Assembly: GCF_003073045.1 (NCBI RefSeq)
Contig: NC_037593.1
Coordinates: forward strand, 11,332,735 to 11,396,734
Direction: 5' to 3'
From: Pomacea canaliculata
Taxonomy: Eukaryota; Mollusca; Gastropoda; Architaenioglossa; Ampullariidae
Length of the DNA stretch: 64,000 nt
Positions within the stretch are counted from its first letter, which is position 1. Each line of letters starts with the position of its first letter. Of this stretch, positions 1-64,000 are shown piece by piece. The notes under the pieces are model-generated. The model saw only the letters and a list, made by a program, of their open reading frames with translations. It made no database searches and had not been told where the DNA came from. Made by a program: the position numbers and the translations under genes.

Positions 1-1554
1 AACAGACTTGTATTTTTTTTCTTTTAAAGTTTGTGTATCATACTGAAAATGTATTTCTTCATTCCTTATACTGATCACTAATATTGGTTGAGGTTTATAT
101 TTCCAAGTAACCTCCGGTGTAATCTTAGCTAAAAGTCTAGTTTAGTAACTTCGGTTTTCCCTTGAACTAAAGCTGCAGATCAAACTGCTTACCATCCTCA
201 AAAAAAAAAAAAAAAAAAGTAAATGAAGTACAGTTCAGACAATAGTGTAACACGTGTTGAAATAGGTTATTATTGAGCCATTCACATCACTATTTTCATC
301 CTCCTCCATTTTTATTTAAGAAAATGAACGGCTGATATTGGCTTTGAATTGATTTCCGATAATTCAATCAACTCACTGAATCTTATTGACAGTCAGTTTC
401 TTATAAATAATGTGCGTTGTGATGGACACACTCTGAATGCTGACAATACACACTAGCAAACACTGGGTCCCACACGTGTTCTTTCTCACAACAATAAAAA
501 CATGTTTTCTATTATCAGGAGCTTTGCTAAAATGCTTTGAAGCAGTTCGTTTTAATTATACTTGTGGACCACAGCATTCATGTATAGTTTTATTAATATA
601 AACTAGAGGAGAAAATTTATGAATCACTAACTTACCCAGCAGTTTGTTTTGAAAAAGCAACTATTTTAAATGGAAACAAAAGAAAAGAAGCAACAATAAA
701 AAAACACGTGATGAAGAATCAGGTCACTATACTCCAGTTAAAGCTATAAGCAAGAAACTTCTAAATAATTTTGATATCATCGTGCTTTGTTATTACAGTA
801 AGTTAAAAATGAAAACATAAATAGTTGAAACTCTATGCAGACTTTTAACTGAACACTGATTATTTTTGTTGGATGGTTTACAAATATTCATCATTTGATT
901 TTTTTTTATATGCACTAGTCAATACCGACCGCAGTACAAATTTTCAATGTAGCAAACATTAAGAGCAATTGTCTGATATTATTGTAGATCTGTAATGACA
1001 ATTAAATTTTAAATAACTTATTATGTTAAATCATTATTAATACTGTATCTGATAGTGTAAAGAAGAGTTTATCATGGCTGGGAAAGGACACAGAGTTGTC
1101 TTTCAGAGAAAAAAAATAATGCGAACATTGAGGAACAGATAAATCACACTTTCAGATCACATGCACCAAGTAGAAAACAAGTTACTGCTCGTTTGTTGTC
1201 CCCAAACAAGTCGAATCAACTGAGAGGTAACTTTTTTCCCAGGCAGTAACTGGTCGACATTTTTGCAGTAGGCACACTCGAAAATCTTAACTGCCTCCCT
1301 GCAGCTTTTGTATGAGAATGTGACAGAATGCGAGAGAATGACCAGGCAAGTCTACAGCCTTCTAGGAAATACTGGATACTTTGCAAGGGTTAGTTTGTGT
1401 CCTATGGTTATTCTCCTTCAATAGTTACCTACAAATAAAAGTACATGGCAATGTAATTAGCAGTTTTTTCACCTATATGCAAAATGAAAACAGTTAACAG
1501 TAGACCCTATATCCTACATTTATATATACTCAGATATTAAATCAGAGTAGCAAA
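1..1554. other. Gene-poor flank with a weak copy of the inter-unit repeat
   Basis: I see no coding exon here. Bases about 250-430 resemble the tail of the repeat found at about 8930-9060: both hold a fragment reading close to ATTCAATCAACTCACTG, preceded by similar text about catching CCTCCA and TTTTCGTCC-like blocks. That makes this stretch the outermost, most decayed copy of the element that separates the array units. A poly-A run lies at about 200-218. The rest is AT-rich sequence without recognisable structure. Confidence 0.4.
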
Positions 1555-2115
1555 GAACCAAGCTAAAGAGACATGACAAGAAGTAACTCCAGGTAACCTT
1601 TATTATGATAATTTATTGCACAGCAGTAACAGTTTAAAAAGCAGTTATTTTACAAAAATAACGGGAAGGAAGTCACAAACATTTTATTTCAATTCCAAAC
1701 AACAGACTATATATTTTCATCAATCCGGTTGAGCCCAATGAACTTTTCCTTACTTCTTTGCCATCCTTCAGTGCAGTACTGAAAGGATTCTTCTCAATCG
1801 TTACGACTCACTTCATGACTTCCACGATTTCAAAACTGGTTCCCTCGATCCCCTGGAGCTTAGTGAAAGGAAAAAGTCAGATCAGGTACACAGGAATGTT
1901 CATGTACAGCGATGTTCTACGCCAGGAGCTGCCTGATGGTGAGGGCAGTGTCAGAAGGTGCATTGTCGGGTGAACCACCCAGAAGAATACTTTCAACGTT
2001 TAATAGAAGCATGATAAAGAAAGACGAAAAAGTGCATTAGACTTTAAGTAGTATTACTTTAAAGAGGACTATAGAGCTTACAATTAAATAAATTGTCTCC
2101 GACACAAGTTCGATT
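1555..2115 (-). mobile_element. Mariner/Tc1-type transposase relic, diverged copy downstream of gene copy 1
   Basis: This AT-rich stretch aligns piecemeal with the better-preserved relics at 11420, 19771 and 29205, for example the shared blocks around GTGCATTGTCG and AAGTGCATTAGACTT, but with many mismatches and gaps. In the other copies the minus strand encodes mariner-like peptide with the HDNAP motif. This one is far more decayed and keeps no useful reading frame. It lies about 110 bp past the stop of gene copy 1, the same relative position as the other three. Confidence 0.5.
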
Positions 2116-2223
2116 ACTTTTTACACTCGCCTCATTTAGTAAGATATTCGGAGATAACTTTTTCAGTGGCTGATGTGATTAAATTACAAAGTCCAAAAAG
2201 GTACAAGAAAATTGACGGTTATG

Positions 2224-4777
2224 TTAATACTTTGCTTCCCAATAAGTCATGATTGGAGGGAGGGAACTCTCGTATCTCTGTAAAAGTTCTTGCGCCTTCT
2301 CCAGAGCCTCCTCCCCTTTGGTGACCAGCACAGTGTTGGATAACCCCGCCGTCCACGTGCGACGGAAGGAGGAGAGTTTGAAGTAGGGAGGGTTGTCGAT
2401 GAGCACGTGAGGGATTCCCAGCAGCACGGACAGGATGTGGCCGTGTAGTCGGTCAGTGATCACCACGCGCCCACGCTGCAAGAACGACAACCCGTTGAAG
2501 GCTATCAGAAACGAAGTCTCCATGGGTGTTCTCCCCTTGTTTGTCGTCCATTTCCACCAGTCTTCTACTTGCACCTTGAGGTTGGCGGGGATCTCCGGTA
2601 TCTTATAATTAGAAGACTCGCTATCACTTCTCTTAATCCACACGATGTCGTGTGTAGGCGGCATAGTGCGCGGGACACGCCCCAGGCCAAACGCCATGTC
2701 GGGCATCAGCATGAGTTTCGTCCCTGGAAAATGTTTCTGCGCCAGACCCAGCGACTGTCTGTCCCTCAAGAAGATGGTCAGGTTCTCCCTGTGGGAGTAC
2801 AGCTCCCTACACATGTTCAGATGCTTCTCGTGATCCTTGCGAATCCATATGCTCTGAGAGAGCAACACGCAGTGGAAGTCCGGGAAAAAATTCAAGATCT
2901 TTTTCCGCAAGATGTCCGACTCCGGGTACCCCACAAGGTTTCCACCTCCGTGGAGGAGGATCATGAGGGAGGATGGGGTGAAGTTCCTGCTAATTTTGTG
3001 TGCTTCCTTAAGCTTAGCATCACTACACATATAGATGGAGCAGTAGAACACCACTGTGACGTTGAGTCTCCGCAGCAGCGCCACCTCTCCCACGGTAATA
3101 GCGGGATCCCCTTTGTTCTCTGACGTAGAAAAGTCCAGTAGCATGACGTGACGTCGTCCCCCCAGCAATGACGTCATCACCTGCATGTGCAACCGCTGTA
3201 TCTCCCAGATGACCTCCTCGTTGGTGGTGAGATGAGGCGCCAGGCGGTCCGTGTCGAAGGGATGCTGGGTGTAGTCCAGAGACAGGAAGTCGGCCCACTG
3301 TGACAAGAGTGTGGCGTTGTCTGGTGGACCTGGCCAGTTGAGACCAAAGGGAGCTGACTGTGTACTCCATTCAGGTCTCAGCGGAAATGACTGCTGGTCG
3401 TCGTCTGCCCCCAGGTAACCCAAGGTAAGGTGAAGAGGTCGCAATGTGTTTACAGATGTGAGAGACAAGCATAATGCCGCACTGATGAGGGCTGCAGCCA
3501 GCACCTGACATCTTCCATTACTCGCCGTCAGTTTTCGGTACACGTGACCTGTGAAACAGAGTTCATCTACAGTGATGAGGATTGGAAAAGGTTTTAACCA
3601 CTTTGAACCATTGTCTGTAGTTGTTGATGTGTTGAGACTGAAGCTAACAGGATGGGTAAACGTTGTTCGTAAACATAGCCAACAAGTTTATTTTTTGTTT
3701 AATTTTTTTCAAGTGTTGTTACGCTTCTACGTGCACTACTTATTTTATTTTTAGTCAAATGATTATAAGTAACGGTGTATGTACATATCTATTACCTTTT
3801 AGATTAGTACCAACAGGGCAGCATCGCCAGCTCTCTGCTTTGACTGCAGCTTTCCCTCTGACGTACACAGCGAGTCCCACACTCGCCATCGCCAGGCCCG
3901 CAGCGTTGACGCCTGATGCACTGCGTGACCCGCTGACGTACAGCAGCGCCACCACTAACATGCGCTTGATGACGTTGGCCATAGCGTGACTGACCACGTC
4001 CAGCGCACGCAGGATGACGCTCGTGCTGATCAGCGAGTACGTCACGTGAAACACTCCCGACAGCAGCAGCGACGTCACAGCCAGATCGGTGCCAGGCGAC
4101 ACCACGCGACGGATGGCCAGGGTAGATGATGACGCCAAGATGACGAAAGACACTCCGGCCGTCAGACCAAGGCGATTCCACCCCATCCACCTGAGGCTAA
4201 CGTTTAGCTTACCAGAGTGCAGTCCCTTGATAGCCACGTTGCGGACAGCCAGTAGTACGTTAGATGCCATGGCCAGCATCACGCCAGAGGTCAGCGCCTG
4301 CTGCACATGCGTGACGTCATCAGAGATGAATACTAGCGCCCCGCCAACCACCAGAGGAAGGCTGACGCACACGTGACAGTTGAGACCCTCACGTAGCCAC
4401 ATCCACTGCACTATCGCGGATACCATGGGTTCCGTCAGCTTGATGGCCAACGTGGAGGCCGCTTCCATTCTGGCCAGACTCCAGTTGGTCAGAAACGTCG
4501 ACAGCACGTGCATCGTCATAGCAACGTAAGAACAAGCCTTGTCATCTTTGGTCGTCGTTTTCGTTACCTGTGCATCGTCCACGATGACCGACTTGTCCTG
4601 CGACATTTTGGTGACGAGACAGCAACACAGTAACTGCACCAACGACAGGACTGCAGCCGCACTCACGGGAGTGAGGACAAGAGTCAGCGCACTGACCTCC
4701 GTGAGGAAGACCTTGGCAGTGTGGTGACAGGCGTACGACGACACTGTCCAGGCGATAAAAGCTTTCAGAAGATTCAT
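2224..4777 (-). CDS. Fused TPT-type transporter and polysaccharide pyruvyltransferase, copy 1
   Basis: Two exons, 4777-3796 and 3548-2224, join in phase (AAAG|GTAATA ... TTTCACAG|GT) into 768 residues. Residues 1-307 hold ten hydrophobic segments and TPT-family signatures: AIKLTEP (Lys113), SNVLLAVRN (Arg179) and ANVIKR (Lys271-Arg272), the residue types that bind phosphate in plastid triose-phosphate translocators. An eleventh helix (about 341-361) precedes the pyruvyltransferase domain, which has GGGN (528-531), RDRQS (589-593) and DRLH (693-696), hallmarks of the family that transfers pyruvate ketals from PEP to sugars. NxT/S sequons fit a lumenal domain. Even helix count in the transporter plus one more helix puts the enzyme on the lumenal side. 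Exon 2 has no ATG near its start; its frame opens at the acceptor, so it needs exon 1. The enzyme core belongs to type A with copy 4. Role and PEP substrate are inferred. Confidence 0.85.
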
Positions 4778-4782
4778 GATGC

Positions 4783-5060
4783 TGAAGAAAAAATGATCCG
4801 AAAAAAAGTTATGGTGCCGTTGGTAAAGACCTGCAAGTTTAAAAAGTCAATAAGTATTGGTGAAAACGCGAGCGTAAAAACAACTAAAAAATATCTGTAT
4901 ATATGGAGGGAATTCTGATTTATCCTCCAGGGAAGTAAACCTTATTTCTGTACCTGCTGTTCCTGCAATGGCGGTGGTCATCTGTAGGGCGGAACTTACC
5001 TGTTAGGACGCTTTGTGAATTCTGCTTTGCAATGGTACTACGAGCCGACATCGAAGGATC
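4783..5060 (-). other. Predicted leader intron and 5' non-coding exon of copy 1
   Basis: Four bases upstream of the copy 1 ATG the minus strand reads TTTTTTCTTCAG|CATC, a good 3' splice site (exon begins at 4782). A strong 5' splice site, CCTAACAG|GTAAGT, lies at 5000|4999. This gives a leader intron of about 217 bp and a non-coding first exon ending at 5000. The same pair of sites is present before copy 3 (24318|24317). The transcription start is not clear; a TATATA stretch near 5220 is one candidate. Confidence 0.5.
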
Positions 5061-6900
5061 AGGAAAGAACACAAACCAGTTTTTTCTTGTGGGAACCTTT
5101 TTGATGCCTGTTGTCTAAACTTTCTAAAGTCACAAGGACCAGTAGGTAACGCTCCCACGGCCTGTATTCGTAAGAAAATCCAAATTAAGTGACTTTCCTT
5201 TACGCATGGTTTCTGCTATATATGACTGTCCATTACGACACCTGCGTTGACTTTTAACAGGTGTTCCACCCAAGCTCCAGCCTGACAAAGTCCAGGGCGG
5301 ATCGTCCCAGACGGCAAGACGCCAGGGTTTATTTTTTCACAAACGAAATGCTTATGTCCCGCTTTTCATTCGACTGAGTAAGCAAAGAAACTATTGTCGA
5401 GAACGCAATTAAAAAAATATTTTTACTGTACAATCTTATGTGTATATGAATGTGACAGTACAGTTGAATTGTGAATGAAAGTTATAAAGCTTTGACCATA
5501 TAGCTGTGTGTGACTGGGTTCTGGTCCTCTTCATAGAGCCAGTCGCTTGTTTCTGTCTTTCTGCTGTTTGTTACGAACGGAAAGATATCTGAGAAGAATA
5601 TATTCTCAGAAAATTTTGTATTGTAATTTCCCACTTTCGATTCCGAAAATAATACCTTATATAAGTCTCTAGAACTATTCATACATTAGCAGCACTTTGA
5701 CTAGTTTAAAGAAATGAAGCTTACCTGTATTGACACTTTAACATCAAAGCCAAATTTGTTGTGTTGAACTACAATGCCTCAAAAATGACAACCCTATTGC
5801 AAATATTTTCACGTGAGAAAAAGGAAATTACAAACGGAGTCTAGGCAGTGGGCAAGTACTGAATAACAAAATAAAAATGAGTCGTCCTTCCACTTCTCTG
5901 GCAGCTTCAGAGGAATCAATGAAGGCGTAAAAGGTTCATAGAAAATGGTTGATAAAACACAATAGCATGGCAGGCAGAGCAATGAAAAGTCGTGGGAAAA
6001 ACTCAGCCAACAATCAGACCTCCTGTGGACTGAGTACTTGACTAATAATGCTCACGAATAATCAAAGTACCATAAATTATGGACTTCTTCCCTAGCTTGA
6101 ACTTTGTCGGTAAAGTGGGCTATCAATGAGCTTACTATGCCAATCCTGCTGGTAACAATCTATGTCTTAATTTGAATTTTTTTACAAACAAAATGAACAT
6201 TTTTAAACATTATTATATCGAAACTGAGCCATAGAGTACAATCAGTTATATTTAAATATCAAACAGTTGTCACATCGCGCACCATCCACTTTCTAGCAAG
6301 CCTTGACATCTGCTTGCTCTCATAATACATAATACATAATACATAATACATAATACATATTACATAATACATAATACATAATACAGGACAGTCTACCTTT
6401 ACAGAACCTGTCAACATTGAATAACATCATAAAACGTTTCCCACAAGCCCCCAAGCATCAATAAAACTATACATTCCACGCTGTCTCCCTACCTCCTCAG
6501 GTATTGTTTTCTTCTGGTTCTTGCATACGCTGACATGTAGATATAGTAGGTATGCACGTGATTGTCTCACAGACAGGTGGTTAGACAGTCACACGCTTGG
6601 TGTTCAAGACAGGTCCTCCTGTGTTAACTCTGATTCTGATTTCGTTTTACACAGATGAATTGGTTTTGTAAACGGACAGCTCTGTCAGAAACAAAGCAAA
6701 CAGCAAAATAAACAATTGCATTAGATCGGGGAAAACTTAATTACCATGTCATCCGTTATTTCTAATTTCACGTTAGTTCAGTTATAAAACAGTAATGGCT
6801 GCAATGCCATTTTTCTTTAAATAACCAGTACTATAGAGACAGTCAGGTAAAGGTTCTAGATGAACACGTGCCTGGACTACTCTATAATATTTCTAATGAG
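5001..6900. repeat. 5' flank of copy 1, shared with the flank of copy 3
   Basis: Non-coding sequence that matches about 24319-25441 upstream of copy 3 over long runs, for example near 5030-5160 and 6660-6840. Copy 3 lacks the segment from about 5870 to 6580. Copies 2 and 4 have a different flank, so this similarity supports duplication of a two-gene block. A heptamer microsatellite sits at 6321-6384. No exon is evident other than the leader. Confidence 0.65.
6321..6384. repeat. Heptanucleotide microsatellite (ACATAAT)n
   Basis: About nine tandem copies of ACATAAT with one variant unit. It lies in the part of the copy 1 flank that is missing from the copy 3 flank, so it may have arisen after, or been lost with, that segment. 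Confidence 0.9.
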
Positions 6901-7004
6901 GCTAAAAGTTTCCCATCTATACCATTTTCATACAGAATATGCCAAAGTTTATTCATACTTATAGAATCAAATGCCTTACAAAAGTCTATAAACGCCTTAT
7001 AGCA
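6901..7004 (-). mobile_element. LINE reverse transcriptase fragment
   Basis: The minus strand reads through about 34 codons with the peptide AFIDFCKAFDSISMNKLW followed by HILYENGIDGKLL. This matches the reverse transcriptase block F-x-D-F-x-K-A-F-D-S-(I/V) ... LW-x-x-L-x-x-x-GI of non-LTR retrotransposons, including the first catalytic aspartate region. No other LINE parts are recognisable on either side, so this is a short relic. The clade cannot be set from so little sequence. Confidence 0.7.
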
Positions 7005-8240
7005 TTATATATAGCATTTCTGGTGAATATGTTTTTTTTGTATCATGGACATTTAATCAAAATATATGATTATTGTGCTATAATCCTTCTTAGAGTTATT
7101 GGTAAATGATGTTGGTCATTTCTTATATATTTATCAAATTTATATTTCTCTGTTTTGTAATCTAGAACATTTTTGTATTCCATTCCAAGTGCAAATACCA
7201 TCTTTACGGGCATATCATACCATAAATCTGACCATAAGTAACTAAGTCTTCCCCTAACTCACTAGAAAGTAGGCTATAACACTACAGCCTGATGGTGATA
7301 TGTAATTATATCCACAGAAATACCATTAACTATAAACAAATCGAAATAATTGTATATTTGTAATAAATAAGAAACAAGGGATTAATAGTAGAATCGTCGG
7401 AAAGGTGACAAACATTGTTGATATTAGCTTCTAGTGGTCTCTAGCACATCAACAAGGAACATCATTCATTATCTGATAGAACATTTTCACTGGCTGTTCT
7501 TGGACTAAAATCTCTCCGTATTATGAAAGGGTAGCTGTCATACAGTCTCGCAATATCAAAATTCACTAGGAGCCTCCTACTCAAGATAAATCTTCAATGT
7601 TATGTTAGTTTCAGAACACTAGTTACTGCTAGACTTTGTGAGTTATTTAAAATATTATGATGGACTAATTCATCGTTATATTTTCGTCACCTGTTGTCGT
7701 GTTTGCATCGTTCGGATTCTGATGGAGTGACTCAAGGTAGGGCGACTAGCTACACCCTTTCAAACGTGCTTACCTCTTGCTACTTGGGCTCAGGTAGCAG
7801 TCGTCTGTAACTGAACCCTGCTCAACAAAAACAGACTTAATCGTGGTAAAGTAGGTGGGTGGGACACCCCGCCATACTAGTTGTTTGTTGGGCTTTTTTT
7901 CTGCCAACAGCAGAGAACCTCCAGTCCATCGTAAACTTGCTTAATGTTTAGTTTCGAATTAACTGCTTGAAGTTTGGCTGCAATCCACGGTTGAGTTCCC
8001 CGGGTATGAAGACGTTTGTTGGTGATGATGATGGGGTGGGGCGCAGCCACGGCGAAGTTTGTTACGGGTCGCTGGCGTGGAAAGGAATTTCTTATTGCTT
8101 GTTGTCCGTGTTTTTCTTGGTGAACGCTCTGTAGTAGTGATTTACTTATGCACAGATTAGCGTTGTTATGACATTTTAGAGGTCTTTGTAAAATTAGTTT
8201 GTCTCTATAATATCCAAGTAAACCCTGATTGCCATTATCG
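7005..8240. other. Gene-free interval between copies 1 and 2
   Basis: AT-rich sequence in which I see no exon, RNA gene or intact element. The TTAA at 8241-8244, where the inter-unit repeat begins, corresponds to the right-hand TTAA of the Kolobok-like element in the copy 3/4 gap, so it marks the unoccupied counterpart of that insertion site. Confidence 0.5.
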
Positions 8241-9060
8241 TTAAGTGTCTGTTGATGGCGGGTTAGGATCCCCAGCTACCCTGATGCCCAACTCAAGAAG
8301 TTTGGACCACAAACTTGTATTACTGAAGGTTGGCAGACGATTGTTCCAGTTAACTACTAAAACGAGAAAGGTGAGTACTAAGCTTCCGGTTTAGTCACAT
8401 TCATTGTTTAGGCTCGCCGAGACTAACATCGAAGAACTTCGCAAAAGGCTAAACGTTGGTCTTGGCAGACAGACTACACACTTTGCACTGGAAGACTGTA
8501 TTTGTGATGTTGTCGTGACGAGGGACATGACCAAGTTGGATCACTTTGTTGTGTGACTGTGGCAAGTACATTCTTCTGGAATCCCACCAGTGTGGTGACC
8601 GCGCTTTGTGCGAACTTGCTGGACTTGAACTCCCTGTAGGACATACCGAGCCACTTTCATGTTTTCCTCAGTTTACTCAGGTATGATTGTGTCATTGATG
8701 ATCTTATAAGTAATAAAATTTTTGGTCATATATCATGCTTGTATGGTATACATTGTCAAAACATTACTTACCTACGAGGCATACGACGACAGTTCCTCTT
8801 CAACCAGTGACGACAGGATCCACAGTCGCTGTACTCCTCACACAGACATTTCAAATCAAATTAACTCAAAACTAACCAACATGAGTTAAGCAATACATTC
8901 TGCCTTTGGACAGTTTGTACAAGAGCGAAACCAGTGTTGAAAATGGGTACATCGAACCACCCACCTCGCCATTTTCGTCCTCCACCCTTTCTATGTAAGA
9001 AAACAGACGCTTGAGATCGGTTTGGCACTGATTTTCGAGAATTCAATCAACTCACTGTAT
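8241..9060. repeat. Inter-unit repeat, copy between genes 1 and 2
   Basis: A non-coding block nearly identical in order to 28328-29130 and, in two pieces, to 36860-39400. Landmarks are CTACCCTGATGCCCAACTC near 8275, TTTAGGCTCGCCGAGA near 8409 and a cysteine-rich reading at about 8500-8690. That reading, best preserved in the other copies, includes CDCGE-ILL and PVGHAEP but is broken by stops here. It may be a decayed exon set or the tail of an unidentified element. Confidence 0.65.
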
Positions 9061-11419
9061 TTTATCCAGATCCAGTCCCTTGTCATGAATCTGCTTCTTT
9101 ACTCTGTCCTCTACACCTAACCACTGCAATGGTTCTAACACCTTTCTACTTTTACCTGTCTTCTCCACCTCATTCCCTACATTCTTTTCACTGTCTCCAT
9201 TTCACTCGACGAGGTCACTTGAACTGTCACTCCCAGATATTCCGCTCCTACTCATTCCTTTAAACCTGAGCTTTTGCATTATCTGCAATAAAATGCTATT
9301 CACTCCTCCTCTCTTCAGCCTTTCAAATCCGACATAAAAAAAGTCTTTATTCAACAAGTGCTACTTGTAATTCAGCCTCATTTCGCTTGAGTGCCTGTGG
9401 TGTCTGAACTGTTCATGCCTGAGTGAAAGTTGTAATATTCTTTGATATTTCTGTAATATTTCTTTACTAGATTATGTCCTTGCCTGAATTTGTTATTATG
9501 CATACAGCTGTGGTCTGTGGTGCTACGGGACAAGACACAATGTATAAGGTGGATGAGAGGTTCACACATAAACCAAATAATGAAAAAGTAAGTTGTCAAC
9601 CTAGTTTTGTATGTAACAGGTGAAACTGAGCGCACATCTTCCTTTTCATCAGGTCTTAAGATTAAACCACAATCAGCGACGACTACATTATTTTTTTTCA
9701 TGTGCAATAAATGACAGATAAAGTCGGGTCGAGTTCTAGAAGTGGTCGACTCGACTGAAGGCTTTCCACCGATGTGTGCGACAATCAGCCCCTCTTCTAG
9801 TAGGGATCGTTAGGGGAACAGGTAAGCTTCCTATTACTAGAGAACTGCCGTCTGTACCCGGCTTGATTCGTGGCGCAGAAAACATTTCTCAGTCCACCCA
9901 GTCATCGGAAATGTGAGCTTCATCCATGTGTATGTCACGGATGAGTGTACCGCGACTTGTAAGTGAAAGAAATAATAAAATGAAATCAGAGATTTTGTCC
10001 GTTTTTATTGTGAAGGAGATGTGGAGGGGCCTCTGGGAGGCCGGCTGGGAGTGTACGAAGTTATTTTTACCTTCCAGAGATCGTCTGGCAGATGACAGAC
10101 CTACATTTTTATAGAAGGAGGTCAAACGACTTGACAAATGCAGGGTGTGGGATGAGCCGGGTGTCTCGCCTAGTAAGTTCAGTAAGGTCACTGGGTAGGT
10201 AGAATGTGGGGAAGAGAGGGTTGCTGTCTAGTCATAGTTAAATACATGTAGTGTGAGTTTGAAGAGTGAAGGGAAGACTCTTTGATGAAGGTAGTTAGAG
10301 AGCCGACATGGGCATTGACAATGTTTATGTCAGTGTTTATTCTGAGGTGTGTTATAACTTTGTATGAATCTACCCAGCCTGTGGCGACTTATAAGTTTTC
10401 GCCGACTTGTAACTGTCCTGTTAAGCGAATGTTTTTCACTCGACTCTAATGTAAATAACTACTGTGTGCTGATTCCATCTTCTCCTCCAACTCATTAGAA
10501 GCGACTGTGTGGTTCTTCACTGAACTTTTACTTAACTACTGTGTGGTGTGACCGGGTGGTTACTGTTGGACAACATATTTTTGTGTGCGGTTTTTTTTTT
10601 ATCTTTGATACTACAGACCCAAAGCACCTGTGAGGACCTGGGTGTATGAAAATAAGTGGTTATTATCTCTATGCTTTCTATCACTGCATATATATATATG
10701 TGTGCAAAACCTAAACATCTACTATAGCTTAGGTGTGTAACTTTGCTTTGTGCTTTTTAGGCAGCCATGAACCCTAGGGCTTTGAGTATGTGTATAGGTA
10801 TTAATATTTGTTTTTTTGATGAGCAGTTTGGATAGCCTGAAGTCAACTTTTTATGTTATGTGGAAATAATGTGCAAGTGCAATAAATAATGCAAGTGTAA
10901 TAAAGTGTAATAAATAATGCGCAGGACACCAGCAGAGTTGATAAAGTGTAGGGTGAGGACAAGGTAAACCAGCGAGAAGGAGAGAAGGTGGGCGCCGCCC
11001 TCGCAAACCTTGGCCCCGACGAAAGGCTCCACCATCTTGTTCCCAATGACCTAAAGAAGAATCTAGCACACGACCTTTACCTTTTATGGGGATTATTCAT
11101 GATTTGCATAAATTATAGTTGCAAAAAGTCTGTTCCTGATTCACAATTCTAAACATGTAATTAAATCGCACAGACAACCCTCCTCAGCACGGAAACTTGT
11201 CGCACCGCTCGTACGTTGTGTTTTCACCCCTCCCTCTCTCTTAACTGCAACCAGATGTTTAGGGGAGGGGTGTAGGTAGGAGGGAATAGGACATGATGAG
11301 ACAGCAATGGTAAAGGTTAGCCAGTGGGGTACATTGTACCCTCTACATTAGGTCTCCCATATGGTGGTCTGTCCATGACCGCCGCCATTTTCACATCTTC
11401 AACGCTTGCTCTCTCCTGT
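9061..11419. other. Gene-free interval between copies 1 and 2
   Basis: No supported coding exon. Several open frames of 60-109 codons occur, but they have no recognisable domains and ordinary AT-rich codon use. Positions 10850-10920 carry short imperfect repeats of AATAATGCAAGTG type. Nothing else stands out. Confidence 0.45.
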
Positions 11420-12185
11420 GAACCACAACTTTGATATGAAAATGACTGATGATGTAAAGAAGGAAACCAGAGTATGGGTCTAAAGACCAGAGCTTTTCAA
11501 ACAAAAAGCTAAAGAGAGATGGCGAGAAGGCAGTCCGGGTAGTTCCTGATAAACCTTTATTGAGATCGTTCCTTGCAAATACAAAAAAAAATCAGTTTAA
11601 AAATCAGTTACTTTACGAACACAAAATCAACACAGTACGCCTGGAAAATAAGAAATATGATCTTAAAAATGTCAGAACACGTACGTGGTTTGTATGAAAA
11701 GTAACGGGACTGTTGTCAAAGACAATTTATTTAAATTTCAAACAACATGGATTTCCTTTATAGTAAACACTCGATTCCAATACACTGTCCATCAAAGCAA
11801 ATGCTTCTATGCACTGCTGACAGAATTCTACTGGAATCAGCTCCGTCAAGAGGGTTCACCTCCATCATGGCTTTCACGCATTCAAAATGTGTCCTTTGAT
11901 GACCCCATTGAACTTTAGACAAATGAAAAATAGTCACAGAGAAAAGTCAGATGAATAGAGATATTGTTCGTGTACTGCGATTTTCTACACCAGGACCTGT
12001 GGCATGCTCGACAGTGGGGCCAGGTGCATTGTCGTGTAGAAAGCACCTCAGAAAAATCTTTTCAACAGTGAAGCACAGCGGAGAAACATGGACAAGTGCA
12101 TTAGACTTGAAGTGGGAGGACTCTAAATAAATTATGTAGCTTGAAATTGAAATAAATTGTATGTGACACGAGTCCAGGTTGTGTG
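11420..12185 (-). mobile_element. Mariner/Tc1-type transposase relic downstream of copy 2
   Basis: On the minus strand the sequence encodes pieces of a mariner-like transposase C-terminal half. FLHDNAP, the motif around the second catalytic aspartate, is followed by a segment like FSKVQWG-(H)-RTHFE, the counterpart of FPKLK-x-x-L-x-G-x-RF, and by a C-terminal SRYFSYKP. Copies at 19771 and 29205 are close relatives with the same flanks, so this relic was carried by the gene duplications. I see no terminal inverted repeats, and the N-terminal half is missing. Confidence 0.7.
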
Positions 12186-12496
12186 TTTGGGGTTTATTTT
12201 TTTATTTTTTTATTTTTTTTGTTGTTGTGCAGACTCACCTCATATAGTAAGATCAAGGATAGTTGTCCCTCGATTAATCTGTCCATTTCATACTTGATTA
12301 ATTTGTTTGTTAAGTCATCAGACAGTGAAAGCACATGTCTGTAAAAATTTCCACTGATGCAAAAATATTAGCGATTGTAGCGAAATTATTTTTATTTCAT
12401 ATTACAAAACAAAAATAATTGTGATCATAATTCTTTTTAGTGGTTGATGTGATTAAATTACAAAGTCCAAAAGGTAAAACTAAACAGACGCGTATG

Positions 12497-15044
12497 TTAA
12501 TACTTTGCTTCCCAATAAGTCATGATTGAAGGGAGGGAACTCTCGTATCTCTGTAAAAGTTGTTGTGCCTGTTCCAGAGCCTCCTCCCCTGTGGTGACCA
12601 GCACCGTGTTGGATAACCCCGCCGTCCACGACCGACGGAAGGAGGAGAGTTTGAAGTAGGGAGGGTTGTCGATGAGCACGTGAGGGATTCCCAGCAGCAC
12701 GGACAGGATGTGGCCGTGTAGTCGGTCAGTGATCACCACGAGCCCACGCTGCAAGAACGACAACCCGTTAAAGGCTATCAGAAACGAAGTCTCCATGGGT
12801 GTTTTGCCCTTGTTTGTCTCCCATTTCAACCAGTCGCCGACATAAACACTGAGGTTAGTAGGTATCTCGGGTACTTTATACCCTGAAGACTCATCATCTG
12901 CTCTCTTAATCCACAAGATGTCGTGGCTAGGCGGCATGGTGCGCGGGACACGCCCCAGGATAAACGCCATGTCGGGCATCAGCATGAGTTTCGTCCCTGG
13001 AAAATGTTTCTGCGCCAGACCCAGCGACTGTCTGTCCCGCAAGAAGATGGTCAGGTTCTCCTTGTGAGAGTAAATCTCACGACACTTATTGAGATGAGCT
13101 TGATGTCCTTTGTGTAACCAGATGCTTTGAGAAAACAAAATAGTCGGAAAATCCGGAAAACGATTCAAGATTTTTTCCCGAGTGATGTCTGCGATTGAGT
13201 AGCCGACCAGGTTACCGCCACCTTGCAATAGAATAATAAGCGATGTTGAGTTGTATGTTTTGCTTATCACCCTTGCTTTTGTAAGGTTCTTGTCGTTACA
13301 GAGATCAGTAGAACAGCTGAAGACTATAGTCACGTTGAGCCGCTTCAACAAGGCCACCTGTCCCGCCGTGATGGCGGGGTCGCCTTTGTTCTCGTAAGTG
13401 GCGAAGTCCATCAGCATGGCGTGACGTCGACCACCTAGCAATGACGTCAGAACCCGCACGTGCAGGCGTTGCATCTCCCACACCAGGTCGTCGTTGGTGT
13501 GCAGGGTGGGAGCCAGGCGGTCCGTGTCGAAGGGATGGCGGGTGTAGTCCAGAGACAGGAACTCGGCCCACTGTGACAAGAGTGTGGCGTTGTGTGGTGG
13601 ACCCGGCCAGTTGAGACCAAAGGGAGCTGACTGTGTCTCAGGTGTCAGCGGAAGTGACTGCTGGTCGTCGTCTGCCCCCAGGTAACCCAAGGTAAGGTGC
13701 AGAGGTCGCAATGTGTTTACAGATGTGAGAGACAAGCATAATGCCGCACTGATGAGGGCTGCAGCCAACACCTGACATCTTCCATTACTCGCGGTCATTT
13801 TTCGGTACACGTGACCTGTGAAACAGAGTTCATCTACAGTGATGAGGATTGGAAAAGGTTTTAACCACTTTGAACCATTGTCTGTAGTTGTTGATGTGTT
13901 GAGACTGAAGCTAACAGGATGGGTAAACGTTGTTCGTAGACATAGCCAACAAGTTTATATTTTGTTTAATTTTTTTCAAGTGTTGTTACGCTTCTACGTG
14001 CACTACTTATTTTATTTTTAGTCAAATGATTATAAGTAACGGTGTATGTACATATCTGTTACCTTTGATATTAGCACCAACAGGGCAGCATCGCCAGCTC
14101 TCTGCTTTGACTGCAGCTTTCCCTCTGACGTACACAGCGAGTCCCACACTCGCCACCGCCAGGCCCGCAGCGTTGACGCCTGATGCACTGCGTGACCCGC
14201 TGACGTACAGCAGCGCCACCACTAACATGCGCTTGATGACGTTGGCCATAGCGTGACTGACCACGTCCAGCACGCGCAGGATGACGCTCGTGCTGATCAG
14301 CGAGTACGTCACGTGAAACGCCCCCGACAGCAGCAGTGACGTCACAGCCAGATCGGTGCCAGGCGACAGCACGCGACGGATGGCCAGGGTAGATGATGAC
14401 GCTATGATGAGGAAAGACACTCCGGCCGTCACACCAATGCGATTCCACCCCATCCACCTCAGGCTAACGTTTAGCTTACCAGAGTGCAGTCCCTTGATAG
14501 CCACGTTGCGGACAGCCAGTAGTACGTTAGATGCCATGGCCAGAATCACGCCAAAGGTTAGCGCCTTCTGCACATGCGTGACCTCATCAGAGATGAATAC
14601 TAGCGCCCCGCCAACCACCAGAGGAAGGCTGACACACACGTGACAGTTGAGACCCTCACGTAGCCACATCCACTGCACTATCGCGGATACCATGGGTTCC
14701 GTCAGCTTGATGGCCAACGTGGAGGCCGCTTCCATTCTGGCCAGACTCCAGTTGGTCAGAAACGTTGACAGCACGTGCATCGTCATAGCAACGTAATAAC
14801 AAAACTTGTCATCTTTTGTCGTCGTTTTCGTTACCTGTGCATCGTCCACGATGACCGACTTGTCCTGCGACACTTTGGTGACGAGACAGCAACACAGTAA
14901 CTGCACCAACGACAGGACTGCAGCCGCACGCACGGGAGTGAGGACAAGAGTCAGCGCACTGACCTCCGTGAGGAAGACCTTAGCAGTGTGGTGACAGGCG
15001 TACGACGACACTGTCCAGGCGATGAAAGCTATCAGAAGATTCAT
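12497..15044 (-). CDS. Fused TPT-type transporter and polysaccharide pyruvyltransferase, copy 2
   Basis: Exons 15044-14063 and 13815-12497 join in phase (AAAG|GTAACA ... CACAG|GT) to give 766 residues. The transporter part keeps the phosphate-site signatures AIKLTEP, AVRN and ANVIKR. The enzyme part keeps GGGN, RDRQS and DRLH. The intron is 247 bp and almost the same as in copy 1. The stretch from about residue 430 to 590 belongs to core type B, shared with copy 3 (for example LQGGGNLVGYSIADI and QSIWLHKG), although the flanking parts are nearly identical to copy 1. Exon 2 again opens at the acceptor without an ATG. The upstream acceptor next to the ATG (TTTCTTCAG|CATC) predicts a non-coding leader exon, whose donor I cannot place with confidence. 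Function as in copy 1: probable Golgi PEP import coupled to glycan pyruvylation. Confidence 0.85.
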
Positions 15045-15981
15045 GATGCTGAAGAAATAAGACCAGTCCTCAACGAAAATTTTGATGTCGCTTTTACTAA
15101 AGACCTGTAAGTTAAGGAAACGAGAAAATCACAGTCGATGAATGTTGTTGGAAACACGCACGCACTCTCGCAAACACACTTTCTATTCACTATGTGCAAC
15201 AATCAAAAATATCTACGAAAAGAATACATTCATAGAAAATTTGTAAGTGCAATTTCATATTTTTGTTTAGGTCTTTTAATGTTACAGAACCGTACACAAA
15301 TAACCACCAGTTTGACCACAGATATCTACAGAGTGTTAGACTTGAGAGCTGACTTCACTGACTATGCTCTTGGCAAATGCTGAATAGACAAATCAAAACT
15401 AGTCGTCCTTTCACTTCCCTTCAAGCTTCAAACAATGTAGGCGTAAAACGTGGAGATAAAATGGTTGACAAAGCACAATAGCGTTGCAGGCAGAACTAAG
15501 AAAGGTCGTGGGGAGAACGCACACAAAAACCAGACTTAGAATTCGACTAATACAGTTCAAGAATAATCAAACTATAAATAACAGACGTTCTGTACTTTTA
15601 CCTAGTCATTAGATTCAAATAGTTTATCGGAAACCGCTGTCTGCATCAGGAGATCAGGTAAGTGTTCCGTTGTTCCGTTATTCGATCTTCTGCAGTCGTT
15701 TATCTTTTTTTTTCGAAGAAATCTACAGCTAGTAATAAATGTACCTGAGCTGTAAACTCACCCGAATATTAGACAGCGATACGCAGTCGTGTAGAACGCT
15801 TAAACTCTGGGGCTGAATTCTGCGAACACCATAGCAGACGTCGCAAAGATTCTGCTGTCCGCCATTACAACGATAAATGACGTCAAAGATTGGCGGGAAC
15901 TGTGATGACGTATTTTTTCATGGAATGACCTCGCGTGATTCTTGTTCCTTGTTGTCGCTGTATAATTCTTGGTTTCGTATG
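15045..15981. other. 5' flank of copy 2
   Basis: Non-coding. The first 130 bases resemble the flank of copy 4 (33598-33720), sharing AAGACCTG and ATCACAGTC-type blocks, and differ from the flanks of copies 1 and 3. A possible donor for a leader exon (CGG|GTGAGT on the minus strand) lies near 15755. No other exon is seen. Confidence 0.4.
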
Positions 15982-16010
15982 ACAACAACAACAACAACAA
16001 CAACAACAGC

Positions 16011-16042
<32 letters not shown>

Positions 16043-16063
16043 CAACAACAACAACAACAACAA
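15982..16063. repeat. Compound (ACA)n(ATA)n(ACA)n microsatellite
   Basis: Three consecutive trinucleotide tracts. Long open frames on both strands here (poly-leucine, poly-threonine, poly-isoleucine) are by-products of the repeat. Confidence 0.95.
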
Positions 16064-17283
16064 TAAAATAAAATAATAATGCAAAATTCGTTCTCACACT
16101 GCCAAGGAGCATGCTCGTAGCGCTTAAGAACTAGAACGAGACATGAACAGAATACGAGGGACAGGAAAACAAATAACATAGCTACTATAAAAAAAAACTA
16201 TAAAAAAAAATAAACAATCCATTAACCAATCCATTCTGCTCCTAGCATCACTTTACTGTCCATACACATACACAGAATTCACAGGGTTCCCAGGGACAGG
16301 GATGGTGCCAAGTAAGGACCTTATAAGGACCTTTCATGCATTCGTAAGGACCTAAGTGACAGTCATCAATGCTTAAGTTTTTCTCTTGTATGGTCGGAAT
16401 GATGTATTATTTATGAATCTGTGGTCTTCTCTATGTTCTCAAATACATGTATTTCTAGTAATAAATAATCAAAGAGTTAATTTTGATGCCTGTCTGCCAT
16501 ATTTAGATTAGATAACTTAAAAAGTGTCCTTAGCGCGCTGATAACATACACCGTTAATGTTCCAAGTTTTCTAGAAATCTAAGTAATAATAATTGCAAAA
16601 CCTGAAAGCCATTCTTTGGTGTAAAACAAAAGTCAGTTTATGTCTCTCTCTCGCACACACACTCTAACGGGAAGAGAGAGAGAGAAATAGAGCTATGCAC
16701 AGTAGTACTAGAAGATCAAGGTTCAAGAAAGAGTAAGTTTCTAAAGACCTTTTGAAAAAGGAACATTTTTTTGCGAATAGCGAAGGGCAACTAGTGTTGT
16801 ACAGATGTGTAGACCAAACATTTTCTTGTGACTACAAGGAATGCCAAGGCTTGCAGGATCAGATGAGGAATGAAAAGAGTGTGATCCTAATGCTAAACAA
16901 AAGATGGAATGAGTCGAAACTGTCAAGCATTACAGCCCATTTATTTTTGTTAACATTGAGATATTATTTAAGCATTGTTATTATACATACATGTAACACG
17001 TGCAAACATATACATAAACAGCATGATATACTAATACACATAAGATTAAGATTACAAAATGACAAAGCAATCCATCTACTATAAGCAAAAGTTTCATTGA
17101 CGAAGTTCAATTCTTTGTCACCCCTACAGTTTTACCAATACTAAACAATACAATTTCTTTACATAACCTAATTTTCTCTAAATAGTTCTGGTTTTTTTTT
17201 TTAACATATTCCACAGCATACATGTACAGAATTGTGCAGGCTTATTTAAAACTGAAATAAACATTAATTCTGACTGTCGAAAT

Positions 17284-19463
17284 TCAACACCTTTTAATTT
17301 CTTCCTGTAATCTATCAATGTCTGACTGAATCTTTGTTATCTCCTTCTTCTTGTCTTTGGCTAACAAACGCATGTTGTTAGATCTTTCAATAAGTGAAAA
17401 ACTTTTTTGCTCTTCAGCCTGGAAACTATGTCTGTCAGCCAGTTCCAGCAGGTGTCGTTCTTCGGCACTGGTGGTCTTTAGCCTTTTTGTGAGTATTACC
17501 AGCTCATCTCCTAATCTCTTTCTGTGGACCTGCTTTTCTTCTGTTTCCTTCTGCTGCTTCTGCTCAGAGAGGTAACGTTGATACCTGCCATAGGCACTAG
17601 AAGCGGATATCATCAGTGGTTTGGAGATCTCAACATTTTCCACCCCTCCCACACTGTGAATATGATCAAGAATTACTCTGCGTGCTTTTAGTGCAGTCTG
17701 GCAAAGATTGTCAGCTACTGTTTCTTTGTTGAATGAAAATCCTCTTTCCACTGTAGCTTGACCATGAGAGAGTAGGAGTAATTGTCTGACAACAGACCAT
17801 AACACCTGAAACTCTGCTTTTCCAGCAAGGGCATCATAAAACCAACTATCCAGTCTTTGTGTCATAGGGTCAAAAGCCTTACTACCACACTCACCTGCAG
17901 AACTGTCAAGAAAATTACGGAACTCTGACAATACCTTGTCACAAGTCACATCATCAAACCTTTTCACACCTTGGCAATACAACAAAACCTTTTTCATTTT
18001 TTGTATTGATTTGTCTTTTTCCCCCCATGGTCTTTGGGTTTAAGAAAGTTATGTTTCTCACTAGGGGGTACAGGTAGTCCTCGGGTTACGACGGTCTCGA
18101 GTTACGTCGTTTCGTGGTTACGACGCTCATTCCGACTTGCGAGGTCAGTGCATCAAAGAAAAGGAAGGCCATCACCATGGAGGTGAAAGTGGATATCATA
18201 AGGCAATCTGAGAAGGGGAAACAGCAACAGAAATTAGCAGGTCATTAGGACTTAGTCGTTCGACTGTCGCTACGATTATCAAGGATAAAGATCGCATCCT
18301 TGAACACGTGACAGGATCTGCTCCTATGAAAGCGACAGTGACAACAAAGTGTACTGTACTGCACAATGTTTTACTGTACTTATGTTTATTGATAATTATG
18401 TAGGGTACTGTGTTAGGATACGTGTTTGGATAGGCTAAGTGTTTGCAGTACTGTACTGTTATTATGGTACAGTACTGTATGAACGTATGATCCGACTTAC
18501 GTCGAAATTCGGTTTACGACGCCGCGTTAAGAACGGATCCCCGTCGTAAGTCGAGGACTACCTGTACTTCAATGGAGATTTATCCTGCAATTTTAGAACA
18601 ACTGCTTTCAAAAAAATCTCTGCATTCAGCTCTGAAGGCCATGACAGTTCCATCGTTTACTGATGACTGTTTCTTAGCTACAGCCAGTAGTCTATCAACC
18701 CTGAAGCCAAGTTCTATCATGCTCAGATTGACATGGTTAGAACTGTTGCATATATCAACCTGCACAAGTTGGAGGGCAGTTTCACATTTATTAAGTACAT
18801 TTGACTTGACAAATTTGCGCATCAGATTTTTCATAATGTCATGTAAGTCTAAACAAAGGAAAGGAAGAAGAGGCTGATCAGTTTGGTATTTTCTCAAAAA
18901 AGGTTCAAGTATACTGGCAATTAAACTAAAGAAAGCCAGACGACATGTCGTGAAAGCAAAGGGGTAGATAAGACTCCAGCTTTTACAATATCAAAAGATT
19001 TGTTCTTTGGCAATGCTATTTTTTTCTCCATTGGAGCTTTGACAAATGTTTCCAAGTCTGGAAGCATAACAATTGCTTTTTCAGCAACAGAATTGTTTTC
19101 AAGCCATCGGTGAGCACAGAACTTGGCTGGAAAAGATGTGGAACCAGTTACTTTTATATAATCTTCTCTTCTGGCTGGGCTGTCTCTGAACAAGATATAA
19201 GCAGCGGGCTGTGGATGTTCTCGATGACGAAAGTAATCAGTTACACAAAAGCGAGCGTCTTTCAGAAATACTTTTATTTGCCTTTTATGTCTTTCGGTAA
19301 CCATGTGCTTTTTCAGAACACTTTCGCCCATTGACGAAAGATTCAGAGATATTTTGCAGGCAGCACATCGTGCCAAATGTTTATCGCTCGAGTCTTTTAT
19401 TAACCAATCTTTATACTTGTCTTCCTTTAGCCACTTCTCCTGAAAAGAGCACTTCCCCGGCAT
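17284..19463 (-). pseudogene. hAT transposase, interrupted
   Basis: Three minus-strand blocks lie in order. Block 19463-18921 begins MPGKCSFQEKW and has C-x2-C ... H-x5-H (RCAACK ... KKHMVTERHK), a BED-type finger. Block 18897-18580 is a middle segment without a nameable motif. Block 17997-17284 ends the protein and includes LLLLSHGQATVERGFSFNKE, close to the hAT dimerisation signature, followed by a charged coiled-coil-like tail. Block two and block three are split by the Tigger-type insertion at 18071-18564. Blocks one and two are separated by a stop and a frame change, so the element cannot make its own transposase. Confidence 0.7.
18071..18564 (+). mobile_element. Non-autonomous pogo/Tigger-type element
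   Basis: Near-perfect terminal inverted repeats of about 20 bases (CAGGTAGTCCTCGGGTTACG and, at the right end, the complement of CAGGTAGTCCTCGACTTACG) are flanked by TA duplications at 18069-18070 and 18565-18566. The interior keeps the start of a CENP-B-like transposase (TMEVKVDIIRQSEKGKQQQK and, after a frame change, LSRSTVATIIKDKDRI), the helix-turn-helix N-terminus of Tigger proteins. The catalytic part is absent, so this is an internally deleted copy. It inserted into the hAT transposase and is therefore younger than it. Confidence 0.85.
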
Positions 19464-19770
19464 CTTTCAAATTGTTAAGCAGACAAAGAAATGTGGTCGA
19501 AACGACGAGAGTGAACTCGCGAAAGGCCGAAACGGACGTTCCCGCCGCGAGCGAGACTGGGTAGTCATGTGATTAAAATAGCAATGCGGCGAAAAATCGT
19601 CGGTATTTTGCGCCAAAGTCGACTCCGAAAATAAATTTGTGGTAATATTTTATCGACATAAGGACTTGTAAGGGTCACAGAAAAAATGTAAGTACCTGTG
19701 TGAGAATTTGTAAGGACCGCATGGCAAATATAAGGACTTGTAAGGACCTTGTAAGGACCTGGGAACCATG

Positions 19771-20530
19771 CAGGAGCTAAAGACTGATATGAAAATGAAT
19801 GATGAAAGAACGAAACCAGAGTATGGGTCTAAAGACCAGAACATTTCAAACAAAAAGCTAAAGAGAGATGACAAGAAGGCAGTCCGAGTAGTTCCTAATA
19901 AACCTTTATTGAGATCGTTCCTTGCAAATAAAAAAAATAAGTTTAAAAATCAGTTACTTTACGAACACAAAATCAACACAGTACGCGTGGAAAATAAGAA
20001 ATATGATCTTAAAAATGTCAGAACACGTACTTGGTTTGTATGAAAAGTAACGGGACTGTTGTCAAAGACAATTTATTTCAAATTCCAAACAACACGGATT
20101 TCCTTTCATAGTAAACACTCGATTCCAATGTCCATCAAAGCAAATGCTTCTATGCACTGCTGACAGAATTCTACTGGGATCAGCTCCGTCAAGAGGGTTC
20201 ACCTCCATCATGGCTTTCAAGCATTCAAAATGTGTCCTTTGATGACCCCATTGAACTTTAGAAAAATGAAAAATAGTCACAGACAAAAGTCAGATGAATA
20301 GAGATATAGTTCATGTACTGCGATTTTCTACACCAGGACCTGTGGCATGCTCGGCAGTGGGACCAGGTGCATTGTCGTGTAGAAAGAACCTCAGAAAAAT
20401 CTTTTCAACAGTGAAGCACAGCGGAGAAACATGGACAAGTGCATTAGACTTGAAGTGGGAGGACTCTAAAGAAATTATGTAGCTTGGAATTGAAATAAAT
20501 TGTATGTGACTCAAGTCCAGGTTGTGTGTT
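19771..20530 (-). mobile_element. Mariner/Tc1-type transposase relic downstream of copy 3
   Basis: Close relative of the relic at 11420, with the same order of blocks. The minus strand reads FLHDNAPGPTAEHA and then FSKVQWGHQRTHFE and a C-terminal SRYFSYKP. It abuts the right end of the hAT element. Frames are broken and the N-terminal half is missing. Confidence 0.7.
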
Positions 20531-20588
20531 TGGGGTTTATTTTTTTATTTTTTTATTTTTTTTTGTTGTGTGTTTGGGTTTGTTTGTT

Positions 20589-20651
20589 TTTGTTTTGTTT
20601 TGTTTTGTTTTGTTTTGTTTTGTTTTGTTTTGTTTTGTTTGTTTTGTTTTG

Positions 20652-20682
<31 letters not shown>

Positions 20683-20683
20683 T
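20589..20683. repeat. (TTTTG)n microsatellite
   Basis: About 19 units of TTTTG with one contraction near 20640. At the equivalent position copy 2 has an interrupted T-rich tract and copy 4 a pure poly-T run (about 29957-29987), so this site has evolved differently in each unit. Confidence 0.95.
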
Positions 20684-20951
20684 GCAGACACACCTCATAT
20701 AGTAAGATCAAGGATAGTTGTCCCTCGATTAATCTGCCCATTTCATACTTGATTAATTTGTTTGTTAAGTCATCAGACAGTGACAGCACATGTCTGTTAA
20801 AATTTCCACTGATGCAAAAATATTAGCGACTGTAACGAAATTATTTTTGTTTCATATTACAACACAAAAATAATTGTGATCATAATTCTTTTTAGTGGCT
20901 GATGTGATTAAATTACAAAGTCCAAAAGGTAAAGCTAAATAGACGCGTATG

Positions 20952-23900
20952 TTAATAATAAGTCATAATTGAAGGGAGGGAACTCTCGTATCTCTGTAAA
21001 AGTTGTTGTGCCTGTTCCAGAGCCTCCTCCCCTGTGGTGACCAGCACCGTGTTGGATAACCCCGCCGTCCACGACCGACGGAAAGAGGAGAGTTTGAAGT
21101 AGGGAGGGTTGTCGATGAGCACGTGAGGGATTCCCAGCAGCACGGACAGGATGTGGCCGTGTAGTCGGTCAGTGATCACCACGCGCCCACGCTGCAAGAA
21201 CGACAACCCGTTGAAGGCTATCAGAAACGAAGTCTCCATGGGTGTTTTGCCCTTGTTTGTCTTCCATTTCAACCAGTCGCCGACATAAACACTGAGGTTA
21301 GTAGGTATCTCGGGTACTTTATACCCTGAAGACTCGTTATCACTTCTCTTAATCCACACGATGTCGAGGGTGGGTGGCATAGTGCGCGGGACACACCCCA
21401 GGCCAAACGCCATGTCGGGCATCAGCATGAGTTTTGTCCCTGGAAAATGTTTCTGCGCCAGACCCAGCGACTGTCTGTCCCGCAAGAAGATGGTCAGGTT
21501 CTCCTTGTGAGAGTAAATCTCACGACACTTATTGAGATGAGCTTGATTTCCTTTGTGTAACCAGATGCTTTGGGAAAACAAAAGAGTCGGAAAATCCGGA
21601 AAACGATTCAAGATTTTTTCCCGAATGATGTCTGCGATTGAGTAGCCGACCAGGTTACCGCCACCTTGCAATAGAATAATAAGCGATGTTGAGTTGTAAC
21701 CGTTACTTATCTCCCTTGCTTTTTTTAGGTTGTCATCGTTACAGCGTCCAGTAGAACAGCTGAAGACTATAGTCACGTTGAGCCGCTTCAACAAGGCCAC
21801 CTGTCCCCCCGTGATGGCGGGGTCGCCTTTGTTCTCGTAAGTGGCGAAGTCCATCAGCATGGCGTGACGTCGACCACCTAGCAATGACGTCAGAACCCGC
21901 ACGTGCAGGCGTTGTATCTCCCACACCACCTCGTCGTTGGTGTGCAGGGTGGGAGCCAGGCGGTCCGTGTCGAAGGGATGCTGGGTGTAGTCCAGAGACA
22001 GGAACTCGGCCCACTGTGACAAGAGTGTGGCGTTGTGTGGTGGACGTGGCCAGTTGAGACCAAAGGGAGCTGACTGTGTCTCAGGTGTCAGCGGAAGTGA
22101 CTGCTGGTCGTCGTCTGCCCCCAGGTAACCCAAGGTAAGGTGCAGTGGACGCAATGTGTTTATAGATGTGAGAGACAAGCATAATGCCGCACTGATGAGG
22201 GCTGCAGCCAACACCTGACATCTTCCATTACTCGCGGTCAATTTTCGGTACACGTGACCTGTGAAACAGAGTTCATCTACAGTGATGAGGATGTTCATTT
22301 TGGGTACGTAACATAGTTTTTTTTCTTTATTATATAAGTTACTGTAATGGTGTCGTTTTACACGATCTTTCAACAGTTGTAGTTACTAGTACCTCTGAAG
22401 TATTACTTATGGATTCCGGGAGTCAACCCAAACTAGCAGAGAAATTAACCACAGTTGCTGAGCAGATGAGTAAGTCTTGTTACTAAGTAACCCACCTCTT
22501 ATTTCCGTAGAAACTGTAAGAATACGTATGCTCTGTTGGCTTAAAAGCAAAACAGTAACACTAATACTAAAACAAATAAATTTAAAAGCAATACCAACAT
22601 GCCAAAAGTCAAATTTATTAACTAAAACAAAAGTTTTCTTAAAGCAAGTATTAAATGATAAATGTACTAATTTATTTTAACAAGAGACAAAATGGCCAAA
22701 GGATAAAGACAACATACGCATTTTAACATTAGTTTCTCTATTTATGACTTTAGTTACTTATTGATTATTAATTCAATAAGAACTTTATAAAATATTTTTT
22801 CAAAATACTGTGCCCGACATTTTTTTTGAGCTAAATAAGTTTCGGCAAAGAAATTCAATAAATTACCGGCTATCAAAACGACCTGTCGGTCTACACTCCG
22901 ATTCGACAAGGTTTTAACCAGTTTTAACCATTGTCTGTAGTTGTTGATGTGTTGAGACTACGGCTAACACGATGAGTAAACGTGGTTCATAAACATAACC
23001 CATAAGTTTATTTTTTGTTTAATGCTTTCAAGTGTTGTTACTCTTTTACGTGGACTACTTATTTTATTTTTAGTCAAATGATTATAAGTAACGGTGTATG
23101 TACATATCTGTTACCTTTGATATTAGCACCAACAGGGCAGCATCGCCAGCTCTCTGGTTTGACTGCAGCTTTCCCTCTGACGTACACAGCGAGTCCCACA
23201 CTCGCCACCGCCAGGCCCGCAGCGTTGACGCCTGATGCACTGCGTGACCCGCTGACGTACAGCAGCGCCACCACCAACATGCGCTTGATGACGTTGGCCA
23301 TGGCGTGACTGACCACGTCCAGCGCGTGCAGGATGACGCTCGTGCTGATCAGCGAGTACGTCACGTGAAACGCCCCCGACAGCAGCAGTGACGTCACGGC
23401 CAGGCTGGTGCCAGGCGACAGCACGCGACGGATGGCCAGTGTAGATGATGACGCCATGATGACGAAATACACTCCGGCCGTCATACCCATGCGATTCCAC
23501 CCCATCCACCTCAGGCTAACGTTTAGCTTACCAGAGTGCAGTCCCTTGATAGCCACGTTGCGGACAGCCAGTAGTACGTTAGATGCCATGGCCAGCATCA
23601 CGCCAGAGGTCACCGCCTGCTGCACAAGCGTGACGTCATCGGAGACGAAAACCAACGCGCCGCCAACCACCAGAGGAAGGCTGACGCACATGTGACAGTT
23701 GAGACCCTCACGTAACCACATCCACTGCACTATCGCGGACACCATTGGTTCCGTCAGCTTGATGGCCAACGTGGAGGCCGCTTCCATTCTGGCCAGACTC
23801 CAGTTGGTCAGAAACGTCGACAGCACGTGCATCGTCATAGCAACGTAATAACAAGCCTTGTAATCTTTTGTCGTCGTTTTCGTTTTCTTTGCATCGTCCA

Positions 23901-24096
23901 CGATGACCGACTTGTCCTGCGACACTTTGGTGACGAGACAGCAACACAGTAACTGCACCAACGACAGGACTGCAGCCGCACTCACGGGAGTGAGGACAAG
24001 AGTCAGCGCACTGACCTCCGTGAGGAAGACCTTGGCAGTGTGGTGACAGGAGTACGACGACACTGTCCAGGCGATGAAAGGCTTGAGAAGACTCAT
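20952..24096 (-). CDS. Fused TPT-type transporter and polysaccharide pyruvyltransferase, copy 3
   Basis: Exons 24096-23115 and 22258-20952 join in phase (AAAG|GTAACA ... CACAG|GT) to give 762 residues. The transporter signatures AIKLTEP, AVRN and ANVIKR and the enzyme motifs GGGN, RDRQS and DRLH are intact. The C-terminus ends IMTYY, four residues shorter than copies 2 and 4, because of a small deletion that removed the last codons. The enzyme core is type B, as in copy 2. The intron is 856 bp and related to that of copy 4, while copies 1 and 2 lack about 600 bp of it. In this copy an in-frame ATG (MNILITVDEL) lies just upstream of the acceptor, so a stand-alone enzyme could in theory start in the intron. 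The 5' flank and leader splice sites match copy 1. Confidence 0.85.
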
Positions 24097-25441
24097 GATG
24101 CTGAAGAAAAGATGATCCGAAAAAATTTATGGTGCCTTCGGTAAAGACCTGCAAGTTTAAAAAGTTGATAAGTATTGGTGAAAACGCGAGCGTAAAAACA
24201 ACTAAAAAATATCTGTATATATGGAGCGGATTGTGATTTAACCTCCCAGCAAGTAAACCTTATTTCTGTACCTGCTGTTCCTGCAATGGCGGTGGTCATC
24301 TGTAGGGCGGAACTTACCTGTTAGGACGGGTGTTCACCCGCTTGGTGAATTCTGCTTTGCAATGGTACTACGAGCCGACATCGAAGGATCAGGAAAGAAC
24401 ACAAACCAGTTATCCCTATGGGAACCTTTTCGATGCCTGTTGTTTAAACTTTCTCAGTCACAAGGACCAGTAGTCAACGCTTCCACGGCCTGTATTCATA
24501 AGAAAATCAACATTAAGTGACTTTGCTTTAAGCATGGTGTCTGTCCTATAAGACTTTCCATTACGACACCTGCCATGACGTAACAGGTGTACCTCCCAAA
24601 CTCCAGCCTGACAAAGTCCAGGGCGGATCGTCCTAGGCGGCAAGACGCCAGGGTTTATTTTCTTAAACGAAATGCTTATGTCCCGCTCTTCGCTCGACTG
24701 AGTAAGCAAAGAAACTATTGTCGAGATCGCAATTAAAAAAATATTTTTTACTGTACAATTTTATGTGTATATGAATGTGACAATACAGTTGAATTGTGAA
24801 TGATTGTAAAGATTTAATTATATAGCTGTGTGTGACAAGGTTCTCGTCCTCTTGCTAGAGCCAGTCGCTTGTTTCTGTCTCTCTGCTGTTTGCTATGAAC
24901 GGAAAGATACATGACAAGAATATATTCCCTCAAAATTTTGCATTGTAATTTAACATTTTCGCTTCCGAAAATAATATTTTATATGTGTCTCTGGAAATAT
25001 TCATACATTAGCAGCAGTGTGACTAGTTTAAAGACATGAAGCTTACCTGTATTCACACGTTAACATCAAAGCCAAATTTGTTGTGTTGAACTAAAATGCA
25101 TCAAAAATGCCCAAATGTTTGCACGTGAGAAAAGGGAAATTACAAACGGAGTCTCGGCACTTGGCAAGTACTGAATAACGAACTAAAAACAGTCACACAC
25201 TTGGTGTTCAAGACAGGTCCTCCTGTGTTAACTCGGAATTTCGTTGGACACAGAGGAATTGGTTTTGTAAACCTACAGCTCTGTCAGAAACAAAGCAAAC
25301 AGCAAAATAAACAATTGCATAAGATCGGGGAAAACTTAAATACCATGTCGTGAATTATTTCTAATTTCACATGTTAGTTCAGTTATAAAACAGTAATGGC
25401 TGCAATCTCTTTTTTTTTAATCACTAGTACTATAGAGACAG
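24097..25441. repeat. Leader exon region and 5' flank of copy 3, shared with copy 1
   Basis: Matches 4778-6842 with one large gap. The leader acceptor (CTTCAG|CATC next to the ATG) and the leader donor (CTAACAG|GTAAGT at 24318|24317) are conserved. The match stops at GAGACAG, immediately before the TTAA that borders the Kolobok-like element. Confidence 0.65.
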
Positions 25442-25445
25442 TTAA

Positions 25446-28327
25446 GGCGGCAGGATCACCCAGAATGGTTGAAAAAAAATTTTTTTTCAATGACAGTAAT
25501 TTAAGATGTGTCATTTTATTCGCAAATCTTTTCTTTTTCAGAGGGCAAGTTAAACTTTTGCCACAGCTATGTAGTTTTTTTAGATAATTGCATCTACACA
25601 GGGTAGGGGTGGCATGTCAGAATGCTCCAAAATGGTGGAAAATAACATTCAGTCACCTGCAACATGACACACAAATAATAACCGCTTTCAATATAACTTC
25701 TAAATATTAATTACTCCCTACTTCCGTGCACTTCAGCCAAGTTGAAAGCATGGCTTTGTGATTGCTTTTAGTGACATTTTAATTACACTTTGGACCGATT
25801 ATTGTGGCTACAGTTGTGTGACACTGTAACTATGGCTAATGATCGTAAGTACGGACCTTCAAAGCCTAAAAAACGCAAATTTTGTGGTAACCGGTACTCA
25901 AAAGAAAAAGCAACAGTGGGAAAAAGCATACGAAGCGCTTTCAGCAACATTTGTTATATAGGCAATTCAACTGTCAGTTCAGAAAGTTATTGTGAACAGG
26001 TGGACACGCCCACTAGATCAGAACAGAAATTACAAGATCTGTACGAGTTGGTGTTTGACTGTAGTTCAGAGGGGGAATATGAAGAAGCAGATTGTGAAAA
26101 TGACACTTCTGAAAGTGAAGAAGATAGCACAACTCTGGATATTGTTGTTGAAAATCCAAAAGGAAATAGAATAATAGATGTAGCAATCCTAAGTGAAACT
26201 GTTTCATCGAACTTGGTGTGCCGTTACTGTCACCATACTGTTAGGTTGTTTGAATGCAAAGAAAGGGACTGGCAAGTACATTTGTATTTCATTGTAGCAA
26301 TAGAAACTGTAATATGCAATATGCTTTCTCATCCTCACCTCAGACGTCTGTAGGCAATGCATCTGTAAACTTAGTGAACAGGCAGGCTGCTTTTCCTATG
26401 CGATGCATAGAAGCAGACAAGAGAGAGTTAGAGACTTTTTGTGGGGTAATGGATTTACCAAAGCCAGTTAGTAAGAGTAGCTACACAGCTATACAGAAAA
26501 CTATTCATAAAGCATGTACCACTGTACAAAATATCAGCATGCAAGCAGGTACAGCACAAGAGTATGAACAGGCAGAAGAAGTAGAAGGTGATGAAAACAG
26601 AGACATTCATGTTTCAAATGATGGGACATGGATGACTGTAGGCTTCTCATCCAAGGTAGGTGTTGTGACAACTATTGGCATGAAAAATGGAAAGGTTATT
26701 GACACACAATCAAAAAGCAAAAGTCTGTAAATCATGTGATTATTGGAAAAAACAAGACCCCAACTCTGACAAATACTGTGCATGGGCAGCGGCTCATGCC
26801 GCAGACTGCACACTAACACATGAAGGTTTTAGTGGGTTGATGGAGGCAAGCTGTACATGTGACATTTTTAAAAGATCAGTTGAGCAGTACAAACTCAGAT
26901 ACACAGGGTTTGTTGGTGATGGGGACACTAACACTTATAAAAAAATGAGTGACAGCATGCCCTATGGTAACAAAAACATTGACAAGCTTGAATGTGTGGG
27001 ACACGTCCAAAAGCGAGTAGGCACAAGACTTAGAAACCTTAAAAAATGTACCAAAGAAGTTCTTAGTGATGGAAAAGGACTTGGTGGAAAAGGGAGACTA
27101 ACAGAAGCTGCTATTGATAAATTACAATGTTATTATGGAAATGCTATCAGGGAACATAAACATGACATTGTCAAGATAAGAGAAGCAGTTTGGGCAGTAT
27201 ACTTTCACAAGGGTTCTTCCGATGAAAAGCCTGTTCACAACTGTTGTGATGTTAGCTGGTGCCCCTTTCTGAAGGCTAAAAGAAATGGTAAACCATACAT
27301 TCATAAAACAACTACCTCCCTTCTGCTGTCATGAATTATATAAAACCTGTATGGAAAGACCTTGGCAAAACAGAGCTTCTAACAAAGTGTCTAGGTGGCT
27401 ACACACAAAACCAAAATGAGTCACTCAACAGCAGCATATGGAAGTTGTGGCCAAAACCAAAGAATCATGGACTAAAAACTGTTGAAACAGCTGTTGCAAT
27501 TGCAGTTTCCATGTTCAATGACGGCTGCACTAGTCTAATGGCTATTCTGAGGATGATGGACAGATGATGATCCGGGACAGTTTTGTTGCACGTTCTGTGA
27601 AGAAGCTGATGTCGAGCGTTTGAAAAATGCACAGCGACAGGCAAGATTGGCTTCCAAGGCTCTTCGCCAAGCTAGGAGACGCAGAAGACTGGGTGCTGAT
27701 GAGCAAGAAGCTGAGAGAGACGGTCATCCCAACCAACCTGGAGGATACTGACTGCTTTTGGGTAGAAAAATATTCATTTTCTGTGTGCCAAACTTTAACG
27801 AAAACCTATGTTAGTGCTGACTGTCTTTCAGTTATTTTCCACATTTGTTAACATATTTTCTTGAAACTTTGCACATATACTCCCAGATGGAGTGGCTCTG
27901 GTATGAACTAAAATCCCATGCCTATGTTTAATACTTTTTAAGATATAAGGGCACAAAAGCTGTATTTTTGACAAAATGTTAACACTTTTTAAAGTCTTAC
28001 ATCACAGACAAACCAGATACACTAGAATAATGACAGTAGTTCATGCTACAGCTACACGTCTTCTCCAAATGTAGAAAAAGTATTTTAGCTCAGTCTCTGG
28101 GTCTAGACCAGTTCTGAAGTGTAGGCTAGTTTTATTAGTGTCGCGAGGGTATATTTTTTATTTATTTAATTTTTTAAGCCCTTTCCTCATTCCAGAAACC
28201 ATCAAGATGTCAGTATCTTAAAAATACAGAAACTTAACCACATTCTGACCAAATTTTATGTTTATACATTAATTAGTTGGCCTATGTCATTCAGAACAAA
28301 TTTGGTACCCAGTTTTGGGTGATCCTG
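25446..28327 (+). mobile_element. Kolobok-like DNA transposon flanked by TTAA
   Basis: The element is bordered by TTAA at 25442-25445 and 28328-28331. Its ends carry an inverted repeat, CAGGATCACCCAGAA on the left (after five extra bases, GGCGG) and the complement of CAGGATCACCCAAAA on the right. The interior encodes a transposase of the Mutator-like type common in animals. TTAA target sites and this transposase type together suggest the Kolobok superfamily; the superfamily name is from memory and less certain than the element itself. The AT-rich 3' third (27760-28320) has no coding signal. Confidence 0.75.
25832..27750 (+). pseudogene. Kolobok/Mutator-like transposase, frameshifted
   Basis: The start MANDRKYGPSKPKKRKF is basic, as usual for this family. 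A CRYCHHTVRLFEC ... FHCSNRNC zinc-ribbon-like region follows near 26220-26310, then DGTWMTVGFSSKVGVVTTIG (near 26625, first catalytic aspartate region), YTGFVGDGDTNTYKK (near 26910), ECVGHVQKRVGTRLRNLKK (near 26995), GGYTQNQNESLNSSIWK (near 27395) and a basic tail ALRQARRRRRLGADEQ (near 27665). Frame changes are needed near 26260, 26700, 27320 and 27560, so about four frameshifts inactivate it. Confidence 0.75.
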
Positions 28328-29130
28328 TTAAGTGTCTTTTGCTGGCGGGTTGTAGGATCACCAGCTACCCTGATGCCCAACTCAAGAAGTTTGGACCACG
28401 AACTTGTATTACTGGACGGCTGGAAGACGATTGTTCCAGTTAACTACTAAAACGAGAAAGGTGAGTACTAAGCTTCCGGTTTAGTCACATTCTTTGTTTA
28501 GGCTCGCCGAGAATTTCGCAAGAGGCTAAGCGTTGGTCTCAGCAGATAGACTACACACTTTGCACTGAAAGACTGTATTTGTGATGTTGTCGTGACGAGG
28601 GACATGGCCGAGCTGGATCACTTTGTTGTGTGACTGTGGCGAGTACATTCTTCTGGAATCCCCACCAGTGTGGTGACCGCGCTTTGTACGAACTTGTTGG
28701 ACTTGAACTCCCTGTAGGACATGCCAAGCCACTTTCATGTTTTCCTCAGTTTACTCAGGTATGATTGTGTCATTGCTGATCTTATAAGTAATCAAATTTT
28801 TGGTCATTTTTGTATGCTATACATTGTCAAAACATTACTTACCTACGAGGCATACGACGACAGTTCCTCTTCAAACAGGGACGACAGGATCCACAGTCGC
28901 TGTACTCCTATACTTATTCTCAGACGTTAACCACCCCGGTGAAATTCTCTCGCACCAAAGGAAATAGTTCCCACAGACAGGACGAGCGGCGTGAAACTTC
29001 TTGTCATTGTCCCATCTACACACCAGTCCCCATCATCCACAATGTGTCATTAGCTCTAAGTCAACTGTAAAAATGTAAACACTCAAATGCTGCAAGTGAT
29101 GCTCAAGTAAACAAAACAGAAATTTCAAAC
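28328..29130. repeat. Inter-unit repeat, copy between genes 3 and 4
   Basis: Collinear with 8241-9060. The part at 28590-28770 has the clearest peptide trace: MAELDHFVVCDCGEYILLE, then with a frame change an alanine- and leucine-rich piece ending PVGHAKP. I cannot match this to a family. The position between copies 3 and 4 mirrors the copy between genes 1 and 2, as expected for a two-gene block duplication. Confidence 0.65.
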
Positions 29131-29204
29131 GACATAAGTTCTAGTGCACGAAACAATTTATGAAACAGGAAAAACTGTGAAGACTTCAGTTGAGAATAAA
29201 ACAC

Positions 29205-29951
29205 CAGGAGCTAAAGACTGATATGAAAATGACTGATGTAAGAACGAAACCAGAGTATGGGTCTAAAGACCAGAGCTTTTCAAACAAAGCGTAGCCAAAA
29301 CAAAAAGCTAAAGAGAGATGACAAGAAGGCAGTCCGGGTAGTTCCTGATAAACCTTTATTGAGATCGTTCCTTGCAAATAAAAAAAATCAGTTACTTTAC
29401 GAACACAAAATCAACACAATACACGTGGAAAATAAGAAATATGGTCTTAAAAATGTCAGAACACGTACTTGGTTTGTATGAAAAGTAACGGGACTCTTGT
29501 CAAAGACAATTTATTTAAATTTCAAACATGGATTTCCTTTCATAGTAAACACTCGATTACAATGTCCATCAGTGCAAATGCTTCTATGCACTGCTGACAG
29601 AATTCTACTAGGATCAGCTCCGTCAAGAGGGTTCACCTCCATCATGACTTTCACGCATTCAAAACGTGTCCTTCGATGACCCCATTGAACTTTAGAAAAA
29701 TCAAAAATAGTCACAGAGAAAAGTCAGATGAATAGAGATATTGTTCGTGTACTGCGATTTTCTACACCAGGACCTGTGGCATGCTCGGCAGTGGGACCAG
29801 GTGCATTGTCGTGTAGAAAGAACCTCAGAAAAATCTTTTCAACAGTGAAGCACAGCGGAGAAACATGGACAAGTGCATTAGACTTGAAGTGGGAGGACTC
29901 TAAGGAAATTATGTAGCTTGGAATTGAAATAAATTGTATGTGACACGAGTC

Positions 29952-29960
<9 letters not shown>
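29205..29960 (-). mobile_element. Mariner/Tc1-type transposase relic downstream of copy 4
   Basis: Same block order as the relics at 11420 and 19771, with FLHDNAPGPTAEHA and a FSKVQWGHRRTRFE segment on the minus strand. It carries a short internal duplication of CAAAACAAAAAGC-type sequence near 29290 and several small deletions. No intact frame remains. Confidence 0.7.
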
Positions 29961-29988
<28 letters not shown>

Positions 29989-30251
29989 TGCAGACTCACC
30001 TCATATAGTAAGATCAAGGATAGTTGTCCCTCGATTAATCTGCCCATTTCATACTTGATTAATTTGTTTGTTAAGTCATCAGACAGTGACAGCACATGTC
30101 TGATGAAATTTCCACTGATGCAAAAATATTAGCGATTGTAGCGAATTTTTTTTTTGTTTCAAAACAAAAATAATTGTGATCATAATTCTTTTAAGTGGTT
30201 GATGTGATTAAATTACAAAGTCCAAAAGGTAAAACTAAATAGACGCGTATG

Positions 30252-33200
30252 TTAATAATTTGCTTTCCAATAAGTCATGATTGAAGGGAGGGAACTCTCG
30301 TATCTCTGTAAAAGTTGTTGTGCCTGTTCCAGAGCCTCCTTCCCTGTGGTGACCAGCACCGTGTTGGATAACCCCGCCGTCCACGTGCGACGGAAGGAGG
30401 AGAGTTTGAAGTAGGGAGGGTTGTCGATGAGCACGTGAGGGATTCCCAGCAGCACGGACAGGATGTGGCCGTGTAGTCGGTCAGTGATCACCACGCGCCC
30501 ACGCTGTAAGAACGACAACCCGTTAAAGGCTATCAGAAACGAAGACTCCATGGGTGTTCTCCCCTTGTTTGTCGTCCATTTCCACCAGTCTTCTACTTGC
30601 ACGCTGAGGTTAGTAGGCATCTCGGGTACTTTATACCTGGAAGACTCATCATCTGCTCTCTTAATCCACACGATGTCGACAGTAGGCGGCATTGTGCGCG
30701 GGACACGGCCCAGGCCAAACGCCATGTCGGGCATCAGCATGAGTTTCGTCCCTGGAAAATGTTCCTGCGCCAGACCCAGCGACTGTCTGTCCCGCAAGAA
30801 GATGGTCAGGTTCTCCCTGTGGGAGTAGAGCTCCCTACACATGTTCAGATGCTTCTCGTGATCCTTGCGAATCCATATGCTCTGAGAGAGCAACACGCTT
30901 TGGAAGTCCGGGAAAAGATTCAAGATCTTTTTCCGCAAGATGTCCGACTCCGGGTACCCCACAAGGTTGCCACCTCCGTGGAGAAGGATCATGAGGGAGG
31001 ATGGGGCGAAGTTCCTGCTAATTTTGTGTGCTTCTTTAAGCTTAGCATCACTGCACATGAAGATGGAGCAGTAGAACACCACTGTGACGTTGAGTCTCCG
31101 CAGCAGCGCCACCTCTCCCACGGTAATGGCGGGATCCCCTTTGTTCTCTGACGTAGAAAAGTCCAGTAGCATGACGTGACGTCGTCCCCCCAGCAATGAC
31201 GTCATCACCTGCATGTGCAACCGCTGTATCTCCCAGATGACCTCCTCGTTGGTGGTGAGATGAGGCGCCAGGCGGTCCGTGTCGAAGGGATGCTGGGTGT
31301 AGTCCAGAGACAGGAAGTCGGCCCACTGTGACAAGAGTGTGGCGTTGTGTGGTGGACCTGGCCAGTTGAGACCAAAGGGAGCTGACTGTGTCTCAGGTGT
31401 CAGCGGAAGTGACTGCTGGTCGTCGTCTGCCCCCAGGTAACCCAAGGTAAGGTGCAGAGGTCGCAATGTGTTTATAGATGTGAGAGACAAGCATAATGCC
31501 GCACTGATGAGGGCTGCAGCCAACACCTGACATCTTCCATTACTCGCCGTCAGTTTTCGGTACACGTGACCTGTGAAACAGAGTTCATCTACAGTGATGA
31601 GGATGTTCATTGGACATACGTGACAGTCTTATTTTTTTGCACCTAAGTCACTGTCACTGTGACAGAAAGTTTTCTTTTTGATTTAAATGATCTCTTTTAA
31701 CATTAGTACTATGACAAGCACGTACGGTCATCAACAGGCACTCCAAAGCTGGTCCGGAACTAGCAAATTAAACTTTCCTGACAAAATAAATCACAATTTT
31801 TGAGTAGATGAGTAAGTGATGTTACTGAGTAACATACTCCTAATTTCCAAAGAAAAGATTACGTATACCTTTTTCGGTCAAGGACCGGAATCCTACCACT
31901 AAAAAAAAAAAATAAAAAAATAAAATAAAACGAAACAACAAAAAAAAAATCCTGAAAAAGTAGTTACAATAAGCCACAAGTCAAATATATTCACCAAAGC
32001 AAAATAATGTTCGTCAAGCAAGTATAAAATAATAAACATATCAGTTCATTTTGACTTAAGGCGGAAATGACTAACAGAAAAAAAAACAACATACTAATTT
32101 CAACAATTAGTTTTCTTTTTACGAATTCATTTACTGTCTGATGTATAATTAAGTTTAATTTACTTTATGTATAAAATATTAAATTTGCTGGTTCTTGAAA
32201 CATTTATGCGCGGTCCTGCTAAATTAGGTACAGCAACCGCCACATTTATTGCACATGAGAAAGAATTGTCAAAAGTGTCCCTCAGATATATTAACAGTAA
32301 AACGATGTGTACTCAGGATCTCCGCCAGGCTGAGCTGCGCCCTAGGTGAGAGACAAATAGTGCACCCCACCATAGGCCCTGTCTGAACTTCGACCCCTAG
32401 TACATAAATACACGTTGTTAGCCACTGTCTGTGGTTAGCTGACTTGCCCAGACTAAGTATGCTAATAGGTTGGGTACATGTGCTTCCTAAATACAATCCC
32501 TGTCAGGTATTTAATTTTTTTTTACTTTTTCGTGTCAATGCTTTTTCACAATTGAATGAACTCATTTCTTTATCTTTAGTCAAAGTATGTAGCGGTGTAT
32601 GTACATATCTGTTACCTTTGATATTAGTACCAACAGGGCAGCATCGCCAGCTCTCTGCTTTGACTGCAGCTTTCCCTCTGACGTACACAGCGAGTCCCAC
32701 ACTCGCCACCGCCAGGCCCGCAGCGTTGACGCCTGATGCACTGCGTGACCCGCTGACGTACAGCAGCGCCACCACTAACATGCGCTTGATGACGTTGGCC
32801 ATGGCGTGACTGACCACGTCCAGAGCTCGCAGGATGACGCTCGTGCTGATCATCGAGTACGTCACATGAAACGCACCCGACAGCAGCAGTGACGTCACGG
32901 CCAGATCGGTGCCAGGCGACAGCACGCGACGGATGGCCAGTGTAGATGATGACGCCATGATAACGAAAGACACTCCGGCCGTCATACTAATGCGATTCCA
33001 ACCCATCCACCTCAGGCTAACGTTTAGCTTACGAGAGTGCAGTCCCTTGATAGCCACGTTGCGGACAGCCAGTAGTACGTTAGATGCCATGGCCAGCATC
33101 ACGCCAGAGGTCAGCGCCTGCTGAACAAGCGTGACGTCATCGGAGACGAACACCAACGCGCCGCCAACCACCAGCGGGAGGCTGACACACACGTGACAGT

Positions 33201-33597
33201 TGAGACCCTCACGTAACCATACCCACTGCACTATCGCGGATACCATGGGCTCCGTCAGCTTGATGGCCAACGTGGAGGCCGCTTCCATTCTGGCCAGACT
33301 CCAGTTGGTCAGAAACGTCGACAGCACGTGCATCGTCATAGCAACGTAATAACAAGCCTTGTCATCTTTTGTCGTCTTTTTCGTTTTCTGTGCATCGTCC
33401 ACGATGACCGACTTGTCCTGCGACACTTTGGTGACGAGACAGCAACACAGTAACTGCACCAACGACAGGACTGCAGCCGCACGCACGGGAGTGAGGACAA
33501 GAGTCAGCGCACTGACCTCCGTGAGGAAGACCTTGGCAGTGTGGTGACAGGCGTACGACGACACCGTCCAGGCGATGAAAGCTTTGAGAAGATTCAT
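30252..33597 (-). CDS. Fused TPT-type transporter and polysaccharide pyruvyltransferase, copy 4
   Basis: Exons 33597-32616 and 31570-30252 join in phase (AAAG|GTAACA ... CACAG|GT) to give 766 residues. Transporter signatures AIKLTEP, AVRN and ANVIKR and enzyme motifs GGGN, RDRQS and DRLH are present. The enzyme core is type A as in copy 1 (LHGGGNLVGYPESDI), but the next variable stretch is mixed: ADDESSRYKVPEMPTNLSV follows copy 2 and QVEDWWKWTTNKGRTP follows copy 1. This is a clear mosaic. The intron is 1045 bp, the longest of the five. Reading through the donor gives 36 extra residues before a stop, against 12 in copies 1-3. As in copy 3, an in-frame intronic ATG precedes the acceptor. The 5' flank resembles that of copy 2. 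Confidence 0.85.
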
Positions 33598-36500
33598 GAT
33601 GCTGAAGAAATAAGACTGGACGGTGGTAAAATTTCAATGACGCCTTCGCTGAAGACCTGTCTGTTCAGAAAACAAGAATCACAGTCAAGGAATGTTGCTG
33701 GAGGCACGCGCTTTAAAATTCTCTCGCTACACACATATATATATATACACTGTGTGCTATGAACAGAAAGATCTATGAGAAGAAAACATCCAATAAAATT
33801 TTAATGCTTCTTTCACATTCTTGTTTCGGGCTTTTAATAACCGTTCAACAATAACCACCAGCCTGGCCACAGCCTTCAAGTTGAAAGCTGACTCCAATAT
33901 TTTTATTCTGGAGAAACTTTTGTTAGAATGAACGTCAGGTAAGTAAATACACGTAGCACAAACATGTTATTTTTTTCAGAATACGTGTTGCTAAATGGTT
34001 TAAGTATATTAAATAAACAATTATCTGTAGATGTATGAATGTCTGTTAACACACAACATATGATTTCCTGATGTCAAGGGGCAAAGTTTAGCCGGTAACA
34101 TGTCAGCGGTGTTTGTATACACATCAGTAAACAAGGTTTACTACAGCCTTGGTCTTTGCTGCCGCCATTGTTTACCTCCGTATAGACATAGTTTTTGTCA
34201 AACTGCAATATCTGGCTCTGTGATCTGTGTCCAGTACTATATTTAATATATTTTATGTACACATCAAGTCAGGACTGTTTTAGAGTTGGTTTTTTTTTTT
34301 TATCTAACCCACTGTTCGGTAAAAACATTCTTGGCCTTTGTTTACTTGTTTACTTACGTAGTTATTGCTTGTGCGAGTATAAAATGTAAATGTCTGCATG
34401 TCTTCAGTCATGGAGGCGTCAAAGTCTAAAGTCTGTGAGGAAGAAAGGTACCACAACCTTTACCGACATTTAATATCCAATGATCTGTGTGACGAGAGGT
34501 CAGAGGACAGCGATAATTATTGGTGACGTGCTCGTCCTCTGACAGTCCGCACATGGTGGGTCTGCCTGCTGGCTGTCTTATCTACCTATGACAGGTATTG
34601 CAAACACACCGTCTAAAATAAAAATTAACATTGAAATCGAGTTTTTACCTTTCTTGCTACTTTTTCTGTTGACGAACCCTTGAAACATGGATGGGAGCGA
34701 GATGGACGGGTACTTGTTCCCACCACCCACACTTGAAGTGTGCTTGGGATCGAGAGAGACAGGTCAGGTGGATCCCATACACGGTCAACGTCAAGAGTTT
34801 AGCAAGGAAACAACAATTTACAAACATCTGGTGCCACAAACATAATATTTTATTGATAGCAGTGGAAAGAGTTCACGCACGCACTTAAATATTCCAGATG
34901 CACGTGAATGTTTGTGTAGGGGTCGACAGGTTACTGGACCAGTTCATTTAATGCGGTCTGTCACACATTACTGAGTGCAATGATAGGCACTGAAGCACTG
35001 ATTGTGAAGATCAAATTTGCATTGTAGGCGTGCAGTCTGTGCTGTTATTACTCACAGCGTATATTACTTTGTTTTGTGCGAAATACTAACTGAGCGATGC
35101 CATCGAACCCTGATGATGCACTCGGTAACGGTTGGTCGAGCAGCTGCAGTGGGAGGCTGACAGTGGGATGTGGACAGTAGGTCCACCTGCACTACACGGC
35201 GTGTGGAGGTAAGGTGTTTCCAAGGCATGGGCAAAATAATATCCACCTTACCTTTCTGAATGATGATGTTTTGCTCTTCTCTATCAACTCCACCCATTGT
35301 AGAGTCTCATCACATCTGGAAGTTCAATGGATTCAATGGTGTCGTGCTCTCGACCAGCCTCGAACTCGTGCAAGTGGAAAGCCATGATCGCAGTTAGTTG
35401 CCTAGGCGACATTATTACTGAAATTCCACTGCATAAGTAGTAGATGTTACTCTTTGTCACGATTAAAATCAAGATTACCATAATTTTCTTTGGCGAGCTG
35501 GGTGACATGTGACTCTGCACACAGTTCAGTTTTGATTCTTCTATGAGCTTTGAAGCCTCAGAGAAAAATGTTCTGAGCAAGTCAAAAGATTAAAAAAATT
35601 GTCAAAGGTGAAATGAAAAGAGGTTCTGGACGATCGGCTTGGGCATTTAGCCATTTTCTTCGAAGATCTCGACAACCATATACTTGTTCTCAGTATACAT
35701 CTTAAACTGCACGATGTACGCAAACATAGTAGTAAAATTCCTCTATTTATAAACTAATCTTGATGGTGTTCCCACGGATATGTGGCCTGAATTTGCTTAC
35801 AGCTGACACGGACGTGGAAATAAAAACACATTTCGTTAATCGCAGAGCAGCCCGTTGGTCACGTGGGCCCCTGCTCGCAGGTTCGCACCCTCCTTGCTCC
35901 ACAGGAAGGCTAAGTTCAACACCAAAATATATATATACCCTAGTTTTGAACGCACTACGTGTCAAATTAAGAACTTTGTCACCACTGCACTACAGACACA
36001 TGCTTGTAGACGATACCAGGCTCCCAGGCCCTCCGGTCGTTAGAGATCCGTTTCAGCGGGTCCTCCTTACTCGTCCCTCGACATTAGTTCCTTTCCTTGG
36101 CAAGGAACTCCAAGCACCGATTCCCTTGTCGGTACTCACACATGTACCCGTATCACCCGTATCACCTGGCGGCTGCTTTCGCAATCTCTCCTTATCGATA
36201 ATTCCTCTTTCCTCCTCCACTTCTTCCTCGCCGGTAATTCCTAAAACGCTTATATTCTTTTAAATATTCGTATGGGGCTAAGTAATATCTCAACAGCCAG
36301 ATATTATTACATCACATGGAGTTAGACAAAGATATTAAAACATCACTTTACACACGTTGTCTAGGCAAGGAATTGTACGGATTCCGCACTCTCTTTTTTC
36401 TCAATTTACATTCGCCTGTCTTCGTTGACAACTCGTGAGGGAAAGCTCGACTCAATACTTTTCTCAAACCCTACCGAACATTTCACTCACACCTGCATGC

Positions 36501-36859
36501 CTTTTCTGACATTCTTCCATTCCACGCATTCTGGCTCAAACATGGGTAAGGGCGACAATCCCTATCTATCAGCAAGCAGGGGCAGCCAACCCCTCCCTGT
36601 TCCTAACCCTTGTAGAACATTCATCTTGTCACTTGCCTGTGACATGGGCCCTCGTTTATTTTACCTTTACCGGTCATCAGTTTTAGGTCTTGAGGTATTT
36701 TGCCTGTGGCAATTAACTTTATGCCGCCCTTCATAGTGTTTAAAAGATGTAAGCAGCCCCAGAACGAGTTTCACAGCTGGCAAAGAGTGAAAAGGAGGCT
36801 TCGCTTAGTGTGAACTGTCACGGTCGCTGACATCACGCTTCCGAAGTTTTTCCCTTCAC
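33598..36859. other. Upstream flank of copy 4, no supported gene
   Basis: The first 120 bases are the copy 2-type 5' flank, with an acceptor (TTTCTTCAG|CATC) beside the ATG. A TATAAAA at 34379-34385 lies 25 bases before an ATG at 34410 that opens a 38-codon frame (MEASKSKVCEEERYHNLYRH...) ending at 34526. This could be a small first exon, but there is no further support. Frames at 35064-35580 and 35760-36263 show no domain. I see nothing else. Confidence 0.35.
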
Positions 36860-39400
36860 CGAGACCACAAACTTGTATGACTGGACTGCTGGCAGACAAT
36901 TATTTCCAGTAAACTACTAAAACGAGGCAGGTGTGTAAAAGCTTCCTGTTTATTCACATTCTTTGTTGAGACCTTTTCAAAGAAAAATCAAATAAAAATC
37001 AACCACCCGGGAACAGCAGGGCGATGAGGGTGCAGGGTGGACGGGCTGACAACTGGGGACCTTAACACAATGGCGGGCGTAAATGGCGAAGTGGGAGAGA
37101 CGAGATAAAAAAAAAAGACAGAAGGGAAACAAGAATAATACGGCAAACCCTTTTGAGAGAGCAGTCCATACACTTGTCCATCAACAGGCCGCTCTCACAA
37201 AACTGCTCCAGGTCCCAGACGGTGAAGACGGGTGCCTTGTTCTCGATGATGTTCACTGTACCCTGTGTGGTCGCCTTGTTGTTGCCGTCTGAGCATGCTA
37301 CATTAACTGTGTAACTGCTGGCACTCTGTAGCTCAGTCCCGCGAGACGGGTAGGGTCAAGCAAGGATGAGGTCAAAGGTCCCTTGATTCCCCTCCGCCCC
37401 ATTCACGCGCGTGCCAACCGACGACAGGCCAGCCAAGTACGGGAGGCCAAACACAAACAGCAAAACAGTCGCCGACACGCGACAGCCAGTAAAAAGACAG
37501 ATTCGTTTTTATACCGAGTTTGAAATTTGAAGTCCTGGCACTAAAGAAGGCGACATAGTGACACGGAGGTAGCAATATGGAGGACATCAACACATCTCAT
37601 CACCACACGACACCGCTAGACGATAGATCGAGAATCTAGTGTACAGAACATGCAGCGACGTAGGTGGTTAGTAGATAATGAATTGAAAAAAACATGGTTC
37701 ACAATAAAAATTAACGGGTTCAATGCAAGGTGACTTTGTGTAGTAGTAACAATAAGTCAGTAACGAGTCTGACGGATTACAAAAAGAAGCAGAAAGAATA
37801 AGTGACTGCTAACGACACTACTCCAGGCTTTGTTTACACCCAGACCAACCGATAAAGACACAAATACCACTGATAAAATGTCAAATACTTTGTGTGGTTC
37901 AATGCCATTGACTGAAATGTAGTTCGTCCTTTCACTTCTGTCGCTCAGTTCGTCGTCAAGCTACAGTCTATGGTTGAACAGTTAAAACAAATCAGAGAAT
38001 CCAGAGAGGTTGATAAGCATGTCAGCATGGCGCCAGGAGTTTTCACTGTCAACCTACCCCCAATCTGCTTTAATCAATTCTGATTAGACCAGAATAACTT
38101 TCTTCCAACTTAAAAGTTCGTCTCAAAACTTCTGCCACCTAAACTTTGGGTGGAAATTAGCTACATTACCTAAACTGTTCATTTATTTTTTTTTAAATAT
38201 AGCGATTAGAGCTAATGCATATTTTATGACAGAAAAAATATTTAAAAAGAATTATGTAATGTAATGATAATCACCTGCAGCAACTTTATAAAATGCGTTG
38301 AAGAAAATTAGTTAAAAAAACATATAGTAACTGTACATGTGACTTTTTAAAATTCAATATCTGACTACTAGCTTATGAAGTAAGCTTCATTATAAGAGAT
38401 GTAATAACAATAATAAATAAACACAATCTTTAAAATGTGTGAAATGCGCAGATTTCTTTTTTTTAATTCTCAATTTCTGTTTAATGAAGAGATAGGTCTT
38501 TATATTATTCATTTGATCGCTGCAAGACTATATTTGTGATGTGGGGACAGAGGACATGGCCTGGCTACAGCAGTTTGTTGTGTGTGACTGTGGCGAGCAG
38601 ATCCTCCTGGGACAGCCACCAGTGTGGTGACCGCGACCTGAACTCCCTCTAGGACATGCCGAGCCACTTTCATGTTTTCCTTAGTTTACTCAGGATTGAT
38701 TGACCTTTGTCTCATGGATGACCTTATAGGTAATAATATAATGTTGGGTCGTATACCATGTCTGTATGTTACACACTGTCAAACCATTACTTACCTACAA
38801 AGTGTCCGAAGAAAATTCCTCTTTAAACAGTGACAACAGGGTGGACAGTCGCTGTACTTCTGTAGTTATTCTCAGACATTGGCCACCCCGGTCCAATTCT
38901 CTCGGACCAAGGAAATAGTTCCCACAGACAGGACGAGCGGCGTGAAACTTGTTGTGTCCCGGTTACATAGCAACTCATAATCAAATGAACTGGTTGAACC
39001 CTTTCACAGTGGTTATAGTCAATGGTGCAAAGACTAAAGTCCGATTAAAGCAGGTACCTAAACGGCTTTTGTTTTATTTCCAAGGTAGCACCACTCTCGA
39101 AGCCAGGAGGACAATAACAGGTGGAGGTAGAACTCACACATGCAGAACCTTCAGAAGATGTGAAAAGAATCGATCCCTCCATTAGGGACGAACACAGCTG
39201 GTCATAAACAGGAGGCACGCCTCTCGGCCATCACAATAAAACATTTGATACCGACATTTCAAATCACATTAACCCAAGATTGACCCTTATGAGTAAGGCA
39301 ATAACTTCTGTCTTCCGCACTCTTGGTACGAGTGTTTAGAAAATTTATACTATTGAACCATCCACCTCGCTATTTCCGTCCTCCATATCAAAAAGTATTA
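36860..39400. repeat. Inter-unit repeat, split copy upstream of gene 4
   Basis: Bases 36860-36975 match the first part of the repeat (ACCACAAACTTGTAT ... AAACTACTAAAACGAG) and 38518-39400 match the rest (ATGGCCTGGCTACAGCAG, TTTGTTGTGTGTGACTGTGG, GACAGGACGAGCGGCGTGAA). About 1.5 kb between them is absent from the other copies, so it was inserted here or lost elsewhere. Here the cysteine-containing peptide reads MAWLQQFVVCDCGEQILLGQ before a stop, the longest clean stretch among copies. Confidence 0.6.
36976..38517. other. Unidentified 1.5 kb segment inside the split repeat
   Basis: No coding domain, inverted ends or target duplications are apparent. The left third is GC-richer than the right, which is strongly AT-rich (38180-38500). 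It may be an insertion whose ends have decayed or ancestral sequence deleted from the other repeat copies. Confidence 0.35.
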
Positions 39401-40562
39401 GCAAATTCTGAGGTAAATGCCGACATAAGACATAAGACAGATTTGTAGACTCCTCAATGTCATTCTTCATTTTAACGGAATGTCACGTGGTCTGATTTGA
39501 TTTGCGACCACCATCTGAGGAAACCGTTTGGATGCCATTGATCATATCCTGTCTGCTTTGGGCCACCGCGGACTTGCGATAAAAACAAGCGGAGATTGGG
39601 ATCGGATCCATTGGCTTTCATGGCCAGACCATCGCCAATAGCCTGGTGTCACCGGCACGTGCTACGTGGACGACAGGCAATAAAAGGTCAGGTGTGAGCT
39701 TTCATTGGGCTCCTGCACTTTTGAAGTTTTTTTAATTTTGGATTGTACAGAGCTGGTTACCGCCATCTTCAAGAGCTGATTACCATCATCATCAACCTTA
39801 CACAAAAGAATTCTCCTGCGGTGAAAAACTAAACTAATCGGTCTCCACTGGTTGTCAACATTTGTCCTTAATACTCGCCCCTCTTTCTTGCTTTGCCAGA
39901 ATGTTCCTAGTCCGTTCATAGTCCGTTCATAGTCCGTTCACAGGATTCAAGCAGCGGAACAGGTATGGGGAAGAGAACTTACACCTAGTCACGTTTACAA
40001 GCTGCTGGACTTCTATATATATACACCGGTCCATCAAAGCATGACACAGAGACCAAAGAATACTTACTGATGTTTCTCTCTATAATTTCAACTTCTTTCA
40101 AGTTTCCATAGTCTATGTACAACAAAATTTACTCTGCGTACTATTCTGATTATTTTTTTTCCTTTGAGATGAAAAAAATTTACTCATGAGAACAGGCACC
40201 TGTCAAACATAATTCATAACATGTGTGTGTGTGTGAAAGAGGACTTTTTGAAACTTGATACCTTTACGAATAACAGTCGTTACGACACTGGGGTTGTGTT
40301 GAAGTATTGTTGTAACGATGAACAGACTGTAAAACAACCTGAGTAGTCTAAGGATTTTCTAGAGTATATACTCAAGGTGAAAAACAAGTCTCTTGGTTGT
40401 GCAGCATGCCTCGACACATTGCTCACCATCTAGCAATGTACGACGTGTTATACGGGTGGGAAAATGCACGTATTTTTGGGACTGGACTGGCATCTGCGCT
40501 TTTCCTTAACATTTATTTCAATAACCTCTAGTGTATACCTGGTACAATCAAAACGAAGTTAC
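39401..40562. other. Gene-free interval
   Basis: I see no supported feature. A short direct repeat of ATAGTCCGTTC occurs at about 39916-39940. Confidence 0.4.
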
Positions 40563-40704
40563 CTGTGGAGTATACGGTAGAGATATTTCTCAGCTGCAAT
40601 CATGTCTTCAATATACGAGATGTTAAATAAATCACTGTTGCTGAGAAAACTAAACCAATTTCGTCTACAATACTCATTCTTCGCCAAAAGATTTCGAAGC
40701 TCTG
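40563..40704 (-). CDS. Candidate internal exon of an unidentified gene, acyl-CoA-oxidase-like
   Basis: A 142-base open segment on the minus strand has a good 3' splice site (ATTATTCACCAG|CAGAG, with a NAGNAG choice three bases on) and a good 5' splice site (CTCCACAG|GTAACT). It encodes AELRNLLAKNEYCRRNWFSF then LSNSDLFNISYIEDM and AAEKYLYRILHR. From memory this resembles the N-terminal region of acyl-CoA oxidases (S-x-x-ELR-x-LL ... R-x-x-F-x-x-FL ... YNIS-x-x-E). Neighbouring exons are not recognised, so it could be an isolated relic or part of a gene with long introns. The family match is tentative. Confidence 0.3.
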
Positions 40705-41800
40705 CTGGTGAATAATGAAAATAAAAGAAAATGGGCCTATTGTGGAAGTAAAGAAAGAGAGAAGAAGGTGGTAATTGGTTTTTACACTTCTTGAACATTC
40801 CAGCCTCAGGGGGTGTGTTTATGGGTGAGACAGAGAGAGAGAGAGAGACTCGCGAGGTAGATAAGGGACCTCCCTTCGAGTAACCTGGAGGGCAAAGTAC
40901 GTCTGTGCCGTCGTCATGGCTACACTATGAAACTGTGTGTGTGTGTGAGAGAGAGAGAGACTTATTAACCTATTTCATCAAAGAGACAGAGGTCGAACGA
41001 GCAACAGGGCAATGTATTTTTCAAACAACCTTTGCTAATTTCTGAGAAATAACAAAGCCTCACCTGAAGATTTCTCTACACAAACCAATCCTATGACAAT
41101 ACAATCTGTGACCTCGCTAGACACAGACAAGCACCACTTCTAGCATTGTATATAACACTGAACAATGCTTAACCCAGACATCTGAACCAATAATTAACCA
41201 CCCGTTCTACCCGAGGTCTGCCTACCCGCTAAAACTTTGCTCCCGGTCACAAGCCACACCCTAGTTACCCTGTCAACAACTTAAAACTGTGGATTTTAAT
41301 TACCGTTCAAGTGACTTTTCTCTCAACTTGGCAACATTTTTACTAGCTGCTGATCCGGCGTAAAATACCGACATGCAGCCAGACAACAGACCGGCCCATG
41401 CGCGCGGCAACACAGCAACCACACCTGACATCTCCGAGATTCGTGGTTGAGGATAAAGCTAATAAATAGTGGAGGTCAAGAGTGATCAAAGCCCAGGTAT
41501 CTATTGGTATTCTTACACCTGAGTCAATCAGTTCAGGTGAGTTTGTTTTGGCTGGAGTGGGGGATAACTCTGCTTCTTTGATATGTCTGTATGTGGTTGT
41601 AACCCTGACGCCAGTGATAGTTGAATAGCATTTTGTGATTGTAGACTTTTTGTTTCTAAGTATCCCACAGAAAATTATCAGGGTTATTAATTTCTCTCTA
41701 GTTGCTGTGGAAAGAATGCAAAAGAATGAACGCTCAGCTAAACCTGTAGAATTCAGAGAACAGGAAAAAAAAAACCAGGCTTCGGTTTACACTTTCTCGG

Positions 41801-41850
41801 ATGATGATGACGACGACGACGACGACGATGACGATGATGATGATGTTGAT
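41801..41850. repeat. (GAT/GAC)n microsatellite
   Basis: Sixteen trinucleotide units with two variants. It produces a poly-aspartate run in one frame that has no other coding support. The sequence just after it, TTTATATAGCGCATTCC, resembles a motif often found next to repeats in marine invertebrate genomes. Confidence 0.9.
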
Positions 41851-44800
41851 GGAAGGAATTTATATAGCGCATTCCCTTGCATAATAGATGGTTTAATGTG
41901 CACTTGACAAAAGAAAGGTGATGACACGATGAAAGGCGGACAAAATTCACAAAGCACTTCTACTGACAAACCGAAACAAGTCGGTAAACAAACTGCTAGG
42001 GAACAGTCAACAAACACAAGCACAAAACAAACAAATCTGCCCACAAAGAATGTCTGAGCAGCTGCTCATATAAAAAAAGATAGGTAGACAGTTCGAGGTG
42101 AAAATGTGGGTTTGAGTTCACCCATGGAACAGACAGGAGAAGGATCATAGTCCACCTGCACTTCACATCCCATGGGGTGGCCCCTGTCACTACACTGACA
42201 TAGACTGTATACTAAACGGTTGTCAGTGCCAAAGTCCTCCAAACCTGTGTCATTGTCAACCAAAAAGAGGTTAAAGTCCAATTCTTCCAAAGTTTCTCGC
42301 CGTAAAAAGTCATCCGCCGAAAAAAAACTAATTTTGTTTCTTTGAACGTCTTTGAAAATCGTTTAAACATCTAGACTGCTGGTTGAACCTTTACACTACG
42401 ACTGCCTGAAATAGTGAGAGCTGTACGTGTAAACAGTAATATACATCTGTCATATATATATATAGAGAGAGAGAATATAGAGAACAGCCATCTAGGAGCA
42501 TATACAATATCAAAATATCAGAAACTATCCAAGCAAAAAAAAAAATATATTGTCAACGTTTCTATATCTGTCATTTTTCGATCACAAAGGGCTAACTGTT
42601 TTAAAAAAAAAGCTCGTGACCTGTGTACAACATGGGACTAAGTGTTATGTTTCTCGTTCTTGTGCAACTGTTCCTGACGAAACAAAGATTTCGGTGAATA
42701 AAACAATTGTGTGGTGTTATCGGCCTTTTTTCTAGGTGGGTCGTTAATGTATGATGATCATCTGTATCTTAATGTCGCATTCAGTTCTGTTTTTATATCA
42801 GAATTTTCAGTTTGGTTGGCGTTACAACAATTTTACACAAAAGATAACTAATCAGTCTTTCTTTCTTTCCGTGTGTCAGCCTGCTTTTGTATTTGATCTT
42901 ATTTTAAGCCTTAGGGAAAAGAGAAACAAAGTCGAAGTTAAATTACTGCCACATTTCCATTTCAGGAAAGTGGAGGAACGAACACAAAGACAAAAGTAGT
43001 AGGATGCTTACTCGGATAAATTTTTGTAGACTCACCTTTATCACTCAAATATCGGGTAGACAAAGAACTGTAGACAAGTCAGACTGGCTAGTCACTATAA
43101 GCTCCTGTGGACCAGATTCTGTCTTAATCTTCTTTTACTGTCAGCTCTTCACCGTCCAAACAGAATCCAAAATCACTGGACAGTTTTCTGCAACATTCTA
43201 GAACAGTTTATGCAATGGACAAAGGTTCTTTAGAAGGAGATTTATTTCCGCTGGGAGTTCACCTGCTCGTTACTGGGTTTGGCAAACAAATGGCCGGTCG
43301 AATCAAACGGTCGTGTGTCACGTGTCTTTACGATTTGCCAATCTGCAGACGGCAATATCCAGCTCTGTGCATGCGCCGTGCACTTTAGATAAGAAGTAAA
43401 TCGTATATCACTGGGTGGCTGTGGGAGGTACCCGGTTATAGTTGGCAGTCTGGCGCTGCCTGACCTTTGTTTTACTAACATCATTGTCTACATCACAACT
43501 ACGATGAAGGCAGCCATTCATAGTTGATGTAATTATTTATCAATGGCATAAATGTAATAAATCATATTCCTACTAATGGGGATTTCCCGACTATGCCCAT
43601 GTCAAGTTTTTGTTTAACAATGTTGATAAGGCTAGTTGTTGCGCGGTCCCTTCTCTGGACCTCATGATGCGGTCTTTGATTTTCTATCTTCATGATTTCC
43701 TCTGTTACAAGCTTGTTGGCAACACTTCTTTCTTCGTCTCTTTTAATATCCTTCCCCGATTTTTCCAATTGCAAACATTACTAAATGAAATCGCCTCTTA
43801 GCCTTATAGGCTTTCCCTCTTTTTTTAGTTTATTTAATGTTTTGGTGTATGGACACTGACTGTCCACACTGACATGTAACTTTTTATGTCTATGTTTTGT
43901 TTAGTGACACTGTATTTTATTTCACAAGGGTATGTCACACCACTGGAAGTTTTCAAATGAAAAAGTCGCATGATGACATGTTGAGAAAACAGTAAACAGA
44001 GATACACGCTCGTAATTTTTCTCTTATCAAGCGATCAAAGCACCCGGTATATCTTGGGGCACCTTCTGTTGCTAAGTGTTGGCCTTAGAATCACCGGCTT
44101 TCCTATCTTTTTAACGAAAGTTTCCCGAGTGTTTTCCTCAGTAAAGTTCGATACCTGTGAAAAACGAACTGGGGTGTAGATCGGTAGTCGCCAGGTCTTC
44201 ACAACCACTTTGACCACTGTCCTGTTGAGGTATGTCTCTGACTTTGTAAATATATATTTTACATCGGGGTAGGACACACAGCATCGTTCAGATTATTTTG
44301 AAATTTCTTTACTGATTTAAGTACTCAAACGGTAGTGGATGAACTTCAGATTTGCAAGGAGAGATTTTGGTTGCGTTTTATAAAAAAAATTGTGATGTTA
44401 TTTATTCTGCTACAAATATTATGATTAGAAATATTTTATGTGTAAAATGTAACATTTACAAATATATCTGCAAATGCCTTCTTAATTATCCTGCGTTTAT
44501 CAGAATTTAGAAATAGTACTTTTTAGTTTCTTAGTCGCTTTTCAACGACATGCTGTTCTTACTGGTAAAGTTGTTATACAGTAAAATATATATTTTGTAA
44601 TTATAATGTAGAACTGAATATTTCTTTCAAAGCAATAAAAGATAATAGGCTCTTAGTCTGCATGACTTTTAATGGTAAATAAAATATTTATAAAGCTTAG
44701 GCTAAAGCATTGAAACCTAGACGTTGCCTAGCAATCTGAGTAAAGTTCAGACTACATTCTATTATCAACTGATAATGAGACAATCGGAGAGTTTCCTCTC

Positions 44801-45051
44801 AACAACTTGGTTTCTTTGAGCGTTTATTTTTCGTATGAATATTTTGAACTTGAAAATAAAACCAGGGGTCAAGGTGTCTGTGCTCCCAAGTCGGTTAAAT
44901 GTCGAATATCGGTCTTTCGGGTGTCAGGTAAAGTGCTGGAAAAGGTCCAGCTTCTAAATTCGATGTTGCAAACAACTTGGTACAGAAAACTGTTCCACTG
45001 AAAGAGAAGAAATGCAAGCTTGGAGGTTCCTCTAAGGGCTGTTGCTGCTGA

Positions 45052-45107
45052 TTGATGATGATGATGATGATGATGATGATAATAATGATGATAATAATGA
45101 TGATGAT
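45052..45107. repeat. (ATG/ATA)n microsatellite
   Basis: Trinucleotide tract producing poly-Met, poly-Ile and poly-His frames on the two strands. None is likely coding. Confidence 0.9.
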
Positions 45108-46404
45108 CACCTGTAATGAGCACTTGTCCCTTGTCGAGACTCCCTTACTTGTTTCACTGTTTCTAGCGAATTTGTTGCAACCTCCAAAGCAGCCTTACTT
45201 CAGCTGTTACATAATTTATGTCACCTGGCCCTGTCACGGATCACTCGCAGTGCTGAGATCAATAGATCGTCATACAGCTACAAACTACTTTGCTCTGAAG
45301 CTTATCTCACCTGAGTTTACATGAACAGACATTTGCATCTTGACGGCAAAAGAGGAATTACCTCTGGGCTTTGTGCATGAAGCCAATTAATTGGCCTGGG
45401 ATTATTAAGGTTGGTCGTGCCATTTAATTACCTGCCAGCCTGCCTGCCATGTGTATAAAGTCGATGATTAGCCTGCTTACAAAAGGAGATATTTTATTTT
45501 CATTTTTTCGTTATTTCTGGCCGTTTAGTTGACAGTAAAAGAGGAAATACCTGAGAGCTTTCAGTGAACTGACCTAGTCACAAACAAGAGATATTTTAGT
45601 TTCACTCATTAATTAACTCGTTTTGATGAGCACTTTATAACTTTAAGTTGAAAGATCGGAGAATTAGGAAGTAAATATTCTAAAAATTCCCTGTTTACTC
45701 TAAATTTAAAACAAATCTTTGAATACAATTCTTTAAGCGGATTGATCGATTAATTGATTGATTGATTGATTAGGAGTTTTCGAGGTGCTTATAAATTCTC
45801 TTCCCTCGGGTAAATTTATTGTCCATTTTGCTGGAGGTAGCTACAGGTGTGGCGGAGATTACTCCCCTCAGTCGACCCAGCTGCCTGGAATGGTTGTCTG
45901 ACTCCATTGAGGGTTGGGCAAGAGGAGACTCGTGTGGTCTGTCACGTGACTCCCAGACTCCATTGAAACCCCCGCGAGCAACCTTAATCTTCTAGAAATC
46001 TTTTTAATGACATGGGTTGTTTTCACGGAGGTAGCTGTCGTTTTAAATTACCCAATATTTACAAGTCTGTGTTAGCACCGATTGAATGTGTCCGTCAAAC
46101 AAATCGAAAACTACATTAGCACAGGCTTCACACCAAGATGTCCTGAAGACCCCAGCAAACCTAACAGCCTGGAAAGATGCCACGTGCGCATGAATGTTAC
46201 AGATATAGGTGGTTTGTCTTGCTGTCAGTTCTCAAATGCAGCAGTAAACCTGCCAGTCCTTAACATAACAATGATTGAGTTATCTAGGTTAACGACCAAA
46301 CCAGACACAATCATTATTTTATCGGCTGCTTTTTACATGTGAAACTATCTCTGTCTGTAACCAGGATACCAATAGAGTCTACTTGCTCAACCTAACTTTA
46401 CCCC

Positions 46405-46545
46405 AACACACACACACACGCACGAGAACACACTAACACACACACTAACACACACAAAAAACACACACGAACACACACGAGAACACACTAACACACACAC
46501 ACACACTAACACACAAAAAAAACACACACGAACACACTCACACAC
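46405..46545. repeat. Interrupted (AC)n minisatellite
   Basis: A run of AC dinucleotides broken at intervals by CTAAC, GAGAAC and AAAAAA, giving a larger unit of about 60 bases that is repeated roughly twice. Confidence 0.9.
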
Positions 46546-47201
46546 AAATTAAACCTGTTCAGTACAGGAAATGTGGTCTAGAAGGGTCTGCCTCTTGAGA
46601 ACAAAAGTTTCAGATATTGTCATAAACTAAAATGCACAGCCGCGGCAGATTTTCTTGCGCAATAAACCCTAAAAAAAGCTGTAAAAATAATTTTTTGGAC
46701 AGGTGTTAAAAAAATTTTTAAACTCATTTTTTTATGATTTCTTTTTTATGTTGGGAGACCAGGCGCAATGTGCACACCACATTTTGAATTTTAATACATT
46801 TCGATCTTAAAACATTTTTTTTTAGCAAGCAGCATGGTAGACTGCTTCTTAGTGCTATCCACAAAATAATTGTAGAACATTTGAAGCTAAAATCGTTTTA
46901 AATAAAATAAGACTGCTTAAACCGGACTTTCACTCCTGTCAGGACATTTTAGCAGAAAAATTGGCGGTTTCCGTAAAAAACTGCCAAATGATAAATTTGT
47001 ATACACAGTGGAGACAGAATTATTGTACTGATTGTTTACTCGTCAAAAACATAACAAATAGTTTCATGTACAAATGGTCAATTCGGCGAGCACTGTGAAT
47101 ACGGTGGAATTCAATCGCCATGAGATGTCCATGTACCAAACCGACTCGACCTCTACCACAAGACAACCACTACCATGAGATGACTCGACCACTCTCTAGA
47201 C

Positions 47202-47384
47202 CAGGGGTGAGCAATTAATTTTTCCCAAGGGGCCGCATGAGAAATTGGGATGGTTTTAAAAGGCCGGACTGATATAGTTAACTCAGTTTTACCCAATACT
47301 GTATATATAGTATATATACTGGCGGGCGGGCCAGCGGGCGGGCCGGTCAGAGACAGGAGGCGGGCCGGCCTTTGCCCAGGTCTG
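47202..47384. mobile_element. hAT-type MITE with 8-bp target-site duplication
   Basis: The 183-base element begins CAGGGGTGAGCAA and ends TTTGCCCAGGTCTG, imperfect inverted ends typical of hAT elements. The inner ends carry GGGGCCGCATGAGAAAT and GGCGGGCCGG blocks. Flanks are CTCTAGAC (47194-47201) and GTCTAGAC (47385-47392), an 8-bp duplication with one mismatch. It is too short to encode a transposase. Confidence 0.8.
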
Positions 47385-47392
47385 GTCTAGAC

Positions 47393-49497
47393 GGTAGAAA
47401 TTTTCTACAAACCTACAATGCCAATGTCCACCAGTACATCGTGTGTTAAGACATACTTTGTAAATGAAAATATACAATATGTTGATTGATGACTACCAAA
47501 AGCGCCTCTACTTATAATTGTTATTTTCTTTAATCACGGACTTGAACTGAGTTTGTCAAACATTGCAATCTCTTCAATAATTCAGACGATATCTGTGTGT
47601 TGAAATCCAAATAGTCTCCTTCATAATCGTGTTTCCTTTAACACCTCGAATTTTTATCTGAAACTGAGTTTTGATAACCGTGGTCATTGCTATAAAAACG
47701 GTTTATCCATGTCTAACCGCTCCAAGCTGTTTCAAATTTACAAGAGGAAATATTTCTTAAAGCGATCGTGAAACGCCCATGAAACACTTCTACACACATA
47801 AGAAATATTTTTTAAAAAAACACTTCTCAGTTTGGTTCCATAAACATGGTTTAAGATTCAGACAAGTGTTGTTAACTGGACCGTTATTTATTTGTTGCGA
47901 CTTTAGAAAATCATTCAGTGTTGCCAGCAAGAATGTTGATATTTTTTCCCAGTTTCTCCTCGTTAACAGTCCCGGATACTTAGTCTCGTTAACATTTGAG
48001 TGCAAATGAATAAATCTCTCGCCTCCTACCCAAAAGAGCGGAAGCTGTCAAGTGTCAATGTAAATGTAAATAATGTTGCCGCTGACATCTATTGCCAGTA
48101 CTCACATGCTTAATGATAGTTGAAAAGTCACTAAACAGCTTACAGAAATCTTGGCTCTCCCATTCTCATTCATTGACCTGAAACCTGAAGTGTCATTCCC
48201 ACTGCCTGAGTAATATAGGGTCCCTCCTCCATCTACAAGCAGCTGCTTTGAACTGGGTACTGAGTAGTGCTTAGAGATGGCGGTCAATGGGGAAGTCGAA
48301 TGTCAAGATGTTCCTCACACAATCCCATCTTTAAGCAATTGATTCATGTGGACTAACTGAAATCCACGAACAGGACATACCTAGAGGATGAGATGCTACT
48401 GTTTCTTAGACACCGACGAAGTAGGATCCTCCTTTTCCCTGCCTCCGTTCCCACCATCCCCTCCAACCGGTTGGAGAAAAAAGGAAGAAGATGCTTGCTT
48501 TAGGTATACAATCTCTCGTGATAAAATGTTATTTTTTTTGACTGGATAAACATTTATATATTTTTACATGTATGTTTGTGTCTTGCATATTATTTTATCT
48601 GATGGTCGTAACAAACTTGTCGAAGACAGGTACAAACTAAACAGTATGTGCGAAGGTCCAACTTTAATGGAATTATTAAGGGAAGGCGGGGTGGAGGGTA
48701 GCTAGTTGATTGGGAGGGAAAGTGTTTTCACCTGAAGGTTATTTCGAGCTACGAGGGGTGAGGGAGGGGTAACATGATTAGATGGTCACCGTGCGAAACG
48801 ACGACCTGCAGTATCATAGGACAGGATCTGAACCCAGGGCAACTCACTACAAAGTGACAAATGAGTGTTTGAAGACTAAAGTACCAGGCGTATCCCCAGG
48901 GTTGGTGGAAACAAGATCTGATTGAAGAGCATAAATATGTCGACAGGCGTGACCTGGCGTGACCCGCTTGCTGATGATCAAAGATGTCAGTGGAAAATGT
49001 TGTAGGCTGCTCCATTCCTTCCCTCAATATGTTCACCCGATCCTATAACCTCCCGTCACCTCCCCCGAACCTAGTAAATAAACAGGTCAAGGGGCCACGT
49101 CATCTAGGAGATGAATCAAAGCAGTTTATAAAACATAGAATTGAAGTGATTCGATTTTCTCTTTCTTCTCTCTCTCTTACACACACTGTCTTTCTGGACA
49201 ACCATCAGCTGTACATCGCAGCGACTGCGACATGAAGTAGGGAGGTTTTGGGACATGTTAGTGCTCGCACCTACTGACTGTCCCCTCTCTCAGGGCACTT
49301 AGGTGTTCTCGAAGTGTTTCTAACCCTCCGAACATCAAACCCTTATCTCTATATTGTGTCACTAATAGGCCAGGTAAATGAGTGCAATGGTGTGGGGCAG
49401 CCGTCACACTCACTGCAGGAGAACTTGTGTCGTGTCGATTTGTATCCTGAATGGCGAGTAGGACAAAGATAATAAAGCCAGTCAAGCGTGACCCCCA
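47393..49497. other. Gene-free interval
   Basis: No exon or element is recognised. A pyrimidine-rich stretch lies at 49155-49190, but the sequence after it has no coding signal. Confidence 0.4.
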
Positions 49498-49704
49498 TTG
49501 ACAGACTGGCGTGTCGTGCTGTGGGTCATGTTGTACTCGAGCAGCCTCATACGATGTGAGGATGTAGAATTGAACCCTGGACCCACGGGAAATCCGAGAC
49601 AAGCAGACACACTGGTCTCGGATCTCAACGCTTTCCGAAGAAGCATCATGGAGGGACAGGAGGGACGGCATGGCGATGTGAGAGGCGATGTGATAGACTA
49701 ATCA
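49498..49704 (+). mobile_element. LINE 5' fragment encoding a 2A-like motif
   Basis: An open frame of 67 codons starts MTDWRVVLWVMLYSSSLIRC and continues EDVELNPGPTGNPRQADT. The DVELNPGP core fits the 2A ribosome-skipping consensus D-(V/I)-E-x-N-P-G-P, here after a hydrophobic leader. Such leaders plus 2A are known at the N-termini of CR1/L2-like non-LTR retrotransposons of sea urchins, amphioxus and molluscs. The rest of the element is missing; the frame ends soon after the motif. An independent small gene cannot be fully excluded. Confidence 0.6.
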
Positions 49705-50360
49705 GCCGAGAAACAAGATTAGACTTATTCATGCAAGTACGGTTGACCAACTTTACAAGAATTAAAATGCAGATAAGGTTGACAGTTCTTTAATAAATGC
49801 TTACTACACATGACGTGTGATTATAAAGACCTATGTCTGTCAGCCTTTGATGGAGTGAATTCTAAATCCGGTATAACGAACCTTTTGATACAAAATCTGT
49901 CCTGACATGTTTCGGTAGACACTATGCAGGCCTATGATGCCTCGTTGTGGTCTCAAGATGGCGCCTGCATGACTATGGTCACCGTAACCCCCGTGGGGTA
50001 GCATGTCCCTTCGACCTATTGATTGGAAGGAGTGGGATAGGTGACAGCCTCGAGCTACCAACTGCTATCGACCCCCATCAAAGGGACTCGCCGCCACACC
50101 TTCAGTGAAGCGAGGATAAAGGTTCTGCACTGACATCCTTCCTTGAGTTCCTCATGGTGCCCCACATCAAAGACTTACCCTCCCTTTATGATTACCACCC
50201 CCAGTCCCCTTGATCGCACGCTAACACCGATACCATACCATGTCAGGTGGCGGGGTACAGGGGAGGGTGGGGACCGACAAAGAAATGAGCCGGAGGGTTA
50301 CTGTGGTACACAGACATACACAGCGAACTAAGGAGTACAAGAACAGAAGGACTTAACCTG
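49705..50360. other. Gene-free interval before the copy 5 promoter
   Basis: No supported exon. Open frames here are short and domain-free. Confidence 0.4.
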
Positions 50361-50368
50361 GCTACGTG

Positions 50369-50376
50369 TATAAATA
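50369..50376 (+). promoter_or_regulatory. Candidate TATA box of gene copy 5
   Basis: TATAAATA in a GC-balanced context, about 25-30 bases before a probable start near 50397-50400. It is followed by a plausible leader exon with a donor at 50444|50445 (TAAA|GTGAGA) and the strong acceptor at 50732 (TCTCTTTTGCAG). This is the best promoter candidate in the window. Confidence 0.45.
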
Positions 50377-50396
50377 ACGCCGACAGCCAGCCAAGA

Positions 50397-50732
50397 AGTT
50401 AGTGTGACCATCAGGCAAGACGTTGAACCGTTCTTAACTGTAAAGTGAGAGATTGTTTAGTAAGCTTTGTCATATTTCGTTTGTAAACTGTATTGAATCT
50501 TTTAATTTCCTTGGCTGGACATAGACATCGGTGGACACAAACAATAAATTTTTTTCTATATGAAGTTCAACGCTCCTTGTTTAGGCTTGCCGATGTTCAG
50601 GCGCGGCTCTACCAACGGTAAAAGAATGGTTAGTCTCTGAAAACATTTGGTATTCAGATTGAATCCCCATGTCACGAAGATGTCGGTAATAATAATTAAA
50701 ATGTATCAAATGTCTCTCTTTCTCTTTTGCAG
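50397..50732 (+). other. Predicted leader exon and intron of copy 5
   Basis: The acceptor at 50732 (CTTTCTCTTTTGCAG|TTGCC) is strong and leaves a 110-base untranslated stretch before the ATG at 50843. The donor is less sure: 50444|50445 fits the TATA position, while CAACG|GTAAAA near 50620 would use an exon beginning after TTGTTTAG near 50580. The latter text (TTTAGGCTTGCCGA) resembles TTTAGGCTCGCCGA in the inter-unit repeats, so part of that repeat may derive from an upstream exon of this gene family. Confidence 0.4.
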
Positions 50733-50842
50733 TTGCCTAAAGTGTTCCATTGAATGCGACCTGTTTGAGAGTTATCTGCCCTTAACCGCCACCGACATTA
50801 TCCTTCACGCGCACCTGCCGCCAGAAGACATTCGCCATCAGC

Positions 50843-53555
50843 ATGAAGCTCGTCGCCGCCTTCATTGCCTGGATCATCTCATCGTTCGCATGTCATCACC
50901 TGGCCAAGGTTTTCCTGGCGCAGGTCACAGGCTCTCTGCCGCAACTCAACCCTGCCTGCCCAGCGGCCATCTTGACCGGGGTTCACATGCTGTTCTGCTG
51001 GCTAATGACAGCGAGATGGGAGGACGGCAAGCTCCCGGCGGACTCGTCCTCAGCTCACCGTCTGGCCAACCAGAGTTCAGAAGCGAACTTTCACTTCCGC
51101 GTTTCCATGGCGATGCACGTGCTGTCCACGTTTCTGACCAACTGGAGTTTGGCAACCATGGATGCGGCATCTACCCTGGCCATCAAACTGATGGAGCCGC
51201 TGGTGTCCGCGCTGGCGCAGTGGGCATGGCTCGGACAGTGCTTGCGTTGCAGCGGGTGGGTCAGCCTGCCCTTGGTTATCGGCGGGTCGCTGGCCTTCGT
51301 CTCCAAGCCTTCCCAGCAGGCACAGAGCGAAGCACTCGTCACAGGCGTGGGCCTCGCCATGGGCTCCAACGTTTTGCTGGCCGTCCGCAACGTTGCCGTC
51401 AAGGGACTGCACTCGTGTCACGTGCACGTGGGCCCGCGGTGGTCGCGCCTGAGGTTGTCGGCTGGAATACTGGGCGCAACGCTGCTGGCCGCAATTCTCT
51501 TGGAGACTGAGGGTGCGGTGCCACGTGGGACCCACCTGGCTGTGACGTCACTGCTGCTGTCGGGGGCGTTTCACGTCACGTACTCGCTGATCAGCACGAG
51601 CGTCATCCTGCGCGCGCTGGACGTGGTCAGTCACGCCATGGCCAACGTCGTCAAGCGCGTGCTGGTGGTGGCGCTGCTGTACGTCAGCGGGTCACGTAGT
51701 GCGTCGTTCGTCAACGTCGCGGGGCTGGCGGTGGCGAGTGTGGGGCTGGCTGTGTACGTCAGAGGAAAATCTGAGGGCAAAGCAAAAGTTAGGAATCGTG
51801 GAGACGTCAGCATAAAAGGTTTAATTTGCACATATTCATCCGCGTAAACAAGCGGAGTGTTTTCATACAATTTCTCGCATTTTTAATCTTCAAACATTAC
51901 GTTTCATACTTAAATATAATTTTATTTTAATACACTGAAATGCGGGCATTCACATACTTCACTTTAAACAAGCTGCAATTTTTATTCGTTTGAACAGACA
52001 ACTTGCTAGAATATGACGTATGTTTACATCAAACAGATAAACAAACAAACAAAAATACTGTGCAGGTACCCAGAGAAAGAAAATATTACGATTTATCTTA
52101 TATACATACAGATTTATTATTAACCAGCGTACCTACTTCAAGTTCATCTAGTGCAATCATTCTGTTGTTCATTCGATAATGTCTATTCACTTCACATATT
52201 TTCTTTACCCTCCCATTACAGGTCTCCTGACACCGAAGAGTACCACGGCCAAGTTGGTGAGCTTGACCCTGGTCACCTGCCTTTCCACGTGTTTGCTACT
52301 GTCCCTCTCGGCACCAGTCAACCTGTCCGTCTGTCTGCTGCAGCTGTCGCCTGTTAGGGAGGATTCGTCCTCCGGGAACCACGCTAGGAACGTCCTCCTC
52401 CCGGCACCGACAGAGAATTCTCCCTTTGGCCTTCACTGGCCGGGGCCCCCAGCCAACTACACCCTCCTGGCGCAGTGGAGCGAGTTCATGTCACGTGACT
52501 ACGTCCACCAAGACCCGTTCGACACGAACATGCTGGCGCTGCAGCTTAGCAACAACGACGACGTCATCTGGGAGATGCAGAGGCTGCAGACGACAGTGCT
52601 GGCGTCCGTGCTGGGCGGCCGGCGACACGTCATGCTGCTCGGCTTCGCCATGTCGGAGAACAAGGGCGACTCGGCCATCACGGCGGGCGAGATGGCGCTG
52701 CTGCGGCGACTCAACGTCTCTGTGGTCTTCTGCTGCGAGATACGGAACTGCAGCGACGCCAGCCTGCAGCGAGCGTGGAACATCAGCAGACACTACAACT
52801 CCTCGTCCCTCGCTATCCTCATGCACGGCGGCGGCAACCTCGTGGGCTATCCCTTGGCGGACTTCGTTCGGCGGAAGATTCTCGGCCTTTTTCCAGACTT
52901 CCCATCGGTATTGCTGTCACAAAGCATATGGCTCCACAAAAGGAATGAAGCACATGTTAATGAGTGTCGAGAGCTCTACTCCCACAGGGAGAACCTGACC
53001 ATCTTCTTGCGGGACAGACAGTCGCTGGGTCTGGCGCAGAAACTTTTTCCAGGGACGAAACTCATGCTGATGCCCGACATGGCGTTTGGTCTGGGGCGTG
53101 TCCCTCGCACTATGCCGCCTACACACGACATCGTGTGGATTAAGAGAAGGGATTTTGAATCTTCTGGGTATGAGTTACCCGATTTTCCCGCAAACCTTAG
53201 TGTGTATGTGGGTGACTGGTGGAACTGGAAAACAAATCCAGGTATGTCACCCATGGAAACTTCCCTCTTGATGACCTTTAACGGGTTGTCGTTCTTGCAG
53301 CGTGGGCGCGTGGTGATCACTGACCGACTACACGGCCACATCCTGTCTGTGCTGCTGGGAATCCCTCACGTGCTCATCGACAACCCTCCCTACTTCAAAC
53401 TCTCCTCCTTTTGGCGCACCTGGACAGCGGGTCTGTCTAACGTTGCCCTGGCGACCTCAGGTGGAGAGGCACTCGTAAAAGCTCAAGAACTGCTGAAAAG
53501 GTGGAGCGGTGTTATTCCTCCTGCTATGCTGTGTTTGAAAGATGAATGTTCATAA
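50843..53555 (+). CDS. Fused TPT-type transporter and polysaccharide pyruvyltransferase, copy 5
   Basis: Exons 50843-51818 and 52222-53555 join in phase (AAAG|GTTTAA ... CATTACAG|GT) to give 769 residues. This is the diverged, inverted member and it still has the same exon layout and phase, which argues that the fusion is old and selected. The transporter keeps AIKLMEP, AVRN and ANVVKR. A single hydrophobic helix (LVSLTLVTCLSTCLLLSLSA) starts exon 2 and is followed by GGGN, RDRQS and DRLH. Many NxS/T sequons (NYT, NVS, NCS, NIS, NLT, NLS) suit a lumenal domain. Its donor, GTTTAA, is weaker than in the array. Reading through it would stop after nine codons, yielding a transporter alone. Large parts differ from the array, but 51535-51765, 52979-53150 and 53280-53420 are nearly identical at the DNA level, including silent sites. 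Confidence 0.88.
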
Positions 53556-53559
53556 TAAA
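53554..53559 (+). promoter_or_regulatory. Poly(A) signal overlapping the copy 5 stop codon
   Basis: AATAAA shares its first two bases with the TAA stop. A second AATAAA at 53751-53756 follows about 200 bases later and may be the main one. Use of the first would leave almost no 3' untranslated region. Confidence 0.4.
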
Positions 53560-53750
53560 TTCAGTGCCAGTCATTATCATCACTACCAGTTGCAATCTTT
53601 TTTTTTTATTGCACCTCGCACAGGTTATTAGTCTGTTGAACTTCTCTTCTACCTTACTTTCTCCACGCTCGCTTTTGCGCGTGTGTGTTTCAACGAGAGA
53701 GACAGACAGACAACAAATTTATGACTGTACTATTCATCTATTAGTATTAT

Positions 53751-53756
53751 AATAAA
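53751..53756 (+). promoter_or_regulatory. Poly(A) signal of copy 5
   Basis: AATAAA about 195 bases past the stop, in a T-rich context; the more conventional position for 3' end formation. Confidence 0.45.
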
Positions 53757-54342
53757 CTTTTATGTTTATAAATGTTACTTATAAAAACTACTTTTCCAAT
53801 GAGATGAACTTATAAGACCTTTATTCACACCTAGAAACACTTGTTCGTTCAGTCATTCGTAGTTTTTTCGCCGAATTCTAGATGCGTCGCAGATGCAACC
53901 TGTTTCCGTTACCAGTTTAGAGAATGTACAAATACACATTTAAAAACGGACAGATTTCTAGTTTTATTTCCTTAAAAATATATATTCGGACATATCTTTA
54001 TTTCTTTCAGGGTATAAAAGTCAAAGACTAACACGATTGCAGGTGTTACTGACATTTTCTTCACTCACGTGGATAAAACTTTGTCTTGTCTTCACTCTGG
54101 GTGCAGAGCTGCGTTGTGTAAACAACAAATTGAATACAAAATATACACATCACCTTTGTTAATTTTCGCTCCAGTTATATTTTTATTTACAAACATGATT
54201 GGAACATCTAACATTAGTTCTGTTGTCAAAAGCACGATTGTCTTTCGTTGTGCTACAACTGTCTCTCATTCCAGAGCAGTTGTCTTTAGTTATGAGGTAG
54301 TATTAAAACAATTATGAATTAAGTTGTGTCGGTAACTAATAG
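53757..54342. other. Gene-free interval between copy 5 and FAM167
   Basis: AT-rich, no exon seen. The two genes converge here, so this stretch holds both 3' ends. Confidence 0.5.
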
Positions 54343-54348
54343 TTTATT
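54343..54348 (-). promoter_or_regulatory. Candidate poly(A) signal of FAM167
   Basis: AATAAA on the minus strand (TTTATT on the plus strand), about 215 bases past the FAM167 stop. Confidence 0.4.
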
Positions 54349-54563
54349 TGTACACAGTTGTAGAGATGTCGACAAGGTCAAAGTTCAAGTTTCACAGGTC
54401 ATAAGCACGGAGGTTATATCCAGCAGTAACCATCATCCAGAATTGTTTTTTATGTCTCGTAATTGGTTGCTAGGGGTTACCATTTACCTCTCTAGAGTTA
54501 CACTGTCCTCGCTTGATGTGTTGTCGATGGTGTGCTTGGCCGCAATCATCTCCTGTCGATGTG

Positions 54564-55667
54564 TCAACAAGTGGAGAATCGTCTCGATGTCAAGTTTATT
54601 TTCGTCACGCCGATGTGCTTGAGATGATTCGCACCCCGAACATCAGGGGTGAAGTCGACGAAACGAGACAGCTCCTTCACCTCCTCCACCCGGTCCTGGG
54701 CATCGTCCAGGAGGTCCTGGTGCGCCTCGCAGTTGGCGCTGAGTCGCAGGCGAGACAACTCGTGACGGATTGCCAGCAGCTGCTTGGCGAGTGACTGGTC
54801 CTGACGACGAAGCTCAGTCTGTGAAGATAAGTTGGGTCTGTTAGTGTACATCAACTATGTTATCTGTGTTGTTGTAAATTTAGACATGTAAGTGCGCATG
54901 CTCAATAATTCACTTTTGCTCTCTGTGAATATCTCACTCATTCACGCGCGCACGCGCACGCGCACGCGCACGCGCACACGCACACACGTACAGTTATAAT
55001 GACTTAGAGATGCACAATTTTAATTACAATTTCTGTCGCTAAAAATGTGCGTAGAAATTTACTTGTTACAACAAAAAAAAAAAAAAAAAAAGAATCTGGC
55101 TACAAAATTAACTTTGACATCAACTCTGACCAGCTCGTTCCTGATCCAGCGGAGGGCGCTGTCCATCTTCTCCTTGCGTTCGGGTGTCAAACGGTCGTCG
55201 GCACATGGCGCGGCTTTGATCTCCCTCATGTCATCGAGTTTGTCCAGGTACTTGGCGCGCCAGGCCAGGTAACTCGGGCGCCTCGTCTTCAGTTTGAGCT
55301 TTGTAGCGGTGTCCTTGAGCCTCGACATGTGTCCTTCGCTGTCGTCTGAACTGGGCAGGTCAGGACAACCGCCATTTGCCGAGACTCTGTCCCCAGTGCT
55401 GCTAGGCAAGCCGAGACTGAGGACAGGATGCTGCTGGGGCGCCACCGCCTTCTTCCGCGTCTTCTTGGCGGGTGGAGTCTGCGGGTCCGCAGTCTGTCCG
55501 TGACAGGTGACTGTCCCCGTGCTAGAGGGACCACTCCCCACATTTTGTAAGGTTTGTAGAACACCGTCGAAATTACCTCCCTCTTCGTCCGAATATTCCT
55601 GGATGATCGACAGAGGGCGCTGCTGGCGACTTTGACAGTCCGGAGAGTTGTCATTCCTGCCGCCCAT
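54564..55667 (-). CDS. FAM167A: FAM167 family protein
   Basis: Two exons, 55667-55131 and 54818-54564, join in phase 0 to give 263 residues. Exon 1 ends with KLKLKTRRPSYLAWRAKY and MDSALRWIRNEL. Exon 2 continues TELRRQDQSLAKQLLAIRHE, a coiled-coil-like stretch, and ends HIGVTKINLTSRRFSTC. These match the conserved parts of vertebrate FAM167A/B (DIORA family), notably LETRRPSYLEW, EAIAWLRKEL and the C-terminal IGVTKMNINSRRFSLC, as I recall them. The acceptor is good (TTATCTTCACAG|ACTGAG); the donor CTG|GTCAGA is weak but placed exactly where homology requires. The N-terminal 110 residues are Pro/Ser-rich and unconserved. The family is soluble and its cellular role is poorly known; FAM167A has been linked to non-canonical NF-kB signalling in mammals. 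It converges with copy 5. Confidence 0.9.
54943..54988. repeat. (CG/CA)n microsatellite in the FAM167 intron
   Basis: Alternating CGCACG units. The 312-base intron (54819-55130) also holds a run of about 20 A just downstream of the donor on the coding strand's complement (55073-55091). Confidence 0.9.
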
Positions 55668-58600
55668 GTCAAGATGGAGTTATGAAAACATCGGGAAGAA
55701 GCAGCTCAGCTGCAAGGTCTGGAACACCGCAGCCCTGAAACTACAAATGGAATATGTGGTGAGTGTCCGACAGAAATGTGTAAGTCAGCAACTGCAGGAT
55801 GTGGACAAAACAAATGTCAAAAACGTCCCAAGCAACGACGTTGACGATGACGATAATGTAGATGACAAACACTTACACACATGCCTGTCTTACATACCTA
55901 GCTGTAAATTTATTAATATCATATCAGAAAAGAACAGAAGAAATAAACTGAAGATTGTTGAAAATTGATGTTAAATAACATTAAATTTTTTTTAATCGAG
56001 TAGTGACGTATGCAAAAATGAAACTATTGAGGCTATTATGCCCTTTTATCTATTATTTAGATAAAAAATAGAATGCACGAGAGAAAGGAAAGATGTTTAC
56101 AATAATTTTGCATTAAAGAGAAGCTTTAAGCGCATTCTTCATGGGGACGCATATAGCGAATCTGAAAAGGAAAAGCTAAGGCCACAATAAATTGAAAAGT
56201 TTCTTAACAAGGGAAGGCCGAAAAATACTTTAATAATAAATAAGATTAAAGCAACATTCAGGGTTAGCGTGTTTTCGAGTTAATGTAGAATCTTTTTATC
56301 TCACAGGAATCCCCACTGTCCCTTGGCAGAGTTAATGACGAACGAAAGCCCTTCAACCTTTGACCCAAGCTGACAGTGTTATCAGCTCCTGTCACCGACA
56401 GGTAACATTGAGATCAGTAATAAAGACACGGCGATGTCAAGTCACTCCTCGGAGATTGAATTATCACCTGCCTGGAGAAAAAATAGTGTAACCTGGGGCG
56501 ATAAAGGCCTCGCTACATACAAAAATCACAATAATAAAAGTGATACTAACATGACAGGTGAGACATTACGACCACAATATATCATATGAAACAGATGTTG
56601 CTGACAATGTATTATGACTACAACACTGTGCTTTATAGAATAAACTACGGTACTTTTGGGGAATCCTGAAAAATTGTATCATCGATTTTTTTATTTATTA
56701 TTTTATTTAGTGCGTAGCTATGTTTGAGTTGTGAATTCAGGAAACAGCATCTTGCACTGGACTTGTACTCATCAGAGAAGCAGTCTGCATCCTTCTAGTC
56801 TTTCAGTTTACACGAGGGATGCTAAGGGCCGACATTAAAATGTTTTGTCAAATCGCTGGTCTCTACTCAGTCTAAGTTCTACAAGATGACACGTGTTGCT
56901 GTCAACAGTCCAGACACACTTCGCACAAAATGATGACGTCACACATGTCGCTGAAAATGCTTACAGCTCCAGCTCTCCCATTGGTTGTAAGCTTGACAAC
57001 GTAACCGTATCATTGTACATTCGTGATGTCATTCTTTTCTGCACCTTTATCCCCATAGTGTATTAGTCTTGTATCTCAATAAATAAATAAAAATCGGATT
57101 TATTTTTCTCACATGGTCAGAAGATACTGAGTTCATACCAGACTCTTGAATGAAATGTTACAATTTTCTGAGGAATGAGGTTTCGTCAACGGACGAGTTA
57201 TCTACACCGAGTACCCAGCAGACGTACTAACTGATTTGTTTAATGCTTGTGGCAGTTGTAAGACCCACACGACAGAAATCTGTGCACAGATTGTTTATTA
57301 CAGTACCAGGAATGTAGTGTGATGTGTTTATGTACCTGTTTATTGTGACAGTCGTGAGGTGCTGCGGAACTACTTGCAGTCTTTGTGATCAGACAGGATC
57401 AGGTGTGGCAAGAAATAAAGGTCATAGAATGCATAAGCAGGTGCTTGTGCGCGCGTACCTTTGTGTACATTTATGTTTGTGTGCGAGTGTGTATGCGTGT
57501 GTGTATGCGTGTGTGCTTGTGTGCGCGTACCCTACTGAAAATATATGTATTTTTACTTTTTCTTTCCCTCAATATAGAAGTTGCAGCCTCGGGTGCATGG
57601 TCACCCCATAACAGTCGATACAATAAATCTCAGAAGACAAAGGAGTGCTGACTAAAATAACCCATCGAGTGACGATTACAACTTAACAGTTGAAACATTA
57701 CAACTGTCGTATCAGTAAGTTGTTATCTCATCTCCTGGTCTATGCAAGCTTCCACGTTCATATCTTCTCCTACAAGACTCTGGCCAAGTAAAAGAACAGG
57801 TAGGTCTGATGTTACATGCCCTGCAACCCACGTCGACCAGGGGGATTGTTGAATGTTCCACGTGAATGATTTCATCTCTGTAATGTTGTGGTCACGCGAG
57901 CGAGGTCACGAACAGGTCATACACGCGCGCTCACAAGCTCACGAACACACAAGGCACGTCACGGACTGTCAGGTGTTTGTGCCGCCAAAGGAACGGTAGC
58001 CATCGTGGTCTGTATATCAACACACTCCAAGCTGGCAATGTGATTTGAATAAGTGACATGACATTACAAACGACCTGACAGTGGATGCACCAAGAGCTTT
58101 CAAGACAGATTTACACACTTGTAACACACTGAGCTGGCACAACTACCCGCCAGTAACACTGTTTTTTGTTGTTGTTGTTGTTGTTTTATTTTGTTTTAAA
58201 AAGAATATTTTCTAGTCATATCATTTTTGTTTACAGCCTATGTATGTATACATGTTGTGCGTGCGTATATGTGTGTGTGAGGGGGGAGGGGGCTAATGAT
58301 GATGTATGTACATCCATAACTTGTCAACAATTATCTGTCTTAACCCGTACTGTACAAATCATATCATAAAATAATTAAAATAAATAAACTGATTATCTAT
58401 CGCTACGTTGTAACGGTGCCTAGTGTTGTCCTGTTCACAGTTTATCTGTCACTGTCTTGCAACCTTCATACCCAGTGGTGTTAACACTATCAAGCGGCGC
58501 ACTTTGATCACAAAAAGCTCACCTGATGTCCGAAGAACAGTCAACGGCCCAGGTGTCATGTAGAAAACTGACTTTAACCCACACGGAGTAGCACATACCC

Positions 58601-61600
58601 TGTCATCAAACACTTCTCGGCCTTGACACAGCAGCTCAGGTAGGTGTCCACCTGTCAGGCCCCGGCGCTTGGCCCTTGAGCTGTGATTAGCAGGGGCAGT
58701 AAGGTACCCACACTGCCTCGCTCCGCCACCTGTGAGAACATCAGGTGTGTTTTCATTACGGGACTCTTCGTGTCATGCGTGCAGGGCGATGGCAGGCGGC
58801 CTGGGACCGGACCAAGCGGAACTGCTGGGCTACGATAGCAACTGCGCATGACACAGACAGGCAACGTGACAGGAACTATCGAATCAGAGCAACTTTCGAG
58901 ACTTTACGAGTTCCTTCGTGATGTTTCGTTGGTTGGGAACTTGTGATTTTGGAGATTAGGGAAGATATTGCAGAAAAAGCAATGAGTTCTTAAGCAAAGG
59001 TATCTGGTTCGATTCCACGGAACAGACTGAGCAAAGAGGACGTAGCGGTGTGCCGTTAATGAATCTGGTGACATGATATTTATATTGTTTATATCGGTTA
59101 AAGTAGGCCCATGTGATTTACGTTAAGGGTGAGGTTTAGAATTATGTTATTAGTATCGACTGGACGTGGCAGACGACATAATCTCATACCGTTTCAAAAA
59201 CTACACCTCCCTTCTCCTCCACCTTACTTGTCGAGGTCGGTGACAGTCGGAATCTCGCACTTTTGTGCCCACAGCCTCGAGATGTTAACAGAACTCAGCT
59301 GAAATCTTGGCACAAGTCGATCAGGTTGGCCTGTGAGTATTTAATATATAATTAGTTGTCTGGGCTTTTATTTCCCTTCTGGGTCGATAAGAAACTCCAT
59401 TCCACCCTTTATACAAATCTTTCACATAAAAGAATCTGACGTCACCAAGTACTCAGCCACCACCAACACTAACAACAAGGTCTACAAAGTGTATATTGTA
59501 GCGGTCAACGTATACTCAGGTACATAAGCACATTGAAATAATCGCAGTCCACATCCACACACCCTGAATACCGCAGAAAGGGTTTTCTGTGCACGTCAGC
59601 TTCAGTCCACCCCGGGTGTTACAAAGTTTTTTCCCATGTTGTCGACCTGTTTTTCTTTCACACGAGGCAAGAAAAGAATTTTCCTTTTTGTATCGCGTTA
59701 TCTGAGCTTCGCCGCTGACACAACAGTCGAACGTTTAGATAACACCCGGGGTTGCGCGAGATTCTTTGCACACTTTAACTGAGGTCACGAGATGTGCCCT
59801 GTGTCTGCGAGACTTGAGCGAGAGCTGAAAGGTCAACTTAGTCTCGCCGATGCATGCTCGAGGCCGCCAGTACTTTAATTCCGTCATCACTGCCGTCGCC
59901 ACGCCGATGACCTTTGACTGGATCTGATGAGATCCAGTGTCTCTCATCCAAACCAAAGGCGAGCGAGCTTTGTTTGAGGACTCGCAAGTGATTAACCCAC
60001 GCTCCTTAAAAGGCTCACCAAAAGAAATAATAATAATAATAATTTTTTTCAGTTTTATTATTGCAAGGATTTGTTTGGTGGGACTGGGCACATAAAGCGA
60101 ACTCTGATGATTAACCGAAACATACCTTCACAATTTGATATAGGTAAAACAAAAATTGTTTCGGGGAAACGTATTCTGTAATCTATAAAATGGAGAGACA
60201 GATGGAAGGCAGACACAAGAAAGAGTAGAAATGTCAGCGGTGCTTAAACTATTGAAAACATGTCTGTGCCATGACAGAATAACTCTCTTTTTGTTCAGCG
60301 GCAAGCCGACCTGCCAGACAGCCAGCCCGCCAAGCAGAGGTCAAGTTCCTGCTAGGTTACGGTGAGCAGACGTCAAGCACGCGCCTCCATTCACACCATC
60401 ACACAGATGATCTGGTCGAACCCTCGACAACGTCTACATTATTTCCCCTTGCTGCCGCTGCTGTTTGAAAAGGTCTTATCTTCCTTTTCTCTTTTTATTT
60501 TTCTCTGTTTCTAAAGCCACTCGGCACCCGGTGTTTGTAAACGTACCCAGTAAAGTTCTCGGAGGGTCGTTCCCCGTCCATTCCCTGGATGTTTGTACGC
60601 GTGTTCTGCTGGCTGGAATCCGTGGTACTCTAATCCAAGATCGTTATAATTATCCTTAGGTCGATAAACAGCTGTTAGTGCTAACACTTGAGAGTTGGCT
60701 CTCAGTAAAGTTCGATTCTTCGCTTTGAATGGAGCGAATCATAAAACATTCCATGTGCTATTTTTAGCTTCTTGCGTACCTGGCGATGTCGTTTGGCCAC
60801 AAGAGCTTCGACTATTGATAACCACGATATCAGCATGACGAACTTTGTTTTCTTCCTGCCTATTTACATTTAAACCTACCTTGACATACGTGAGAAAGCA
60901 GCCAGTAATGAAACAGGACCCACACACCTGTCATCCTTCCTCAGATGTGACAGTCGTGACCATCTGCTGGACGTCGCTGTGTCTCTGACTTTGATTTGTG
61001 ACCACCTCACTCGCCCTCACCTGTGTTAACACGACTGCTAGTAACGCCCGCAGGTGTCGTCTTCTTGCTAGACGATGAATTATCTGTTTACTGTCTTGCT
61101 GACGTGAATGACGAGGACTGAATGATCAAACAGAGGATGCTCACAGCCGAACGTCAATATAAAAATGAATTTTATTTACCTCGACCTTAAATTTCATGTT
61201 CCTTGTTCAAAGGTAAACACATGAGTACTAACGCAAAATATAAACTCTTGCTATTTATTTATTTTCTATAATTTTTTTTTGTCCTCTTGGGTTGGGTTGG
61301 GTTTATGAGCCCAGGATGGGATAATTTATACTCTCACCACACTGGGCCAAGGCAAGAATAATCAAGATAATAAAATCAGGGACGGTTTTTAACGCATTAT
61401 TAGCCTTATTAACAATCGCACGATGTGTCAAAATCACATTGATTTCATTGAACACAATCAGTTTCAATTATTTGCTCTTATATAACACACCTTTTCTCTA
61501 AACACAACAGATTTGATAACAATATTTAAGTGGAAAAGACACTTATTTCGTTTTCAAAAATTAAACGCTAATTATGTTTAGATATAACGAAATATACCAG

Positions 61601-61704
61601 ACAGCATTGTTTATGGAACACAAATTGTGAATGAAAGGTAAGAATAGCTTTACAGTACGGTGATTTAAAAAAAAAATTTAAGTAAACAAATACAAAAAAT
61701 GGTT
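55668..61704. other. Long gene-free interval upstream of FAM167
   Basis: I find no supported exon. The plus-strand frame 55648-55968 is antisense to the FAM167 start and lacks a domain. GT-rich microsatellites occur at about 57467-57531 and a (TTG) run at 58162-58187. Several GC-balanced stretches (58400-58900, 59700-60000) could hold regulatory sequence, but nothing definite is visible. Confidence 0.4.
57467..57531. repeat. Interrupted (GTGTGC/GTGTAT)n microsatellite
   Basis: GTGTGCG and GTGTATGC units in tandem; responsible for cysteine- and valine-rich open frames that are not coding. Confidence 0.85.
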
Positions 61705-61789
61705 CTAATTCTGTAAACATGACAAGTTAATGTATAATTGTAAGTAGTCTTTCAAAAGCAGTAGAGTGATGGTGCAGTCTCTCAAGACC

Positions 61790-63838
61790 TCACTTATAGC
61801 TTCTGCGCATGCTCTGACAGCAGTGAGCCGAGTAGGCGGTGGTCGCGCAGCAGGAGGGGCGGAGCGACATGGGGGTGTGGCAGCACGATGGAGCAGCCTG
61901 CTGTGCGTCCCAGTCGCTGAGGGCTTGCAAACTGCTGGAACAGCAGCTCGGGGGCGGCGACTGCAGCACGTGGGAGGAGCAGCACTGCGCACGCGCGAAT
62001 GCATTTCCGGAGCAGCAGCTGGCGGGATGAGGTTGCCGAGAGGAGCGGGAGGTGGACCCGGAGGAGCAGCAAGGTGAGGAGGATGATGCCATCGGCAGGG
62101 ACGCGCAGCACTGCGCCATCTCGGACGCACTCCTGGAGCAACAAGGGAGATCATCCTGTCTCGCGGCATCAGACAGGAGTGACGTCATGGCTGAGGAAGG
62201 GGAGCAACACCTTGGCGACTGCTGCTGGAAGGCGTACACGGCACAGCAGTTGTCTCGCAGGGAGCCTGTTCTCCCGCAACAGCTGGGACTCTCGTCTGTA
62301 AACGAAGATGACTGATACGACGACATTGATGAGGACGAAGAGGAAGAGGACGAGGACGAGCAACACCTGGTGACGGTCCTCACAGAACCGTCGGGTTGCG
62401 ATTGAGAAGACGTGGAACAGCATGGCGTCTGGGACTGAGTCTGGGCCGAAGAACAGCAGGTGGACATCATGGCACTGGAGAAGGCGCGTGATTGAGTGCA
62501 GCAGGGCAGCAGCATCACCATCTGAGGAGACATCGACGTGCAGCAGATGTCCCTCATTGCCGGCGAGGAGGAAGTACAGCATGGCATAGTCCAGGCCGCA
62601 GGCGTTATCGCTGGTGGAGGCGGGGTAGTCGTCGTGGTTGTTGTTGTTGTTGTTGTTGGTGTGGGAGCAGCGACGAGTCTGGCTGAACAGCAGGGGGAGG
62701 AGTAGAGCACGGCCGCGCAGCACTGCAGCAGCGACGACTGCGTGGTGACCGAGCAGCAGGATGTGTCTTGCACGGGATACAAGGTGGTGTCGCAACATGC
62801 CGCACGTGCCGCCTGCGAAGAGGACGTGGCGCAGCAGGCAGGACGGGGTCCTGACGACGTGGACGTGCAGCAGTCGCTGAAGGAAGCGGGCTGTGTCCTT
62901 CTCGAGCAGCACCTGACATCGGTGACAGACGACATGGCGGTGGACCTGCAGCACGCGTCTCTGGCCGACGCCGATGACATGCAGCAATCAGGAGACTCCG
63001 CGCGTGCTGCTGGCTGCACCCACCGCTGTGGAGGCTGACCGTCAACTCGGCAGCATCGTACCTGTGCCGAGGAGGAGAACCGGCGACAGCAGGAGGATCT
63101 GACGGAGATATCTACCGAGCAACACTCATCGCCGGGAAACGAACTCTCCGCTGAAGCCATCGAGGCGCTTGCTTCCATCGCAGGTCTTCTGGTCCTGCTG
63201 GACATGCAGCACTGCGGTCGGGCGGAAGCCGACGAGCAGCAGGATACCTTGGATGTCGACGTACAGCAGGACGGAGCCACCTCAGCTGCCCCCACTTGTC
63301 TGCCCACCCTGTCATCCTCGCAGCAGATGGCCCGGATGCTGGCGACTTGCGAAAAGCAGCATGAGGGAGGGTTTAGCTCCGCACAGCACGACATGGTCGG
63401 CCTGCGCACCGGCACCGCGTCGCCCGCCTCAAGCGCCATCTGCTGGCTTGAGACCGAAGTGCTGCAACATCTCGCTAAAGCCTCGCGGAAGGAGGAGCTT
63501 GCTGCACCGGAAATTCTCTCAGTCGGAAGTGACGCACAACAAGCCGGCCGCGATCTCGACAGGCAGCACCTGCTGTACGCGTCGTCCTGCATGGCGTACG
63601 ACTGGGTCGGGAGGAAGTAGGACCCGACGCTGCGACGATGGGCTGTGTGACCCTCTTGTGACGCAGGTGTCGCAGTCGTCTCGCCCAGTGACGTCATCCT
63701 GGGTGCGGAGCACTGCATGGAGGAGGAGGAGGTGAGTGCTAGGGAGGTACGACAGCATCGAGTGCACGTGCGCTGGGCGGTACGTTTGTCACAAGGGACT
63801 GAGGCTCGTCCCCTCTCCTCCAGCCTGCAAAAGCACAT
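61790..63838 (-). CDS. Cysteine-doublet repeat protein, Ser/Thr-rich, unidentified
   Basis: An open frame of 682 codons from the first ATG (63838); the frame itself is open to 63853, and an acceptor-like TGCTTTTGCAG|G at 63825 suggests it may be a 3' exon of a larger gene. After the first 50 residues every cysteine lies in a CC pair, about 40 pairs in all. Near the C-terminus the spacing repeats as CC-x9-CC-x11-CC-x16-20, for example CCSGNAFARAQCC and then SSHVLQSPPPSCC; further upstream spacings vary from 7 to 27. Spacer sequences are unrelated to each other and rich in Ser, Ala, Pro and Thr. Coding on this strand is supported by silent variation: CC uses TGC and TGT, a Ser run mixes TCG, TCC, TCT and TCA, and a Thr run then Pro run mix ACA/ACC/ACG/ACT and CCG/CCT/CCA. 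No signal peptide or known domain is visible. It could be a structural or metal-binding protein; I cannot name it. Confidence 0.55.
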   Translation of the reverse strand: MCFCRLEERGRASVPCDKRTAQRTCTRCCRTSLALTSSSSMQCSAPRMTSLGETTATPASQEGHTAHRRSVGSYFLPTQSYAMQDDAYSRCCLSRSRPACCASLPTERISGAASSSFREALARCCSTSVSSQQMALEAGDAVPVRRPTMSCCAELNPPSCCFSQVASIRAICCEDDRVGRQVGAAEVAPSCCTSTSKVSCCSSASARPQCCMSSRTRRPAMEASASMASAESSFPGDECCSVDISVRSSCCRRFSSSAQVRCCRVDGQPPQRWVQPAARAESPDCCMSSASARDACCRSTAMSSVTDVRCCSRRTQPASFSDCCTSTSSGPRPACCATSSSQAARAACCDTTLYPVQDTSCCSVTTQSSLLQCCAAVLYSSPCCSARLVAAPTPTTTTTTTTTTTPPPPAITPAAWTMPCCTSSSPAMRDICCTSMSPQMVMLLPCCTQSRAFSSAMMSTCCSSAQTQSQTPCCSTSSQSQPDGSVRTVTRCCSSSSSSSSSSSMSSYQSSSFTDESPSCCGRTGSLRDNCCAVYAFQQQSPRCCSPSSAMTSLLSDAARQDDLPCCSRSASEMAQCCASLPMASSSSPCCSSGSTSRSSRQPHPASCCSGNAFARAQCCSSHVLQSPPPSCCSSSLQALSDWDAQQAAPSCCHTPMSLRPSCCATTAYSAHCCQSMRRSYK

Positions 63839-64000
63839 GAGGCCTCCCAACAAAATGTCCTTTCCTCGCCGTCTTTAAACCTACCTTTCATCACCTGTAC
63901 TTTAAACAAACCTGCCATTAAGATAAATACCCGGCTGTGCTTGTCTTATCATCCGTGACAGGTGAGTGAACACTTTATACCACGACAAAGCTCCTTCTGT
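63839..64000. other. Window edge, no feature
   Basis: No feature is supported; possible upstream exons or a promoter of the cysteine-doublet gene would lie here or beyond the edge. Confidence 0.4.

Follow-up and report, generated by a model that had tools for sequence, protein, structure and literature searches.

Paired exons in a snail gene array

Could an animal carry, within one polypeptide, both an importer of phosphoenolpyruvate (PEP) and the enzyme that transfers its pyruvate to glycans? The question is raised by a 64,000-nucleotide stretch of the Pomacea canaliculata genome (NC_037593.1, positions 11,332,735 to 11,396,734; hereafter the window), in which a TPT-type transporter exon is followed, five times over, by a pyruvyltransferase exon. 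We put the probability at about 0.72 that each intact pair is a single two-exon gene encoding a Golgi protein that would import PEP and pyruvylate glycans in the lumen, with splicing, localisation and activity being what we infer from sequence.

Four of the five copies lie on the minus strand. In copy 1 (K1), exon 1 (3796..4777) encodes 327 codons of a TPT-type transporter plus the first base of the junction glycine, a 247-bp intron follows (3549..3795; AAAG/GTAATA...TTTCACAG/GT), and exon 2 (2224..3548) supplies a linker, a membrane anchor, the pyruvyltransferase and the stop codon; the top 19-residue hydropathy window past the junction marks a predicted extra membrane helix at residues 342-360 (3451..3507). 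Copy 2 (L2) joins a transporter exon (14063..15044) through a 247-bp intron (13816..14062) to an anchor and pyruvyltransferase with a mosaic core (12497..13815). The transporter exons of copy 3 (M3, 23115..24096) and copy 4 (N4, 32616..33597) are followed by introns of 856 bp (22259..23114) and 1045 bp (31571..32615), and then by anchor-pyruvyltransferase exons at 20952..22258, with a mosaic core like that of copy 2, and at 30252..31570. Copy 5 (O5), on the plus strand, has a transporter exon (50843..51818) with 60% identity to that of copy 1, a 403-bp intron (51819..52221) with a strong acceptor (CCCATTACAG/GT), and an anchor-pyruvyltransferase exon (52222..53555) whose predicted extra helix spans residues 337-355 (52254..52310). 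Its donor, AAAG/GTTTAA, is weak (score -0.6), a feature absent from the initial annotation of this locus.

The junctions that the initial annotation had predicted (3796/3548, 14063/13815, 23115/22258, 32616/31570 and 51818/52222) proved base-exact in all five copies. As it had proposed, donor and acceptor share a phase (phase 1 to phase 1 in 5/5) and the spliced frames stay open for 762-769 residues, at 768, 766, 762, 766 and 769 aa for copies 1-5, each with a single terminal stop. The domain identities were likewise confirmed: copies 1 and 5 pass Pfam TPT in exon 1 and PS_pyruv_trans in exon 2, and genome searches found both domains in all five copies. The count of five pairs holds for the window, with all ten exons in place, but the full array is bigger, comprising 15 transporter/pyruvyltransferase pairs in ~140 kb, of which the window's five form part. 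In every pair (15/15), the transporter exon lies upstream of the enzyme exon on the same strand.

A whole-genome search (440 Mb) for PF04230 returned 15 rows, all over the cut-off, all inside the array and nowhere else, and the 17 rows of transporter-protein matches genome-wide also fell, every one, within it. There was accordingly no intronless (retro-)copy of the transporter outside the array, which would have favoured splicing. Both halves are intact in 12 of the 15 pairs; the other three are A and C, with neither half intact, and B, in which exon 1 is broken. Junction counts leave out A and C as broken (n = 13), and the Ka/Ks table and transporter residue test leave out B as well because of its broken exon 1.

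The junction between transporter and enzyme

Phase-1 donors and phase-1 acceptors yield an open joined frame in all 13 pairs whose enzyme exon is intact, a count that, like every 13/13 below, does not represent 13 independent events because the copies are related duplicates. The joined frame is full length (741-774 aa) in 12 of them. At the transporter end of the junction, the codons that make up the donor site read AAA-GGT in 12/13 pairs and GAT-GGT in the remaining one. This AAA-GGT donor persists although the final residues of the transporter show little conservation from group to group, and the transporter tails past K-G vary in sequence and length, even among near-identical copies. Splice sites were picked by homology and then scored against alternatives: the picked donor was the top-scoring donor of the tail in 10/13 pairs and the picked acceptor was top in 8/13, with a higher-scoring alternative GT in the tails of E, H and O5 and higher-scoring alternative acceptors in D, E, G, K1 and L2. 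In seven of the 13 enzyme exons, the frame lacks an ATG throughout the stretch between its upstream stop and the beginning of the anchor. The initial annotation had described the second exons of copies 1 and 2 as lacking an ATG near their start, which is correct for copy 1, whereas copy 2 carries an in-frame ATG 6 codons past the junction. Together, the matching phases, the kept donor, the short introns of six pairs (245-403 bp), the failure of introns from different groups to align and the seven exons without an ATG favour the proposal that transporter and enzyme form one polypeptide through predicted splicing across the junction, and support it as the best reading.

The pairs might instead be two separate adjacent genes duplicated as a block, the transporter stopping a few codons past K-G and the enzyme relying on its own promoter or on a first exon hidden in the gap. 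Consistent with this arrangement, the transporter frame reaches its own stop 11-194 bases past the proposed donor across the 13 pairs, polyadenylation-like motifs occur in 10/13 introns, and four donors are weak (F and G, 1.4; H, -0.3; O5, -0.6). Five of the 13 enzyme frames also have an in-frame ATG 4-16 codons upstream of the acceptor (13-14 codons upstream, on the intron side, in copies 3, 4 and 5), so that the enzyme could start separately in these pairs, as it could at the post-junction ATG of L2. We nevertheless consider separate genes unlikely, since the end of one gene and the promoter and start of the next would have to fit into a gap of just 245-403 bp in 6/13 pairs, and since the frames without an ATG up to the anchor, the agreement of phases throughout and the AAAG-GT donor kept beside diverging tails all speak against them. 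A further possibility, at least for the group of K1, L2 and M3, is that both forms are made: the fusion, and a transporter-only protein from a transcript that terminates within the intron. The introns of these three copies carry an AATAAA/ATTAAA-type motif 46 bases in, 5 bases past the transporter-frame stop, which would allow such a transcript. Motifs of this type are frequent in AT-rich introns, however, those of F, H and O5 contain none, and the stop position ranges as widely as given above; we regard this dual output as possible rather than probable.

Transporter, anchor and enzyme

In the two copies scanned (1 and 5), Pfam TPT (PF03151) matched exon 1 at 5e-15 and 2e-13, with 56.1 and 50.8 bits against a cut-off of 30. 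TIGR00817, 'Tpt phosphate/phosphoenolpyruvate translocator', matched exon 1 of two scanned copies at 6e-12 and 8.5e-14, with scores (45.7 and 51.8 bits) that fall far short of the curated cut-off of 317.9 bits; exon 1 may thus work like a phosphate/PEP translocator of this kind, but we do not file it as a member. In a MAFFT alignment with 5Y78, the TPT residues T188, K204, Y339, K362 and R363 were conserved in 12/12 full exon-1 copies, and K204, K362 and R363 are named as phosphate-binding in a passage of PMC11661312. Pfam TPT and these five residues are common to snail exon 1 and the plastid-type phosphate translocators (5Y78/5Y79), whereas the plant-type site H185 is Thr in 12/12 snail copies, the snail transporter carries an attached enzyme, and PDB searches with the transporter (profile and single-sequence, phmmer) returned chance matches only, with no match to 5Y78. 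Hydropathy windows are compatible with a ten-helix topology, but helices merge or drop below threshold. AlphaFold2 models built from the window's five copies alone, out of 13, were unusable, with mean pLDDT values of 34.5 for the transporter and 41.6 for the enzyme.

An anchor-like hydrophobic window (1.51-2.05) lies no more than 45 residues past the junction in 13/13 pairs, and in 13/13 the loop that precedes this extra helix carries more positive charge than the segment that follows. The earlier suggestion that the helix delivers the enzyme to the lumen agrees with this charge pattern (positive-inside): with both transporter ends predicted to be cytosolic, the extra helix would take the enzyme into the Golgi lumen.

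Pfam PS_pyruv_trans (PF04230) matched exon 2 of copies 1 and 5 at 2.8e-21 and 4.9e-23 (77.1 and 82.9 bits versus 25.3), and the top PDB match of copy 5 exon 2 was Schizosaccharomyces pombe Pvg1 (5ax7; phmmer E 1.1e-42), a Golgi pyruvyltransferase to which identity is 32-36% over 301 aligned residues. With Pvg1 residue numbers shifted by 53 to fit the 5ax7 chain, as derived from the alignment, the residues given as catalytic in a passage of PMC4872226 (D106, R217 and R337) are conserved in 13/13 copies. A figure legend of the same paper describes a predicted transmembrane stretch before the Pvg1 domain, as in the snail enzyme, and the mutation of H168 to alter acceptor choice. Pvg1 differs in being a separate protein in yeast and in having His at this position, where the array copies have I, F, T, L, S or A, never His. 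The Pfam domain is also shared with CsaB and other bacterial PS_pyruv_trans enzymes, and a Rhodobacteraceae homologue has 31% identity over its best segment, but copy 5 scores 20.7 bits against the TIGR03609 CsaB cut-off of 213.1. Neither a first genome-contig scan nor one viral-contig scan found bacterial or viral relatives; a second genome-contig scan, with Pvg1 added to the alignment, found 2 loci, too few to address origin. The conserved site residues of both halves support a predicted pathway of PEP import and pyruvyl transfer.

The protein could nonetheless be fused and carry a cargo other than PEP, such as a nucleotide sugar or a sugar phosphate, in which case fusion would serve shared localisation and not substrate supply. 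The TIGR00817 scores and the absence of H185 are compatible with this, as is the K-R pair, which is not PEP-specific because the genome has two unfused genes of TPT type (C10 and C2:27.89 Mb) that share it. A non-PEP cargo seems doubtful to us given the conservation of all five TPT residues in 12/12 copies and the lack of the K-R pair in the transporter at C2:37.73 Mb, which we take to be GDP-fucose-type. In fission yeast, moreover, Pvg1p relies on the PEP transporters Pet1p and Pet2p, according to a passage of PMC4872226; these Golgi proteins have the same proposed role, supplying PEP to a pyruvyltransferase, and are likened to the snail transporter by role alone, being separate proteins where the snail transporter is fused to its enzyme. 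Broken copies A and C and the broken exon 1 of B might also suggest an array of mostly decaying, functionless genes, but this is very improbable and we reject it on the 12/15 pairs intact in both halves, the catalytic residues kept in 13/13 copies, and Ka/Ks values (ratio of means) well under 1 in both domains (transporter, 0.33-0.44; enzyme, 0.24-0.35). Purifying selection acts on both halves.

Our favoured reading, an importer and transferase in one chain, would operate as follows. Exon 1 would encode a complete TPT/SLC35-type transporter and exon 2 one further membrane helix plus a Pvg1-type pyruvyltransferase, both translated from an mRNA spliced across the junction, with the extra helix placing the enzyme in the Golgi lumen. 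The transporter half would bring in its presumed substrate, PEP, while exchanging it for phosphate. From this PEP, the enzyme half would move pyruvate, as a 4,6-ketal, onto a putative acceptor, either terminal galactose or a sugar like it. Phosphate freed by pyruvyl transfer could then leave via the transporter, and fusion would keep importer and enzyme equal in amount and in the same place. The copies would later have diversified, chiefly in the loop aligned with the Pvg1 acceptor-choice residue.

Variation within the array and known systems

Introns of different groups gave no blastn match in 4/4 comparisons. The enzyme core of copy 2 is a mosaic, with 84-87% identity to the D/F/G/H type and 74% to copy 1, and copy 3 follows the same pattern. 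Variability within the enzyme peaks in the loop aligned with H168: windows around this residue have the highest pN of 364, together with a high pS (0.65 versus 0.34) and a pN/pS of 0.59 versus 0.34. We do not claim positive selection on the acceptor loop, since pS is high there too. Speculatively, the array may be a set of diversified one-chain 'import and transfer' machines, in which importer and anchor stay constant, enzyme cores are exchangeable and swapped by gene conversion (as in copies 2 and 3), and an acceptor loop differing per copy would place pyruvate caps, with a sialic-acid-like charge, on varied glycans.

Both domain families are known; what is new is their predicted fusion in an animal. 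Among the literature matches listed, with subscription papers mostly outside their scope, none dealt with a pyruvyltransferase gene from an animal or with a fusion of this kind. Pyruvate on animal glycans is known chemically, from sea hare glycolipids and sponge glyconectins, and the pyruvylation passage of PMC6994554 that describes them names a pyruvyltransferase gene for yeast only. A parallel in organisation comes from SLC35 transporter-MGAT assemblies of the Golgi, in which, according to the abstract of PMC6453868, a donor transporter and a transferase are held together in the membrane, as a complex of separate proteins where the snail would have one chain.

The array genes are likely candidates for the route by which animals come to cap sugars with pyruvate, and direct candidates for animal glycan pyruvylation in a mollusc. 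A natural importer-transferase fusion would back the idea, raised in the same abstract of PMC6453868, that transporters and transferases of the Golgi operate in units, and the array offers a natural variant set for probing acceptor choice.

A clustered array of transporter and pyruvyltransferase exons

Tblastn over 190 kb of a genome of 440,159,624 bases in 24 contigs placed 15 exons for a TPT-type transporter. Downstream of every one, and on its strand, lies an exon for the enzyme half: a linker, a membrane anchor and a Pvg1-type pyruvyltransferase. The pairs run eight on the forward strand, six on the reverse and one on the forward, and 12 of 15 are intact in both halves; exon 1 is broken in pair B, and both halves are broken in pairs A and C. 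Among the best-scoring candidates of whole-genome searches, all 15 matches to PF04230 (PS_pyruv_trans) and all 17 to the transporter protein lay inside the array. PF03151 (TPT) gave 24 matches, 14 inside the array and 10 outside, at five places on contigs C1, C2 and C10; the TPT-type genes on C10 and at C2:27.89 Mb are alignable with the TPT structure sequence. The pairing looks old, because copy C (C4:11260306-11263889, outside the window), at 31-43% identity to the query copies and with both halves broken, is still a pair.

Within the window, which spans C4:11332735-11396734, the positions that the initial annotation had assigned to ten exons and five junctions (3796/3548, 14063/13815, 23115/22258, 32616/31570 and 51818/52222, copies 1 to 5) proved exact, as did spliced frames of 762-769 residues joined phase 1 to phase 1. 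In copies 1 and 5, the two of these five scanned with Pfam, exon 1 matched TPT and exon 2 PS_pyruv_trans, each above the curated cut-off.

The P. canaliculata genome paper (PMC6129957) gives 440 Mb for the assembly and 15,707 bp for the mitochondrial contig; its main text contains no word starting with 'pyruv'. Contig 24 is a 15,707-bp mitochondrial genome and translates in the invertebrate code, in the order COX1-COX2-ATP6-gap-ND1-ND6-CYTB-ND4L-ND5-COX3-ND3-ND2; ND4 was not seen whole between ND4L and ND5, and the gap after ATP6, with no forward frame of at least 85 residues, was taken for the rRNAs. The gene names other than COX1 are presumed, as is the likeness of the order to that of caenogastropods.

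One spliced gene or two

Each intact pair is most likely one spliced gene, the splicing itself being predicted from sequence. Donors and acceptors were picked by homology and then tested in 13 pairs (all except A and C). Phase 1/phase 1 and an open joined frame were found in all 13, which are not independent because the copies arose from one another by duplication and fall into about four groups; 12 are full length, at 741-774 residues. The exon-1 frame arrives at AAA-GGT in 12 of the 13 and at GAT-GGT in pair E, and beyond this point the transporter tails vary in sequence and stop position, near-identical copies included. Under simple weight-matrix scoring, the picked donor ranked top in its tail in 10/13 pairs and the picked acceptor in 8/13. 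Nine pairs have donor scores of 6.4-11.3, and the weak donors of F, G, H and copy 5 score between -0.6 and 1.4. In pair E both picked sites are outscored, the donor by a phase-1 site 27 bases upstream and the acceptor by a phase-2 site 14 bases upstream; alternative GTs score somewhat above the picked donor in H and copy 5, and an alternative acceptor outscores the picked one in D, G and copies 1 and 2.

In the six of the 13 pairs whose intron measures only 245-403 bp, two separate genes would have little room. Seven enzyme frames (E, F, G, H, I, J and copy 1) carry no ATG from the preceding stop to the anchor start, G and H having one inside the anchor window, and five (B, D and copies 3, 4 and 5) have an ATG ahead of the acceptor. 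Copy 2 has one after the junction, in frame and six codons past it, so that the proposed absence of an early ATG from exon 2 of copies 1 and 2 holds for copy 1 and fails for copy 2.

Among 13 intron comparisons, eight of nine within groups matched (the exception being F-H) and none of four between groups did. Ka/Ks, as a ratio of means, was 0.33-0.44 for the transporter core and 0.24-0.35 for the enzyme; where computable, the short transporter tail (0.41-1.30) and the anchor region (0.59-0.92) were less constrained. Copies 2 and 3 share 93-94% identity with copy 1 in the transporter and 95% in the anchor region, both of which remain of copy-1 type; their enzyme cores (window 12497-13815 and 20952-22258, reverse strand) share 74-76% with copy 1 and 84-87% with D, F, G and H, and look like putative gene conversions from the A-H type.

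Predicted topology and residue signatures

TPT-family transporters have both ends in the cytosol. In all 13 copies the first 45 residues past the junction contain a hydrophobic window scoring 1.51-2.05; further into the enzyme, windows reach 1.5 only in J and copies 2 and 4 (1.53-1.59). The loop ahead of this predicted helix has 5-10 Lys/Arg versus 1-3 Asp/Glu, and in all 13 its charge exceeds that of the segment behind the helix. Because the transporter ends in the cytosol and an extra predicted helix with a positive loop before it follows the junction, the enzyme half is predicted to face the lumen. Each copy has four to nine sequons past the junction.

In a MAFFT alignment, T188, K204, Y339, K362 and R363 of the plastid-type phosphate translocator structure 5Y78 (numbers put on its chain with an offset of 89) are identical in all 12 full copies, every one of which carries Thr in place of H185. 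T188, H185 and Y339 we take to be site residues. K204, K362 and R363 are described as the phosphate site of this translocator (PMC11661312). The signature fits phosphate-type substrates and is no proof of PEP, because the unfused genes on C10 and at C2:27.89 Mb share the K-R at the aligned place, which is absent from the gene at C2:37.73 Mb. The phosphate/PEP translocator model TIGR00817 matched the transporter half weakly, far under its cut-off.

Among solved structures, copy 5 exon 2 is closest to S. pombe Pvg1 (5AX7, E 1.1e-42), which shares 32-36% identity with the 13 snail copies across 301 residues. Pvg1 H168 was proposed to hinder LacNAc and was mutated in order to gain activity on it (PMC4872226); unlike Pvg1, the snail copies never have His at the aligned position. 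Among 370 gap-free enzyme columns, the residue directly before this position ranks first in entropy, and the position itself is tied third with the column three after; the three highest-pN windows of 364 span it. Synonymous change is raised there too, and positive selection for diversity is not claimed. A Y-x-x-x-D loop, aligned with H168 in all copies, is the most variable enzyme part across the 13 and coincides with the site mutated in Pvg1 to alter acceptor choice.

Other window features and novelty

Elsewhere in the window, 25775-27334 (forward) holds pieces of a Mutator-like transposase in several frames (PF20700, E 4e-30 for 26684-27331). Two reverse-strand frames, at 17284-18039 and 18921-19466, gave no Pfam match over the cut-off and, judged by eye, resemble pieces of a zinc-finger/transposon-type gene. 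A 694-codon, Cys/Ser-rich open frame at 61790-63874 (reverse), within a tract of 60% GC, is probably non-coding.

The initial annotation proposed that five genes here join a TPT-type transporter to a pyruvyltransferase in one polypeptide; the literature searched yielded no description of a one-chain PEP importer and pyruvyltransferase from an animal. The gene array is real and large, its domains are known, and, as far as the literature searched shows, their combination is new.
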